From assembly GCA_910574455.1 (NCBI GenBank), contig CAJSYZ010000012.1, positions 427,317 through 491,316 of the forward strand: a stretch of DNA of 64,000 nt, in the 5' to 3' direction. Positions 1-64,000 of the stretch are shown here, one piece after another. How positions within the stretch are numbered: the first letter of the stretch is position 1; every line of letters starts with the position of its first letter. The notes beneath the pieces were generated by a model. The model ran no database searches. It was not told where the DNA came from and saw only the letters and a list, made by a program, of their open reading frames with translations. The translations under genes were made by a program, and so were the position numbers. This stretch comes from Trichaptum fuscoviolaceum. Taxonomy: Eukaryota > Basidiomycota > Agaricomycetes > Hymenochaetales > Trichaptaceae.

Positions 1-219
1 AAGTCAGCGAAAAGGTTCGGAGTTGCTGGAGCGCTTGTGACTGGAGCGATGGTATCATCCTGATCGAGGCGCTTCTTCTCGCTAGCAGGACGGCACAGTT
101 CTTCCTCAAGGCACTGGATTGCTTCGTTCACTGTGAGTTCGTCCTCCTACGGCTTCTTCCCATGCCGACTCCCAAGTGAAGAAACTGTCGATTGTTGAGC
201 CGGACAATGTCGTCAGTTA
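1..219 (-). pseudogene. Partial coding fragment at the left edge, probably frameshifted
   Basis: Read on the minus strand this stretch gives two coding-like pieces. An upstream piece contains STIDSFFTWESAWEEA and a downstream piece contains NEAIQCLEEELCRP followed by EKKRLDQDDTIAP. They are in different frames and meet near 145-155 with no room for an intron of normal size. The likeliest reading is a decayed or frameshifted gene whose 3' end lies outside the window. The family is not recognised. Composition (acidic, with Ser/Thr) is compatible with a transposase tail or an ordinary nuclear protein, but nothing decides this. Confidence 0.3.
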
Positions 220-414
220 GAACGCCGCAGGCTGTCGTACCTACGTCAGGACAACTGCTGTCCCCAGAGCCGGCGCCTTACTGCTCTATATAGTCTGAGT
301 CTATATCCCTCCGTCTTTTATTTTCCTCCTCTTAGAACCGAACGTAGGAGAGCAGGAGGGCGCTGAACGATGAGACCCAGTTAATAAACATTTACGAATG
401 CATTTGACCGGTAG

Positions 415-746
415 GAGCGGATGGAAACCAGTCCGTCTTTGCCTCCGGTCTTAACTCCTACATTGTCTTCGATCCCGCAAGTTATGATACAGACGAAGCT
501 GCGTCAGATCCTATGTACATGACCATAGCAAACGCCAAGCTACGCATGAAGTAAGTCGTGTCCTTATACCTTTTTCTTGCGATCAATAATATCTTCGTAT
601 TTGTCTTCTCTTAAAGGAGGAACTCCGTTCACCTACACCTCCGCATAACCATTACAAGAAATTGGGCTCTTACGGTGTGCTACCCACGCATAGCGGGAGT
701 TCGATTGGTCGGAAGAATGCAACTACATGCGTTCGGTATACCTTGA
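415..746 (+). CDS. Two-exon 3' end of an unidentified gene
   Basis: Exon 415-550 follows an acceptor (CCGGTAG) and ends at a good donor (GTAAGT). After a 66-bp intron, exon 617-746 continues the same frame to a TGA at 744-746. The peptide includes SVFASGLNSYIVFDP, then IANAKLRM, and across the junction VHLHLRITITRNWALTVC. Codon use looks coding and the splice phases agree. No upstream exon or start codon could be placed. A TATA-like run (CTATATAG) near 284-291 and pyrimidine-rich DNA lie upstream, but no open frame links them to this gene. The function is unknown. Confidence 0.35.
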
Positions 747-949
747 TGTATAGCTTCGACCATCAGCCAATGATTTTGCAGAGACTGGCTTCGAATCTGT
801 CTTGTGGAACGTTATGCACATTTTCATAGTTGAGAGCTCTAATGCTTTCCATCGCGTTGATTCTTACATTCAAGCAATATAATTGTTCATGTGTGCGGGT
901 TGTACGAGCGAAGCATCTTTGAATTTCAGAAACTAGTATGATATAATAC

Positions 950-1144
950 ACGCAAGCGCAAACTCGAGTATCAAAAGCAGCATAGAAGCACAGGTCATTC
1001 GATAATTGCAAAGAAACTAACACAGACGACACGCAAGCGCAAACTCGAGTATCAGAAGCAGCATAGAAGTACAGGCCATTTGATAATCGCAAAGAAACTA
1101 AGACAGTCTACAGACGACGCGCAAGCGCAAACTCGAGTATCAGA
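950..1144. repeat. Short tandem repeat, about 2.3 copies of an 80-90 bp unit
   Basis: The core CGCAAGCGCAAACTCGAGTA recurs starting near 951, 1032 and 1121. It is followed by TCAGAAGCAGCATAGAAG and then CGCAAAGAAACTAA. The units are about 80 and 89 bp and differ by a few substitutions and a short insertion. No gene is evident on either strand; an open frame across it on the minus strand simply repeats with the unit. Confidence 0.75.
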
Positions 1145-1178
1145 AACAATGAAGATAAAGGGAGTACGAGCCGCGCAA

Positions 1179-1931
1179 TCATGCTTCAGACGCAGTTGAC
1201 GATGCTAATGACATCGACAGTAAAGTGCGTCGCAGTTCATCCTTCAACTCCTCTTTAACGTTTCCTAACTCCCTCTTCACCTCATTCCGCAGGTACACCC
1301 TCACGCAATCTAACTTATAATCCTTTCGAACTATTAGAACTGCTTAAGGTGAATAAAAAAAACCCAACGTATGTGGTACCTGCGTTCAAGGACCTTGAGA
1401 GTCACGCTCATCTCATCGAAGGACTTCTTTAGTTTGTCATAACGTATGGCCCTATCGACATGGGTCATGTTCGTTATGTCCTCTCCCTTCCTGGAAAGGG
1501 AAGTTAGGTCCCTACGTTATAATTCAGCATGGTGTCTAATAGTAATCAACAGGATACGTACTTGACAAGAGCTTCCATCGCCTGTTGTTGTTCCGAGCCT
1601 TCGTCTTCATTTCCTTCTCGCAATGCCGACATCATGTCCTCGCAAAGAGTCCTGAGGCCTTCCGCCGCGAGTTTTAGACTCTCGGCCTTCTATTACAAGA
1701 AAATGTGAGTACGAGGGGTTTTTTTAAATCAGAGAATCGGTTACTAACCTCTGAGACTTCTTGGCACTTCTCGAATGGGTGCTTAACAGACGATAAGCCT
1801 GGAAATTCCGCGACAAAGTGCCGCAGAATCAGCCAAGCGATCTCCGACCCGAACGTGCGGCCGACAGCGGCTGCGCCGCTGTCTTGAGCCTCGAGATCTC
1901 GATCTTGCATCTCGATTTCTGCGTGTGACAT
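1179..1931 (-). CDS. Small acidic/coiled-coil protein, four exons
   Basis: The ATG lies at 1931-1929 (MSHAEIEMQDRDLEAQ). Exon 1 (1931-1749) ends in QEVSE at a GTTAGT donor. Exon 2 starts at 1689 after TAATAG and reads KAESLKLAAEGLRTLCEDMM. Exon 3 reads GEDITNMTHVDRAIR then DKLKKSFDEMSVTLKVLE. The last exon reads RNEVKRELGNVKEELKDEL and ends at a TGA at 1181-1179. The first three exons keep phase; the exon 3/4 junction needs either a weak donor or an alternative acceptor. The C-terminal half has the spacing of an amphipathic helix or coiled coil rich in Lys and Glu. No domain is recognised. Expected length is roughly 175 residues. Confidence 0.55.
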
Positions 1932-2015
1932 TTTAAAAGAATACTGGGTAGACGCGTAAAAGCTGGATGATTGGACGGTAGGATCTGGAGATCGTGTGGG
2001 TAGAGGGACAAGCGA

Positions 2016-2045
2016 TGGACACGACGCCGTCAGGCGTCGTGTCCA
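2016..2045. repeat. Perfect hairpin, 13-bp stem and 4-nt loop
   Basis: TGGACACGACGCC, then GTCA, then the exact reverse complement of the stem. It lies about 85 bp upstream of the ATG of the minus-strand gene at 1931, so it could sit in that promoter or 5' leader, or mark the end of a small foldback element. Confidence 0.8.
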
Positions 2046-2465
2046 CGCACTGCCCTAAAGGCGGGAAACTCCGCGGGAAGTGTTTTCCTGGTATCGAAGA
2101 AGACGTGTGTCTTAGAGATCGAACCGTAAGCTTTCTGAACTAATACACATTGATTTTCTAACATAACCTTCATTTAGATCTCGCCGATCTACGTGCCTAT
2201 ATTTGCTCCGCAAATTAACATATCTACCCGGAATAATGTAAGAGTTCTACTAAATCTTTTGTTTTCTATCTATTTACTCAAGTTTTTCTGTGTCAAGGAC
2301 GGTCGACGTCAGTTCATTCCCGAACTACCGTTCTAACAGTTTTTGATCAAAAAATGAGCCGGATTGGGACACAGCACACATCGGGACAACCTCGTGTTTT
2401 TTTTTATTTACAACACTTGTATTCTTGACAAGTCTTGTAACTACTGATCAAGATGTAAACTATAG

Positions 2466-2543
2466 TTCCGTAGTGTAATGGTTAAGTTGTTGTGATTAGT
2501 AATTATCTGTGCTCAGGCGTTGAGTTCGAGTCCCGTCTGCGTT
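2466..2543 (+). ncRNA. tRNA-like Pol III element (tRNA relic or SINE head)
   Basis: An A box (TAGTGTAATGG, 2471-2481) and a B box (GTTCGAGTCC, 2524-2533) are present at tRNA-like spacing. The flanks do not fold into convincing acceptor or T stems, so a working tRNA is unlikely. A tRNA pseudogene or the head of a tRNA-derived SINE fits better. AT-rich sequence follows. Confidence 0.4.
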
Positions 2544-2610
2544 TAATTTCGTTTATTTTAACTTATGTTTCACTTGATAACGTGACTGTGGTAAAGAAAA
2601 ACCCACAGAT

Positions 2611-2759
2611 CGGATTAATCCGATTGCATGACGTGAATATTTTTTATGTAACCACGGATTAATCCGTGAGTCCACTCGGATTAATCCGCATGGTCTCATG
2701 GATTAATCCGATGATGGATTAATCTGGGGTGGCGTCACTGACGGCCCCGGATTAATCCA
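2611..2759. promoter_or_regulatory. Array of six GGATTAATCC palindromes
   Basis: Copies begin at 2612, 2656, 2678, 2700, 2716 (last base T) and 2749. Spacings are 44, 22, 22, 16 and 33 bp, mostly multiples of 11, so most copies face the same side of the helix. Three copies extend to CGGATTAATCCG, which is the CGG-N6-CCG layout bound by some Zn2Cys6 fungal regulators (Ppr1 type); GGATTA is also a homeodomain-type core. The array ends about 80 bp before the first exon of the pseudokinase gene. Function is inferred. Confidence 0.5.
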
Positions 2760-2841
2760 AATAGCTGAGGTGATCGCCTTGATCGTTGCCGCCTTCACAT
2801 TCGTGGTCTGTCTTAATCTTTTCGCATTTCTCTCCTCACAG

Positions 2842-5005
2842 GATCGTCTTGCCTTCATTTACGGAGACTATGCAGATGTATTAAGCTGCATGTTTAAGGA
2901 TCCCTATGTCGTGAAAACCACCAGTGTGTTGACTTCCTTGCATACGTGCTGTCTCTTCTCTGTTGCTTGGTGGCTTTTGTGTCAGATATATAGGGACAGA
3001 AAGTGGGCTACTTTCACGATGTCCGTCATCAGCGGACTGCAGTCCGTCGCCAACGAAACAATGTGAGTTATCTGAGCGCGTCATGGCACACGTTCAACTT
3101 CTAACTTCTTGTCCTATGCTCCCACTCCGTAGACTATTCTTAGTTCATCCTAGGGGGAGATATGGAAAACTGAAAAATACTTACAAGGAGGACTTGAATC
3201 TGCGGGTGCAGAGGAACATTTTCTGGTAACATCCTTAATCTATCTCATCCACTCAAATTGCAGCTCATATAGATCATAGGGCTTTTGAGCTTGATAAACG
3301 GGTGGGAAGTCTGAATCATGATATGTACAAAGAAGGTCAGAAATTCAACTGTCCGCAAAACCCTTACACGGCGGCGAAGATTGTCCGGAAGACAGTGTGC
3401 CTAATGAAGCAGGGCAAGAGTTGGATTGACTTTTCTCGTTGCGATGACTCGCTGATAACAATCCAATCAAGCGACGTACGCCTAGAAACGACAGACAACA
3501 GCGTAAGTCTTAGCTCGGGTTATGATTGATCAATGCTGAAACGAGCATCAAGTCGTTCCTTCGCTTGCTCACCGAAGTATTTGATACGGATGGTAGAGAC
3601 AGTGTCCTTCGATTAGGTTGTGAATATGAAGCCTTTCAGTTAGTACTTTCATATACATACATGTAATGCTTTAAGTGATGAGACTTGTTGCAGACCTAGT
3701 GACTATGATCGAAGCAAAGCTCTTGACGAAAAGCGCAAATGTCTATTTTGGGGTTTCCCGGAACTCTCAGAGCTGTTTATCAGCACGTATTGTCCATGGG
3801 CACGTCTCCATTTCCTAGAGAATTCAACTTTGCAGGACGCCGGAGGTCCAGTCGCTATTGGCGTAACAAAACTCATCTACAAGTTCGAGCATAACAATGT
3901 TTTCATAGCATTGTCGGTTATGAGAGAAAAGAATGCTCTTGGACGTCAGGTACATTGGTTCCACACTTGAGTGTAGTCACCATCTTAATTACCGTTTACA
4001 ATAGGCCATGCACAGAGAACTCGAAAAGCGGCTCAAGCTTCATCATGAGAACGTGCTTCCTCTTTATGGCATCTGCTACCACCTCAAGCCAATCGAGTGC
4101 CTTGCTTCACCTTGGATGCGGAACGGGGACTTATTCTCTTACATTCAGAATGACTCGCCCAAAGATTACATTTCTCTGGTATGTGTCTGAGTAACCTAAG
4201 ATTGCTATCAAACGCGCTCATGTATAGCATTATCCAGCTCTTGGGTGTCGCGCGCGGTATGCAGTACTTACACAGTAGGAACCCTCCGGTTCTGCATGGA
4301 AACTAAAACACGGTCCGGTCCGATCAGTCTACCTCTGATTATTGACTACTGATGATGGTTTATTAGAAAAACATACTAATTGACGACCTGGGAAATGCAA
4401 AAATTGCAGGCTTTTGCAATGCACGAGGTAAACTCTACGACTCAGATTACGCCATTCAAATTTCGGAAAGATGGGAGGCGCTGGCAGCTCCAGAAGAAAT
4501 TACTGCTTTGTATGCAGGTGACTCAGAGGTTCTTGAAGATACATTGGCTGGTTTCACGACAAAGGGCGATGTTTATGCATTTGCATTTCTTTGTATAGAG
4601 GTATGTCAAGCAATACGTTTCTTCAGCAGATTGTGAGACTGATCCTCGTAGGTATTCACTCATAAGGAGCCTTGGCATAATATTCACTCCCAGAGCATAT
4701 TGCTCAAAGTCCTTAAAGGGGAGAGGCCACCCAGGCCTGTCACAGATCGGGAGAAAGCGCGGGGTCTTACCGATGACACTTGGAGCCTGATTCAAAGGTG
4801 TTGGGCTCAAAACCCCGACGAACGTCCCACAATGACTGGCGTCGTCAATGAGCTCTTATGTATTCGTGCAAAGCGGCAAAATTACACGACATTTAGCTCC
4901 ATCGTCTCGCGCGCACATGGACTAGTACCGTGTACTGAGCCGGCAGCCTTCGGACCAAGAAATGCGCTCGAAGGAGGACAGAATGTTCCATTAGAAGGTG
5001 TTTAG
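2842..5005 (+). pseudogene. TKL-type protein kinase-like gene, catalytically degenerate and frameshifted
   Basis: A multi-exon gene. N-terminal exons (from 2842) encode a region with LSCMFKDPYVVKTTSV, followed by HIDHRAFELDKR and a segment ending in FLRLLTEVFDTDGRD. The kinase part starts near 3700 and includes HRELEKRLKLHHENVLPLYG, a hinge near PWMRNGDLFSYI, GVARGMQYLH, an AAPEE motif, KGDVYAFAFLCIEVFT and the C-lobe RCWAQNPDERPTM. That layout is typical of agaricomycete tyrosine-kinase-like kinases. The catalytic loop reads HGN instead of HRD/HGD, and the DFG position reads AGF, so catalysis is not expected. At the HGN motif (about 4298-4312) the frame also shifts by one base before the next intron. 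Splice phase could not be closed between the second and third N-terminal exons. The start is uncertain. It could be a pseudokinase with a sequencing error, or a pseudogene. Confidence 0.55.
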
Positions 5006-5884
5006 TAACGGAAGCTTGTTTTGCTCCGTTTCTTATCTATGATCTCTATCTCCATCTCCATCTTACTCACGATTATCAGCTTACTAGTTCGTAAGACGAT
5101 TCTCCACAGTTAGTTGTTGTATCCTTCCATACTTACAGATGCAAACAAGACTTGTTACATGATTCTCTGCTACCTACACCTTGTGACCATATGCCTTAGT
5201 TTTGTTCCCTACCAGAAAATATGATACATGAAGACGTTAACTGTGGGCCACTCTTCAAACAAAAGGATGTATTGTGCGTATATGTTTCAGCTCATTAAGA
5301 CAGCGATATTGTTCATGCCGGCGGACTATTCAGAATTTCAGTCTCCTAAACGGAGGTTTCCGCTTACTAGTACTGTGGCATCGGTACAAAAGTTTGGATT
5401 TCTTTCTTTCCTTAAATTTCAAGATATCCGGCATTGAACTGCAAAGATCTCAGCTGCTGGTCATAGATCAGAAATGTTTACATGAATGCCGAAATTCATT
5501 ACAATCGGAGATTGATGGTTTGAAATTCCGAAATGTCTACACTGGCATGTGAAATCTACGCATCCCATACTCTCCTAGAGAATAGCGGAACTCTTAAGAA
5601 CGCGTCTTCAAAGCTACCCATGGAAGATATGGAACTCCATCTGACATTGTAAATTGCACATTATATTCGGCGTACTTTCTTCAAGTTTATCACGTGACAG
5701 AGATCCAGGTGAAGAAAAGTTCCTGATGAGATGTTCCCCAACGATCCGTAGACCTCATCGATAGCACCGTCCCTCTCAAAGACACTCTCGCCTATAATGT
5801 GAGCTTCCCCGAGATCGTCTCATCATAATCAGCCAGGCTAACGGTGCTCTGTACAGCCTTTCACCTAGCGAATTCAAATTCGAA
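5006..5884. other. Intergenic region between pseudokinase and TPI
   Basis: About 880 bp. Several open frames occur on both strands but none has domain content or consistent splice sites. The last 200 bp must hold the TPI promoter; no clear TATA box was seen, which is common for fungal housekeeping genes. Confidence 0.4.
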
Positions 5885-6886
<1,002 letters not shown>

Positions 6887-7311
6887 TTTCATTAACGAAG
6901 GTGGCTATGAGCTAGTGCGTCTGTACGAACTTTCAGCTCGCGGTTTGAACTCAAACGAGAAACGGGCAATTAGTAGAGCGAAAAGCAAATAGAATCCGTG
7001 TAACAAATCTGTACACTTACATCATCAATCGACAATCCGTGTAATGACCGATGATATACTGGTTTATACGGCTTTTGAGAGTGGAGAGCAACAACTCGAA
7101 GATCAATAAATACAACAAGGAAGAGCAGGGATATGAGTAAGGGAGGGACATTGAGAAGGCATTCTGAACAAGTAGTATTGCGTGTTGCGACCGTGCAAGG
7201 CTCCAGGAAATATTGAAATATGTCATTTATTTTCGAGAATCTCCGGAGGCCGCTACCATAACAAAGCTTCTATAAAATTAACACTCTTTTACTTTAGTGC
7301 GTTTGACGTCC
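6887..7311. other. TPI 3' region and boundary before the palindrome
   Basis: AT-rich downstream DNA of TPI. No gene seen. Similarity to the right arm of the palindrome begins near 7312. Confidence 0.4.
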
Positions 7312-7428
7312 TTGCGCTGAAGCTCCGGCGTTCTAAGAAATCGTGCAAAATAGCCGAGGCGCACAAAACTTGACGGCGTCACGTTACCACTGCCAGTGGC
7401 TTAGTAATACAACTTGAATTCAATTTAT

Positions 7429-7434
7429 CACGTG
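7429..7434. promoter_or_regulatory. CACGTG E-box in promoter of FunK1 A
   Basis: ATCACGTGAT at 7427-7436, about 125 bp before the ATG. CACGTG is also present at a similar distance upstream of A' (near 29265) and of the chimeric gene (43229-43234), so it has been kept among copies. It is a bHLH-type site by sequence; use is inferred. Confidence 0.4.
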
Positions 7435-7450
7435 ATGTGAATGTTTACCA

Positions 7451-7459
7451 GTTGTGGTT
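7451..7459 (+). promoter_or_regulatory. GTTGTGGTT motif upstream of FunK1 A
   Basis: The same 9-mer lies 80-110 bp upstream of the start codon in five FunK1 copies of the A and C families, some with two copies. Conservation may reflect common descent rather than selection. Confidence 0.4.
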
Positions 7460-7557
7460 CTGTGGTGGTCAATCAAGACGCGGGGACGCGACTTAAAGCT
7501 TCACTCCCCATTCTTTACTTCTCACCATCATACTCGCCTCCACAAAGAAAGCCCAAA

Positions 7558-10087
7558 ATGAGATCTCACTCCTCCCAATCCTCCGCCTCCGCTCACACTT
7601 GGGAACCCCGTAAGATATGGCGAATTGCGAGAGGTGTTAAAGATGCTAAGAGGGTTGACTTACCCTCTTTCCTGAACGCTCTCCTTGCGCAACAACTTCT
7701 ACACGCCGACAAGACAGTCTCCCAGAAGTCATCTTACCCGGAGAAGATCAGACAATCCAAGACCTTACTAGACACCATGCTACGCGAAGCTGAGGACTTT
7801 TGCGCAGATGAGAGTAATCAGAGGTCTATTAACATGAGAAGGCACATTCATGATTGGTGCGTATCCAGAACTGTCACGATTTCCCCCATATACCTCGGAG
7901 CTCACCCATGGTTATTTAGCCTTCGCCACGAGACAGATAAAGAAGAGAATCATCCTAGCTCTCTATCGATAGCTTTGAATATCATCCTCCTGGAGTTTCG
8001 AACTCGACAGTTCGGAGTCCTGCCGGTTCCCAGCGAGCGTTCTGACGGAGAAGAGCTCATATTCATCTCTAATCATCAATTGCTCCCAGAATCTGATCGC
8101 TTACGAAAGCATCTTTCCAAGTCAAAGAGAATCCCTGATATCGTTGCGACTTTCACATCTACGCTTCACGGCGTTTGTAGCAATAGTAAGGAATCGGGGT
8201 TCGACGATCTCATCGCCGGTCACGGATTCACCGGATCCTCGTTTGAGAAGTTGAAGTGGGTCGACACTCTTCAGACGTGGGAACTAGAAATGTCGACGAG
8301 GGATGTCTTAGGTGTTCCGTTCTCTGAAAGTCAGAATGTTGAGACACACTCAACAAAGAAATCCGTCGATTCTTCTGTTCCAAGGCGCAAAAATGGCCTA
8401 AAGCGAGCCTCTGACGAAGAGGAACACGCGCAACGCAAAAGAGCACGGGTGTGTAGTCAATCAGGGACGGAACGGCGACCGTTTCAAGTTGTTGATGACC
8501 AGGGTAATCTATTGCCTGAGCTTCGCGGTGCTTACTATGCAACGGAGCGACTCTCTGCGGGATGGTATATTTCCCATAGCACAGCAGTTCTACTTGAAGG
8601 TGTGCCGTCATAACTTTTCCTGCTAATGTTCGTAGTATTGACCGCTTGCCTTAAGACGCAAAGTTATCGCTTCGCTGGTATGATGCAGGAGGTTGCATCG
8701 AAAGCGAGAAGATTGACATCGTTGAAGAGATGCCTATGCTTGTACTATTGCTTATGGTCCTGCAACGATTCGATAAACGTATGTGGGGTCTGAGCTTGGA
8801 TACCCCGTTGAAGGTCAATGTCGGCAGTGAGTGCTACTCTCTCGAGCCAGAGATGGACTGCGTGTTTGAGTTCGCGGGACGACGAACATTCGGTGCTACT
8901 GCTGTTCCATTACCCCCGACGAACCAAGAGACCCAGCCCCAGGTCACTAGTCCTCCGCTCTTCCTCAAGTCAAGCTATGTGAAGTGTAGCGATCGCAAGG
9001 AACCTAACATCATCAATATCATACACGAACGAGCAAACACTCTCCTTCCAGAGAAGTACCGTAAGATGGTCACAGACCACGTCCCAAAAGTCATTGCTTC
9101 GAAGGAATGCGAGTCCGAGTCGACAGCTATAATTCGATTACTCATCAAGGCAGCAGGGGGGTTCGCGCAAGTCACAGAGGAAGACATGCTAAAGGAGTCT
9201 CGCGTTAGGGTGTGGATGGTAACCCGCAAACTACAAGTCCTGCAAAATTTGCCGCCTGCCTCGTTTTGGCGGATATTCTGGCAGCTGCTCCGATGTACGT
9301 CTCGTTATGCCATTATTATCTAATTTTACTAACTTGATGAAAATGAAGGCCATTATTTGCTTTGGCGCATTGGCATTGCGCATAACGATATCAGCCCCAA
9401 TAATCTCATGTACTTCGAAACCGACAGCGATATGATCGGCGTTCTCAATGACTACGATTTGGCATCGGTAATGGAACCTGGCGCTCGTTCCCCAGAGATG
9501 AATGGCTATGAGCGTGTAGGTACGAAGCCATTTATAGCTTTGGGTCTGCTTCATAACCAGGACGATCTGGTGAGACGGCGATATCATCATGACTTAGAGT
9601 CTTTCGCATGGAGATTCTTGTGGGAGATGCTGCAAGAGACACCGAGATGGGCGGCTGAAACCAGCGAGGTCGAATACGAAAGAAAAATGTCTTACGTCTC
9701 TCAGATTGGCAGTCAGATAGTTTATGTCAAGAAAGAGTGGCGTCCATATTTCAAGTTCATCTTCAAATGGTTTAGAAGCTGCCTGGAATTCGCCGACAAC
9801 ATAGTTTGTTGTATGGCAACGATCTACTTGGAGGGACCGGGTTTCAAGACCAAAGAAGAGAAGCTTGCGTGTCGCAGTAAGCTGGAGGAGGAAACCTCGG
9901 ACAAGGAGTACCTGCAGCAAGTGGTCGAGGCTGCAAGAACGGTAGTCTGTAATCCAGAACTCGAAGTAATACGAGACACCTCTTGGCTTGATGTTGAGCT
10001 ACTCCGTAAGTCGAGTGGCCCCTACCTTTCTTACATTGACTTATATCACGCTAAACTTTAGGTGCTCAATGCGAACAGCAATCATGA
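7558..10087 (+). CDS. FunK1-type fungal protein kinase, copy A
   Basis: A member of the fungal-specific FunK1 kinase family (Pkinase_fungal); substrates of this family are not established. Five exons (7558-7856, 7920-8599, 8656-9294, 9349-10005, 10062-10087) give 766 residues in frame. The N-terminal half carries HTWEPRKIWRIARGV and an LLEFRTRQFG region, then a basic RKRARVCS patch that could be nuclear targeting. The kinase domain begins near AKLSLRWYDAGG. It shows the FunK1 block TLLPEKYRKMVTDHVPKV, a catalytic loop IAHNDISPNNLMY (HND in place of HRD), DYDLASVMEPG at the metal-binding site, and SFAWRFLWEML. The catalytic Asp is kept. Intron 1 (7857-7919) is 63 nt and stop-free, so its retention would stay in frame. 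The short last exon matches the ending of FunK1 copy 7. Its mirror copy is A' at 26604-29139. Confidence 0.85.
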
Positions 10088-10866
10088 TATCGTCTTTCAA
10101 AGTTTTTCTTCATCATTATTCCTTATTGATCATCATGAATACCTGTATGGCATTTTACGGTGGTGCGGGGTTCGGTAGATGACTCGGGTGCATTAGAGAA
10201 CCACATACAGTAATGTTATCTATCCATAAGAATCAGATTTTTAAATATAATATTAAAGAGAAGTTGATGAATTTTGGCATGATGTCGCGTTCTCTTTCGT
10301 AGAATCAATACAATTTACATTACTTGTGTCTTTCTTGTGTGCCTAGGCATACAAATTGTATGGATGATGAAGGTCCGAATCGGGCCGGCACTGCCAGCGC
10401 TGAAGTACTACCGGGACGCGCGTTTCTGCTGCTGCTACTACATAGTACTTACATTTGTTCAGGCTCATCGGCTTTAACCAAGCGCGTTGTCAGCCCCGTC
10501 TGTTCACCACAGGCTTCTTTGTGGACATACTCTAGTCAAGAGTATGAGTGTCGTTTGCACTGCGTTAGATCAAGGATTGAGTGCTGGTCTCCTGGCTGGT
10601 AGTAATACCGAGGGCGCCCATGACTCGAGCTCACTAACATGGCCTTCATTCCACCAAGCTCGGTATGAAACCAAATCTGCATGTTGTAGGAACAATAAGG
10701 TCGCGCCTTAAACCACGAGAATTTGTGGTTCACCCCAACCACACCAACCACACCAACCACACCGACAAGATGTATAAAGAGAACCGTCAATTCCTGCATC
10801 TACACCAGTATTATTGAGACCTATTCTGCCCTTACCCACACCTTCTGTGAAACACGATTCCTTTCG
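10088..10866. other. Intergenic region between FunK1 A and B
   Basis: About 780 bp, repeated in inverted form between B' and A' (25825-26603). It contains a short CCAACCACA tandem run close to B. Open frames here are not supported as genes. Confidence 0.5.
10733..10766 (+). repeat. CCAACCACA microsatellite in the B promoter
   Basis: Three to four 9-bp units about 100 bp upstream of the B start codon. It is also found upstream of B' (25930-25965) with a similar copy number. The units resemble the AACCACAAC motif upstream of the A/C-type kinases. Confidence 0.6.
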
Positions 10867-13560
10867 ATGGATCCGTCCATCACCTCGACCCCTCAAGCCA
10901 AAGGGACAGCCCCGTACGCCGAGTTCAATATGGACCACCAGTCAGTATTCATTTTAGTATTTTTACCAATGATCTTCTTATTAAAGACTACTGTTATACG
11001 TTTTCCAGCGCAGGATCTCCGAGAAATATTCAGAGAGTCGAGACTGACCTCGAAAAGTCGACTCAATCTGTTCATATCCTTCCTTTGCTAAAAGCCTTTC
11101 TTGCCGAAGTCTTGCTAGAATGCAAGAACACGGATACAAAAGATGATCCAGAGTTTTTGAAAGGTGTTTTGAAGGAAAGCAATAAGCTTTTCAGTCAGAT
11201 GCTTCGTGACGCTATAGACTTTTGTAATGATCAGAAGAACAAAAACCGTGCCAAACTAATGAAGAATCTTGATGACTAGTATGTACCTCCTTGCTTTTAC
11301 CGGTGTGATGGCGACTCATAATCTTATAGTGCAAATCAGCCATACGAGAAGCAAAGATACCAACCTTTTGCGAGTGCTTTGAACACGATCCTTAGCGAGT
11401 TTCAAGACAAAACCTATGGGCCAATTCCCAAACCAAGTACACGGCCGAACAAAGAAAACTTGATATTCATGCCCAACGACCCGCACTCAATTGAGTCGAC
11501 GCATTTGCGGAACGACTGTCCACAATCTATACGAAAGCCCGATATAGTTGCTGTCCATACGTCCTATCTTTGCAAGGTCGACGATACACTCAAGAAAGAA
11601 ACCTTCAATAAGGTGGCAAAACTAATATCCGAGAATGCTATAACGGCGAACCCCGAAAATCCTCTCGAATGGACTAATGTACACCAGCCTTGGGAATTCA
11701 AAGTGAAGGACAGACACTTGGAAAAACCTCCCCGTATAAAGTGGGCTGTCAGGAAATTGCTTCGAGATCTGTACGAGAAAGATACAGAAGTTAGCCGCAA
11801 GCGTACTCGCGATGCAGATGCTAGCCAAGCAAACGAAAACCCAACCTCAAGGGCAAAGTCTTCTCGCAAATCCCTATACACCAGTGTCCATACCAGCATA
11901 CTTCCCGAAGAGTCATCAAATGTTCGCAAGCCACCAACGGGGGTGCCGACACTGCCGACTAGAACGCAATGCGCATATTATGGCATCGAGCGGAGCTCTT
12001 CTGTATGGCACGCCACCTATGGCTCAGTTGTCTTGGTCGAAGGTCATTACTTTCAATTTCTTCACTGACTGTCGTCAAAGCTGATATATTGTTGTTAGAT
12101 ACTAAGCTTTCAGTGCGCCGGTTTGATGCACAAAGTTGTATTGAAAGCGAGGACTTCGATATTTTTCAGTCCCTCCCTCTTTTCGTTGTAATGATTGCTA
12201 TTTTTCAACGCTTTAGCCTTCATACATGGGGACTGACTGAAAAGGACGCAATGAAAGTGAAGGTCGACAATAAGTCCTTTCGCCTCGCCCCCACAGAAAC
12301 GCCTTTTCAGCTCAATGGCCGGAGAACAACCGGGACTTCTGCAATTTACGACGACAATGCTCCAGATGACGATGTGAGCTCCTCCGAGTCAAGTACTAGT
12401 AGCCGTGGCAATGACGAACGTCATTCTACAACTGATGCACTTCGTGGAAATCCCGATGAATGGGAGAACGGCATGCCACTCTTCTTCAAATCGTATTGGG
12501 TCGAATGCGCCCGGAATCCAGAGCACCACTTCATCTTTGAAACACACAAACGAGCAAACACCATACTGCCTGAGAGATATCGAAGAATGGTCACTGATCA
12601 CATCCCGACAGTTATAGCAGCTCAAGTGTGCAAAAATGACACGACCGCGAGATTCCGTCTATTTCTCAGGTTTGCCGGCGCATTTCCGCATCTAAATGTT
12701 GAATATATACAGGCGCATGCACGGGTTCGGGTATGGATAGTTATGCCCCGACTTCGGGCAATCCATAAGCTCGAGCCCTCTCAGTTTATGAAAGTGCTTT
12801 GGGATAGTATTCGATGTGAGCAAGCCCATTCATTCCTAAACCGCTTGATATTATCATTGCCTAACATGTTCTCATTATAGGCCACTACCTAATGTGGAGA
12901 TCTGGTATTGCGCACGGCGATATTAGCCTCACAAACCTTATGTATCGTATAGTCGACTCTGAGTTGGTCGGTATGCTCAACGACTTCGACTTGGCTGCAA
13001 TAATGGAACCTGGTGCTCGCTCTCCTCCAAAAATAGGTTGGGAACGGACCGGAACTCTACCTTTTTTGGCTCTGGATTTGCTCCGGTATCATTCAGGGGA
13101 AATAGGCAGACGGTACCGACATGATCTTGAGTCATTCTCGTGGTGTCTACTATGGGAAATGCTCATCGAACCTAGCTCTACGTGGACGGAGGGGACTCTC
13201 AAGGAAGTCCTTGATTCTAGGCACTCTGTCATGAGTGCGATTGGTGAGCAGACTGTTTTCGTCAGACCTGCGTGGAGCCGTGACTTCAAAATCGTTGCAA
13301 ACTGGTTTCGGAGTTGGCATAACTACAACGCGGCAATAGATCTCGAGATATCGGACAAAGACTCGTCAATTGACAGTGTCATTACGATTCCAGAGGTGGT
13401 TGCAATACGCAACAAGAAGGATGATGATACAGACGACACCGTTCATATCAAAGCCGCCGTAGCGGCTGTAAAGAATGCCCGAGGCAGTAATATATTGGGA
13501 ATTCCCGCTCTGGTCGATACGACGTGGATTGATGTAGTATTAGAGCCAACAGCGTCCTAG
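10867..13560 (+). CDS. FunK1-type fungal protein kinase, copy B
   Basis: Five exons (10867-10940, 11009-11278, 11330-12042, 12099-12815, 12881-13560) sum to 817 residues with consistent phases. The start is MDPSITSTPQAKGTAPYAEF. The N-terminal half contains LLKAFLAEVLLECKN, ALNTILSEFQDKTYG and a Ser/Lys/Arg-rich linker (SRKRTRDADAS). The kinase part has TILPERYRRMVTDHIPTV, the catalytic loop IAHGDISLTNLMY (HGD) and NDFDLAAIMEPG, then ERTGTLPFLALDLL and SFSWCLLWEML. The Asp residues for catalysis and metal binding are present, so it could be active. It belongs to a subfamily distinct from A and C (acidic SSSESST insert before the kinase core). Introns fall at the same places as in A. Its mirror copy is B' at 23146-25824. 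Confidence 0.85.
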
Positions 13561-14073
13561 GTCTCTTGACTTCTTATAAATTATATCATAACTCTTCCAT
13601 TATGATTATTCAAGTGTAGAATTGAAGATAATGCAGACTCTGAAAGTGAAAAACAAGTATGATCCGCCAGAAGGTAATAAAATCTGAAAACGTCAGTGAG
13701 ACGCTGCAGACGTATCCTCTCTTACACAATCACCTTCACTACTTCCCCGACAACACACATTAGCTACAGTGTCTCTGATCTCTCTAAAACTCATCAAATA
13801 CTATCATATATCTCTCATTACTACACTAAAAGATCCTCCAGTTACATAGTGCTATGTGAGTGTGTCAGACTTGAAATGGTTTTGTATGCCATTGCTAGTA
13901 AGATGATAATATTGTTGCATCGATATATGGCAATTGTCCACAACATCTTTTGTACATTAGTATCATATTGTGTATTTGAAAGATGTACTACACATGTACT
14001 ACCTAAAAGGCGTCTTACATTCGTCCTATACATACAAATAAATATATGTTATCTATGTATGAAAAATCCCAAA
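13561..14073. other. Intergenic region between B and C
   Basis: AT-rich, convergent 3' flanks of B and C. It matches 21254-21762 plus 23062-23145 in the right arm, where a transposon has split it. The uninterrupted target site of that transposon (complement of CTTGTTTTT) is at about 13650-13658. Confidence 0.55.
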
Positions 14074-16327
14074 TCACGATAATAGTGTCTGTTTTATATG
14101 GCAAATATAATCAAGGTTAAGCCTGAAAGTAAGTATCTCAAAAGCACGCATGAACCACATGAATATGAGCTTGAAGTACGGGTACCACTCTCGTTTGACG
14201 TGTACGACCTTGCTTCCGATACGAGCCACGTAGGCAGTCTTACAATCATGCTCTTCCACGATTGTTTTCGCTGTCCAATTCGGATCTTCTTTCAGCATCT
14301 CCCACAAGAATCGCCACGCGAAAGACTCTAGATCGTGTCGATATCGCCGCCAGAATGGTTCGTCTTGATCTTGAAGAAGATCTAACGCCATGAAAGGTCT
14401 CGTGCCTGCACGTTCGTACCCGTCAATCACCGGGGTACGATCACCGGGCTCCATGACTGACGCCAAGTCAAAGTCGTTGAGAACACCAACTAGATCTCCA
14501 TCGGAATCGAAGTACATTAGGTTGTTAGAGCTGATATCTCTGTGTGCAATTCCAATTTGCCAGAGAAGATAGTGACCTGAACGTCTATAAGTAAGCGACA
14601 TAAAAGTGTTACAATACGAGATCACTTACATCGAAGAAGTTCCCAGAATATCCGCCAAAACGTTACAGGCGGCAGATTTTGCAGAACTTGGAGTTTACGG
14701 GTCACCATACACACTCTAACGCGAGACTCCTTTAGAATATCATCCTCGGTTAGTTGCGTAAACCCGCCTGCGGCCTTGATGAGTAGTCGAATAATAGCTG
14801 TCGACTCGGACTTGCATTCTTCCGAAGCAACGACTTTCGGAACGTGATCTGTAACCATCTTCCGGTACTTCTTGGGAAGGAGAGAGTTTGCGCGCTCGTG
14901 TATGACACCAATGATGTCTGGCTCCTTGCGATCGCTGCACTTCACGTAGCTTGATTTGAGGAAGAGCGGGGGGCTGTTGTTCAGGGGCTGCGTCTCTATG
15001 CTCGTTGAGAAGGGCACAGCGGTAGCCCCGAACGTCCGCCGTCCAGCAAACTCGAACGCGCAGTCCATCTCCGAGTCTAGGAAGAAGAATTCGTTGCCAA
15101 CCTTGACCTTCGCTGGGTTGTCTATGCTCAGACCCCACATACGTTTATCAAACCGTTGTAGGACCAAAAGCAATAGTACGAGAATGGGCGTTTGTTCCAC
15201 GATATCGATATTCTCGCTCTCGATGCAACCTCCTACATCATACCAGCGAAGCGATAACTTGGTATATAAGGAAAGCTGTCAAAACGAAAACATCAGGGAG
15301 AAAAGTTATGATGGCTCACCTTCGAGCTGGACTGTCATGCTGTGTGAGATATACCATCCCGCAGAAAGTCGCTCCGTTGCATAATAGGCACAACGAATCT
15401 CCGGCAGAAGGCTACCCCGCCCATCAGTTATCTGAGACGGTCGCCGTTCCGTCTCTGATTGACTACACATCCGTGCTCTTTTGCGCTGCCCTTGTTCTTC
15501 TTCGTCTGAGGGGCGTTTAAGACCATTCTGAATGCGTGAAAGACAAGGTTCGGACGGTTTATCTGGCGAGAGTATCGAAGCACTACACAACGAAAGATTC
15601 AAATCGCAGGTCAGAAGGACGTCAGCCCATTGTAGCCCGGGAGACGCAAGTTCTGATATGCCGTGCTCAGCATTGAGGGCCACCCCGTCCTCAAATCGCA
15701 TGTCCTTGCGATCTTTGAAAGCGCGGTGCAAAGTAGACGTGAAAGCGGTTACGATGTCAGGCGTTCGTTTGGACTTGGACATGTGCTCTCGGATGTGCTT
15801 GGATTCCAAAGACAGCTGATCGTTGGAGATGAAAATGAGTTCATCTCCACCGGTCTGTTCGCTTGGAACAGAAAGGTCTCCAAACTGACGGGACCGAAAC
15901 TCGAGAAGAATGGTGTTCAAAGCTGTTGATAGAGGGTTTAATTGATTCTTCTCTCCCCCTTTCAAAATGCTGAGGAACAATAGATGAGTGCTGATAGAAT
16001 CATGCCAGTCTGGAGTACGTACCATTCACGAATGTGTCGTCTCATGTCCAAAGATGTCTGATTACTGTCATCGGAACAGAAGTCCGTGGCTTCGCGTAGC
16101 ATAAGATCTAGTAGCCCCTTGAACTAGCTAATCTTCTCTGGATAAGCTGACTTGCATGTATCTTCAATCGTATTGCATAAAAGTTGCCGTGCGAGAAGAG
16201 CGTTGAGAAAAGTTGTAAAGTCGACCTTCTTAGCCTTCCTAACGCCTCGGGCAATGCTCCGTATTTTGCGAGGTTGCCATGTGTGAGAAGAATCTGAGGA
16301 TCGGGAGTAATGCCAGTGATTGCTCAT
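14074..16327 (-). pseudogene. FunK1-type kinase, copy C, broken by a stop codon and a 3' deletion
   Basis: Same exon layout as C', starting MSNHWHYSRSSDSSHTW. In exon 1 a CAG codon of C' is TAG here (16126-16124), stopping the protein after SAYPEKIS, about 68 residues in. Downstream the frame is otherwise readable: RRPSQITDGRGSLLPEI, LPKKYRKMVTDHVPKV, IAHRDISSNNLMYF and NDFDLASVMEPGDR. After KREWYPYFKLIFMWF the sequence jumps to what is 3' flank in C', a deletion of about 300 bp with its joint near 14152. This replaces the conserved C-terminal region with an unrelated tail ending HIKQTLLS. Starting translation after the stop seems unlikely. Best read as a pseudogene. Confidence 0.85.
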
Positions 16328-16430
16328 TCTGCGCAAGTTCAGTCACGGTGAAGTTTCTATCGGAACAGGAGTGTAAGTAGCGGTGTCGTGGCGAGGGCCC
16401 ACAAAGACATCAGTACTGTACCATGACCCC

Positions 16431-16449
16431 AACCACAACCACAACCAGA
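16431..16449 (-). promoter_or_regulatory. AACCACAAC motifs upstream of FunK1 C
   Basis: Overlapping copies of the complement of GTTGTGGTT, about 105 bp before the start codon of C, at the same relative place as in the other A/C-type copies. Similarity between the palindrome arms ends near here. Confidence 0.4.
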
Positions 16450-16633
16450 ATTTTACACGCCTCTGATTAATAAAATCACCTGAGGTGATCATTTTTTGTC
16501 AGTGGTGAAGTTTCTGTGCGCGGTAGCTCCAGCCTCCAATTGCAGAGATATCTCAGAGTAGAACAAGTGCCCCATGAGTCAACGTGATAGACGGTGAGTA
16601 AACACAATTCGGGCCCGGAAGAGACAAAAGAAA

Positions 16634-16704
16634 AGTTGAACTTGAAGTTCAAGTTCCCACGTGAGTCACCTTTTCAACTTCAAGTTCAAGTTGAAGTTCA
16701 GTGG
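16634..16704. repeat. AAGTTC/GAACTT inverted-repeat cluster around a CACGTG box
   Basis: Two blocks of AACTTGAA/TTCAAGTT-type repeats (16637-16655 and 16675-16699) flank CACGTG at 16658-16663. The cluster is 110-180 bp upstream of the SRA gene start, so it is a candidate promoter element. Mobile-element debris is the other option. Confidence 0.45.
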
Positions 16705-16817
16705 AGCCTGAGATTTCTTAGTAAGCTTCCAATCGCAGCAGGTCATCGTCGCTGCCTCCCTCCGCCTCGACATCGTGCGCTTTCTTCCAGATACCACGAT
16801 CTACTATCTCCAACATC

Positions 16818-17835
16818 ATGAAAACTCGTGCTGAAGTTGATCTCATTCATCTTCGTATGGCCCGGCATCGTGCTACCTCTAGCCCCGTCTCTGACAGCGC
16901 AAGCATCAGCTCGGAGCCAGAGGCTGTGGTCGTACAGCAGAAGAAAAGAGTGACCAAAAAGCGGTGAGGTTGTTGTGCTTCTCAGCACAGCTTGGTATTG
17001 ACTTTGATGACTTGATGCTGAAGGGTGATTCAGTACGGGAACATCGAGGGGGTGCGGGTGGGGGCGACGTTTTCGTTCAGGCAAGTCTTCTGGGTTTGCC
17101 AAATGCAAGGCAATGCTAATGACAGCACGCTCTCGCAGGAAGGACGTCAGTCAGGCGGGCATCCATACGTAAGTGAGCATTGCAGCACTTTGTTCTTGTT
17201 CTGATCCGTTTGTCTAGTCCAATTAGAGCTGGGATTTGCGGAGGGCCAGATGGGGCGCTCTCGGTAGTGTTGTCCGGCGGTTACAGGGACGATATGGATA
17301 ACGGGGACACATTGTGCGTCTGTTGTCTCTTTCTACATTCATAGATGCTAACAAACGCATGCAGCATCTACACTGGCGCGGGCGGGCGCGATGCAACCAC
17401 GGAGGTATGTACCCAGCTGTGGCGACATTCAGATTTTACTGACAATACAACGCAGCGTATCGTGAAGGACCAGAACCTCGACGAGAGGTATAACAGGTCG
17501 TTGGTTCTCTCGCACAAGACCGGAAATCCCGTACGCGTCGTTCGCGGGGCAGGCCTCAACTCGCAGTTCGCGCCATGGCATGGGTACGTTCCCTGCAACA
17601 CGCATTCCAAATGTACTGATCTTTACTGACCTTGTCACTTCGTTAGATACCGCTTTGATGGCTTGTACAGGGTTGTGGGCGTGAAAAAGACGACGGGGAA
17701 GGATGGGCATGTCGTCTGCTCGTTTGAGTTCCAGGTGAGTACACCATCAGCCATTGCATCGTAACTCAACTTAACCTCTCGGTCCCGCAGCGTCTGCCCA
17801 ACCAGCCTGGCATTCCAAGGCGAACGTCCGTGTGA
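16818..17835 (+). CDS. Stand-alone SRA (YDG) domain protein, putative methylated-DNA reader
   Basis: Eight exons (16818-16963, 17024-17080, 17139-17168, 17218-17313, 17365-17404, 17456-17583, 17647-17734, 17791-17835) add up to 209 residues in a closed frame. A basic Ser-rich N-terminus (about 50 residues) precedes a full SRA domain: VIQYGNIEGVRVGATFSFR, DVSQAGIHTPIRAGICGGPD, VVLSGGYRDDMDNGD, FIYTGAGGRD, the thumb-like RIVKDQNLDERYNRSLVLS, KTGNPVRVVRGAG, then YRFDGLYRVVGV, the place of the YDG signature. SRA domains of the UHRF1/SUVH class flip out 5-methylcytosine or hydroxymethylcytosine; that role is inferred here from family. There is no RING, PHD or SET domain. Intron 2 uses a GC-AG donor (GCAAGT at 17081). 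The gene occupies most of the unique spacer of the palindrome. Confidence 0.88.
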
Positions 17836-18719
17836 AGCCAATGAGGCTGCAATCTTAGGTCTAGCCAGAGCCGGTATTTATTATTCGATCTCCGGGACTT
17901 TCTATGCGAGCACAAACATGCTTTCCGACCATTGCTTTCCATCAAGTTTGGTCACACGGGACGACAGACATGACGACGAAGGGTTCTCTGCCTGTGCAGC
18001 TAGCTCAGCGTCACCGCAACACGGAGGGAGACGGTGGTTCCATTGATACGTAGCTCCTATCGTCGAGAGGTTATCAAGACCTATGTGTCGCCCTCTACTA
18101 TCCTCCTCATGTTTACTCATCTATCCTCTACTCTTGATTGTCTTGCTATTGCCCTTCCTATCACCCTATATCCATATGCTTCCTATCTTCTGACCCCGTA
18201 CCCAACTGTTGACCACTGATGAATGTAATCAATAGAAAGGATATGTAAAACAAAACACAATGCAATATGTAGCCCATTATTGTCTATGTTAAATTTCTGT
18301 CGCAGCGCATGATGGGTCCCTTCTGTCTCTAATTAATTGGAGAGACAGTGCTTTCTACGCTGAACTGGCAGAACTCAAGGGGTACCCGGTAACCATTGTC
18401 GGAGTGTAAAGTCACTGACTCTGTCGCACGCACTTCAAGTTACTCACAGCGCCTAGAGCCTTTTCCATCTTGAACCCTCTTTGCTCCTCTCCTCTGGACT
18501 CTTGGACACACTTCTGAACACTGAGGAGGCTGGGGCTGCGACGTGTTAACAAATGTTCAGAATCCTGGTTTTTTGTCCAGGCAAAATTCGTCGAAAGCGC
18601 TACATCAATCACTCAACAAGATAACACAAGAGTTTTCGAAGTCTCGAGAGAACGTGGCGGAGAGAGGTGTCAGAAAGGGCCGAGGCGGACTGATGCCTGC
18701 CGCTAGCTCACCACAGTCA
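17836..18719. other. Intergenic spacer between SRA gene and right palindrome arm
   Basis: SRA 3' flank and pyrimidine-rich DNA near 18080-18200. No supported gene. Sequence from about 18550 resembles the DNA upstream of FunK1 copy 7 (31000-31240), so it belongs to the C-family promoter unit. Confidence 0.45.
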
Positions 18720-18727
18720 ACCAGGCG

Positions 18728-18748
18728 GTTGTGGTTCTAGTTGTGGTT
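18728..18748 (+). promoter_or_regulatory. Two GTTGTGGTT motifs upstream of FunK1 C'
   Basis: Copies at 18728-18736 and 18740-18748, about 100 bp before the start codon, matching the pair upstream of FunK1 copy 7. Confidence 0.4.
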
Positions 18749-18836
18749 TGTGTTTATAGGATCATGTCTTTTTGGGCATTCAACGCGAAACGCTCTGACA
18801 CCTTCCCCATTCCACTTCCGTGTTCACTCTGGCGGA

Positions 18837-21253
18837 ATGTGTGCTCAATCCTCGGCATCTGATAACACATGGAAACCCCACATAATATGGCGGATTGCTC
18901 GATGCGTCAAAACGGCTAGGAAGGTTGACTTCACAACCATGCTCAACGCTCTCCTTGCGCGGCAACTCTTATGGAGTACGAGTGAAGATTCGTGCAAGTC
19001 AGCTTATCCAGAGAAGATTAGCCAGTCCAAAGGGCTACTAGATCTTATGCTACGCGAAGCCACGGACTTCTGTTCCGATGACAGTAACCAGACATCTTTG
19101 GACATGAGACGACACATTCGTGAATGGTACGTACTCAAAGCTGGCATGATTTTTTCAGCACTCATCGATTGTTCTTCAGCTTTCTCCAAGAGGAAGAAAG
19201 TGATCAGTTAGACCTTCTATCAACAGCCTTGAACATAGTCCTTCTCGAGTTTCGGTCTCGTCAGTTTGGAGACCTTCCTATTCCCAGCGAACAAACCGAC
19301 GGAGATGATTTAATCTTCATCTCCAACGATCAGCTGTCTTTGGAATCCAAGCACATCCGAGATCACATGTCCAATTCTAAGCGAACGCCTGACATCGTTG
19401 CCACATATGCGTCTACTCTGCGCCGGGCTTTCAAAGATCGCAAGGACCTGCGGTTTGAGGATTGGGTGGCGGTCAATGCTGAGGGCGACATATCAAAGGC
19501 TTCCTCTCCCGGGCTAAAATGGACTGATGTTCATCTGACCCGGGATCTGAATCTGTCTGGTGCATCAGTGCTCTCGCCAGAGAAACCATCCGAACCTAGA
19601 CTTTCACGCCTTCAGACTGGTCTCAAACGTGCACCGGACGAAGAAGAACATGAGCCTCGCAAAAGAGCACGGGTGTGTAGTGAATCAGAGGCGGAACGGC
19701 GACCGACTCAGATAACTGATGGTTGGGGTAGCCTGTTGCCGGCGATTCGATGCGCATACTATGCAGCGGAGCGACTTTCCGCAGGATGGTATATCTCTCA
19801 CAGCATGGCAGTCCTGCTCGAAGGTGAGCCGTCATTACTTTCATTGCTGATGTCTCAATATTAACAGTTCTCTTTAAGATACCAAGTTATCGCTTCGCTG
19901 GTATGACGCAGGAGGTTGCATCGAGAGCGAGAAGATCGATATCGTGGAGCAGACGCCCATGCTCGTGCTATTGCTTTTGGTCCTGCAACGATTCGATAGA
20001 CGTATGTGGGGTCTGAGCATGGACAACCCAGCGAAGATCAAGGTTGGCAACGAATTCTTCTCCCTCGACTCGGAGATGGACTGCGCGTTTGAGTTTGCTG
20101 GACGGCGGACGTTTGGTGCTACCGCTGTGCCCTTCTCAACGAGCATAGAGACGCAGCCCCTGGACAACAGCCCTCCGCTCTTCCTCAAATCAAGTTACGT
20201 GAAGTGCAACGATCGCAAGGAGCCCGATATCATCGGTGTCACACACGAGCGCGCAAACACTCTCCTTCCAGAGAAGTACCGGAAGATGGTTACAGATCAC
20301 GTCTTGAAAGTCGTTGCTTCGGAAGAATGCAAGTCCGAGTCGACAGCTATAATTCGACTACTCATCAAGGCAGCAGGCGGGTTTACGCAACTAACCGAGG
20401 ATGATATTCTAAAGGAGTCTCGCGTTAGAGTGTGTATGGTGACCCGTAAACTCCAAGTTCTGCAGAATCTGCCGCCTGCAACGTTTTGGCGGATATTCTG
20501 GGAACTTCTTCGATGTAAGTGATCTCGTATTGTAACACTTTTATGTCGCTTACTCATAGATGTTCAGGTCACTATCTTCTGTGGCAAATTGGCATTGCAC
20601 ACAGAGACATCAGCTCTAATAACCTAATGTACTACGATTCTGATGGTGATCTGGTTGGTGTTCTGAACGACTTCGACTTGGCGTCAGTCATGGAGCCCGG
20701 TGATCGTACCCCAGTTATTGACGGGTACGAACGTGCAGGCACGAGACCTTTCATGGCATTAGATCTTCTTCAAGATCAAGACGAACCATTCTGGCGGCGA
20801 TATCGACACGATCTGGAGTCTTTTGCATGGCGATTCTTGTGGGAGATGCTAAAAGACGATCCACAATGGACAACATCGAAAAGCGCGGAAGAGTATCAAA
20901 GGAAGCTGGCCTACGTGTCTTCAATCGGAAGCCAGGTCGTACACGTCAAACGAGAGTGGTACCCGTACTTCAAGTTCATATTCATGTGGTTTACGGCGTG
21001 CGTGGGCTTCATGAATGGCGTAGCTTGTCGCGTGACGACAGTGCATATAGATGGCCCGGGTTTCAAATCGAAGGACGAGGAGCTAGAGTTTTGCAACATG
21101 TTGGAAGAGGAGATTCTGGACAGAGCACATCTGCAGCCAGTGATTGAAGCGGCAAGAATGGTAGTGTGTGATGTAGACGTCGAGGCCATACGAGACAGCT
21201 CTTGGCTTGATGTTAAGCTGCTCTATGAGTCGGACTCACACAACTTTCTTTAA
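18837..21253 (+). CDS. FunK1-type fungal protein kinase, copy C' (intact)
   Basis: Four exons (18837-19126, 19180-19823, 19879-20514, 20568-21253) give 751 residues in frame. It starts MCAQSSASDNTWKPHIIW. Features in order: LLDLMLREATDFCSDDSN, STALNIVLLEFRSRQFGD, basic PRKRARVCS, LSLRWYDAGG, RRTFGATAVPF, TLLPEKYRKMVTDHV, the canonical catalytic loop IAHRDISSNNLMY (HRD), NDFDLASVMEPGDR, RPFMALDLL and SFAWRFLWEML. The C-terminal region AARMVVCDVDVEAIRDSSWL is intact, unlike in C. The donor for the short last exon used by A and copy 7 is missing (CTATGAGTCGG), so translation reads into a slightly different tail ending SHNFL. This is the best candidate for an active A/C-type kinase in the window. 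Confidence 0.87.
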
Positions 21254-21762
21254 TTGCTAGCCCCCCTTTAGTTTCTCAAGATAAAGAACGCTGATTTCGT
21301 CATGCGTGCTTTTGAGGTACTTACTTTCAGGCTAATTGATTATATTTGCCATATAAAACAGTCATTATTATCGTGATTTGGGATTTATCATACATAGTCA
21401 ACATATACTCATGTGTATGTATAGGACGAACGTCATCTTTCAAATACACAATATGATACTAATGTACAAAAGATGTTGGGGACAAATTGCCATATATCGA
21501 TGCAACAATATTCTCATCTTACTAGCAATGGCATATAAAACCATTTCAAGTCTGGCACACTCACGTAGCACAATGTAACGGTAGGATCTTCTATTGTGGT
21601 CATGGTAGTTGTATGATGGTGTTTGGAGGGTTTTGGATAGATCAGAGACACTGTAGCCAATGTGTGTTGTTGGGGAAGTAGTGATGGTGGTTGTGTAAGA
21701 GAGGACACATCTGCAGCGACTCACTGAAGTTTCCAGATTTTATTACCTTCCGGCGGATCATA
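21254..21762. other. 3' flank of FunK1 C'
   Basis: AT-rich DNA matching 13690-14150 in inverted orientation. No gene seen. Confidence 0.5.
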
Positions 21763-21771
21763 CTTGTTTTT

Positions 21772-23052
21772 GGGCAACTAGATTTTAACTTACAGATTAC
21801 CGTGCTACCGCGCAGTACCGCGCAGTACCGCGGGAAATTACCGTGCAGTTCCGCGCGGTTCCGTCGATTTTACCGCCCACTTCAGCGCCATTACCGTCGA
21901 TATTACCGCGCAGTACCTTCCACTTTACCGCGCAGCTAATTTAGACAGCTCCTTGTAAGTAGAGCAGAAATTAGAGAAATAAAACTTCATTTTCTTCAGG
22001 TTTGTGGACTCCTGTATAAGTCCGGGAAACATAGCTCGAATGCCAGCTTGGACTACTGTGGATACGTCAATCAGGTTTTCCAACGAACAGAATTTAGGGA
22101 GCAACATCGAAGTTTATCTTACATTCAAAACACGAGATGCAAAGGAGTTCACATGCTGGGTGTTACTTCAGAACATAATGCACTTTCTCCCTAAGACGGT
22201 CGACAATGCTCTTGTTGTTAGCGGTCCTGATATTGGGAGAATTCTTCCCGTTGAGAGAACGGAAAAAGGTAGAAAAGGTAGGGATCCATGTATTCTTCTG
22301 CGAGAATCAGGTAGCGGACGAAACAAAAAACTTGTGAAATATGGGTTGTCGGAAGTCACTAAAGTACAGAGACTATAACCTAAGTGTGTCAATATTGTGT
22401 GAGTGGCTATTCTCCTCATCGCTTTCATATGTATTCTGAATTTCTCTTGACTTAAATCTACTGCACGGAACTTTCGAACATTACCGCGCATCTACCGCAA
22501 ATTCTCAGGCACAATTCAGGGTCGTGCAAGATTAACATGCAGTTCCGCGCCATTACCGTCGACTTTACCGCCCACTTCCGCGCCATTACCGTGCATTACC
22601 GTTGATTTTACCATGCTACCGTTGGTTTTACCATGCCTACCGTTGATTTCACCATGCCTACCGTTGATTTTACCATGACTTCCGCGCTATTTCACGAACT
22701 TTACCGCTCTTCCATTCAACTACCGCGGACATTTACCGCGCCTACCATACAGATTACCGCCCTTCTTGTTTCTAACTGTATGCCTCTTTGACATGTTTTA
22801 TTCCAGTAAATTCGGAATAATACTGAAAAAAATATATCTTGTATCATACACCCATGGAATTGTGTACGTATTTTTTTTTGTATTTTTAAAAGTTACAATA
22901 ACCCGTAGAACCCTCACCGAAGATGAGAGGGAGACGTGAGAAAGTGGAAGGAACTGCGCGGAAGTACTCGCGGTAATGCTCACTATGGGCGGTAAATCGA
23001 TCGATTTACCATTTACCGCGCGCGGAACCTGCATGTTAAAATCTGTAGGCCG
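21772..23052. mobile_element. 1.28-kb non-autonomous DNA transposon with a 9-bp target duplication, MULE-like
   Basis: CTTGTTTTT occurs directly before (21763-21771) and after (23053-23061) the element and only once in the left arm, which therefore shows the empty site. The ends are imperfect inverted repeats (18 bp, about 13 matching) sharing AGATTTTAAC. Both subterminal regions (21800-21935 and 22485-23030) are packed with TTACCGCGCAGTACC-like repeats, as seen in elements whose transposase binds subterminal arrays. A 9-bp duplication suggests Mutator-like mobilisation, but no transposase is present. It inserted after, or was lost from one side since, the palindrome formed. Confidence 0.8.
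22004..22378 (+). other. Possible captured coding fragment inside the 1.28-kb element
   Basis: A 124-codon open frame after an acceptor-like TTTTCTTCAG. It includes PGNIARMPAWTTVDTSIRFS, EVYLTFKTRDAKEFTCWVLL and ALVVSGPDIGRILPVERTE. The region is less repetitive than the rest of the element and reads like protein, so it may be a host gene piece carried by the transposon. The family is not recognised, and there is no ATG at the start of the frame. Confidence 0.35.
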
Positions 23053-23145
23053 CTTGTTTTTCACTTTCAGAGTCTGCATTATCTTCAATTCTACACTTGG
23101 ATAATCATAATAGAAGAGTTATGGTACAATAAGAGGTCAAGAGAC

Positions 23146-25824
23146 CTACGACTCTGTTGGCTCTAATACTACATCAATCCACATCGTATCGGTCAAAGCG
23201 GGAATACCCGAAATACTGGCAACCTTCATGGCCGCTACGGCCGCTTTGATATGAACGGTGTCGTCTGTTTCATCATCCTTTTTGTTGTATATTGCAGTCA
23301 CCTCTGGAGTCGTAAGGACACGGTCACTTGACGAGTTCTTCTTCGATATCTCGAGATCTATTGTCGCGTTGTAGTTGGTCCAACTTCGAAACCAGTTTGC
23401 AACGATTTTGAAGTTACGGTTCCACGCAGGTTTGACGAAAACCGACTGCCCACCAATCGCACTCATAACAGAGTGCCTAGAATCAAGGACTTCCTCAAGA
23501 GTCCCCTCCGTCCATTTGGAGCTAGGTTTGATGAGCATTTCCCATAGTAGACACCACGAGAATGACTCAAGATCATGTCGGTACCGTCTGCCTATTTCCC
23601 CTGAATGATACCGGAGCAAATCCAGAGCCAAAAAAGGTAGAGTTCCGGTCCGTTCCCAACCTATTTTTGGAGGAGAGCGATCACCAGGCTCCATTATTGC
23701 AGCCAAGTCGAAGTCGTTAAGCATACCGACCAACTCAGAGTCGACTATTCGATACATAAGGTTTGTGAGGCTAATATCGCCGTGGGCAATACCAGATCTC
23801 CACATTAGGTAGTGACCTATAATGAGAAACATGTTAGGCAATGATAATACCAAGCGGTTTAGGAATGAATGTCTTGCTCACGTCGTATACTATCCCAAAG
23901 CACTGTCATAAACTGAGAGGGCTCGAGTTTATGGATTGCCCGAAGTCGGGGCATAACTATCCATACCCGAACCCGTGCATGCGCCTGTATATATTCAACA
24001 TTTAGATGCGGAAATGCGCCGGCAAACCTGAGAAATAGACGGAATCTCGCGGTCGTATCATTTTTGCACACTTGAGCTGCTATAACTGTCGGGATGTGAT
24101 CAGTGACCATTCTTCGATATCTCTCAGGCAGTATGGTGTTTGCTCGTTTGTGTGTTTCAGAGATGAAGTGGTGCTCTGGATTCCGGGCGCATTCGACCCA
24201 GTACGATTTGAAGAAGAGTGGCATGCCGTTCTCCCATTCATCGGGATTTCCACGAAAGGCGTCAGTTGTAGAGTGACGTTCGTCATTGCCACGGCTACTT
24301 GACTCGGAGGAGCTCACATCCTCATCTGGATCGTCGTCGTCGTAAATTGCAGAAGTTCCGGTTGTTCTCCGGCCATTGAGCTGAAATGGCGTTTCTGTAG
24401 GGGCGAGGCGAAAGGACTTATTGTCAACCTTCACTTTCATTGCGTCCTTTTCAGTCAGTCCCCATGTATGAAGGCTAAAGCGTTGAAATATAGCAATCAT
24501 TACAACGAAAAGAGGGAGGGACTGAAAAATATCGAAGTCCTCGCTTTCAATACAACTTTGTGCATCAAACCGGCGCACTGAAAGCTTAGTATCTAACAAC
24601 AATATATCAGCTTTGACGACAGTCGGTGAAGAAATTGAAAGTAATGACCTTCGACCAGGACAACCGAGCCATATGTGGCGTGCCATACAGAAGAGCTCCG
24701 CTCGATGCCATAATATGCGCATTGCGTTCTAGTCGGCAGTGTCGGCACCCCCGTTGGTGGCTTGCGAGCATTTGATGACTCTTCGGGAAGTATGCTGGTA
24801 TGGACGCTGGTGTATAGGGATTTGCGAGAAGACTTTGCCCTTGAGGTTGGGTTTTCGTTTGCTTGGCTAGTATCCGCATCGCGAGTACGCTTGCGGCTGA
24901 CTCCTGTATCTTTCTTGTATAGATCCCGAAGTAATTTCCTGACAGCCCACTTAATACGGGGAGGTTTTTCCAAGTGTCTGTCCTTCATTTTGAGTTCCCA
25001 AGGCTGGTGTACATTAGTCCATTCGAGAGGGTTTTCGGGGTTCGCCGTTATAGCATTCTCGGATATTAGTTTTGCCACCTTTTTGAAGGTTTCTTTCTTG
25101 AGTGTATCGTCGACCTTGCAAAGATAGGACGTATGGACAGCAACTATATCGGGCTTTCGTATAGATTGTGGACAGTCGTTCCGCAAATGCGTCGACTCAA
25201 TTGAGTGCGGGTCGTTGGGCATGAATATCAAGTTTTCTTTGTTCGGCCGTGTACTCGGTTTGGGAATTGGCCCATAGGTTTTGTCTTGAAACTCGCTAAG
25301 GATCGTGTTCAAAGCACTCGCAAAAGGTTGGTATCTTTTCTTCTCGTATGACTGATTTGCACTATAAGATTATGAGTCGCCATCACACCGGTAAAGGCAA
25401 GGAGGAACATACTAGTCATCAAGATTCTTCATGAGTTTGGCACGGTTTTTGTTTTTCTGATCATTACAAAAGTCTATAGCGTCTCGAAGCATCTGACTGA
25501 AAAGCTTATTGCTTTCCTTCAAAACACCTTTCAGAAACTCTGGATCATCTTTTGTCTCCGTGTTCTTGCATTCTAGCAAGACTTCGGCAAGAAAGGCTTT
25601 TAGCAAAGGAAGGATATGAACAGATTGAGTCGACTTTTCGAGGTCAGTCTCGACTCTCTGAATATTTCTCGGAGATCCTGCGCTGAGACACGTATAACAG
25701 TAGTCTTTAATAAGAAGATCATTGGTAAAAATACTAAATTGAATACTGACTGGTGGTCCATATTGAACTCGGCGTAAGGGGCTGTCCCTTTGGCTTGAGG
25801 GGTCGAGGTGATGGACGGATCCAT
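23146..25824 (-). CDS. FunK1-type fungal protein kinase, copy B'
   Basis: Mirror copy of B with the same five-exon structure: ATG at 25824-25822 (MDPSITSTPQAKGT) and TAG at 23148-23146. All kinase motifs of B are present: TILPERYRRMVTDHIPTV, IAHGDISLTNLMY, NDFDLAAIMEPGDR, ERTGTLPFLALDLL and SFSWCLLWEML. Differences from B are scattered substitutions, more of them in the C-terminal quarter (for example RNFKIVANWFRSWTNYNAT against RDFKIVANWFRSWHNYNAA), and a shorter acidic Ser run. No stop or frameshift was seen, so it should encode a full protein of about 810 residues. Confidence 0.83.
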
Positions 25825-26603
25825 CGAAAGGAATCGTGTTTCACAGAAGGTGTGAATAAGGGCGGAATAGGTGTCAATAATGCTGGTGTAGATACAGGAA
25901 TTGACGGTTCTCTTTATACATCTTGTCGGTGTGGTTGGTGTGGTTGGTGTGGCTGGTGTGAACCACAAATTCTCGTGGTTTAAGGCGCGACCTTATTGTT
26001 CCTACAACACGCAGATGTGGTTTCATAAAGAGCTTGGTGGAATGAAGGCCATGTTAGTGAGCTCGAGTCATGGGCGCCCTCAGCGGTATTACTACCAGCC
26101 AGGAGACCAGCACTCAATCCTTGCCCTAACGCAGCGCCAACGACAATCATACTCTTGACTAGAGTATGTCCACAAAGAAACCCGTGGTGAACCGACGGGG
26201 CTGACAACGTTCTTGGTTAAAGCCGATGAGCCTGAACAAATGTAAGTACTAGTAGCAGCAGAAACGCGCGTCCCGGTAGTAGATACTTCAGCGCTTGCAG
26301 TGCCGGCCCGATTCGGACCTTCATCATCCGTATAATTTATATGCCGAGGCATACAAGAAAGACACAAGTAATGTAAATTGTATCGATTCTACGAGAGAGA
26401 ACGCGACATCATGCCAAGGTTCATCAATTTCTCTGCTATATTATAATAAACATCTGATTTTTAAGGATAGCAAACATTACTGTATATGGTTCTCTAATTC
26501 ATCCGAGTCATCTACCGAACCCCGCACCACCGTAAAATTGTCATAGACGTATTTATGATGATCAATAAGGATTAATGATGAAGAAAAACTTTGGAAGACG
26601 ATA
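25825..26603. other. Intergenic region between B' and A'
   Basis: Inverted copy of 10088-10866, including the CCAACCACA microsatellite near B' (25930-25965). No gene. Confidence 0.5.
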
Positions 26604-29139
26604 TCATGATTGCTGTTCGCTTTGAGCACCTAAAATTTAGCGAGATATAAGTCAATGTAAGAAAGGTAGGGGCCACTCGACTTACGGAGTAGCTCAACAT
26701 CAAGCCAAGAGTTGTCTCGTATTACTTCGAGCTCTGGATTACAGACTACCGTTCTTGCGGCCTCGACCACTTGCTGCAGGTACTCCTTGTCCGAGGTCTC
26801 TTCTTCCAGCTTACTGCGACACGCAAGCTTCTCTTCTTTTGTCTTGAAACCCGGTCCCTCCAAGTGGATCGTCGCCATACAACAAAGTATATTGTCGGCA
26901 AATTCCAGGCAGCTTCTAAACCATTTGAAGATGAACGTGAAGTATGGACGCCACTCATTCTTGACATGAACTACCTGACTGCCGATCTGTGAGACGTAAG
27001 ACATTTTTCTTTCGTATTCGACCTCGCTGGTTTCAGCCGCCCATCTCGGTGTCTCTTGCAGCATCTCCCACAAGAATCTCCATGCGAAAGACTCTAAGTC
27101 ATGATGATATCGCCGTCTCACCAGATCGTCCTGATTATGAAGCAGATCCAAAGCTATAAATGGCTTCGTGCCTACACGCTCATAGCCATTCATCTCTGGA
27201 GTGCGAGCGCCAGGTTCCATTACCGATGCCAGATCGTAGTCATTGAGAACGCCGATCATATCGCTTTCGGTTTCGAAGTACATGAGATTATTAGGGCTGA
27301 TATCGTTATGCGCAATGCCAATGCGCCAAAGCAAATAATGGCCTTCATTTTCATCAAGTTAGTAAAAATAGATAACAATGGCATAACGAGACGTACATCG
27401 GAGCAACTGCCAGAATATCCGCCAAAACGAGGCAGGCGGCAAATTTTGCAGGACTTGTAGTTTGCGGGTTACCATCCAAACCCTAACGCGAGACTCCTTT
27501 AGCATGTCTTCCTCTGTGACTTGCGCGAAGCCCCCTGCTGCCTTGATGAGTAGTCGAATTATAGCTGTCGACTCGGACTCGCATTCCTTCGAAGCAATGA
27601 CTTTTGGGACGTGGTCTGTGACCATCTTACGGTACTTCTCTGGAAGGAGAGTGTTTGCTCGTTCGTGTATGATATTGATGATGTTAGGTTCCTTGCGATC
27701 GCTACACTTCACATAGCTTGATTTGAGGAAGAGCGGAGGGCTGTTGTCCAGGGGCTGCGTCTCTATGCTCGTTGAGAAGGGCACAGCGGTAGCACCAAAC
27801 GTCCGCCGTCCAGCAAACTCAAACGCGCAGTCCATCTCCGAGTCGAGGGAGAAGAATTCGTTGCCAACCTTGATCTTCGCTGGGTTGTCCATGCTCAGAC
27901 CCCACATACGTCTATCGAATCGTTGCAGGACCAAAAGCAATAGCACGAGCATGGGCGTCTGCTCCACGATATCGATCTTCTCGCTTTCGATGCAACCTCC
28001 TGCATCATACCAGCGAAGCGATAGCTTTCCGTCTTAAGGCAAGCTGTCAATACTACAAACATTTACAGGAAAAGTTATGACGGCACACCTTCAAGTAGAA
28101 CTGCCGTGCTATGGGAAATATACCAGCCCGCAGCGAGTCGCTCCGTCGCATAGTAAGCACCGCGAAGCTCTGGCAATAGATTACCCTGGTCATCAACAAC
28201 TTGAAACGGTCGGCGTTCCGTCCCTGATTGACTATACACCCGTGCTCTTTTGCGTTGCGCGTGTTCTTCTTCGTCAGAGGCTCGCTTGAGACCATTTTTG
28301 CGCCTTGGAACAGAAGAATCGACGGATTTCTTTGTTGAGTGTGTCTCGACATTCCGACTTTCAGAGGACGGAACACCTAAGACGTCCTTCGTCGACAAAT
28401 CTAGTTCCCAAGTCTGAAGAGTGTCGACCCACTTCAACTTCTCAATCGAAGATCCGGTGAATCCGTGACCGGCGATGAGATGCACCAATTCGTCGATCCC
28501 CGATTCCTTACTATTGCTACAAACGCCGTGTAGCGTAGATGTGAAAGTCGCAACGATATCAGGGATTCTCTTTGACTTGGAAAGATGCTTTCGTAAGCGA
28601 TCAGATTCTGGGAGAAATTGGTGATTAGAGATGAATATGAGCTCTTCTCCGTCAGCACGTTCACTGGGGACTGGCAGGACTCCGAACTGTCGAGTTCGAA
28701 ACTCCAGGAGGATGATATTCAATGCTATCGATAGAGAGCTAGGATGATTCTCTTCTTTATCCGTCTCGCGGCGAAGGCTAAATAACCATGAGTGAGCTCC
28801 GAGGCATATGGGGGAAATCGTGACAGTTCTGGATACGCACCAATCATGAATGTGCCTTCTCATGTTAATAGACCTCTGATTACTCTCATCTGCGCAAAAG
28901 TCTTTAGCTTCTCGTAGCATGACGTCTAGTAAGGTCTTGGATTGTCTGATCTTCTCCGGGTAAGATGATTTCTGGGAGACTGTCTTGTCGGCGTGTAGAA
29001 GTTGTTGCGCAAGGAGAGCGTTCAGGAAAGAGGGTAAGTCAACCCTCTTAGCATCTTTGACACCTCTCGCAATTCGCCATATTTTACGGGGTTCCCAAGT
29101 GTGAGCGGAGGCGGAGGATTGGGAGGAGTGAGATCTCAT
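26604..29139 (-). CDS. FunK1-type fungal protein kinase, copy A' (mosaic)
   Basis: Mirror copy of A with the same exon plan; ATG at 29139 (MRSHSSQSSASAHTWEPRK), short last exon ending at TGA 26606-26604. Motifs include TLLPEKYRKMVTDHVPKV, IAHNDISPNNLMY (HND), NDYDLASVMEPGAR and SFAWRFLWEML. Most of the protein is nearly identical to A. From about 27724 to 27977, however, it matches C' base for base (VEQTPMLVLLLLVLQRFDRR through ETQPLDNSPP) where A differs. This marks a conversion tract in the kinase N-lobe. Compared with A it has three extra residues near ESGIDELVHLIAGHG. Intron 1 is again stop-free and a multiple of three. Confidence 0.85.
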
Positions 29140-29233
29140 TTTGAGCTTTCTTTGTGGAGGCGACTATGATGGTGAGAAGTAAAGGAGTGAAGCTTTAAGT
29201 CGCGTCCCCGCGTCTTGAATGACCACCACACAG

Positions 29234-29242
29234 AACCACAAC
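29234..29242 (-). promoter_or_regulatory. AACCACAAC motif upstream of FunK1 A'
   Basis: Complement of GTTGTGGTT, about 100 bp before the A' start codon; counterpart of 7451-7459. Confidence 0.4.
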
Positions 29243-30150
29243 TTCTTGAAATGGTAACATTCACATCACGTGCTAAACTGAATTGTATTTCTAGTAAGCA
29301 GTGGTAACGTGACACCGGCAACTTGAATTCGAGCCTACTAAGGGTTCTTAGAACGCCGGAAAACAGGCTTCAGCGTACGTCAACTTCAACATCACGAAAA
29401 TCTCTAATTTCAGATAAGGCCCTTGTATGTACATTGTAGAGCCATAATGCATGGTAATGAGAAACCTTAATATGTACACATATATAAGACGTAGGTGGTA
29501 CTTTATCCCGGTATTGTAGTGACCATAATGGGTGGTAATGGACCGCCATATTGCAAGCCCTTGCAATGTGCCGCAATATTGACAGGCCCTTGCAATGTAC
29601 CACCATATTGCTATAACAGGTAATAACATGATAAGGGCTCTGACATGTTCCTATTGCGGTACAACAATCTATCCATATTAGGGTCACTAGTAATCATAGC
29701 ACACTTGGTTCATTATTAAATATATATATTATTAAAACGTAAATACATATGCAGATATATCTACTACATACAAAGAAGGGAACTTACAAACCATATGTGC
29801 GAAAGCTAGGTTCACCATGCAAAGACCAGACTTAGCACACAAGGAAAATGGCAAGAGCATTAGGCACAGCTCAAGGAAGCAACTCAGGTTAGCACTCTAG
29901 ATGGCGGCAGTTTGTCTTGATAAGTCCAAGCTGTGATGGCATGCAAAAGAGAAACCAGATATTCAGACAGCCAAGTTGTAAAAGCATAGACTACGAGCTC
30001 AAAGAATCCAGAAAGCAGACACCTCAGCGAGAGCAAGAGAGTATTAGCCATATAGCCTTCAGACCTAGTGTTCATTGTCTCATCAAGTAACGGTCGTCGT
30101 TTGCCCTCTGAACATGCGCGCGGGGCGGCGAACTGAAGACGGCGACGCTT

Positions 30151-30164
30151 GTTGCCTAGGCAAC
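30151..30164. promoter_or_regulatory. Perfect palindromic RFX-type X-box
   Basis: GTTGCCTAGGCAAC matches the palindromic RFX consensus (GTTGCC, then GGCAAC in the complement sense). RFX factors exist in fungi. A related half site (CGAGCAACG) follows. It lies about 1.1 kb from either flanking gene, so a target is not obvious. Confidence 0.4.
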
Positions 30165-30197
30165 GCGAGCAACGTGCCGCTGCCATAGATGCGTCGC

Positions 30198-30220
30198 CTC
30201 TCGTGTTCAAAACACGAGAG
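30198..30220. repeat. Perfect hairpin, 10-bp stem and 3-nt loop
   Basis: CTCTCGTGTT, CAA, AACACGAGAG. No associated gene end was found. Confidence 0.7.
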
Positions 30221-31176
30221 AAACCTAGATCAAAGAAACAAGACAACTAGATGAACGCGCCTATGCGCAGACTCCAGTCAACCGTCCGTAGTATGTCTTC
30301 TGCGTGCGCCACGCAATCGTCGCTCGCGAGAAGTCCGAAGACAAGAAACAAACAGGACTCTTGCACGTCCGTAAAAGTCGCGCCCTGCCCGTAAGAATCG
30401 CGCGCCGCCGTAGTCAAAGCCCGAAGACAAGAAACAGAAAGAAACCGGAAGAGACAAATCCTACAGAACGCGCACACAGTGCAGACGTCAGACTCGTCCT
30501 TGTTCTCGCTCTCGCATGTCGTGGTTGGGGAAAGGTAAGTCAATTTTCTCACGGTGTACAAGACGCGGCTAACACAAGTGAATACCGCGTGTGAACCGGC
30601 TACTCCGGCCAAACAAACTATCCCGATCCGTTGTCTTTGTTCCGTTCCTCAACTTGAAATGTCTCTCCACCATTTTAGTACGAGTGACCGGTATGTACCC
30701 GGTAATATGACATCATATTGTGACCCATTGCAGTCGCATTATCAGACCCAGCACAATATGGTGCAAAGATTGTCATTCTATTATCAAGCTAGAAAATATT
30801 GTATGGTAATTGTAAGCCCCCCCAAAATATGACAGATTTTAGGAATATTGTATATCTAATATAAACCAATGATAAGCTAAGAGCATACTGTATTCCCATT
30901 ATAGATACCAACATAGATTGGAGATTTTCGTGATGAACTTGAAACGCCGCACTGACTGGGAACGCAACGTGTCGACAAAAAATGTACAAAGTCCTCCAGG
31001 CTCTTTGTCCAGGCGAAATTTGTGGAAAGCGCTACATCCATCACTCAAGGAGATAACAAATTTTTTTTTTCGAAGTTTCGAGTCGTTGGCGCAGTAGAGA
31101 ACGGGATGCAAAAAGGGCCGAGAAACCTACCTGCTGCGGCTAGCTCTCCACAGTCACTCAGGCGGCTGTGGCTCTA

Positions 31177-31191
31177 GTTGTGGTTGTGGTT
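31177..31191 (+). promoter_or_regulatory. Overlapping GTTGTGGTT motifs upstream of FunK1 copy 7
   Basis: Two overlapping copies 70-85 bp before the start codon, within a promoter segment homologous to that of C'. Confidence 0.4.
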
Positions 31192-31260
31192 AAAGGATCA
31201 TGACTTTGTGCGCGTCCAACGAAAAACGCTTCTGAAACATTCCCTACTTCACTTCACTGA

Positions 31261-34200
31261 ATGTACACTCATCACTCACAATCCGCAACCTCTGCTCACA
31301 CATGGAAACCCCACAAAATATGGCGAATAGCTCGATGCGTCAAAACGGCGAAGAAGATCGACTTCACATCCTTGCTCAACGCTCTACTTACACGACGACT
31401 CTTATGCAGTACGAGTGAAGATACGTGCAAGTTAGCTTATCCAGAGAAGATTAGCCAGTCCAAAGGGCTACTAGATCTTATGCTACGCGAAGCCACGGAC
31501 TTCTGTTCTGATGACAGTAATCAGAGATCTTTGGACATGAGACGACACATTCGTGAATGGTACGTACTCGATACTGTTATGATTATATCAGCACTCATCG
31601 ATTGTTCCTCAGCTTTTTGAAAGCGGGAGAGAAGAGTCAATCAAACCCTCTATCAACAGCCTTGAACATAGTCCTTCTCGAGTTTCGGTCTCGTCAGTTT
31701 GGAGACCTTCCTATTCCCAGGCAGACCGATGGGGACGAGCTGATCTACGTCTCCAACGATCAGCTGTCTTTGGAATCCAAGCACATCCGAGATCACATGT
31801 CCAAGTCTAAACGAACGCCTGACATCGTTGCCACTTTCACGTCTACTTTGCGCCGGGCTTTCAAAGATCACAAGGACCTGCGATTTGAGGACTGGGTGGT
31901 CCTCAATGCTGAGCGCGGCATATCAATGGCTTTGTCTCCCGGGCTGCAATGGACTGATGTTCATCTGACCTGGGATCTGAATCTGTCTGGTGCATCACTG
32001 CTCTCGCCAGAGAAACCATCCGAGCCTAGACTTTCACGCTTTCAGAATGGTCTCAAACGTCCACCGGACGAAGAAGAACGTGAGCCGCGCAAAAGAGCAC
32101 GGGTGTGTAGTCAATCAGAGACGGAACGGCGACCGTCTCAGATAACTGATGGTTGGGGTAACCTCTTGCCTGAGATTCGTTGTGCCTATTATGCAACGGA
32201 GCGACTTTCTGCGGGATGGCATATCTCTCACAGCATGGCAGTCTTACTCGAAGGTGAGCCATCATTGATCTTCTTACTAATCTCGCAATATTGACAGATT
32301 TCCTTAGATACCAAGTTATCGCTTCGCTGGTATGATGCAGGAGGTTGCATTGAGAGCGAGAAGATCGATATCGTGGAGCAGACGCCCATGCTCGTACTAT
32401 TGCTGATGCTCTTGCAACGTTTTGCTTACCGCATGTGGGGTCTGAGCCTGGATACCCATACGCAGGTCAAGGTTGGCGACGAATGCTTCTCCCTCAACTC
32501 AGAGATGGACCGCACATTTGAACTAGCTGGTCGGCGGACGTTCGGTGCTACCGCTGTGCCCTTCTCAACGAGCCAAGAGACGCATCCGCTGGCCAACAGC
32601 CCTCCGCTCTTCCTCAAATCAAGTTACTTGAAGTACAGCGATCGCAAGGAGCCGGACCTCATCGATATCATACACGAACGAGCAAACTCTCTACTCCCAG
32701 AGAAGTACCGGAAGATGGTTACAGATCACGTTCCAAAAGTCGTTGCTTCGGAAGAATGCAAGTCTGAGTCTACAGCTATTATTCGACTACTCATCAAGGC
32801 CGCAGGCGGGTTTACGCAACTAACCGAGGATGATATTCCAAAGGAGTCTCGCGTTACAGTGTGTATGGTGACCCGTAAACTCCAAGTTCTGCAAAATCTG
32901 CCGCCTGCAACGTTTTGGCGGATATTCTGGGATAGTGTCCTCAAAGGTCAGGTCGGGTCGGGTCAGGACACCTTTTCCATGACCTTAGACCCGGCCGGGT
33001 CAGACATTTTCACCCGGTTTCCGACCCTGACCCTGACCTCCTTTGACCCACTGAGTCGGGTCAGTAGCGGTCGGGCCAAGGTCAACCCCGGGTCAGCCCC
33101 GGGTCACAGCAATACTTTTAATATGATCACTATTCACTGCTTATCTTAGATATACATTTCAATTACTATTATAAATAGAATATATAGCTTACCTGGCCAC
33201 AAAACAATGCCTGTTAATGTGATTTTAATCTTAGAGTTGAACAATTGCTCGAGCCATGCACAAAGAATGACTACCGGACGCATTTCCCACGCTCCGGAAT
33301 TCAAGTTATTCTAAGTCCGACACTTCAAGTTAACTGCAAACTATGCACATGTTTGAACCAGATTCTATTTTACACATTTATAGCTTTATTTTCTGTCAAT
33401 ATATGTCTGAGATACATCTCTTATACAACTTATGAGGCCAAGGGTTGACCCGGGCCAGGCCGGGTCAGAAGTGGTCAGGCAAGACTCTGCTTTGCTTGAC
33501 CTTTGACCTGGCCCACCCGTGGCCTTCACCGACCCGGCCCCATTCTGACCCGGCCCGGGTGGTCGGGTCAGGGTTGACCCCAGGCCAGAACTTGAAAGGG
33601 CCGGCCCGACCAATTGAGGACACTATTCTGGGAACTTCTTCGATGTAAGTGATCTCGTATTGTAACACTTTTATGTCGCTTACTCATAGATGTTCAGGTC
33701 ACTATCTTCTCTGGCAAATTGGAATCGCACACAGAGATATCAGCTCTAACAATCTCATGTACTTCGATTCAAGTTCCGATGGGGATCTGGTCGGTGTTCT
33801 CAACAACTTCGATTTGGCGTCAGTCATGGAGCCCGGTGATCGTACCCCGGTGATTGACGGGTACGAACGTGCAGGCACGAGACCCTTCATGGCGTTAGAT
33901 CTTCTTCAAGATCAAGACGAACCATTCTGGCGGCGATATCGACACGATCTGGAGTCTTTCGCGTGGCGATTCTTGTGGGAGATGCTGAAAGACGATCCGA
34001 ATTGGACAGCGAATACAATCGCGGAAGAGCATGATTGTAAGACTGCCTACGTGGCTCGTATCGGAAGCAAGGGTGTACACGTGAAAATAGAATGGCTTCC
34101 TTACTTCAAGTTCATCATCACTTGGTTTAGGGCCTGTCTAGACTTCATGAGAGACATGAATTCGCGTGTGGTGACAGTCCATGTAGATGGTCCTGGATTC

Positions 34201-34449
34201 AAATCGGAAGAAGAGGAGCTCGCGTACTATAACACGTTGGAAGAGGAAATTATGGACAGAGAGCATGTACAACCAGTGATTGAAGCGGCAAGAAAGGTGG
34301 TCTGTGATGTAGACGTTGAGGTTATACGGGACATCTCTTGGCTTGATGTTAAGCTGCTGAGTACGTCGAACAGACTCAATTTCCGTTAGTGATGACTTAC
34401 CTTGCTTTCAGGCGCTCCTGGTGGCGAACAAGAAAGTCATGTTGCATAG
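31261..34449 (+). pseudogene. FunK1-type kinase, copy 7, interrupted by a hAT-type MITE
   Basis: C-family copy starting MYTHHSQSATSAHTWKPHK. Exons follow C': DLMLREATDFCSDDSN, LLEFRSRQFGDLPIPRQTDG, PRKRARVCSQSE, LSLRWYDAGG and SLLPEKYRKMVTDHVPKV. In the exon that ends at ATFWRIFW a 693-bp element (32933-33625) splits the gene, and translation would stop inside it after the frame enters repeat sequence. Beyond it the remaining exons are readable: IAHRDISSNNLMYF, RPFMALDLL, SFAWRFLWEML, and a final short exon (SAPGGEQESHVA) ending at TAG 34447-34449. The metal-binding motif reads NNFDLA instead of NDFDLA, so the DFG-type Asp is lost, which suggests relaxed constraint. Without removal of the insert no C-lobe would be made. 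Confidence 0.83.
32933..33625. mobile_element. 693-bp hAT-type MITE with 8-bp target duplication
   Basis: TTCTGGGA is duplicated at 32925-32932 and 33626-33633, and the unsplit sequence is seen in C and C'. The terminal inverted repeats are TAGTGTCCTCAA and its complement. An 8-bp duplication and ends starting TAGTG are typical of hAT elements. The inner flanks carry many GGGTCA/TGACCC repeats. There is no transposase. Confidence 0.88.
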
Positions 34450-35389
34450 TCTTCCTGCAGTACTTAACTTATTCTCTGAATTATAATCTTTAGCTATTTG
34501 ACATGTACTTGTTCCTCGATCCCTCATGATCGTTTTAATCATTTTCCTTTTCCTAATGCCCTCTTGAACTTTGTTAAATTTGTTCCTTACTTTCTAATCC
34601 CATATACGACTGTTGACTACTGACGTAGTGCGTAGTCATCGATACAAAGAAAGTGTGTAAATCAAGGCAGAATCAACATCTGGGCGAATGTCCAATCTCC
34701 TTCGTCGTCTCCGAGTTCCTGACAACTATACACAAGGACGTTGTAGAGGCATAGTTTTCTACCAACGTGAAGAGAAACATGCCGATGTCGTCGTTGGTAA
34801 GATGCGCACACGAACAACGACTTCTTTTGTTGGGTCTCGGAGACACAATGGGTGAAAGGGAGAGCTTGTTAACGGAGAGACTAAATAATGCTGCGAGGTT
34901 CTGGCATCTAGGCCCTTCGCTTCTATCTCAGTCTTTTATGCATACACCACATGTAGGCTCATTAGCAATGGCTGCAAGCTTTAGTTCTCCTGTAGGTGTT
35001 TATCATGGTGGTGTCGTCACAGTGAGATCTGACCTCCGGACCCGCGACTTTTGCCTTCAGTCATCTTGATCAAGGATTGCTCCGAAGCAATTCGGAGAGC
35101 TTTACCTACATAGAAAGGGAAGTAATTAAGCAGAATCTTTGCATTCAGCATGGCAGAGATGGACAGTCACCAACATGATGCGGGCCGCCCAGCCACCTTA
35201 ACTACAATATTGTATTGAATGATGAGCGCCGAAACGAAACACAGTGAAACTAGGCAATGCGCGATCATACATCCACGCTGAGTAGCTCCTACCAGGCCGG
35301 ACCTCTGTATGTCGACAGGGGTTCAATAGTCGACATTACAAGGCTGAGTACAGTAAGGCATCTAGCTCGTAAAACCGACAGGAAGAAGA
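34450..35389. other. Intergenic region between FunK1 copy 7 and the Hsp70-like gene
   Basis: About 940 bp. One 100-codon open frame (34767-35069) has no domain or splice support. Nothing else recognised. Confidence 0.4.
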
Positions 35390-37886
35390 ATGCCACAAGA
35401 ATATCATGGAACAGTTCGGCGCATTGTCATCGCCTTCGATGTTGGTACCACATTCAGCGGCAGCTCGTATTGTTTCCTTGAGCCAGGCGAGATACCCAGG
35501 ATATACAGTGTTACAAGGTCAGTCATGAGAGTTGAAGTCAGAGTTAGTTGCGCGTCGCCAGTCCCTGAACGTGTCTTGCTCCTTACCACATCCACCTTTT
35601 GTAGGTTTCCAGGTCAAGAGCACTCTGCAGGTTCATCGAAAGTACCATCGATTATTTACTATGATAAGGAAGGTACTTCTCGAGCTGCTGGTGCGGAAGT
35701 CAACATCGCGGAGAATGTCGAAAATGTGGAGGATGAAGGATGGATGAAGGCGGAATGGTGCGCAATTTTCCTAAGATGAATACAATTATGTGGACTAATT
35801 TCCACCATTTCCTGAAGGTTCAAGCTTCGGATGCGTCCTAGGTCGATGCCGTTGAGGCTGTCGTTGAGGAACCTTCCCCAACTTCCTGCAGGAAAAGACG
35901 TCGTGCAGGTCTTCAGCGATTTCCTCGCATATCTAATGTCGTGCACCGAGAATTTCATCCTCGAGACACACCCGAACATCGTCAATTCATGGTCGCTCCT
36001 ACGACAGAATGCACATTTTGGGAGGGGTCTCAGCAGGCAAAGCTACGGCGAGCAACGATTATTGGAAAGCTCGTGCCTGACACGGTGGAAGGGAAGGCAC
36101 GCGTCACATTTGTGTCTGAGGGTGAAGCAAGCTGGTACTTCTGTGTAGGGGAAGGCCTGGTTATTCGAGTAAGTGGTCACAGTCCTGTTTAATCATGCAT
36201 GCTTAAATATCATAATACTCAGGAGGATGGTGGGTTTCTGATCGCAGACCTTGGGGGCGATACATTGGAATATAGCGCGTATAAAGTCTTAAGCAACAAT
36301 CCAACCCGAGTCTCAGAAATTGCTTTTCCAAAGTGTAAGCATCAATCCTTTCGTAACTGAAACAGCTGTGCTTAGCTACTACGACAGGCGAGCTGGAAGG
36401 CACTTCATTCGTGACACTCCGAGCAAAATCCCTTCTGAAAGGTTCGTCTCGCTTGTTATCTCTACCAATGACCATTCTTAATTCTTTCGTACAGCGAAAC
36501 TGCAGGGTTCAAAGTATGGCTCGGATGAGCACATTGAGCAGATCGCGTCCCGCTTTGACAAATCTACGAAACGAACATTCCGTCTCGGGGACGAGATGGG
36601 TTTCATCCAGTTCGGCTCTGTGAGTGATAGGGACGATAAGTATGCTATTCGGGCCGGGAAGCTCAAACTCTCCGGGTACGTTCTCTGGCTTCTTGCTGAC
36701 ATCAAGCCTAATGCCGTTTTTGCAACATCAGTCAAGAAGTAGCGGACTTATTCCAGCCTTCCATTCTAGTGACAGTGGATGCTATAAAGGAACATTTGAA
36801 AGAGGCGCCGTATCCTAACAAGGCGAGAAGCACGTCTGTATCACAATTACCGCTCAACTCACATGCCTCAGGCTGTCTATCTTGTCGGTGGTTTTGCAGC
36901 AAGCCCGTACTTAATCTCTTTCCTCAAACAACGCTTGGCTAGCACAGGCGTGGAACTCAGCGTCCCGGATGGTCAGACGTATGTAGGTCTCACTAGAACA
37001 TTCTTAATCGGCTTTCCACATTCTGCTCTTCTTTAGATCAAAAGCTGTCGCGGACGGTGCCATCTTGTTCTACATCGATGGTCACGTCACCTCTCGCCTT
37101 GCACCTACAACTATCGCAGCACCCCTTGGCATCCTATTCAACCCGTTCGAACCGGACCATGTGCGACGGACAAAACACCGTTGCACTTTATCCTCTGGGA
37201 GAGTAGTCGTCACAGGAGGGTTTGACGTTTTACTTGAGAAGGTAATATCACTCCCCCGAAGCTATCATTGTCTTCGTCTAATTATTGGTGTTGGGTACTG
37301 TCAGGGAACGTTTGTGACAGAAGAGACCGAAATTTGGCGACCACTCTCTTACGAAGCAACTGCGACTTTTAAGCAATCTTTCCCTAGACGTCATCGCATA
37401 CACTGGTCGGGGTAAACCGCCTAAGTGGATCGATGAATTTGACAACTCCAGTGAGCAAGTGTCTTTACTCCTACATTTATGAATGTGATGACGCATCTGC
37501 ATAGACTACTTCAAGACACTCTTCAAAGTTACAGCGGACGTTATCAAGCTAGCGCATATTCTGCAACTACATAAGGGTCAGGACGGATCTACTTTCTGGT
37601 GTTACGATTTTGCACTCGTGGTTAGATTCTGCGCACCAGAGCTACGAGCACAGCTCCTTTGGTACGAGAACGTGAGTTCACGATCGAGTTGCTTATTCAG
37701 GACTTTACGTTAATGTTGGGGCTTCGGGGAAAGGGCGTCGAGCGGCGGGGCCCAGCTCAGATTATCTATGAAGATGAGCGTGAGGAGCTCAGTGCCCAGG
37801 AGCCAGAAGTGCCCGACAAAGAAGGGGAAGTGGAAGGGGAACATGACATACCCGTCCGAGATAACTTTGACCAGGCAGCTGAGTAA
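35390..37886 (+). pseudogene. Hsp70-like (HSPA12-type) ATPase gene with two apparent frameshifts
   Basis: Related to the Hsp70-like actin-fold proteins common in basidiomycetes. The start is MPQEYHGTVRRIVIAFDVGT, with phosphate-1 motif FDVGTTFSGSSY. Later exons give QVFSDFLAYLMSCTENFI, AKLRRATIIGKLVPDT, FVSEGEASWYFCVGEGL, phosphate-2 motif LIADLGGDTLEYSAY, EQIASRFDKSTKRTF, adenosine motif AVYLVGGFAASPYL, and a tail with ERRGPAQIIYEDE and acidic residues. Introns are canonical. Two places break the frame with no intron available: about 35990-36020, where the segment before the WEGSQQAK motif is also shorter than in relatives, and about 37375-37385 after YEATATFKQ. Either the gene is decaying or the assembly has two indels. 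Relatives do not act like classical chaperones with a substrate-binding domain; the role is unknown. Confidence 0.68.
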
Positions 37887-38702
37887 CTACTGGCTTTCTT
37901 TTATGCCCGGTTTCCTCTTTTTACAAAGAATCCATTAAACTCACAATTGACTTGCTGTCCTGGTGCATCAATGGATGCGCTTTGACATCTTACTCATGCT
38001 GATTTGTAGACCTTTTGTTTTTCTTCCCGCCTGGAATATTCTCCTCCGCGCACATGGCTTGTCTTGAAAGATAACACGTTTGCTCCATGACTTGCACTCT
38101 CCGAATGCCATGCCTTCGCAGGGTCGCCTGTGATGAATGCGATGACTGTGGTGTACTTTCGCCAAAGTCTTCTCCTTGCCCGTTCTCTTAACTGCGCTGC
38201 TCTGTCTCCGAGTCGATGCTTGTGCAAGTCTAGTGATGAGAAAGACGGCTTGTTCTTGATGTTTCGTACCGATCCTTGACAATCTGATTGACGGAAGATG
38301 ACGGAGCTCGATTTTGTGTCGATATGATTACTCATAATGACTGACTTAACTTCAGGCGGTTTGTGCGCACAGCATCTGGAACACCAAAGCGTCGGTGTTG
38401 ATCGGCAGACTAGCTGAAGCAGAGAATGGGCAGTGCTTTAGATGACTCGGTGCCGACCTACGTATTCCCAGTACGTATTTGCATTGCAATCAGAGCTTGG
38501 CAAGGGCTAGCCTAGGAACTCAAAGTTCTCCGAGGCAATGCTAACTCGAATATAGTAATTTGAAAAACCAGCTCTTTCTCACAGCCACACAGCCCTACTT
38601 ATATCGACGCGTATGGACTACAATTGAAAGATAACACTTGAACCTGCTATTACTTTCCCGTCGGGAATCATTGGGCAATACTGCCATAGTGCCCGCATCG
38701 CA
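37887..38702. other. Intergenic region between Hsp70-like and RING genes
   Basis: About 820 bp. A minus-strand frame of 113 codons starting at 38335 (MSNHIDTKSSSVIFRQSD) is Arg-rich and unsupported; it might be a small gene. No other signal. Confidence 0.35.
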
Positions 38703-40002
38703 ATGCTTGTCTTGAGTCAAACTTCGACTTGTGATGTTTGCTTAGAACAATACTCTATAGACTTGGCTGCTACATCCAAGCCGTACGTTCTACGATGTGG
38801 ACATACTTTCTGTCATCAGTGAGCTTCTCCGTCGCCTTCTTGCTTTGGTAACAAGCCGATCGCCTCTTTAAAGGTGTTTGAATAGCATTTCTGAAGACCA
38901 ATGCCCGCTCTGTCGATCTTACTTCGACAAGAACAGCACAGTCAGACTGCGTGTGGACCTGATCACTGAAGACATTCGTGGTGACCTAACAGACGAGGAG
39001 TTACACGCTCGACATCTAGAAAGCCAGTTGCTGCACGCAGGAAATAAAGACATCTCAAGCAATGAGTGTCAGGAGACGATGCGCAAAGCGGAAGACTGGC
39101 TGAAGGACAGACCAAGCAATGCTGTGAGCTTCGTCATCCATTCTTTCCCTTGACTCCAAATTTATATGGGATATTCTATGTAGCACCAGGCTGTGCGCTC
39201 TGCACTTGAACTTTTGCATCGCCTTAAAGATCTTCAGCAACATGTCCAATCTGCTTCATATCCCCAAACATCCCGGACTCCTGCCGATAGAGGTGGAGAT
39301 CGACTACAACGAACACTTGATATACCTATGGCAGCACCAGCGATGCTCATTGTAGATTCTGATTGGGCAAAGATCGAGGTAACGACGCCCGGAGTGAACT
39401 TCTGTCCTGATCCTCGCGTAACCGGTCCAGAAATGTATGAGGATGTCACCCTTACGAACACCTCCATCATGTGGGCGGGTCCACACAGAGAGCTATTTTC
39501 TCATGTAGAAATACCGTTCGTTATTCCGTCGTTCCAAAAATGCTAAAGCCTCTCGCTAATATGTTTTTAGGTTCTGCATTCTTAGTAGTCAAGCTTTCAT
39601 AGATGTCAAAATCACTCATGGCAGGGATCGATACAGACTAGAGGATCAATGCGGCGAGGCCAGTCTTAAGGTGCTGAATGTATGTTTTCTTTTCTCTCTA
39701 CATATGGGCCCCTTTGTTCATGATTTATTTGTTTCGTTAGGTTACTTATCGAAATGACACAGCATATGGGTGGTGGAGTGAGGAGAACTTCTCAGACATA
39801 CCTGTTGTCGAATGATTATACTTTCTATCACATATCCGATGACTTCACACTCTTGGACATTTTCCAAGTTTTCCCGTGTTATGACTACGAGCTCCTCCGT
39901 GCTCCAATTGATGAGCGCAGAAACGAAGACCGCAGGCATTATCAAAAGTGCAAGGAAAGTCTGCGAGTAGCTGAACAAATGAATATGAAATCTGGTGAAT
40001 AA
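38703..40002 (+). CDS. RING-finger protein, putative E3 ubiquitin ligase
   Basis: The start at 38703 gives MLVLSQTSTCDVCLEQYS. Exon 1 (38703-38818) and exon 2 (38874-39123) together form a C3HC4 RING near the N-terminus: CDVC, then CGHTFCHQC across the intron, then CPLC. The Zn ligands are complete. A helical region follows (RKAEDWLKDRPSNA, AVRSALELLHRLKDLQQH) and then a beta-rich part (VDSDWAKIEVTTPGVNF, EMYEDVTLTNTSIM, FIDVKITHGRDRYRLEDQ). A last exon reads VTYRNDTAYGWWSEENFS and stops at 39813-39815. Directly after, a coding-like frame (DDFTLLDIFQVFPCYDYELL, ending at 40002) lies one base off, so the true end may be 40002 if there is an indel near 39810. The splice after exon 3 (from 39184) could not be settled. 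Substrates unknown. Confidence 0.65.
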
Positions 40003-40070
40003 TAAGTGTGGGGTAGTGATTACTCGCTAAGAGTTCATACATATTACAGGTAATATACAGTATCTTTATT

Positions 40071-43000
40071 CTACTGATCGGTTTTCTCCAACTCTACGCC
40101 AATCCAGCTAGTCTCGACAAGTGCGCGAATTACTAGATGAGGAAGATTTTCCCTCACAGCTTCCACGGCCTCTAGGATATGCGCTTCGTCCGACATATCA
40201 TTGTCTACCCTGTTCCGGATTTCTATAGTCTCAGACTCCGAAAGAATTCTTCTTTTAAGAATTGTAGCATTTGTCAACTGGAAATCCACTGCTTTCTTGA
40301 ATCTTACCGAGCACTCAAACCAACTTGTAATGAATCTGTGAACATCCAGCCATTTTGCATCGAAGTTTGTTAAATGCTCGCCTATATCAAGCATGGCGGC
40401 ACGCTTCAAATCGAAAACTTTCTTGATCGCCCCCTCTGCCCATTCGATATCGGGCACCGAGAGCATTTCCCGAAATAAGCACCATGCAAATGACTCTAGA
40501 TCATGTCGGTACCATCGCTTTATCTCCCCATTCGTGTACCGGAGGAGATCGAGTGCCATAAATGGCAGAGTACCAGTCCGTTCCCAGCCGGTCTTCGGAG
40601 GCGAACGAGTGCCTGGGTCCATTACCGCAGCCAAGTCGAAGTCGTTCAGCACACCTACCAAATCAGATTTGTTTTGTCTGTACATAAGGTTTGAGAGGCT
40701 GATGTCTCCATGAGCAATACCGATTCTCCACAGTAAGTAATGGCCTAATAAAGAACATCAGGTTTTGTAATGTAACAAATGATAAGTTGACTTACATCGA
40801 ATAATCTCCCCAAACACATTCAGAAAATTTGGTGGCTGTTCTCTCACTTTATGGATAGCATGAAGTCGGGGCATTACGATCCAAACTCGAACTCGAGCAC
40901 GTTTCTGGATATCATTGACAGAAAGATGCGGAAATGCTCCAGCAAATTTAAGAAAGAGGCGAAATCTAGCAGTTGATACGCTACTGCACACTTGAGCAGC
41001 AATAACTGTCGGAATATGATCAGTAACCATCTTCCGAAAATTTTCCGGTAGTAGTGTCTTTGCTCGCAACCTGATCATCTGAAACTTCAAATCTCGGACC
41101 CATTCGGTCCATGACGATTTGAAGAAGAATGGCATCCCATCGTCCCCATCATCAGGATTTCCACAATCTAGCTCCGAGTCAGCTGTGCTACAAGTTTCGT
41201 CAGTGCCGTGTAAGATACCGACTAGATCTCCATTGGTCTCGAAATACATAAGATTGTTCAGGCTGATATCTCTATGTGCAATGCCAATCCGCCAAAGCAG
41301 ATAATGACCTAGATTTCGAATGAGAGATGAGCAAAGTCAGAAGAGTTAACACAAACGTACGTACATCGCATGAGCTCCAAGAATATCCGCCAAAACGTTG
41401 CAGGTGGCAGGTTTTGCAGAATTTGAAGTTTGCGGGTCACCATCCATACTCTAACGCGAGACTCCTTTAGTAAATCTTCTTCTGTAAGTTGCGTAAACCC
41501 CCCTGCTGCCTTGATGAGTAGTCGAATTATAGCTGTCGACTCGGACTTGCATTCTTCCGAAGTGATGACTGTTGGAACGTGGTCTGTGACCATCTTCCGG
41601 TACTTCTCTGGGAGGAGAGTGTTTGCTCGTTCGTGTATGATACCGATGATATCAGGCTCCTTGCGATCGCTACACTTAAAGTAACTTGATTTGAGGAAGA
41701 GCGGAGGGCTGTTAGCCAGGGCCTGCGTCTCTTGGCTCGTTGAGAAAGGCACAGCGGTAGCACCGAACGTCCGCCGACCAGCTAGTTCAAATGTGCGGTC
41801 CATCTCTGAGTTGAGGGAGAAGCATTCGTCGCCAACCTTAATTTTCGTAGGGTTATCCAAGCTCAGACCCCACATGCGTCTATCGAGCCGTTGCAGGACT
41901 ATAAGCAGAAGCACAAGCATAGGCGTCTGTTCCACGATATCGATCTTATCGCTCTCGATGCATCCTCCTGCATCATACCAGCGAAGCGATAACTTGGTAT
42001 CTTATGTTAAGCAGTCAAAACGAGAACATCAGGGAGAGAAGCCATGATAACTCACCTTCAAGTAGAACTGCCGTGCTGTGAGAGATATACCATCCCGCAG
42101 AAAGTCGCTCCGCTGCATAATAGGCGCAACGAAACTCCGGCATCAGGTTGCCCTGATTGTCCATGAACTGAAGAGGTTCAGTCTCTGGCCGACTACATAC
42201 ACGTGCTCTTTTACGCTGCGCATGCTCTTCTTCGTCAGAGGGACGTTTCAGACCGTTCTGACGCCGCGAAAGAGAAGGATCGACTGATTTCTTCGAAGGA
42301 TGCGCATGCTTGACATACTGATCTGGAATAATAGGATCATCCTTCCTCGGTAAGTCTATCTCCCAAACCTGATGGATGTCAGTCCATCGCAATCCCGGAG
42401 TTGAAGATCTTTCTGAATCGCACTCGGAGTCGAGGCGCACCCATTCCTCGTACGTCGAGTCCTTGTGTTCGTCATAGACCTGGCGTAAAGTAGAAATGAA
42501 AGTCGCAATGATATCGGGTTTTCGTTTTGACCGGGATATGTGATCTTGAATGTGACTAGATTCCGTGTGTTTGTTGGGAATGAATATGAGCTCTTCTCCG
42601 TTAGCTTGATCGCTAGGAGTAGGCATTTCTCCGAATTGTCGAGATCGAAACTCCAGAAGGACAATGTTCAAGGCAGCCGATAGCAGCCTTTGATGATCCT
42701 TTTCCTTATCTTCCGCAAAGCTTGATAGAGAATCATTAGAACTGAAGGCGAGCGAATTGTATAGGTGCATCATCAAACAACTTACCATTCACGAATGTTC
42801 CTTCTCAGATCCAGGGACCTCTGGCAACTCGTATCCGAACAGAAGTCTTCGGCTTCACGACGCATGTGATCTAGTAGTTTTCTGGACGATCTGATCTGCT
42901 CTGGGTAGGATGACTTCTCACTACCTGTATGGCTGTCGTATGAAAGTTGTCGAGCAAGGAGGGCATTGAGCATAGTGAATAAGTCAGCTTTCATAGCATC

Positions 43001-43084
43001 TTTGACGCTTCTTGCTATTCGCCATATTTTACGGAGCTGCCATGTGTGAACTGAGGCAGTGGATCGAGGGTCATACAATTCCAT
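40071..43084 (-). CDS. Chimeric FunK1 gene: A/C-type front half fused in frame to B-type back half
   Basis: It begins at 43084 (MELYDPRSTASVHTWQLRK) as an A/C-family gene: RREAEDFCSDTSCQRSLD, LEFRSRQFGEMPTPSDQ, RKRARVCSRPE, LSLRWYDAGG, TLLPEKYRKMVTDHVPTV, then IAHRDISLNNLMYFE. After DLVGIL (near 41210) it switches without a frame break to the acidic pre-kinase part of a B-family gene (GTDETCSTADSELDCG) and continues as B type: LLPENFRKMVTDHIPTV, a second catalytic loop IAHGDISLSNLMY, NDFDLAAVMDPG, SFAWCLFREML, and stop at 40073-40071. Exon-intron borders on both sides look usable. The product would have one truncated kinase (HRD but no DFD) followed by a nearly whole second one. It is most simply explained by a deletion between a tandem A-B pair like that of the left arm. 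Confidence 0.8.
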
Positions 43085-43668
43085 TGCGCGTTGGTGAATA
43101 TGGCGGGGGGAAGTGAGATGGGTAACTTCAAGTACGAAGTGTGTTTTAAACCAACAATGGTGAAAGAACCACAAAACATTGACAATGGCGCAAACAAGAA
43201 CAACTTGAATCGACGCCAGCTGTCACGTCACGTGCAAATGACTACTACTAATTGTCACTGTGTCACACTCTGTAGTAGTAAGATCTGGCCCGATGCCGCC
43301 AGATGCCGCCGCGGCCGCTTTACTACTTCCTCTCTCTAATTCTATGAGCCTGAATCTCTGAAACATTTGGTCTCAATATCGTAATGAGCACTCTATCTCT
43401 GATGGAACACACCTTGCTTCTGATACTAAGATGTTGAATCCTTATGGACCAACTCCTTTTTTGGTGTCTACCAACTCCTCCTGTTGTGATTGCCAGCCAG
43501 ATCGTCAGAAGGTACTACTAGTGATAGACTGTACATATGCATCTTATTGCCTTTTTAACTCATTGTTAGTTTAGGGAGCCGAACCTCATAAAGATAAGAG
43601 CCTGTACGTAGTTACATCACCCCTTCTCTGACGTTCTCTACTACTTTCAGCTCGTCCAAGAACTCATA
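43085..43668. other. Intergenic region upstream of the chimeric FunK1 gene
   Basis: Contains CACGTG at 43229-43234 and an AACCACAAA motif near 43167, both at positions like those in the A-type promoters. No gene. Confidence 0.45.
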
Positions 43669-43869
43669 ATGGATGGTATAAGTTCTGTACGAAACGCTTT
43701 GACAGAGATGTAAGGCCATTCTTCAATCTAAAAGACCCACACGTCATTGACATTCATCTCGTAGGATTCATGAACGATACATTTTGATCATCGGAATCAG
43801 TAATCAATTTCATCCTATGACTCCAAGGATGTAACTTCTTATCTACATACCTCGACTGAAATAGCTCTC

Positions 43870-45307
43870 ATGGCTTATGATCATCTGCTTACTTTCTCCG
43901 ACGAGGTACGCACTACTTGGAAGAAAACCCCGTCTATGGCAACTGGCGTATTTTTTATCAACCGATACTTTGCTCTCGCTGGGTACTTTGCGGTCATATA
44001 CTTCAAGTTTATTCCTCCCTGTGACTCTGCTACCTCTTCTATGTTAGGTAACACATTGGTGGGATTCAAATTACAGACAGCATTAAAAGTTACTAACTAA
44101 ACGACCAGTTGTTCGTCCATTGTTCTTATGATTCCAATCTCCATGTCTAACAGAAGCCCAGACCAACGTGTTCACAATTTGCCACGTTCGCCGCATTCCT
44201 TGCTGTCATTAACCAGTCGTGCATCGTTGACAAGTTTCTCCATGTCATCTTTAGCCTGAATTCTGATATGAAACAGTCATCTTACTGTTGAGAACCCACG
44301 CCCTATACCATCAGAGTCAAACGGTTTTGGTATTAACTTGTATACTTGGGGGTTATTGTCTAGTTCTTTCTACAGTGAGCTTCATTCGAACATATTCATA
44401 ACTAGGATAGGTCACTGACTCCAATAGCTCGTTGTCTTTCACATGACGGGAGGGATGCCGACTTTCACCGGCATAACAATGAATGATATCGGGATGTTCA
44501 ATTTCTGTGTCTCCAGAGTTACCAGCCAGTGAGCTTCTCCACAACTCGTGCTCCAGGAATAATTTACTGATTAAAGTCCCATCAAATAAAGGACCTGTAC
44601 GCCCGGCTATTTTTAAAAGAACTCAACTTGTACTCATGCTCCTCCCCCTTAGTATATTTACTTGCAGTCACTTCTACGATCGCGTTTGACTTTTTAATCT
44701 TCCTACTGACTGTAGGGAAGATGATATATAGTCTCAAAGCAAATCCCGACCTCCGGTACATGTCACCGCTGCTCCGCCTTTTGATCAGAGACGGTGAGAT
44801 TCAAACTTCTCTGACTTTATTTAAGGGGACAATCAAACTCACATGAAATATTGCAAGAGTGCTTCTATTTCATGTCAGTGCAGTAATATAGAAGAGTCTA
44901 GCTATTTAGTTGATCCGAGGACTTGACATATTCATTCAGCGCCATGGCTGCAATTAATCTAGACGCATTCACTCGCACTCTGGTGAGACCAATATGCCAG
45001 CGCGATTGCTGCCTACTTGATACATAACTGACACCTGCCTTTAGTACAGTCCAACGTTCCACTACTTCGACGTTGCTTTAGGCTCAAACTCTGTTCTCGG
45101 GCCAATGTGAGTAATTTCTTAATACAGTGCCAGCGCATGGCGATAATGCTTAATCTGAGCAGGATATCTATTACTCTGTTGTCTCGGCTTATTTTGAACG
45201 TGAAGACGGAGTGTGTAGGTGCTTTTGACGATGAAAGCACGATGATTAACATGCGGCCACTAGTTGTCGCTCGATTTCCTGGAAGCTTTATGACTGACAT
45301 AGAATAG
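43870..45307 (+). CDS. DUF6533-type membrane protein, probably degenerate
   Basis: The exon from 43870 reads MAYDHLLTFSDEVRTTWKK then TGVFFINRYFALAGYFAVIY, the typical DUF6533 pattern (AYDHLLTF, FLLNRYL) of agaricomycete multi-pass membrane proteins of unknown role. A better start may be an ATG at 43669 with an upstream exon. The middle part is hard to follow (a possible exon with CSQFATFAAFLAVINQSC near 44165). A clear 3' set follows from 44944: AINLDAFTRTL, an intron, YSPTFHYFDVALGSNSVLGP, an intron, then SITLLSRLILNVKTECVGAF and DESTMINMRPLVVARF to TAG 45305-45307, resembling the tail of such proteins. Lacking a continuous model for 44040-44940, it may be a pseudogene or two fragments. Confidence 0.5.
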
Positions 45308-45491
45308 ACAGAAGGAGTCGTATGTTGATAAAACTCCTGCATTTCACCCGTTGATCTGATATCTTTGCAAATTTTATCACGGAAAGACAGGAAACAGCTT
45401 CCATAGATGGAGCTATGAATCGGGCTGTTGTGCTGCTCCGTAACCGCATTACTAGTAGTTACGGCCGAGTGAGAATCTCCGTGCATCCCAC

Positions 45492-46691
45492 TCAGACGAT
45501 TTTCACGCTCCAGATAAGTACAGGCAATCCCTTAGACTCCTTGAATAATTCGCCACTATGCCGCATGATTGCTTCGACTTTGACATGCTCATTTGCGAAA
45601 TCCTCGCCGTTGAGTTCAGTGAAGATGACGTGCCATAACGCTGTGAAAGATGAAGGAGAGTGCCCAAATCGAACTCTGCGCCATTCGTTGAAAGAGAAAG
45701 GGCAGCGTGAGTTTCTGTGTCTGGTCAAGAGGGACATTTGTAAGTATACCTGTCTGGAGGCAGGATGTACGTCCCGGCAGGGTCGTTCCCAGCATGGGAT
45801 CCGAAGATTATGGAGCCTGGCTGTAGAATGAGCAAGACAGCCAAGCGCCGTGCGACCTCCTTCTGCGTGGGCTCGTCGAAGAGATGAAAGAACAATCCGG
45901 TGTAAATGTGCGTTGCCCTTATACGGTAGACCTCCAATGGTGAGTTAGCCTGAGGACTGCTGGTGTCTTCAGATGTAGAAGGTGTAAGATGTGAGACAGG
46001 GAGAGCGAAGATATCTGCGGGGAAGAACTTGATTTCACAGCTATCCTTATCGTTGAAGAGCTTATGACCTAGATCCAGGAAGCGCGCGTGCAAGTCCGTA
46101 GCGTGGACGTTCTTGCCTGGGTACCCATCGAAAACGAGTTTCCTCGAATCAGCACCCACTACCGTCAAAATTTGTTACGATGATTGCCGCCTAAATTCAG
46201 TGATGAGTCTGTGTCAAGGAGGGTATTACTCACTACAGCACCCAACGTCGAGGAAAAGCGTTTCCTGCTTCTCGCGGCCGGCGGCAAGCACTTCTTGGTA
46301 CACTGGATGAGTTGAGATATAGAACGTGAGGTACGTGAGGAGTCTGATGCAAGGATAAGGAAACTCCGCGCTATCGCAAGTCCCGTCATTGAGATCAATC
46401 AAAAAAGCCAAGCATACACAGGAGGATATAATGTACTAACTATGCTCTAGAATCCTATTAGTATATGTGCATCGATATCTACGAAATAACTCACTCCATT
46501 TGTACATCGAAAACATGCTTCTTTAGCTCGTCATCGTCGCCCGTGTGAAGCGTCGAGCGCAGGAGGACTAGCTGCTCCGTCGTTGGCTTAAATACGGAAT
46601 GATCCAAAGGTCGTATTGTGAGGCTAGTTGAGGTTAGACCCGCCTCGATTTTGGAGCCGAGCGATAGTGGGCTTTCGATTGCAGTAGACAT
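45492..46691 (-). CDS. Class I SAM-dependent methyltransferase
   Basis: The start at 46691 gives MSTAIESPLSLGSKIEAG. Exon 1 ends at 46495 (GTGAGT donor). Exon 2 contains YISTHPVYQEVLAAGREKQE and runs into motif I, FLDVGCCMGADSRKLVFDGY, completed across an intron. Then VHATDLHARFLDLGHKLF (acidic residue of motif II), FPADIFALPVSHL, GLFFHLFDEPTQKEVARRLA, GSIIFGSHAGN, and a last exon with FGHSPSSFTALWHVIF and VLIWSVKIV to the stop at 45494-45492. Length is about 285-290 residues, typical for this fungal family found near secondary-metabolite genes as well as alone. No biosynthetic partners are nearby, so the substrate cannot be inferred. It is convergent with the DUF6533 gene, with about 185 bp between them. 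Confidence 0.82.
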
Positions 46692-46754
46692 CCGAGAAGT
46701 AAGCCTGTGCAGTGATTTAGATTGCGTGAATGTAGAGACAGATTCGAAGGTGCG

Positions 46755-46762
46755 TTTATATA
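46755..46762 (-). promoter_or_regulatory. TATA box of the methyltransferase gene
   Basis: TATATAAA on the minus strand, 64 bp upstream of the ATG at 46691. A second TATATAT-like stretch lies about 15 bp further upstream. Confidence 0.55.
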
Positions 46763-47930
46763 CCCTCGAGATATATAGTGTCTGGCAACTTGGCGAGTAC
46801 TGAGCAACAGTTCTGCGTGAGACTGCTTACTAGATAGATTTTCGCAAGGCAAAGTTCAGAGCGCAGAAATCGGTCACATCGGATCCAATCGGAGTGTGTC
46901 AAAGTATATGACACAATTATCGGAAGATGTCAGTACTCGAAGACTCTCTATAACCATATCGACGTAAAGCGGTGAGATATTGCTGTCCATGAGCCTCGAA
47001 GTATAGCGGAATACTTCAGTCGAAACCTGAGAGATGCGTAAGCCTCGTGTCAGGTGTAGAGAAAGAGAGTAGAAAGTGGTATAAAGATATATTGTTTTCC
47101 GCAAATACTGTCCAATTTCAGTCCGAAACGGCTCGGACGTCCTTGTTGTCCCCTCAACAATTCGTACTTCAACATTCCCTAGGTATTTTGGTCTTAGTTC
47201 AGACCTGTGACATGTAGATATTGCTCTGATAGTTCGATGTAGATAGAGATCAGGAGTCAGGGTTTGGTTTCCAATGCCAGGACTCAGAACTTGAAGCCTG
47301 AGAAGTTCTCACGACTTAGTACATCAGGGAAACTACTTTCTGCTGAAAGTGACTTAAGTGTTACTTAAACGTCCTGAGAGACTGAAGTCTTAAATAAGGC
47401 AAGCTTTACTTATTCATGCATGTCCTCCCATTATTCAGGACAAGTTGGCTGAAATAAGTGTGGGCTGGCTTAAATAAGGAAAGATGGCTGAATCAGTGCT
47501 CTAAGTGTTTCAGGCATTCAGCACCCCAGTGCTCCAGTGTATCATCCTTTAATTACAGCAGTAGACAAGTGTTGTAAGACGAATTGCAGTGCTCAAGAGT
47601 CTAAGTGCATAAGAACGATCCAAGTATTTCATTGCATCAGAAATATATAAGACAACATTATGTAGCTATCAGTGCCTCAGCGTTCAAGTACATCAGTCAT
47701 TTACACAAGACTAAGCATAGCAGTCGCTATCATGGGATCCGCCACGACATTATCCCGAACCTCTGCCGTGACAGGCAGTGGCAGGCCACATTTCGCTGCC
47801 GTGCCTTCAATTCTGCATGTTCTTTGGCGTACCAGTAGAAACGAAGGCTGCTCTGCAAGTCGATGGTAATATAATATTGAGCGCACGGACAGAAACGAAA
47901 AGAAGAGGCTCACCAGTGATCGATTTGCCC
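46763..47930. other. Intergenic region between the methyltransferase and the DUF6532-like gene
   Basis: About 1.2 kb. 47380-47560 repeats GGCTTAAATAAGG- and AGTGCTC-like words. The minus frame at 47701-47930 could be a 3' extension of the DUF6532-like gene, but this is unproven. No domains. Confidence 0.4.
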
Positions 47931-48521
47931 TTAGAAGTCTACGCAGTCCGTAGCCAAATCCCATTTTGAAGCGTCGTCCTCCTCATGATCACCATCTCCA
48001 CCTAAATCCTCGTCCTCGTCCTCGCCCTCCCGCCCTCGCCCTCGCCCTCGCCCTCAATCTTGTCAACACCCTCGTCCCCGCTCTCGCTCAGGTTGTCGTC
48101 ACCCTCAGCATTAGCATGCTCGTCCTCTGCATCACCTTCCACCTCGCCTCTATACTCAGCCCCCTCACGCTCTTCGCCCTTATCGTCGGTTCCGTCGGTT
48201 CCGTCTTCCCAATTATCAGCGCCTTCGTCATACGCTTTCTCGCAGGTCGAATCTGCATCTACAACGTCAAAATACAAGGAAAAGTCCCTGCCAGTGATAC
48301 CCGATCCAACAAGTTCGGTGTTCTTTCTCGTATCGATATCTGTACTGGCATCGTAAGCTAGGAGGCGGGATCGAACCTTTTCCCAGTTTGATTCAGTGAA
48401 GAAAGAGGGATTCGACAACAAGTTAACATAGTCGTCCGTATGAGGCTGCCACAGAGCGCTAGTGAAATACCACTCAGCGCCGCCAAGTTCTTCTTTGATA
48501 TTTTGCAACCGAGCCACCTGT
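47931..48521 (-). pseudogene. DUF6532-like gene, 3' part, cut off by the Ty3 insertion
   Basis: Continues the last exon of the gene at 55240-62608 across the retrotransposon: KQVARLQNIKEELGGAEWYF, LLSNPSFFTESNWEKVRS, then a long acidic tail. The frame in use stops at 48004-48002 after an Arg/Thr run. One base off, the acidic reading continues (EDEDEDLGGDGDHEEDDAS) to a stop at 47933-47931, so a one-base indel in the GGGCGGGAGGG run near 48025 is likely. The joined coding sequence across the element is open, showing that the gene was whole before the insertion. Confidence 0.6.
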
Positions 48522-48526
48522 TTATC
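48522..48526. repeat. Target-site duplication of the Ty3 element, left
   Basis: TTATC; the second copy is at 55235-55239. Confidence 0.88.
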
Positions 48527-49344
48527 TGTTACGACCGTCGGGAATTGTAGCGGGAAACAGTTTCGGGAAACTGGAATTCGCGACAAGAACCCGCGTTCGG
48601 GAATCTGGATTCGCGACTGGGAACGAGCGTGGGAATTCAGGCGGGAAACGCGCGGGATTCTATCCAGGCGCGTCGCGGGATTCTCAAGGCCAGCTAGGAC
48701 TCTTCACTGCTTTGAACGTCAAGTAAGCGGATCCCTAAGGAAGCACTCCACAAGTAAGTATTGCGCAACTAACTACACAGGAGAAAAGAGAGAGATCGCA
48801 CCTAAGGAAGCACTCCACAAGAGGTCAAAAGTGGGGTGCTCCTTACGATGCCTACAGCTATTTATCTACTTCGTAAAGACTGTATAGTTAATCTACGCTA
48901 AGTGTCCTTGCGCAATGCGCACCTATCTACTACAAACGATACATGCTACGACCGCACTGCTAGGCATGTCTATCCCGTCTCTCCAGATGGCTACGGCCTG
49001 TCCGTGGACGTCAGCGTCCGGTCCGGGGCTGCGACTAGCCAGACTAGGTATGCCAGACTGTTGCAGGTCGTCACCTTGAGGTACTAGCTGATTAATGAGC
49101 GTATGTTGATAAGTGAAATGTACGTGTGCCGTGGCGGGTCGTCGTAAATGAGTGTGTGTATGCGTGCATGGCTGCCGGGACGGTGGTGCGGGATAAGTCA
49201 CGTGAGCATGGGATCGTGCGATTCGGGAATGAGGTTTCGCGCGGGAATCCAATGGCGGGATTCTCCCCGCGGGATTGTCTGCTCATGTCGGGATCCTTGG
49301 CGGGAAAGTGCGGGAAATGAGAAAAGGGGCCTGGGATCACGACA
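48527..49344 (-). repeat. 3' LTR of the Ty3 element
   Basis: 818 bp. In coding orientation it starts TGTCGTGATCCC and ends GGTCGTAACA. The last ~84 codons of the pol frame run into it. Confidence 0.93.
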
Positions 49345-52300
49345 TTACCCCCCTCCAAAGGCGCAACTCCGGGGCGCCAAGCTTGAATCTTGCTCAGGTC
49401 ACAGAGCTCGATAGCGTTGACTTCTCGAGGGGCGTCCGGGTGTTTTCGATAGAAACTGCGAATTTTAGCCTTTGCATTACCCATATCCTTTGCGGGAATC
49501 CATGTATCTTCCGCGCTCGAATATCCCTTCCATCGTACCAAATATTCAAATCTCCGTCTAAACTGTCTAGCATCCAGAACCTCTTCCACCTCGTACTCCA
49601 GATCTCCTTCTACTTCGACTGGGGGCGGCGGGGGTTGCGTTCGACCGGGAATGTCGTCTTCGTGGTATGGCGAGAGCAGCGATACGTGAAATACGGGATG
49701 AATCTTCAGCGACGCGGGGAGTTCGAGTTTGTAGGTGAGGTCACTTAGCTTTGCCTTCACTTTATACGGCCCTAGTCGTTTCGGTAATAATTTGCGCGCT
49801 CCCGGTCGCCGAACGTTCGTCGCCTCGAGCCATACTTTATCCCCGACTGCGTACTGCGGGGCCTCGTTCCTGGCCTGATCGTAGTGCTGCTTCATGCGCT
49901 CTGCCGCAACCTCCAAAGCCGCTCTTGCCTCTTCCTGTGCCTGCTGAAGCTCCTGTAGTCGTGCGTCCGCGGCGGGGACCGTGGACAGGCCGTCGCTCGG
50001 GGCAATCGTGAATTCGGGATTGTAGCCGTAGACAAGCGCGAACGGGGATTGTCGTGTTGCCGCGTGCGCTTTTGTGTTGTGCGCGAACTCTGCCATCGGG
50101 AGTAATCCGGCCCAGTTTTCTTGTCGTGTATCTATGAAAGCCCGTAAATATTGTTCCAGCTCTTGGTTTACCCTTTCGGTTTGCCCATCCGTCTGCGGGT
50201 GATACGCAGTCGACGTGGTACCCTTGATGCCGAGTCGGGAAAAAAGGGCTTTCATGAACTGTGCGACAAACTGTGGTCCTCGGTCGGATATGATCTGGCG
50301 GGGGGTTCCGTGCAACTTCCAGACGTGTTGCAGGAAGAGTTCTGCAGTTTCCGGTTTATCGACATCAGACGTGGTCGGGATAAAATGTGCTTGCTTGGTG
50401 AGACGGTCGACCACCACGAAAATTGCGTCGTAATCCACGGATCGGGGGAGCTGGGTGATGAAATCGCACGAAATCGCCTGCCAGGGGCCCTGCGGGATTT
50501 CGTTCGGTTGCAGGAGTCCTACCGGGCGTTGGGATCGGTTCTTCGTGCGTGCGCAGGTGTCGCATCCCGAAACGTATCGTTCTACGAAGTTAGACATCCC
50601 GGGCCACCAGTAGTTGCGGCTTACCATCTCAAACGTTTTCCAACGTCCAGGATGTCCGGCGGGGAGGCTATCGTGGTAGGTCTTCACCACATCCCGGCGA
50701 ATGGTCTCGTCTTTCGGGACGTAAACCTTACCCTGGTACAGGATGAGGCCTTCTTCGGTGCTCCAGTCCTCAAGTTCCTTGGTCAGGACTCGGGGCACCT
50801 TGGACTTGACCAACTCGATTGCCTCCACCAGTTCGTCTTCATACTGGTCTGACTTACGAATGCGTTGTAGGAGGGCCTGATCCCCGTGTACCTGTGTCAT
50901 TCCCCGACGAATTGCCTTTAGTCGAAACATTTCGGGGGTCAAGAGGGTCCGTCCCGTGTTGTCTTCGCCTTCGGGTTGAAGATCGACGCGTCGTGACATG
51001 GCGTCGGGTTTGCCCCCGAGTCGCCCTGGGCGATGGCGAATTGTAAAGTCGAAGCGAGTGAGGAACAGACTCCACCGGGCTTGGCGTCGCGTCAGCGTTC
51101 GGGATTCAGAGAAATATAGCAGATTCTTGTGGTCAGACACGATATCGAGTTTATGGCTCGCACCTTCGAGATAATGTCGCCACTCGTCCAGAGCTCTAAT
51201 AATCGCGAGTAGCTCCTTGTCATAAATCTCGTAATTGCGTTCCGCATCGTTGAGGGATTTCGAGAAAAAAGCGACCGGATGTATCAGCCCGTCGTCGCCT
51301 TCCTGGGACAAGACCGCGCCGGTCGCGAAATCAGAGGCGTCGCATTCCACGATGAATTGTTGCGACATGTCTGGCATCATCAGGACGGGGGCGGTCGTGA
51401 ACATGCACTTGAGATAGTCGAAAGCGAACTGCTGGTTTTCCGTCCAGGTCCAGCGAACGTCCTTCTTCAGCAGCGTCGTGAGCGGTTTGACGATGTGCGA
51501 GAAATCCCGAATAAAGCGTCGATAGAAATTCGCGAACCCTAGGAAGGCTTGAATGTCTTTCACCTTTTTCGGGGTAGGCCAGTCGAGGACCGCCTGTACC
51601 TTGGCGGGATCCATCGCCACCTTTCCCTGCGAAATAATCATCCCGAGATACTCGACGGAAGTCTGTTTGAATTTGCACTTTTCGGGTTTGCAGAACAAGT
51701 CGTTTTCGCGTAGCCGTTTAAGGACTTCCCGTACGTGTTCATCGTGCTGCGATTCATCTTCGGAAAAGATTAGCAAGTCGTCAAGATAGATGATCACGTA
51801 TACTCCAATGAGGTCTTTGAAGATATCGTTCATCATGTGCTGGAAGGTCGCTGGGGCATTCGTGAGCCCGAATGTCATCACCGTTGGTTCGAAATGTCCT
51901 GCCTGAGTCCGAAAGGCAGCCTTCCACTCGTCGCCTTGCTTCAGTCGCACATTGTGGTAGCCCCATCGTAAATCTAGAGTCGTGAAAACCTTCGCCTTTT
52001 GCAGCGCGTCTACGAGTTCCATCGTGAGGGGAAGCGGGTATCGATTCTTGACCGTGATGTCGTTCAGTCGTTGGTAATCGACTACCATGCGCAAGGTTCC
52101 ATCCTTTTTCTTGATAAAGAAGACGGGAGCCGCTGCAGGGGATTTCGAAGGTCGTATGTACCCCTTGCGCAGGTTTTCGTCAACGAATTCGCGAAGGGCA
52201 TCGCGTTCGGCTGGGGCCAATGGATAGATTTTGCTGTACGGGGGAACCTTCCCGGGTTCTAAATCTATGGCGTGGTCATACGGCTTGCGTAGTGGAAGCC

Positions 52301-53384
52301 TTTCGGATTCAACTTTCGAGAAAACGTCGGCAAACTCACGGAATTCGGGGGGAACTAGTTCTTCGAAGGTTTTCTCGCCTTCCTTCACCGCAGACTTCTC
52401 AGCGATGGCCTGGGAGTGGGTGTACGAGGCGGCAATTTTGTACGCGAAATGGTCGTCCGTCGTGACGAAGTAGGATTCAGCGTCGTGGTACTGGTCCCAA
52501 TATTTTTCTGAGTACCGAAATCCTGGTGGGACAGCTTCCCATTCGGCCTGGGTCCGGTCGGGCCCCCAGGGGGTCTCGACTTCTTCTGCTATGGCGAGGC
52601 GGGGAAGCGGGACCAGGCGTTGCTGGCTGTCGCACTGAGGCGGGCAGCGGTTGAGATCGACCACATCGTTGGTCCAGTCAATGGTTGGGTTATGGTGCCG
52701 CAACCAGTCGATCCCCATGATAATATCGTCGTCGCCAATATCCGCGACGGCCATGGTCAACTGTTCTAAGTGTCCCTTCATCTCGACGTGGAGGACTACC
52801 TCCTTGGTGATGCGTCCAATCGCGTTCGGGGAATTGTCCGCGTTGCGCAAAAGTATCGGGATTACCAAGTCCCGGGTCTGGAGTCCGTGTCGCGAAACGT
52901 AGCGGGAATTTATGAAAGTTCCCGACGCACCGCTGTCTAACATTACTGTGGCTAAGGCATCCGTCTTTCCGTCGCTAACCTGTACCGGGAACTTCAAATG
53001 TCGTCGAAGACGACGGTCTATTGTAGAGATGGTTAAATACAAGGGACCATTATTAAGAGAGTTCTTCGGCCACAAGGGCGGTTGGGTCGTATAGGGCGCG
53101 ACTGAGCAATACGACCCTACTGAAAATCCGCTGGGGGCGGGGCTTCGGGATTGTGAACGTTCTTGGCGGCGGGCGTCATGGCGGCGAATGCGTTCTGTAG
53201 CACGGACTGCTGCACATTCTGGACGTACTGTTCCGCCATACGTTTGAGCGTTTCTTCGAACGACTGGAGCGCGGGGGGCGATGGGCTCGACGGGGACGTG
53301 GATTTCGTCGCCTTTAGGTTTCGGGATGGCGGTCGCGTTGGGCAATCGCTCACCAAATGGTCTTTCTCTCCGCAGTAGTAGCAT
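49092..53384 (-). CDS. pol: Ty3 pol polyprotein: protease, RT, RNase H, integrase, chromodomain
   Basis: A 1430-codon frame. Domains in order: pepsin-like protease with MLDSGASGTFI (about residue 150) and IIMGIDWLRHHNP; reverse transcriptase with KKDGTLRMVVDYQRLN, LDLRWGYHNVRLK and the catalytic YLDD (about 545); RNase H with VECDASDFATGAVL and a DKELLAI motif; an HHCC zinc finger with SGCDTCARTKNR; the DDE integrase core with SCDFITQLP, SDRGPQFVA and an E in QTDGQTERVNQELEQYL; and a C-terminal chromodomain with YEVEEVLDARQFRRRFEYLV and WKGYSSAEDTWIP. Catalytic residues appear intact. The first ~90 codons overlap gag, so the true protein probably begins after a -1 shift. The chromodomain would direct integration to heterochromatin marks, a known property of chromoviruses. 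Confidence 0.95.
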   Translation of the reverse strand: MLLLRRERPFGERLPNATAIPKPKGDEIHVPVEPIAPRAPVVRRNAQTYGGTVRPECAAVRATERIRRHDARRQERSQSRSPAPSGFSVGSYCSVAPYTTQPPLWPKNSLNNGPLYLTISTIDRRLRRHLKFPVQVSDGKTDALATVMLDSGASGTFINSRYVSRHGLQTRDLVIPILLRNADNSPNAIGRITKEVVLHVEMKGHLEQLTMAVADIGDDDIIMGIDWLRHHNPTIDWTNDVVDLNRCPPQCDSQQRLVPLPRLAIAEEVETPWGPDRTQAEWEAVPPGFRYSEKYWDQYHDAESYFVTTDDHFAYKIAASYTHSQAIAEKSAVKEGEKTFEELVPPEFREFADVFSKVESERLPLRKPYDHAIDLEPGKVPPYSKIYPLAPAERDALREFVDENLRKGYIRPSKSPAAAPVFFIKKKDGTLRMVVDYQRLNDITVKNRYPLPLTMELVDALQKAKVFTTLDLRWGYHNVRLKQGDEWKAAFRTQAGHFEPTVMTFGLTNAPATFQHMMNDIFKDLIGVYVIIYLDDLLIFSEDESQHDEHVREVLKRLRENDLFCKPEKCKFKQTSVEYLGMIISQGKVAMDPAKVQAVLDWPTPKKVKDIQAFLGFANFYRRFIRDFSHIVKPLTTLLKKDVRWTWTENQQFAFDYLKCMFTTAPVLMMPDMSQQFIVECDASDFATGAVLSQEGDDGLIHPVAFFSKSLNDAERNYEIYDKELLAIIRALDEWRHYLEGASHKLDIVSDHKNLLYFSESRTLTRRQARWSLFLTRFDFTIRHRPGRLGGKPDAMSRRVDLQPEGEDNTGRTLLTPEMFRLKAIRRGMTQVHGDQALLQRIRKSDQYEDELVEAIELVKSKVPRVLTKELEDWSTEEGLILYQGKVYVPKDETIRRDVVKTYHDSLPAGHPGRWKTFEMVSRNYWWPGMSNFVERYVSGCDTCARTKNRSQRPVGLLQPNEIPQGPWQAISCDFITQLPRSVDYDAIFVVVDRLTKQAHFIPTTSDVDKPETAELFLQHVWKLHGTPRQIISDRGPQFVAQFMKALFSRLGIKGTTSTAYHPQTDGQTERVNQELEQYLRAFIDTRQENWAGLLPMAEFAHNTKAHAATRQSPFALVYGYNPEFTIAPSDGLSTVPAADARLQELQQAQEEARAALEVAAERMKQHYDQARNEAPQYAVGDKVWLEATNVRRPGARKLLPKRLGPYKVKAKLSDLTYKLELPASLKIHPVFHVSLLSPYHEDDIPGRTQPPPPPVEVEGDLEYEVEEVLDARQFRRRFEYLVRWKGYSSAEDTWIPAKDMGNAKAKIRSFYRKHPDAPREVNAIELCDLSKIQAWRPGVAPLEGGNVVIPGPFSHFPHFPAKDPDMSRQSRGENPAIGFPRETSFPNRTIPCSRDLSRTTVPAAMHAYTHSFTTTRHGTRTFHLSTYAH
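49345..49360 (-). other. Polypurine tract of the Ty3 element
   Basis: In coding orientation TTTGGAGGGGGGTAA lies directly before the 3' LTR, the usual site for plus-strand priming. Confidence 0.8.
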
Positions 53385-54325
53385 AGTCCCTTACTCCTGC
53401 GCTCCCGGCGCACCCTGTCAATCTCCATTGCGTTGGGATCCTTCGTCGAGCTTGCGCCCGCAGTCGGGATCGTACGCGGAGCTGAGCTAGTGGTGCCGGG
53501 ATTGCTTCGGGGCGTAGCCGCTGGCTTTGATACTGGTCCATAGGCGTGTGTGAGCCTTAGCTTCTTGTCCGTCTCGGAAACCCAATTGACGTAGGCATCG
53601 AATTTCATATCCTTCGCCTCTGTGCTGGCGATGTGCTGGCGAACCTGGTCTTTGAGTCCCTTCCGGAACATGTCGAGGTAGATGACGTCCGTCGTTGCGT
53701 CCTTGGGCCACCCGGTGAGGGCTTGGAGGGCACGGAATTGCGACGCAAACTCGGCGACCGTTCCTGTCTGGCGTAGGCGCATCAGCTTGTCGGCTGCGGC
53801 TTTGTCTGCATCGATTTCTCCGTAAGAGGCGCGAAGGGCGGTGAACAGGGCCTCCAGGCTGGCGGCTTCTGGCGGTGTCGGGATGTCCTGGAGTCGATCT
53901 AGAATAGGTCGTGCCCAGTCTTGCGCCGGCCCCCGCAGTAGCATTAGAGCGAATGCGACCTTGCGGGTTTCGTCTAGTCCCGGATGTTGTCCGAACAGGT
54001 AGAGCTTAATCTGGTGAATCCAGTTCTCCAGCTTGGCTCGTTCGCCTTCGAAGGTGTCGGGAAGCTTCATCTTGAGCCCTGCTCCACCCCCAGACGGGGA
54101 GGCGGGCTGGCTCGCGATTTGGGCTTCTAACGCCCGGTTGGCGTGCTTGAGCTGGACAACTGTGTTCTGAACCTGATTGTGTTCGTTGACTAGCTTGGAG
54201 TAGCGTTTTTCGAGGGTGTCGAGGCGATCAAGGATGGGCTGGAGTTTGTCTTCCTCCATCAAGGAGCTCGGGGACGGGAAAGCGAAGGTATCTGCGAGTC
54301 CTCCCCATTCCTGGTGGGACGACAT
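53117..54325 (-). CDS. gag: Ty3 gag protein
   Basis: 402 codons starting MSSHQEWGGLADTFAFPS. A predicted coiled coil (LDRLDTLEKRYSKLVNEHNQ) is followed by the retrotransposon Gag core (GERAKLENWIHQIKLYLFGQ, FRKGLKDQVRQHIA) and one CCHC zinc knuckle (CYYCGEKDHLVSDC, about residue 318). It ends at 53117, overlapping pol by 268 nt with pol in the -1 frame, consistent with programmed frameshifting or a fused reading by another route. Confidence 0.92.
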   Translation of the reverse strand: MSSHQEWGGLADTFAFPSPSSLMEEDKLQPILDRLDTLEKRYSKLVNEHNQVQNTVVQLKHANRALEAQIASQPASPSGGGAGLKMKLPDTFEGERAKLENWIHQIKLYLFGQHPGLDETRKVAFALMLLRGPAQDWARPILDRLQDIPTPPEAASLEALFTALRASYGEIDADKAAADKLMRLRQTGTVAEFASQFRALQALTGWPKDATTDVIYLDMFRKGLKDQVRQHIASTEAKDMKFDAYVNWVSETDKKLRLTHAYGPVSKPAATPRSNPGTTSSAPRTIPTAGASSTKDPNAMEIDRVRRERRSKGLCYYCGEKDHLVSDCPTRPPSRNLKATKSTSPSSPSPPALQSFEETLKRMAEQYVQNVQQSVLQNAFAAMTPAAKNVHNPEAPPPADFQ

Positions 54326-54414
54326 TGCTGGTCGGCGGTACGGGTGCGGGGGTAGAAGTAAAGAGCGTGAGGGTGTCGAGTCCGAGCGGCGGTGAGCCAG
54401 GACTTTTGACCTAA

Positions 54415-55234
54415 TGTTACGACCGTCGGGAATTGTAGCGGGAAACAGTTTCGGGAAACTGGAATTCGCGACAAGAACCCGCGTTCGGGAATCTGGATTC
54501 GCGACTGGGAACGAGCGTGGGAATTCAGGCGGGAAACGCGCGGGATTCTATCCAGGCGCGTCGCGGGATTCTCAAGGCCAGCTAGGACTCTTCACTGCTT
54601 TGAACGTCAAGTAAGCGGATCCCTAAGGAAGCACTCCACAAGTAAGTATTGCGCAACTAACTACACAGGAGAAAAGAGAGAGATCGCACCTAAGGAAGCA
54701 CTCCACAAGAGGTCAAAAAAGTGGGGTGCTCCTTACGATGCCTACAGCTATTTATCTACTTCGTAAAGACTGTATAGTTAATCTACGCTAAGTGTCCTTG
54801 CGCAATGCGCACCTATCTACTACAAACGATACATGCTACGACCGCACTGCTAGGCATGTCTATCCCGTCTCTCCAGATGGCTACGGCCTGTCCGTGGACG
54901 TCAGCGTCCGGTCCGGGGCTGCGACTAGCCAGACTAGGTATGCCAGACTGTTGCAGGTCGTCACCTTGAGGTACTAGCTGATTAATGAGCGTATGTTGAT
55001 AAGTGAATGTACGTGTGCCGTGGCGGGTCGTCGTAAATGAGTGTGTGTATGCGTGCATGGCTGCCGGGACGGTGGTGCGGGATAAGTCACGTGAGCATGG
55101 GATCGTGCGATTCGGGAATGAGGTTTCGCGCGGGGAATCCAATGGCGGGATTCTCCCCGCGGGATTGTCTGCTCATGTCGGGATCCTTGGCGGGAAAGTG
55201 CGGGAAATGAGAAAAGGGGCCTGGGATCACGACA
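54415..55234 (-). repeat. 5' LTR of the Ty3 element
   Basis: 820 bp, practically identical to 48527-49344. The element's promoter should lie in it. Confidence 0.93.
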
Positions 55235-55239
55235 TTATC
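55235..55239. repeat. Target-site duplication of the Ty3 element, right
   Basis: TTATC; pairs with 48522-48526. Confidence 0.88.
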
Positions 55240-56739
55240 AATGGCAACCTTGACCTATCCATGGGAAGATCAGCGAATAAGGACAATATAAGTGCTGAAA
55301 AAAGTAGATACCGCTGTTGCCGCAAGGGCGAGGGCACCGATAGGCTTTCCTATGGTGTTTCTGTCCAGTATTTTATGCCGACCCATGGCCAAGACAATGT
55401 GTACGGACAACACTGAGACCACAAGGTCAGAGCAGAACAGTGCTTGCTTCTGTACATTTAGGGTCAATGCATGGACACAAAATGCAACAATAAATACTCT
55501 TTTACTTACCCTCTCCATACTATACCAGCTTTCCCATAGAAACGGTTCGGCTTTCTTCTTGTCAACTAGCGTCTGCAACATCTTCACAATTGCTTCGTTT
55601 TGCATTGACTTTGATTGTTCGCCGCTGATAAAACTAGCAACTGATTGCTCAGCTTTCTCAAACAGCTTCTTGCGCCAGCTATCAGAGCATCTCTGGGCCG
55701 CCTGAAATACGAGGATTGCATCTCAATTTGGTAAAGTGATTTGAGAATAAGTAAAAATGACTCAACTAGAGAACAGATATCGGCGAACTGAGTTTCGTAA
55801 ATGAGTTCCACAGAATCAAACACTTTCCCCCACAATGAGCTGATGAGCTTATTGTCCGGGGTTTGCCATGGTGTGACGGACTTTCCAACTGCGCGAAATA
55901 GTGAAGGTAATAGAATATGAGTCCATCCTGCCTGAGTACCGGGAGGGAGACACTGGTTCATCACCCTTTTCCTGCCTGGCACGCAAGATCCTTCCCTTCC
56001 TTCATTTCGATCCTTGTCCTCAAGTCCCACTGATGTCTGCATATATGTACATCAGCAAAATATGTCATAGAAATGAATTTGATTCGACAAACTGAGCTAG
56101 CAGTCCGAGAGACTTTGCGATGACCTTGATAAGCCCCAGTCACTATCACTTCGGGTCCGGGGGTGCGGGACGCTCTCGTCATTGCAAGCGACGGTGCTCG
56201 AGGTGCTAATGACATCTTTCGACCACCAGACTATTAAGAAAAGAAGGTGAATGCTCACGTTTAGAGTGTATCAATCGACTCTCACTTACTTCATTATCAG
56301 CCACCAGCAACTGCCTCTTGCGATTAAAGGTAGCGGATCCAATCTCCGGCTGCAACACGTCAGAAAGCTGTTATCCATGGCAAGTGAGCAGATCGAAAAG
56401 AAGCACTTACCGTCGTGTCGGCCTCAGGCCGATAAGGAATATCAGAGGGGTTCCTCTTCTTACTCAAGTCCTTTCCGCCTGATCAGATACGAACTTGAAA
56501 TGCCAATTACCATAGAATTGACACTTACTGTGGCACCGGCCTGTGTGTCCATGTCAATCAACAATGACTTATTGATCTTGACAGTCTTATTAGCCTATTG
56601 AGATGGTTCAAATTAAGTAAACATGAAATGAAGGAATTCATTGCACGTGAAGGTAGAAGAATTACCACATTAACCTGAGAGTTGGTGTCTGGTGGCGACT
56701 TCCTCTTTCCGTTCTTTGTGACTGTGATGTCCTATTCAT

Positions 56740-56748
56740 ATGCACACA
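56740..56748. repeat. 9-bp target-site duplication, left
   Basis: ATGCACACA, repeated at 60471-60479. Confidence 0.75.
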
Positions 56749-56821
56749 CCAGTACCAACTAATAATCTTATGAAATTGACGATAGTTATCGTGAGGCCGT
56801 TCAGAAACTATCGTCGATAAC
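56749..56821 (+). repeat. Left terminal inverted repeat of the 3.7-kb element
   Basis: 73 bp. It contains the inner foldback CGATAGTT...AACTATCG (arms 11 bp in the right copy). Confidence 0.8.
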
Positions 56822-56961
56822 TTCGGCAGGCCTTCGGCAGCTCACTATGCCCTTTAGCAATGCTTGTGCCGTGCGCGCCGACGCAGCCTTCTCAGGGCCT
56901 TGCCCGGCAGCACGGCAGGGCCTCATATACATTTGAAATAAGCTCAATATTAATTAAAAGT

Positions 56962-56981
56962 GCCTGGACCACGGTCCAGGC
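56962..56981. repeat. Hairpin, 9-bp stem
   Basis: GCCTGGACC, AC, GGTCCAGGC. Inside the 3.7-kb element, near its left end. Confidence 0.75.
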
Positions 56982-57030
56982 CTATCTACAATTGCCAATA
57001 AATTAGATAAATATAAAACATTACATGCGA

Positions 57031-57050
57031 GCGCGTGCGCGCGCACGCGC
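57031..57050. repeat. Perfect 20-bp GC palindrome with Z-DNA-like alternation
   Basis: GCGCGTGCGCGCGCACGCGC is its own reverse complement and is a run of alternating purines and pyrimidines. Confidence 0.8.
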
Positions 57051-57429
57051 ATGGCGGGGGGGGACGTGCCCCTCCTGCCATTCCATCCCATCGGGGCGAT
57101 ACGCAGCCTGTGCGTGGCGCGTTTCCGCCGGATGGCGGCGGACACCCAGAACTGGGGAGAAAAAAACCAGGGGAATACCAGCACCCCGCAAGCGAGAATC
57201 GCAGCGCGCGGGGTCGATTCGCAGGTTCGCCAGCCACCGTTGTGGTCTTCGTCGCTCAGAATAAGGCACATGTGTCGGTCCTACGGCTAGAGGAAGTCGG
57301 TTTTCCTCGAGGTGGAAAATGAAGACGTACTTGGGTTGCTGCCGCTTGCGTGCTAGCTAGCGCCGCTCCTGGTGCACTCAAATGCACCCTACCCCTCTAC
57401 CCATCCTCCCTCCACTAGCTGTATGTCCT

Positions 57430-57990
57430 GAAGTGGATGACCCGAGAGCTGCCAGATAGTGCGCCGCCCACGGCAAAGTAGAGCTTCTTCATGATGGGGT
57501 TCGCAACGCTCTCAAGCTCCTTGTGCTTCTCCTCTCACACGCCCAGCAATTTACCGCGCACGATCATGGCGTCAACGAAGCAAAGACAATGGCAGCGAGG
57601 AGAGTGCGTTCGGCAGGATTAACAGTGTTCGCCTGATGGCGCAAGTTGGCCTGATGTCGTTCGTCCTTGCTACTTCCCCGGATCAACACCAGCTTCGCCG
57701 CCTCCCTATGTCGCTGAGGGTGAGTCTATCCTGGGTTCGGCGACGGCGTCATGAGCGCGTCGAGCCATGGGATTGTCTTGTTGACGGCAGCCTCTAGCTT
57801 GAGCTTGCCATCGGGTTCAAACTTGCCCTTGAGCTTCTCGTCGTTCAAAGAGTTGCGGAGGTTGTAGGAGTCGAGCTCTCGAAAGCTACGCTTGCGAGCA
57901 TACAGCTTGCGCCCGAGAGGCGAGAGACTGCGGAAGCAGAAGCAAGACGGCGTTTGCGCGAAGCAAACGCCTTCTTGCCCGTCGTCCATA
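57430..57990 (-). pseudogene. Fragment of a cytosolic Hsp70 gene (C-terminal lid) carried by the transposon
   Basis: The minus strand reads SYNLRNSLNDEKLKGKFEPD, then KLKLEAAVNKTIPWLDA (57750-57890). After an unrelated or shifted stretch (about 57540-57720) it reads EKHKELESVANPIMKKLYFA (57450-57520). Both pieces are hallmarks of the C-terminal lid of SSA-type Hsp70. The nucleotide-binding domain is absent. Frames are broken, so it is a captured, decayed fragment rather than a gene. Confidence 0.78.
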
Positions 57991-58089
57991 GCTCTAAGAG
58001 CTTGAAGAAGAGGGAGGAAAGAGAGAAAGACGACGTTCGTGATGTGTGCGGATAGCGCGCCACGACCCTGACAAATGTGTGAAATTACC

Positions 58090-58980
58090 GCATATGGTAT
58101 GTCTCAGACTTTTTTTATGCTTCAAACATATCAATAACATACGTTTTGAATTTAATGTAGACATACTGATCTCAGGCACAGCTGTTAATTAGATTTATTA
58201 TACGCTAATGTATGTACACGAAAAATCCGGAGGCTAAAGTACTTGTTACAAGGGGTAAAAGGTCAAGACTACAATAGAAATGCATGATTCATGCACATAT
58301 GCTCTCATTCTCTGATTTCTCTTTTATCTTACGTCCCCTTGATCACTTTGCATATTTACAATACAACTCTATGTATATTAGAAAAGCTCTAGAAAAATTA
58401 TGGGCTCCTATGTATCTTTACAAAAGGCTACAAAAATGAAACAATCTCTAAAACTGGCCATTTTGAGCACTTTTGAGTCAAAATTCAACATTTGCAGCTA
58501 GTTTGACTATATTAATGACGATTAAAAAATACAGATATGCTACATAGCAATAAAGGAAGCTCTAATGAAACAAAATCAGGTGTTAGAATGGAAGGTACTA
58601 AGAAAACAGTTGCGAAGTAAACAAATCAGTCCGAGAGTGGAACACATGTGTGCAAGTTTCACTCGAAGTGATGCATTCGAAACACCACTTTCGAGTTTAA
58701 CCACTTTCACTCCATCAAATAACGAGATTCTTTTTTAGAACTTTATATAATGTAAGGTAGATCTATATTACAAGATATGGAAGTCTCAGATGTGCTCAAA
58801 AATATACAAATGAATAAATACTGCTGGAACAGCACTTTCTATCACTGTTTTGCTTATTACACAACATCGAAGTACATGAATGCTACTAATAAAAATACAA
58901 TAATTTACATTTCAATGAGCTCTATTGCTAGGCATAATGTGCCTGAGCTTCGATTGTAGTGATGTTTTAATTTTAAGGGA
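58090..58980. other. AT-rich interior of the 3.7-kb element
   Basis: No coding signal. Low-complexity A/T runs and a few short open frames only. Confidence 0.5.
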
Positions 58981-58986
58981 AAACGA

Positions 58987-59030
58987 TGTCCGGCGATGCC
59001 TCGGACAAATGCTCCGGGAATCGCCGGACA
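58987..59030. repeat. Inverted repeat, 11-bp arms
   Basis: TGTCCGGCGAT and its complement, 22 bp apart, with a CCGGGA-rich loop. Confidence 0.75.
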
Positions 59031-59046
59031 CAACTTCGAGGACGAA

Positions 59047-59076
59047 GACGTGTCGAAGGACACCTTCGACAACGTC
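59047..59076. repeat. Hairpin with 8-bp perfect core
   Basis: GTCGAAGG, ACA, CCTTCGAC (59052-59070), with GACGT/ACGTC just outside making a longer imperfect stem. Confidence 0.75.
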
Positions 59077-60099
59077 TAAAAAATTAAGGATTCACTCCTT
59101 GCTCGCAGTTTTTTTTTTGTTGAAATGTATGTGTATTATAGGTCAAATTAAAGTTATATTATACATGATTTAAATACAAAAAAAAGAGAACAAACATACT
59201 AAGATTAACCTTCGCATGTGCTGATCACGAAGATCGTGCACAGTCGCAAAGGCTTTTCCCCGGCCCAGTTAGGGTGCATTTGGTAGAGCGGATTCGAGGG
59301 AATTAACATACCTTCTGTTCCCTTTGTTGCGCTTGCGTCGTTTAAAGGAAACGACGCACGCAAATCAGAAAGCTCAATATCGGCAGTCAGATCGTCGTCA
59401 TCGTCCAGCGCTCACTGTCACGAAGACAGTAATTCGAACCAGGAACTCAGACGGCAACCAGTATCGGACGCACAAAGCTGAGTGCTTGCGCATGCTGTTG
59501 CCGTTGCTGAAGAGCAGATGCCGAGCAGCAGCTGTGAGAATGTACAAGCTGTGGATGGGGATTAGGCCGGGGAGCTTCCTGTTCAGAATCCGAGCCGTTC
59601 AGCTCTTGCTCGTGATCGCCATCATCCTGGTACGACTGTTGACCAAGTTTGTTGAATGGAGATTCTGGAGACGGTGGCGATTGTCGCTGTCGGCGCTGTG
59701 ATTGTTGCGATTGTTGCGTTTGCAGCGACTTCTGTGAGGATGTTGGACTTGCTAGGATTTGCTGCTGCTGCTGTGCTTGGATTTGGGAGAGCGGAGGAAC
59801 GGTGGGTATAGACTGCGTCCTGTGGTATCGTTGAAGTTCCTCCTATGAAGATGAGGGTGAAGGTTCGTTCTGCACGTACCTGTGCAAATTGTAAAAGCGG
59901 CAAGAAGAGCAGAGATGATCTAACGCACCTGCCGCATTTACGGCCTTCCTGCTCCTCCTACGCAAGTTAGATTGCGTTGACATCCTTCTAGCGTAAGTTA
60001 TAAAAGAAGAGAAATGAGACAAAAGAGAGAGAGACGACGCATGGTCGTGAAAGTGGGAGAAAAGGACAAGGACGGACGACGCGCGCGCGCACCGCCATT

Positions 60100-60117
60100 G
60101 TAAGCGCCGGCGCTTAC
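60100..60117. repeat. Perfect 18-bp palindrome
   Basis: GTAAGCGCCGGCGCTTAC, next to a CGCGCGCGCG run (60080-60090). Confidence 0.75.
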
Positions 60118-60395
60118 TTTCGCGCATCGTCGCAATCTTTATTGCAAATTAAAAACTACGTCATATTTGAAATAAAAACGATTAACCTACTGTACTATAT
60201 AGCAGCTATTTTATATGAAATCACCAGGGGCTGGGCCCCGGTAATGATATTATTATAGCGCAAACGCGCCAGGGAGTCAAACAAGGCCGTATTACCGAGT
60301 TTGGGCTGGTCCCTGACGCGGGAAGGCTGCCGCGTGGTGCCGGAAGGCGGCACCACGGCATTGAGCTGCCATGCAGGCCAAAACAGCAATAAACT

Positions 60396-60470
60396 GTTAT
60401 CGACGATAGTTTCTGAACGGCCTCACGATAACTATCGTCGATTTCATAGGATTATTAGTTGGTACGGCTC
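60396..60470 (-). repeat. Right terminal inverted repeat of the 3.7-kb element
   Basis: 75 bp, complementary to 56749-56821 with a few mismatches at the outer edge. Confidence 0.8.
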
Positions 60471-60479
60471 ATGCACACA
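60471..60479. repeat. 9-bp target-site duplication, right
   Basis: ATGCACACA; pairs with 56740-56748. Confidence 0.75.
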
Positions 60480-61481
60480 TTAGCGATCGACTCGAAGTGA
60501 AGAAGGAAACGCATAGTTGCTACAGGAGAGCACCGGAAGTGAGCCTACGGTGCATCGACGCTCACACATACCTGTACACGGGGTTCCAAAGCTAGTGATC
60601 GCACCTTACAACCATAAATAAAGGGGGGAACGAGAGAAGTTGAAATAAGATAGACTTACCGGTGCGCTAAGCTGCAAGTTAGCAGTCCTCTTGTTTGCAT
60701 CCTATGCAAATACCAATTCAGCAATGAAGGATATAGAATGAAGATCACTGTGCTTCGCTGTCTGGCACTCACCTGTCCACCTGGTTTTATCTCGTTGTTC
60801 TTATCCTCGAGTACGGGAAGGGATTGCTTAGTAGAATGAAAAATTAAAAATGATATGACATCGCTTACCGTTGAAACCTGCGACCCGGAAAGAGTGTCAT
60901 GCAATAACTTCCTTTTCTTCGAGTTGAGGTTGCTGCTACCTCCATCCTGTTCATGACACGGCAGTTGGCAGATAAATAATAACGAAGGGATATGAACAAA
61001 CGGTCATGGAGTAACTGACGTGAATCGAACAGAAATAAGTCGTACTCACACAAGCTTGAGCCGGCCTTGTTAGCCTCTTCGGATTGCTTCCGCCCTATAA
61101 ACAAGTTATTCAGACTGCATTTGCCATTCTAATGCTCCGTCAACTCACAACATTTGATTCCGAATCGACAAGATGTGCCTTCTGTTGCACACTGATTGTG
61201 CTATTTTTTACACCATGATAGCTTGTAAGGGTGATTGTTTCTCCTTCATCCTCCCAGGGACTTAAGTTTTCATCATCTGGCAATGAGATGGTGTGTCTGG
61301 TGTAGCTTTGCATCAGCAAGGCTCATAATACAGTGGTAACAAGGACAAGAGCGTCAATATTGCAGGTGAAGGACTTCCAAGTCGGGTCTTGGCCCGGGAG
61401 CGTCACGGTCAACTTGAACCGCTGGCACCGTGACCGCAGTGACACTGGCAGCCTGAGTGGCAGGCTCATTAGTAATCTAGT

Positions 61482-61499
61482 ACTACTACTAGTAGTAGT
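61482..61499. repeat. Perfect 18-bp palindrome of ACT/AGT triplets
   Basis: ACTACTACT followed by its complement, in an intron-like stretch of the DUF6532-like gene. CACTGGCAG-like words lie just upstream and recur at 62780-62835. Confidence 0.65.
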
Positions 61500-62608
61500 C
61501 GGGATGATGTTTAATCACACTCACCATTACATTGACTTGACAGTACAAGATACTGATTCAGACGCAATGCAAGATTCAAACTTCAAACTCACAAATTGAT
61601 CCTTTCTGAGTCTATCCCTGCCACTGGCACCTCAAGACCTCCACCCTCTTCACAGATGAAAGTGGAATCATCTGTGTTGCGAAGCGCCCTGACAGGGCGT
61701 TTTGTCTTGTCGTTCCGCCTTGACGTAGCGGGCGAGTCTATTATGTCCGTTTCTTCACCAGAAAGACTCTCGTTCGGTCCTGCAGGAGCGTGAAAGAATG
61801 CGTCGCTGGGAGTGGCGGCAGACCTGGACATCTTTGCGGTCTGCACATGTGTGCGAAATGGAAGTTCACCTTTGGAGTCTTCTTTCCTAGCTTTTTTTGC
61901 AGGCTTCCTGTTTGGCTCATCCATACTCGCTGCTTCGCATTAACGTGAGTCACAGGGTTCAACCTCCAAGCTTTGAGATCGTCTGAAAATGTATAGGCAA
62001 TGTTACTCACGAATATCCAAGTCTTCGTTGTGTCCATCTTCACAATCCGATATGTCTTTAACATTGTTCTTCGAGTCTGTTTATGCCAGTTCAAATCTGT
62101 GTCATCACTGATCTAAAGTTGAAGACTTACAACTAGATTCGCCTTTTGGCTTTCTACGTCCACGTTTGCCAGTGAGTTTGGGCACTGTTGAGCCCATCTG
62201 GGTGCGTGTCTCAAGAGCCTTCGACAAGTTGTTTTCAAGCTCTACGGTCTCTAGCATCGCTGCTTCTTGGTTCTCTGCTGCAGTCACCTTCTTGCGAACC
62301 TTGTCAGCTGCCTCTTGTTCTTTTGCTGCCCGTTTTTGCTCCGCAGCGAGTTTTTTCCTCTCTTTCGCAACCGCAACTTGCTGGGCCGCAGCTCTGCGGA
62401 AAGCTGTCCGCTCATCCTTCTGCTTTTCCTTCTCTTCCTTCTCCTTCAATGCCTCATCCCGCCTTTCTGCCTGCCGTACTTTCCTTTTCTCTTTTTCTTC
62501 CTTCTCCCGCAATATCTCCTCCTGTGTTCGTCTTGTTCTGAGTTGGTCAACAACTGCTCCGGGGTGCTTTTCCCTGTTCTTAGCCCTTGTCTGTCTTTGA
62601 GTTGACAT

Positions 62609-62934
62609 TTTGTGCAGTGTTTTGAGACTTGTATGATGATAAGATGTGTTGAAGGTGCAAGTTCAAGATCAGGGAGGCGGGGGCGTCTATCTTAGACAAG
62701 TTGAAAATTTACGCCCACTACTACCGTGACTACTCTATGACTAATTTTAACTCAGGTTCAAGTTCACTGGCACTCCGAGTCCGAGTCACTGCCAGTGCTA
62801 GCAGCCTGCCAGTGCCAGTGAGGCTCAGCTGTGAGTCCCAATTGTCGACATGTACTACTACTGAGGTTACATTCAAGTTGATGCCAGCGACACGGAAAAA
62901 GCACGATCCCTTTCATTTTCCACCAACTATTTGA
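62609..62934. other. Divergent promoter region between the DUF6532-like gene and the transposase gene
   Basis: About 325 bp. Repeats of GCCAGTG/CACTGGC at 62775-62830 could be an end of the Plavaka-type element, but no matching far end is in the window. Confidence 0.4.
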
Positions 62935-64000
62935 TGCACCTTGCCCGGCTGTAGTAGGATGTTCAAGAGTCAATCTGGAAGAGCAAGACATGAATATTCA
63001 GCTCATCCGACGTCATTCTTGGCAAATTCTTCTGCCTGTGGTCATGAATATGAATCGTCACCTATTCGACCCATACGAGCTCCAAGTCCTCAACTTGAAG
63101 CTCTCCTGAGGTCGTCCGAACTTCCATCAGAGGGTCATCTTGAGAGCGGCTCTGACTCCTACGATTACGATATTTCCATGCTTACACAGGATATCTCAAT
63201 GCTCAGTATAGGCCGAGACGAGCTACTTCAAGATTTGGACAGACCTGATTCTCTGTCCCATTCTGTCACCGGAAGTGACAGTGGCCGTTCTGAAGACTTG
63301 GATTCCGACATTGGAGATTATAAGGAGAGCGAGGATAACTTGAAGGTGTATCACAGATACTTGAATGGTGCGCGCCAAATCAATTGTTCCCGGTTTACTG
63401 TAGCATTTTGACACCAAACATTGTGCAGCCACTCCATGCGATGCAGAAGGGAACTTCTTAGAATACGAAGACTCACCCGCTCCGCGAAACGAATCTGTGT
63501 CAAATGACTGGTTTCCATATTCGTGCCGAGCAGATTTTGAGCTCGCAGATTTTCTCTATCGGGAAGAGCAAATGTCTGCTGGGAACATAACAAAGCTTCT
63601 GGGAATCATGAAGGCTTATCAGCTGATTCAGGAGGCGGAGAATGTAAAATCTTGCGGATGTTCCGAATTGGATGCGACATTGTCTGACGATGACTTGGAT
63701 CTGGGTTCAACTAGTACGCTACTCGATGGAGATGCGCAAAAAATGTATAACGCCATTGATGCTACGAAAGTCGGTGATGTGTCTTGGAAATCCTTTAGTA
63801 ACTTCTACACGGACGATCATAGCCAAAAGGCAACAAACTCGAACACCGAGTCATGGAAGAGGAAAGAATATGATGTATGGTATCGGGATCCTTTGGAAGT
63901 GATCCGGAATTTGGTGGACAATCCGGCGTTGGAAGGCGAATTCGACTATGTCCCGTTTCGTGAGTATCAGCCGAAAGAGGACTCTGATGACAACAAAGAA
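62935..64000 (+). CDS. Plavaka/KDZ-type transposase, N-terminal part (runs off the window)
   Basis: The first exon encodes a zinc-finger-like start (CTLPGC, then FKSQSGRARHEYSAH), a Ser/Asp-rich linker (SDSYDYDISMLTQDISML) and ends near YHRYLN at a GTGCGC donor (63369). Exon 2 starts near 63429 after TTGTGCAG. It reads NDWFPYSCRADFELADFLYR, QMSAGNITKLLGIMKAY, IDATKVGDVSWKSFSNFYTD, KRKEYDVWYRDPLEVIRNLV and EGEFDYVPFREYQPKEDSDD, and stays open to 64000. These blocks are the conserved N-terminal part of the large Plavaka transposases of basidiomycetes (DWFP, ELADF, YDVWYRDP, FDY-P). The DDE-type core should lie beyond the window. A stop lies just before the zinc finger, so the true start is upstream via an intron or lost. 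Confidence 0.72.

Follow-up and report, generated by a model that had tools for sequence, protein, structure and literature searches.

Inverted FunK1 kinase genes around an SRA gene in Trichaptum fuscoviolaceum: a probable case of a genome-wide orientation pattern

How did six FunK1 kinase genes come to lie in mirror order around a gene for an SRA domain, and does the SRA gene at the axis matter to them? The question arises from a 64,000-nucleotide stretch of the basidiomycete Trichaptum fuscoviolaceum (hereafter the window; C12:427317-491316), for which a preliminary description had claimed a 22-kb imperfect palindrome. The assembly searched comprises 59.09 Mb in 12 contigs, designated here C1 to C12. 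Self-BLAST of the window confirmed the inverted arms, and the gene models bore out the proposed mirror order A+ B+ C- / SRA / C'+ B'- A'-. The features of the palindrome, and the two FunK1 copies beyond it, are as follows.

7312..16312, + strand: left arm, inverted match to the right arm; probably the derived copy
7558..10061, + strand: FunK1 gene A, reading frame intact, with an optional 63-bp in-frame candidate intron at 7857-7919
11199..13560, + strand: FunK1 gene B, intact frame, 5' end uncertain
14074..16327, - strand: C, a FunK1 pseudogene with a stop codon in exon 1 and a truncated 3' end
16818..17835, + strand: gene for a stand-alone SRA protein of 209 aa, with 8 exons and a single GC-AG intron
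18837..29378, - strand: right arm, inverted match to the left arm
18837..21253, + strand: FunK1 gene C', intact, 4 exons, 751 aa
21772..23052, no strand given: inserted repeat, right arm only, with a 9-bp duplication at 21763-21771 and 23053-23061
23146..25492, - strand: FunK1 gene B', intact frame, 5' end uncertain
26630..29139, - strand: FunK1 gene A', intact frame
31261..34389, + strand: D, a FunK1 copy beyond the palindrome, split by an element at 32933-33625
40071..43084, - strand: E, a FunK1 copy beyond the palindrome, A/C-type and B-type parts in one model

In self-BLAST, the arms aligned in minus orientation as an outer block (7367-13657 against 23053-29324; 93.8% identity over 6,320 columns) and an inner block (14144-16301 against 18848-21001; 88.0% over 2,160 columns), with a match of 84.4% between these blocks (13649-14153 against 21300-21771). 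Weak homology was traced in the junction text roughly as far as the proposed outer limits at 7312 and 29378. Intergenic DNA was also found to match, as both the A-B and the B-C spacers align between the arms, differing at 55 of 931 sites (5.9%) and 45 of 478 sites (9.4%), respectively (Fisher p 0.021). Identity of the outer arms ranged from 84.5% to 99.5% across 200-column windows with a dispersion index of 2.45, and divergence between the arms amounted to 3-25% in patches. Both differences confined to one arm were verified, namely the right arm's transposon and the left arm's deletion. The former, at 21772-23052, is a repeat of 1,281 bp with 67 matches in the genome; its target word CTTGTTTTT occurs twice around it and once in the left arm, where the empty site persists at 13649-13657. 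The latter removed the end of gene C, at 14152/14153.

The arms were compared with the family-wide background of identity. The outer pair lies far above it, with 94% between A and A' compared to 73-76% for A against C, C', or E, but the coding length of the inner pair does not, as C and C' share 88.0% while D (30977-34358) matches C' at 86.2% and C at 86.8%. C and C' were assigned to the palindrome because of a 3' flank that is common to those two and absent at D. Upstream DNA, on the other hand, is common to D (30977-31281) and C' (18548-18848) and absent at C. This sharing of flanks suggests that it is the right arm that retained the older context, with the left arm probably a copy that was cut at the start of C. 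The dS values were 0.111 for A/A' outside the conversion tract described below, 0.107 for B/B', and 0.309 for C/C', with dN/dS of 0.18 (again outside the tract), 0.28, and 0.34, which is low for the A and B pairs; the C models entered these calculations without exon 1. Since the inner arms diverged more than the outer ones, a single event requires later conversion or further duplication. Both one inverted duplication followed by conversion and two rounds of duplication would fit.

A, B, C, and their copies are predicted from sequence to be kinases of the FunK1 family. Their matches to PF17667 (Pkinase_fungal), which span just the C-lobe part of the profile, scored 59.4 bits for A, 58.9 for B, and 66.7 for C with a Pfam cut-off of 24.1, and matches above the cut-off were found at B', A', C', D, and E too. 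All three types carry serine in place of lysine at active-site position 8, as HNDIS (A, A'), HGDIS (B, B'), and HRDIS (C, C'). Lineage-specific expansions and a serine at this position have been described for FunK1 (PMC3203195), and the family at this locus resembles that account in lineage-specific duplication and in the serine; the excerpts available from it are silent on orientation and palindromes. C and D are broken FunK1 copies, the element in D being 693 bp long and flanked by an 8-bp duplication, TTCTGGGA. Two catalytic motifs of FunK1, HRDIS and HGDIS, stand in the single model of E, which looks like a fusion of an A/C-type gene with a B-type one. A search of a protein collection with FunK1 A returned a single match among 8000 candidates scored, a metagenome protein.

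The preliminary description noted that the arms of such palindromes are kept alike by conversion. Ectopic conversion was indeed observed, but its clearest tract makes A and A' less alike. The tract was recognized from the comparison of A' with C':

19909..20206, + strand: conversion tract, C' side
27705..28002, - strand: conversion tract, A' side

The tract of about 300 bp includes 101 polymorphic sites and has a z of 43, with none of 1000 column shuffles scoring as high. In one 120-column window, A' and C' are 100% identical, while A and A' share just 75.8%. The tract represents ectopic gene conversion, from C' into A' or the reverse. Further tracts passed the same test for C/C' (z 15.7), C/D (z 14.9), A'/C (z 22.6), and D/E (z 17.6), and A/A' reached p 0.031 at best, in a test whose column shuffling leaves uneven constraint along the gene in place. 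Only the A'/C' tract was counted as proven, because the identity of the partner arm falls at the same place. The C/C' tract and the patchy divergence of the outer arms hint at arm-to-arm conversion, but the C tract is also common to D, and the patchiness is compatible with such conversion without being proof of it. Additionally, a restriction of conversion to inverted pairs was considered and rejected: in the C3, C6, and C12 sets, mosaics with z>8 were found in 22 of 44 opposite-strand and 20 of 36 same-strand pairs, a comparison that left out C8, seven divergent C6/C12 genes, and one group of three C6 genes.

Similar features are known from other systems. Gene-bearing palindromes of sex chromosomes show arm-to-arm conversion according to the excerpts available (PMC8981503, PMC7023750), and they resemble the C12 locus in their large inverted arms with signs of gene conversion. 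They differ in that the mammalian arms described in those excerpts are >99% identical, compared to 93.8% and 88.0% at C12, and in that the clearest conversion at C12 is between paralogues of one arm. In Aspergillus, recursive ectopic gene conversion has been reported (PMC12844118), which is similar in involving conversion among nearby fungal paralogues together with gene loss, although it concerns a different fungus and different genes, and a palindrome is not named in the part of the report available.

The preliminary description regarded large gene-bearing palindromes as rare, which did not hold within this genome, as C3, C4, C6, C7, C8, C9, C10, and C12 all bear inverted FunK1 pairs. A genome search with PF17667 gave at least 117 matches, with exons counted singly, and 74 loci of about 1.1 to 2.3 kb each were compared; two of the C7 loci are overlapping fragments, and one locus each on C1, C2:3.72, C3:1.38, and C11 was excluded. 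Of the 71 loci with a partner, 70 had their best one on their own contig, and each FunK1 subfamily is restricted to one chromosome. At a coverage above 0.6, 122 pairs were within contigs and none between.

Among 24 reciprocal-best pairs, 18 were on opposite strands (plain count, p 0.042). When the pairs were ranked by identity, the top 16 (98.8 to 86.4%), drawn from C7, C12, C4, C10, C9, C6, C3, and C8, were all on opposite strands, compared to two of the remaining eight. Against a null of strand shuffles within clusters, identity rank predicted orientation with an AUC of 0.944 (p 0.0002; top run, p 0.0002), and collapsing nested blocks to 20 pairs gave an AUC of 0.964 (p 0.00015; run, p 0.0007). 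The 86% identity cut was chosen post hoc, and the rank test alone is independent of it. At or above this cut, 20 of all 25 pairs were on opposite strands and five on the same strand (the best at 90.3%); at 92%, all seven were opposite. The most similar pairs are inverted copies spaced 6-190 kb apart, and mirror-nested pairs occurred on C12, C6, C3, C8, and C7, while C6 also includes a direct chain of equal length and lower identity. For C7, the first four clusters had led to the prediction that X+ and X- would pair, and likewise Y+ and Y-, leaning on the exon patterns of the profile matches, and the prediction held (2632+/2727- at 98.8%, 2641+/2686- at 91.4%); all five reciprocal pairs on this contig were opposite. 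C10 included one opposite pair at 92.8% and two same-strand pairs at 85.6% and 80.2%.

In Caenorhabditis elegans, the youngest gene duplicates on the same chromosome are mostly inverted and older ones less so, and human duplicates showed no significant bias (66 direct and 77 inverse of 143), as given in the excerpts available (PMC4546093, PMC2728529). The link between youth and inversion in C. elegans parallels the identity ranking in FunK1; those excerpts deal with adjacent loci genome-wide, unlike the single family with spaced copies analyzed here. In the largely open-access literature searched, no description of FunK1 palindromes was found, and the one paper in which FunK1 appears along with tandem and inverted names FunK1 just once.

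Taken together, these findings make it probable that the locus is an inverted C-B-A duplication around an SRA bystander, later altered, and one case of a genome-wide FunK1 pattern. A block of the C, B, and A kinases would have been duplicated in inverted orientation around the single-copy SRA gene, and deletion, transposon insertions, and ectopic conversion among kinase copies would have followed; we infer a single event rather than several. The likely origin would be replication-based inverted duplication, through template switching or break-induced replication between copies. In addition or instead, near-identical direct copies may have been lost, since crossing-over between direct copies deletes the intervening DNA, while between inverted copies it just flips it. 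In the best reading, inverted copies that lie at a distance and exchange tracts are the form in which the chromosome-confined FunK1 subfamilies expand or persist, and the inverted excess may reflect either a bias at birth or a bias in survival.

The opposite-facing arrangement of the closest FunK1 copies bears on how gene families grow. Should other strains and species show the same orientation ranking, FunK1, a large kinase family of fungi, would provide a natural test of the birth and persistence of inverted duplicates, separating a replication-based birth bias from a survival bias through the loss of direct copies. It also carries a warning that paralogue trees of FunK1-like clusters blend conversion with descent.

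A stronger version, in which FunK1 expands almost solely by spaced within-chromosome inverted duplication and inverted orientation is the safe mode by which a fast-changing kinase family can persist among essential genes, is tentative and rather doubtful. It builds on the consideration that recent inverted copies can convert or flip without deleting the genes between them. For the genome-wide FunK1 pattern, a P450 control, which compares the strands of neighbours rather than identity, gave a mixed outcome (Fisher p 0.037, 0.15, 0.043, and 0.11 at 10, 15, 30, and 60 kb). Two P450 exons with equal scores lie 12 kb apart on the same strand (C4:946002 and 958141), so other families may include direct pairs of recent origin.

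It is unlikely that the layout arose by chance, with tandem copies reshuffled by small inversions and orientation unbiased. Several plain orientation counts near or inside the shuffled range agree with such a history (14 of 20 collapsed pairs, p 0.15; 15 of 21 without C12, p 0.11; and, for the first four clusters, a non-significant 10 of 14, p 0.17), as does the non-significant per-gene test (p 0.056, 0.0995). However, it explains neither the mirror-ordered sharing of intergenic DNA at C12 nor the identity ranking.

A functional cassette, in which the SRA protein reads methylated DNA of the arms and regulates silencing or recombination in the kinase array so that its axis position matters, has a very low probability. 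The SRA gene does sit at the axis, in a spacer that is unique as proposed, with no second copy of the spacer found in the genome. The predicted protein contains a complete SRA domain (PF02182, 153.2 bits, profile positions 2-148 of 148, cut-off 30.7) with the UHRF1-like GGYxDDxDxG..YTG. Its nearest solved structures are TagI and UHRF1, and its stretch GGYRDDMDNGDTFIYTG, which we take to be the base-flipping pocket as in UHRF1, aligns with the UHRF1 chain 3dwh. DNA methylase matches on C1, C2, and C4 indicate that a methylation system is possible. Against this, the gene is by its sequence of an ordinary agaricomycete type, with the best match in Cylindrobasidium torrendii (50% over 73%). SRA matches were found in at least two places of the genome, C12 and C2:2.70 Mb. 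The latter is a probable second SRA gene, as frames were read there although its match of 28 bits is below the cut-off, and it lies away from the C2 FunK1 matches at 0.83 and 3.72 Mb among the matches listed. No SRA match was found near any FunK1 locus other than that on C12, again among the matches listed. The arms showed no sign of methylation-driven decay, with CpG observed/expected ratios of 1.01-1.12 for the genes they contain and of 0.85 for the spacer, and no excess of CpG transitions between the arms (49/616, compared to 144/2127 for other C/G transitions; odds ratio 1.17, p 0.37). On C6, the inverted FunK1 pairs 2445.7+/2477.3- (90.8%) and 2455.5+/2484.4- (84.5%) enclose CDC20-like, thymidylate synthase, and C13 peptidase genes. 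An SRA gene as part of a recurring cassette was rejected on these genome positions and on the C6 case, and the claim that the kinase genes form a cassette around an epigenetic reader was not supported. Because housekeeping genes occupy a like position on C6, the SRA gene looks like a bystander of the kinase array, probably with no role in it.

Least credible is an assembly artefact, a fold-back or a head-to-head join of two haplotypes, for although an arm divergence of 6% is within a possible allelic range, the patchy 3-25% divergence with blocks from 88% to 94%, the clean insertion with its surviving empty site, the A'/C' tract, the absence of N characters from the window, and the similar inverted pairs at other loci all argue against it, as the preliminary description had also held, and a fold-back is unlikely as judged from the assembled sequence.

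Several minor observations concern the surroundings of these loci. A short near-perfect inverted repeat of the GAACTTGAAGTTCAAGTT type was noted by eye upstream of the SRA gene, at window positions 16630-16700. Within the interval of the C6 FunK1 pairs lies a second family with inverted copies, C6:2458176-2460291 and 2468161-2470263 (89%), whose 533-codon frames gave DUF matches below the cut-off only. The TPI gene at window positions 5885-6886 has, after one match of 95%, its best matches to named species in basidiomycetes at about 75%, with Phanerochaete carnosa at 75%, and a Pfam search with ten ORFs from the window flanks gave no match. Just left of the window, C12:420638-421217 and 426382-426961 form a 100% identical direct repeat of 580 bp, which is probably a further recent LTR element. 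An LTR retrotransposon with a higher GC of about 0.55 occupies window positions 48527-55237; its frames presumably resemble gag/pol with a chromodomain-like end, and its LTRs are 99.5% identical, which indicates a recent insertion.
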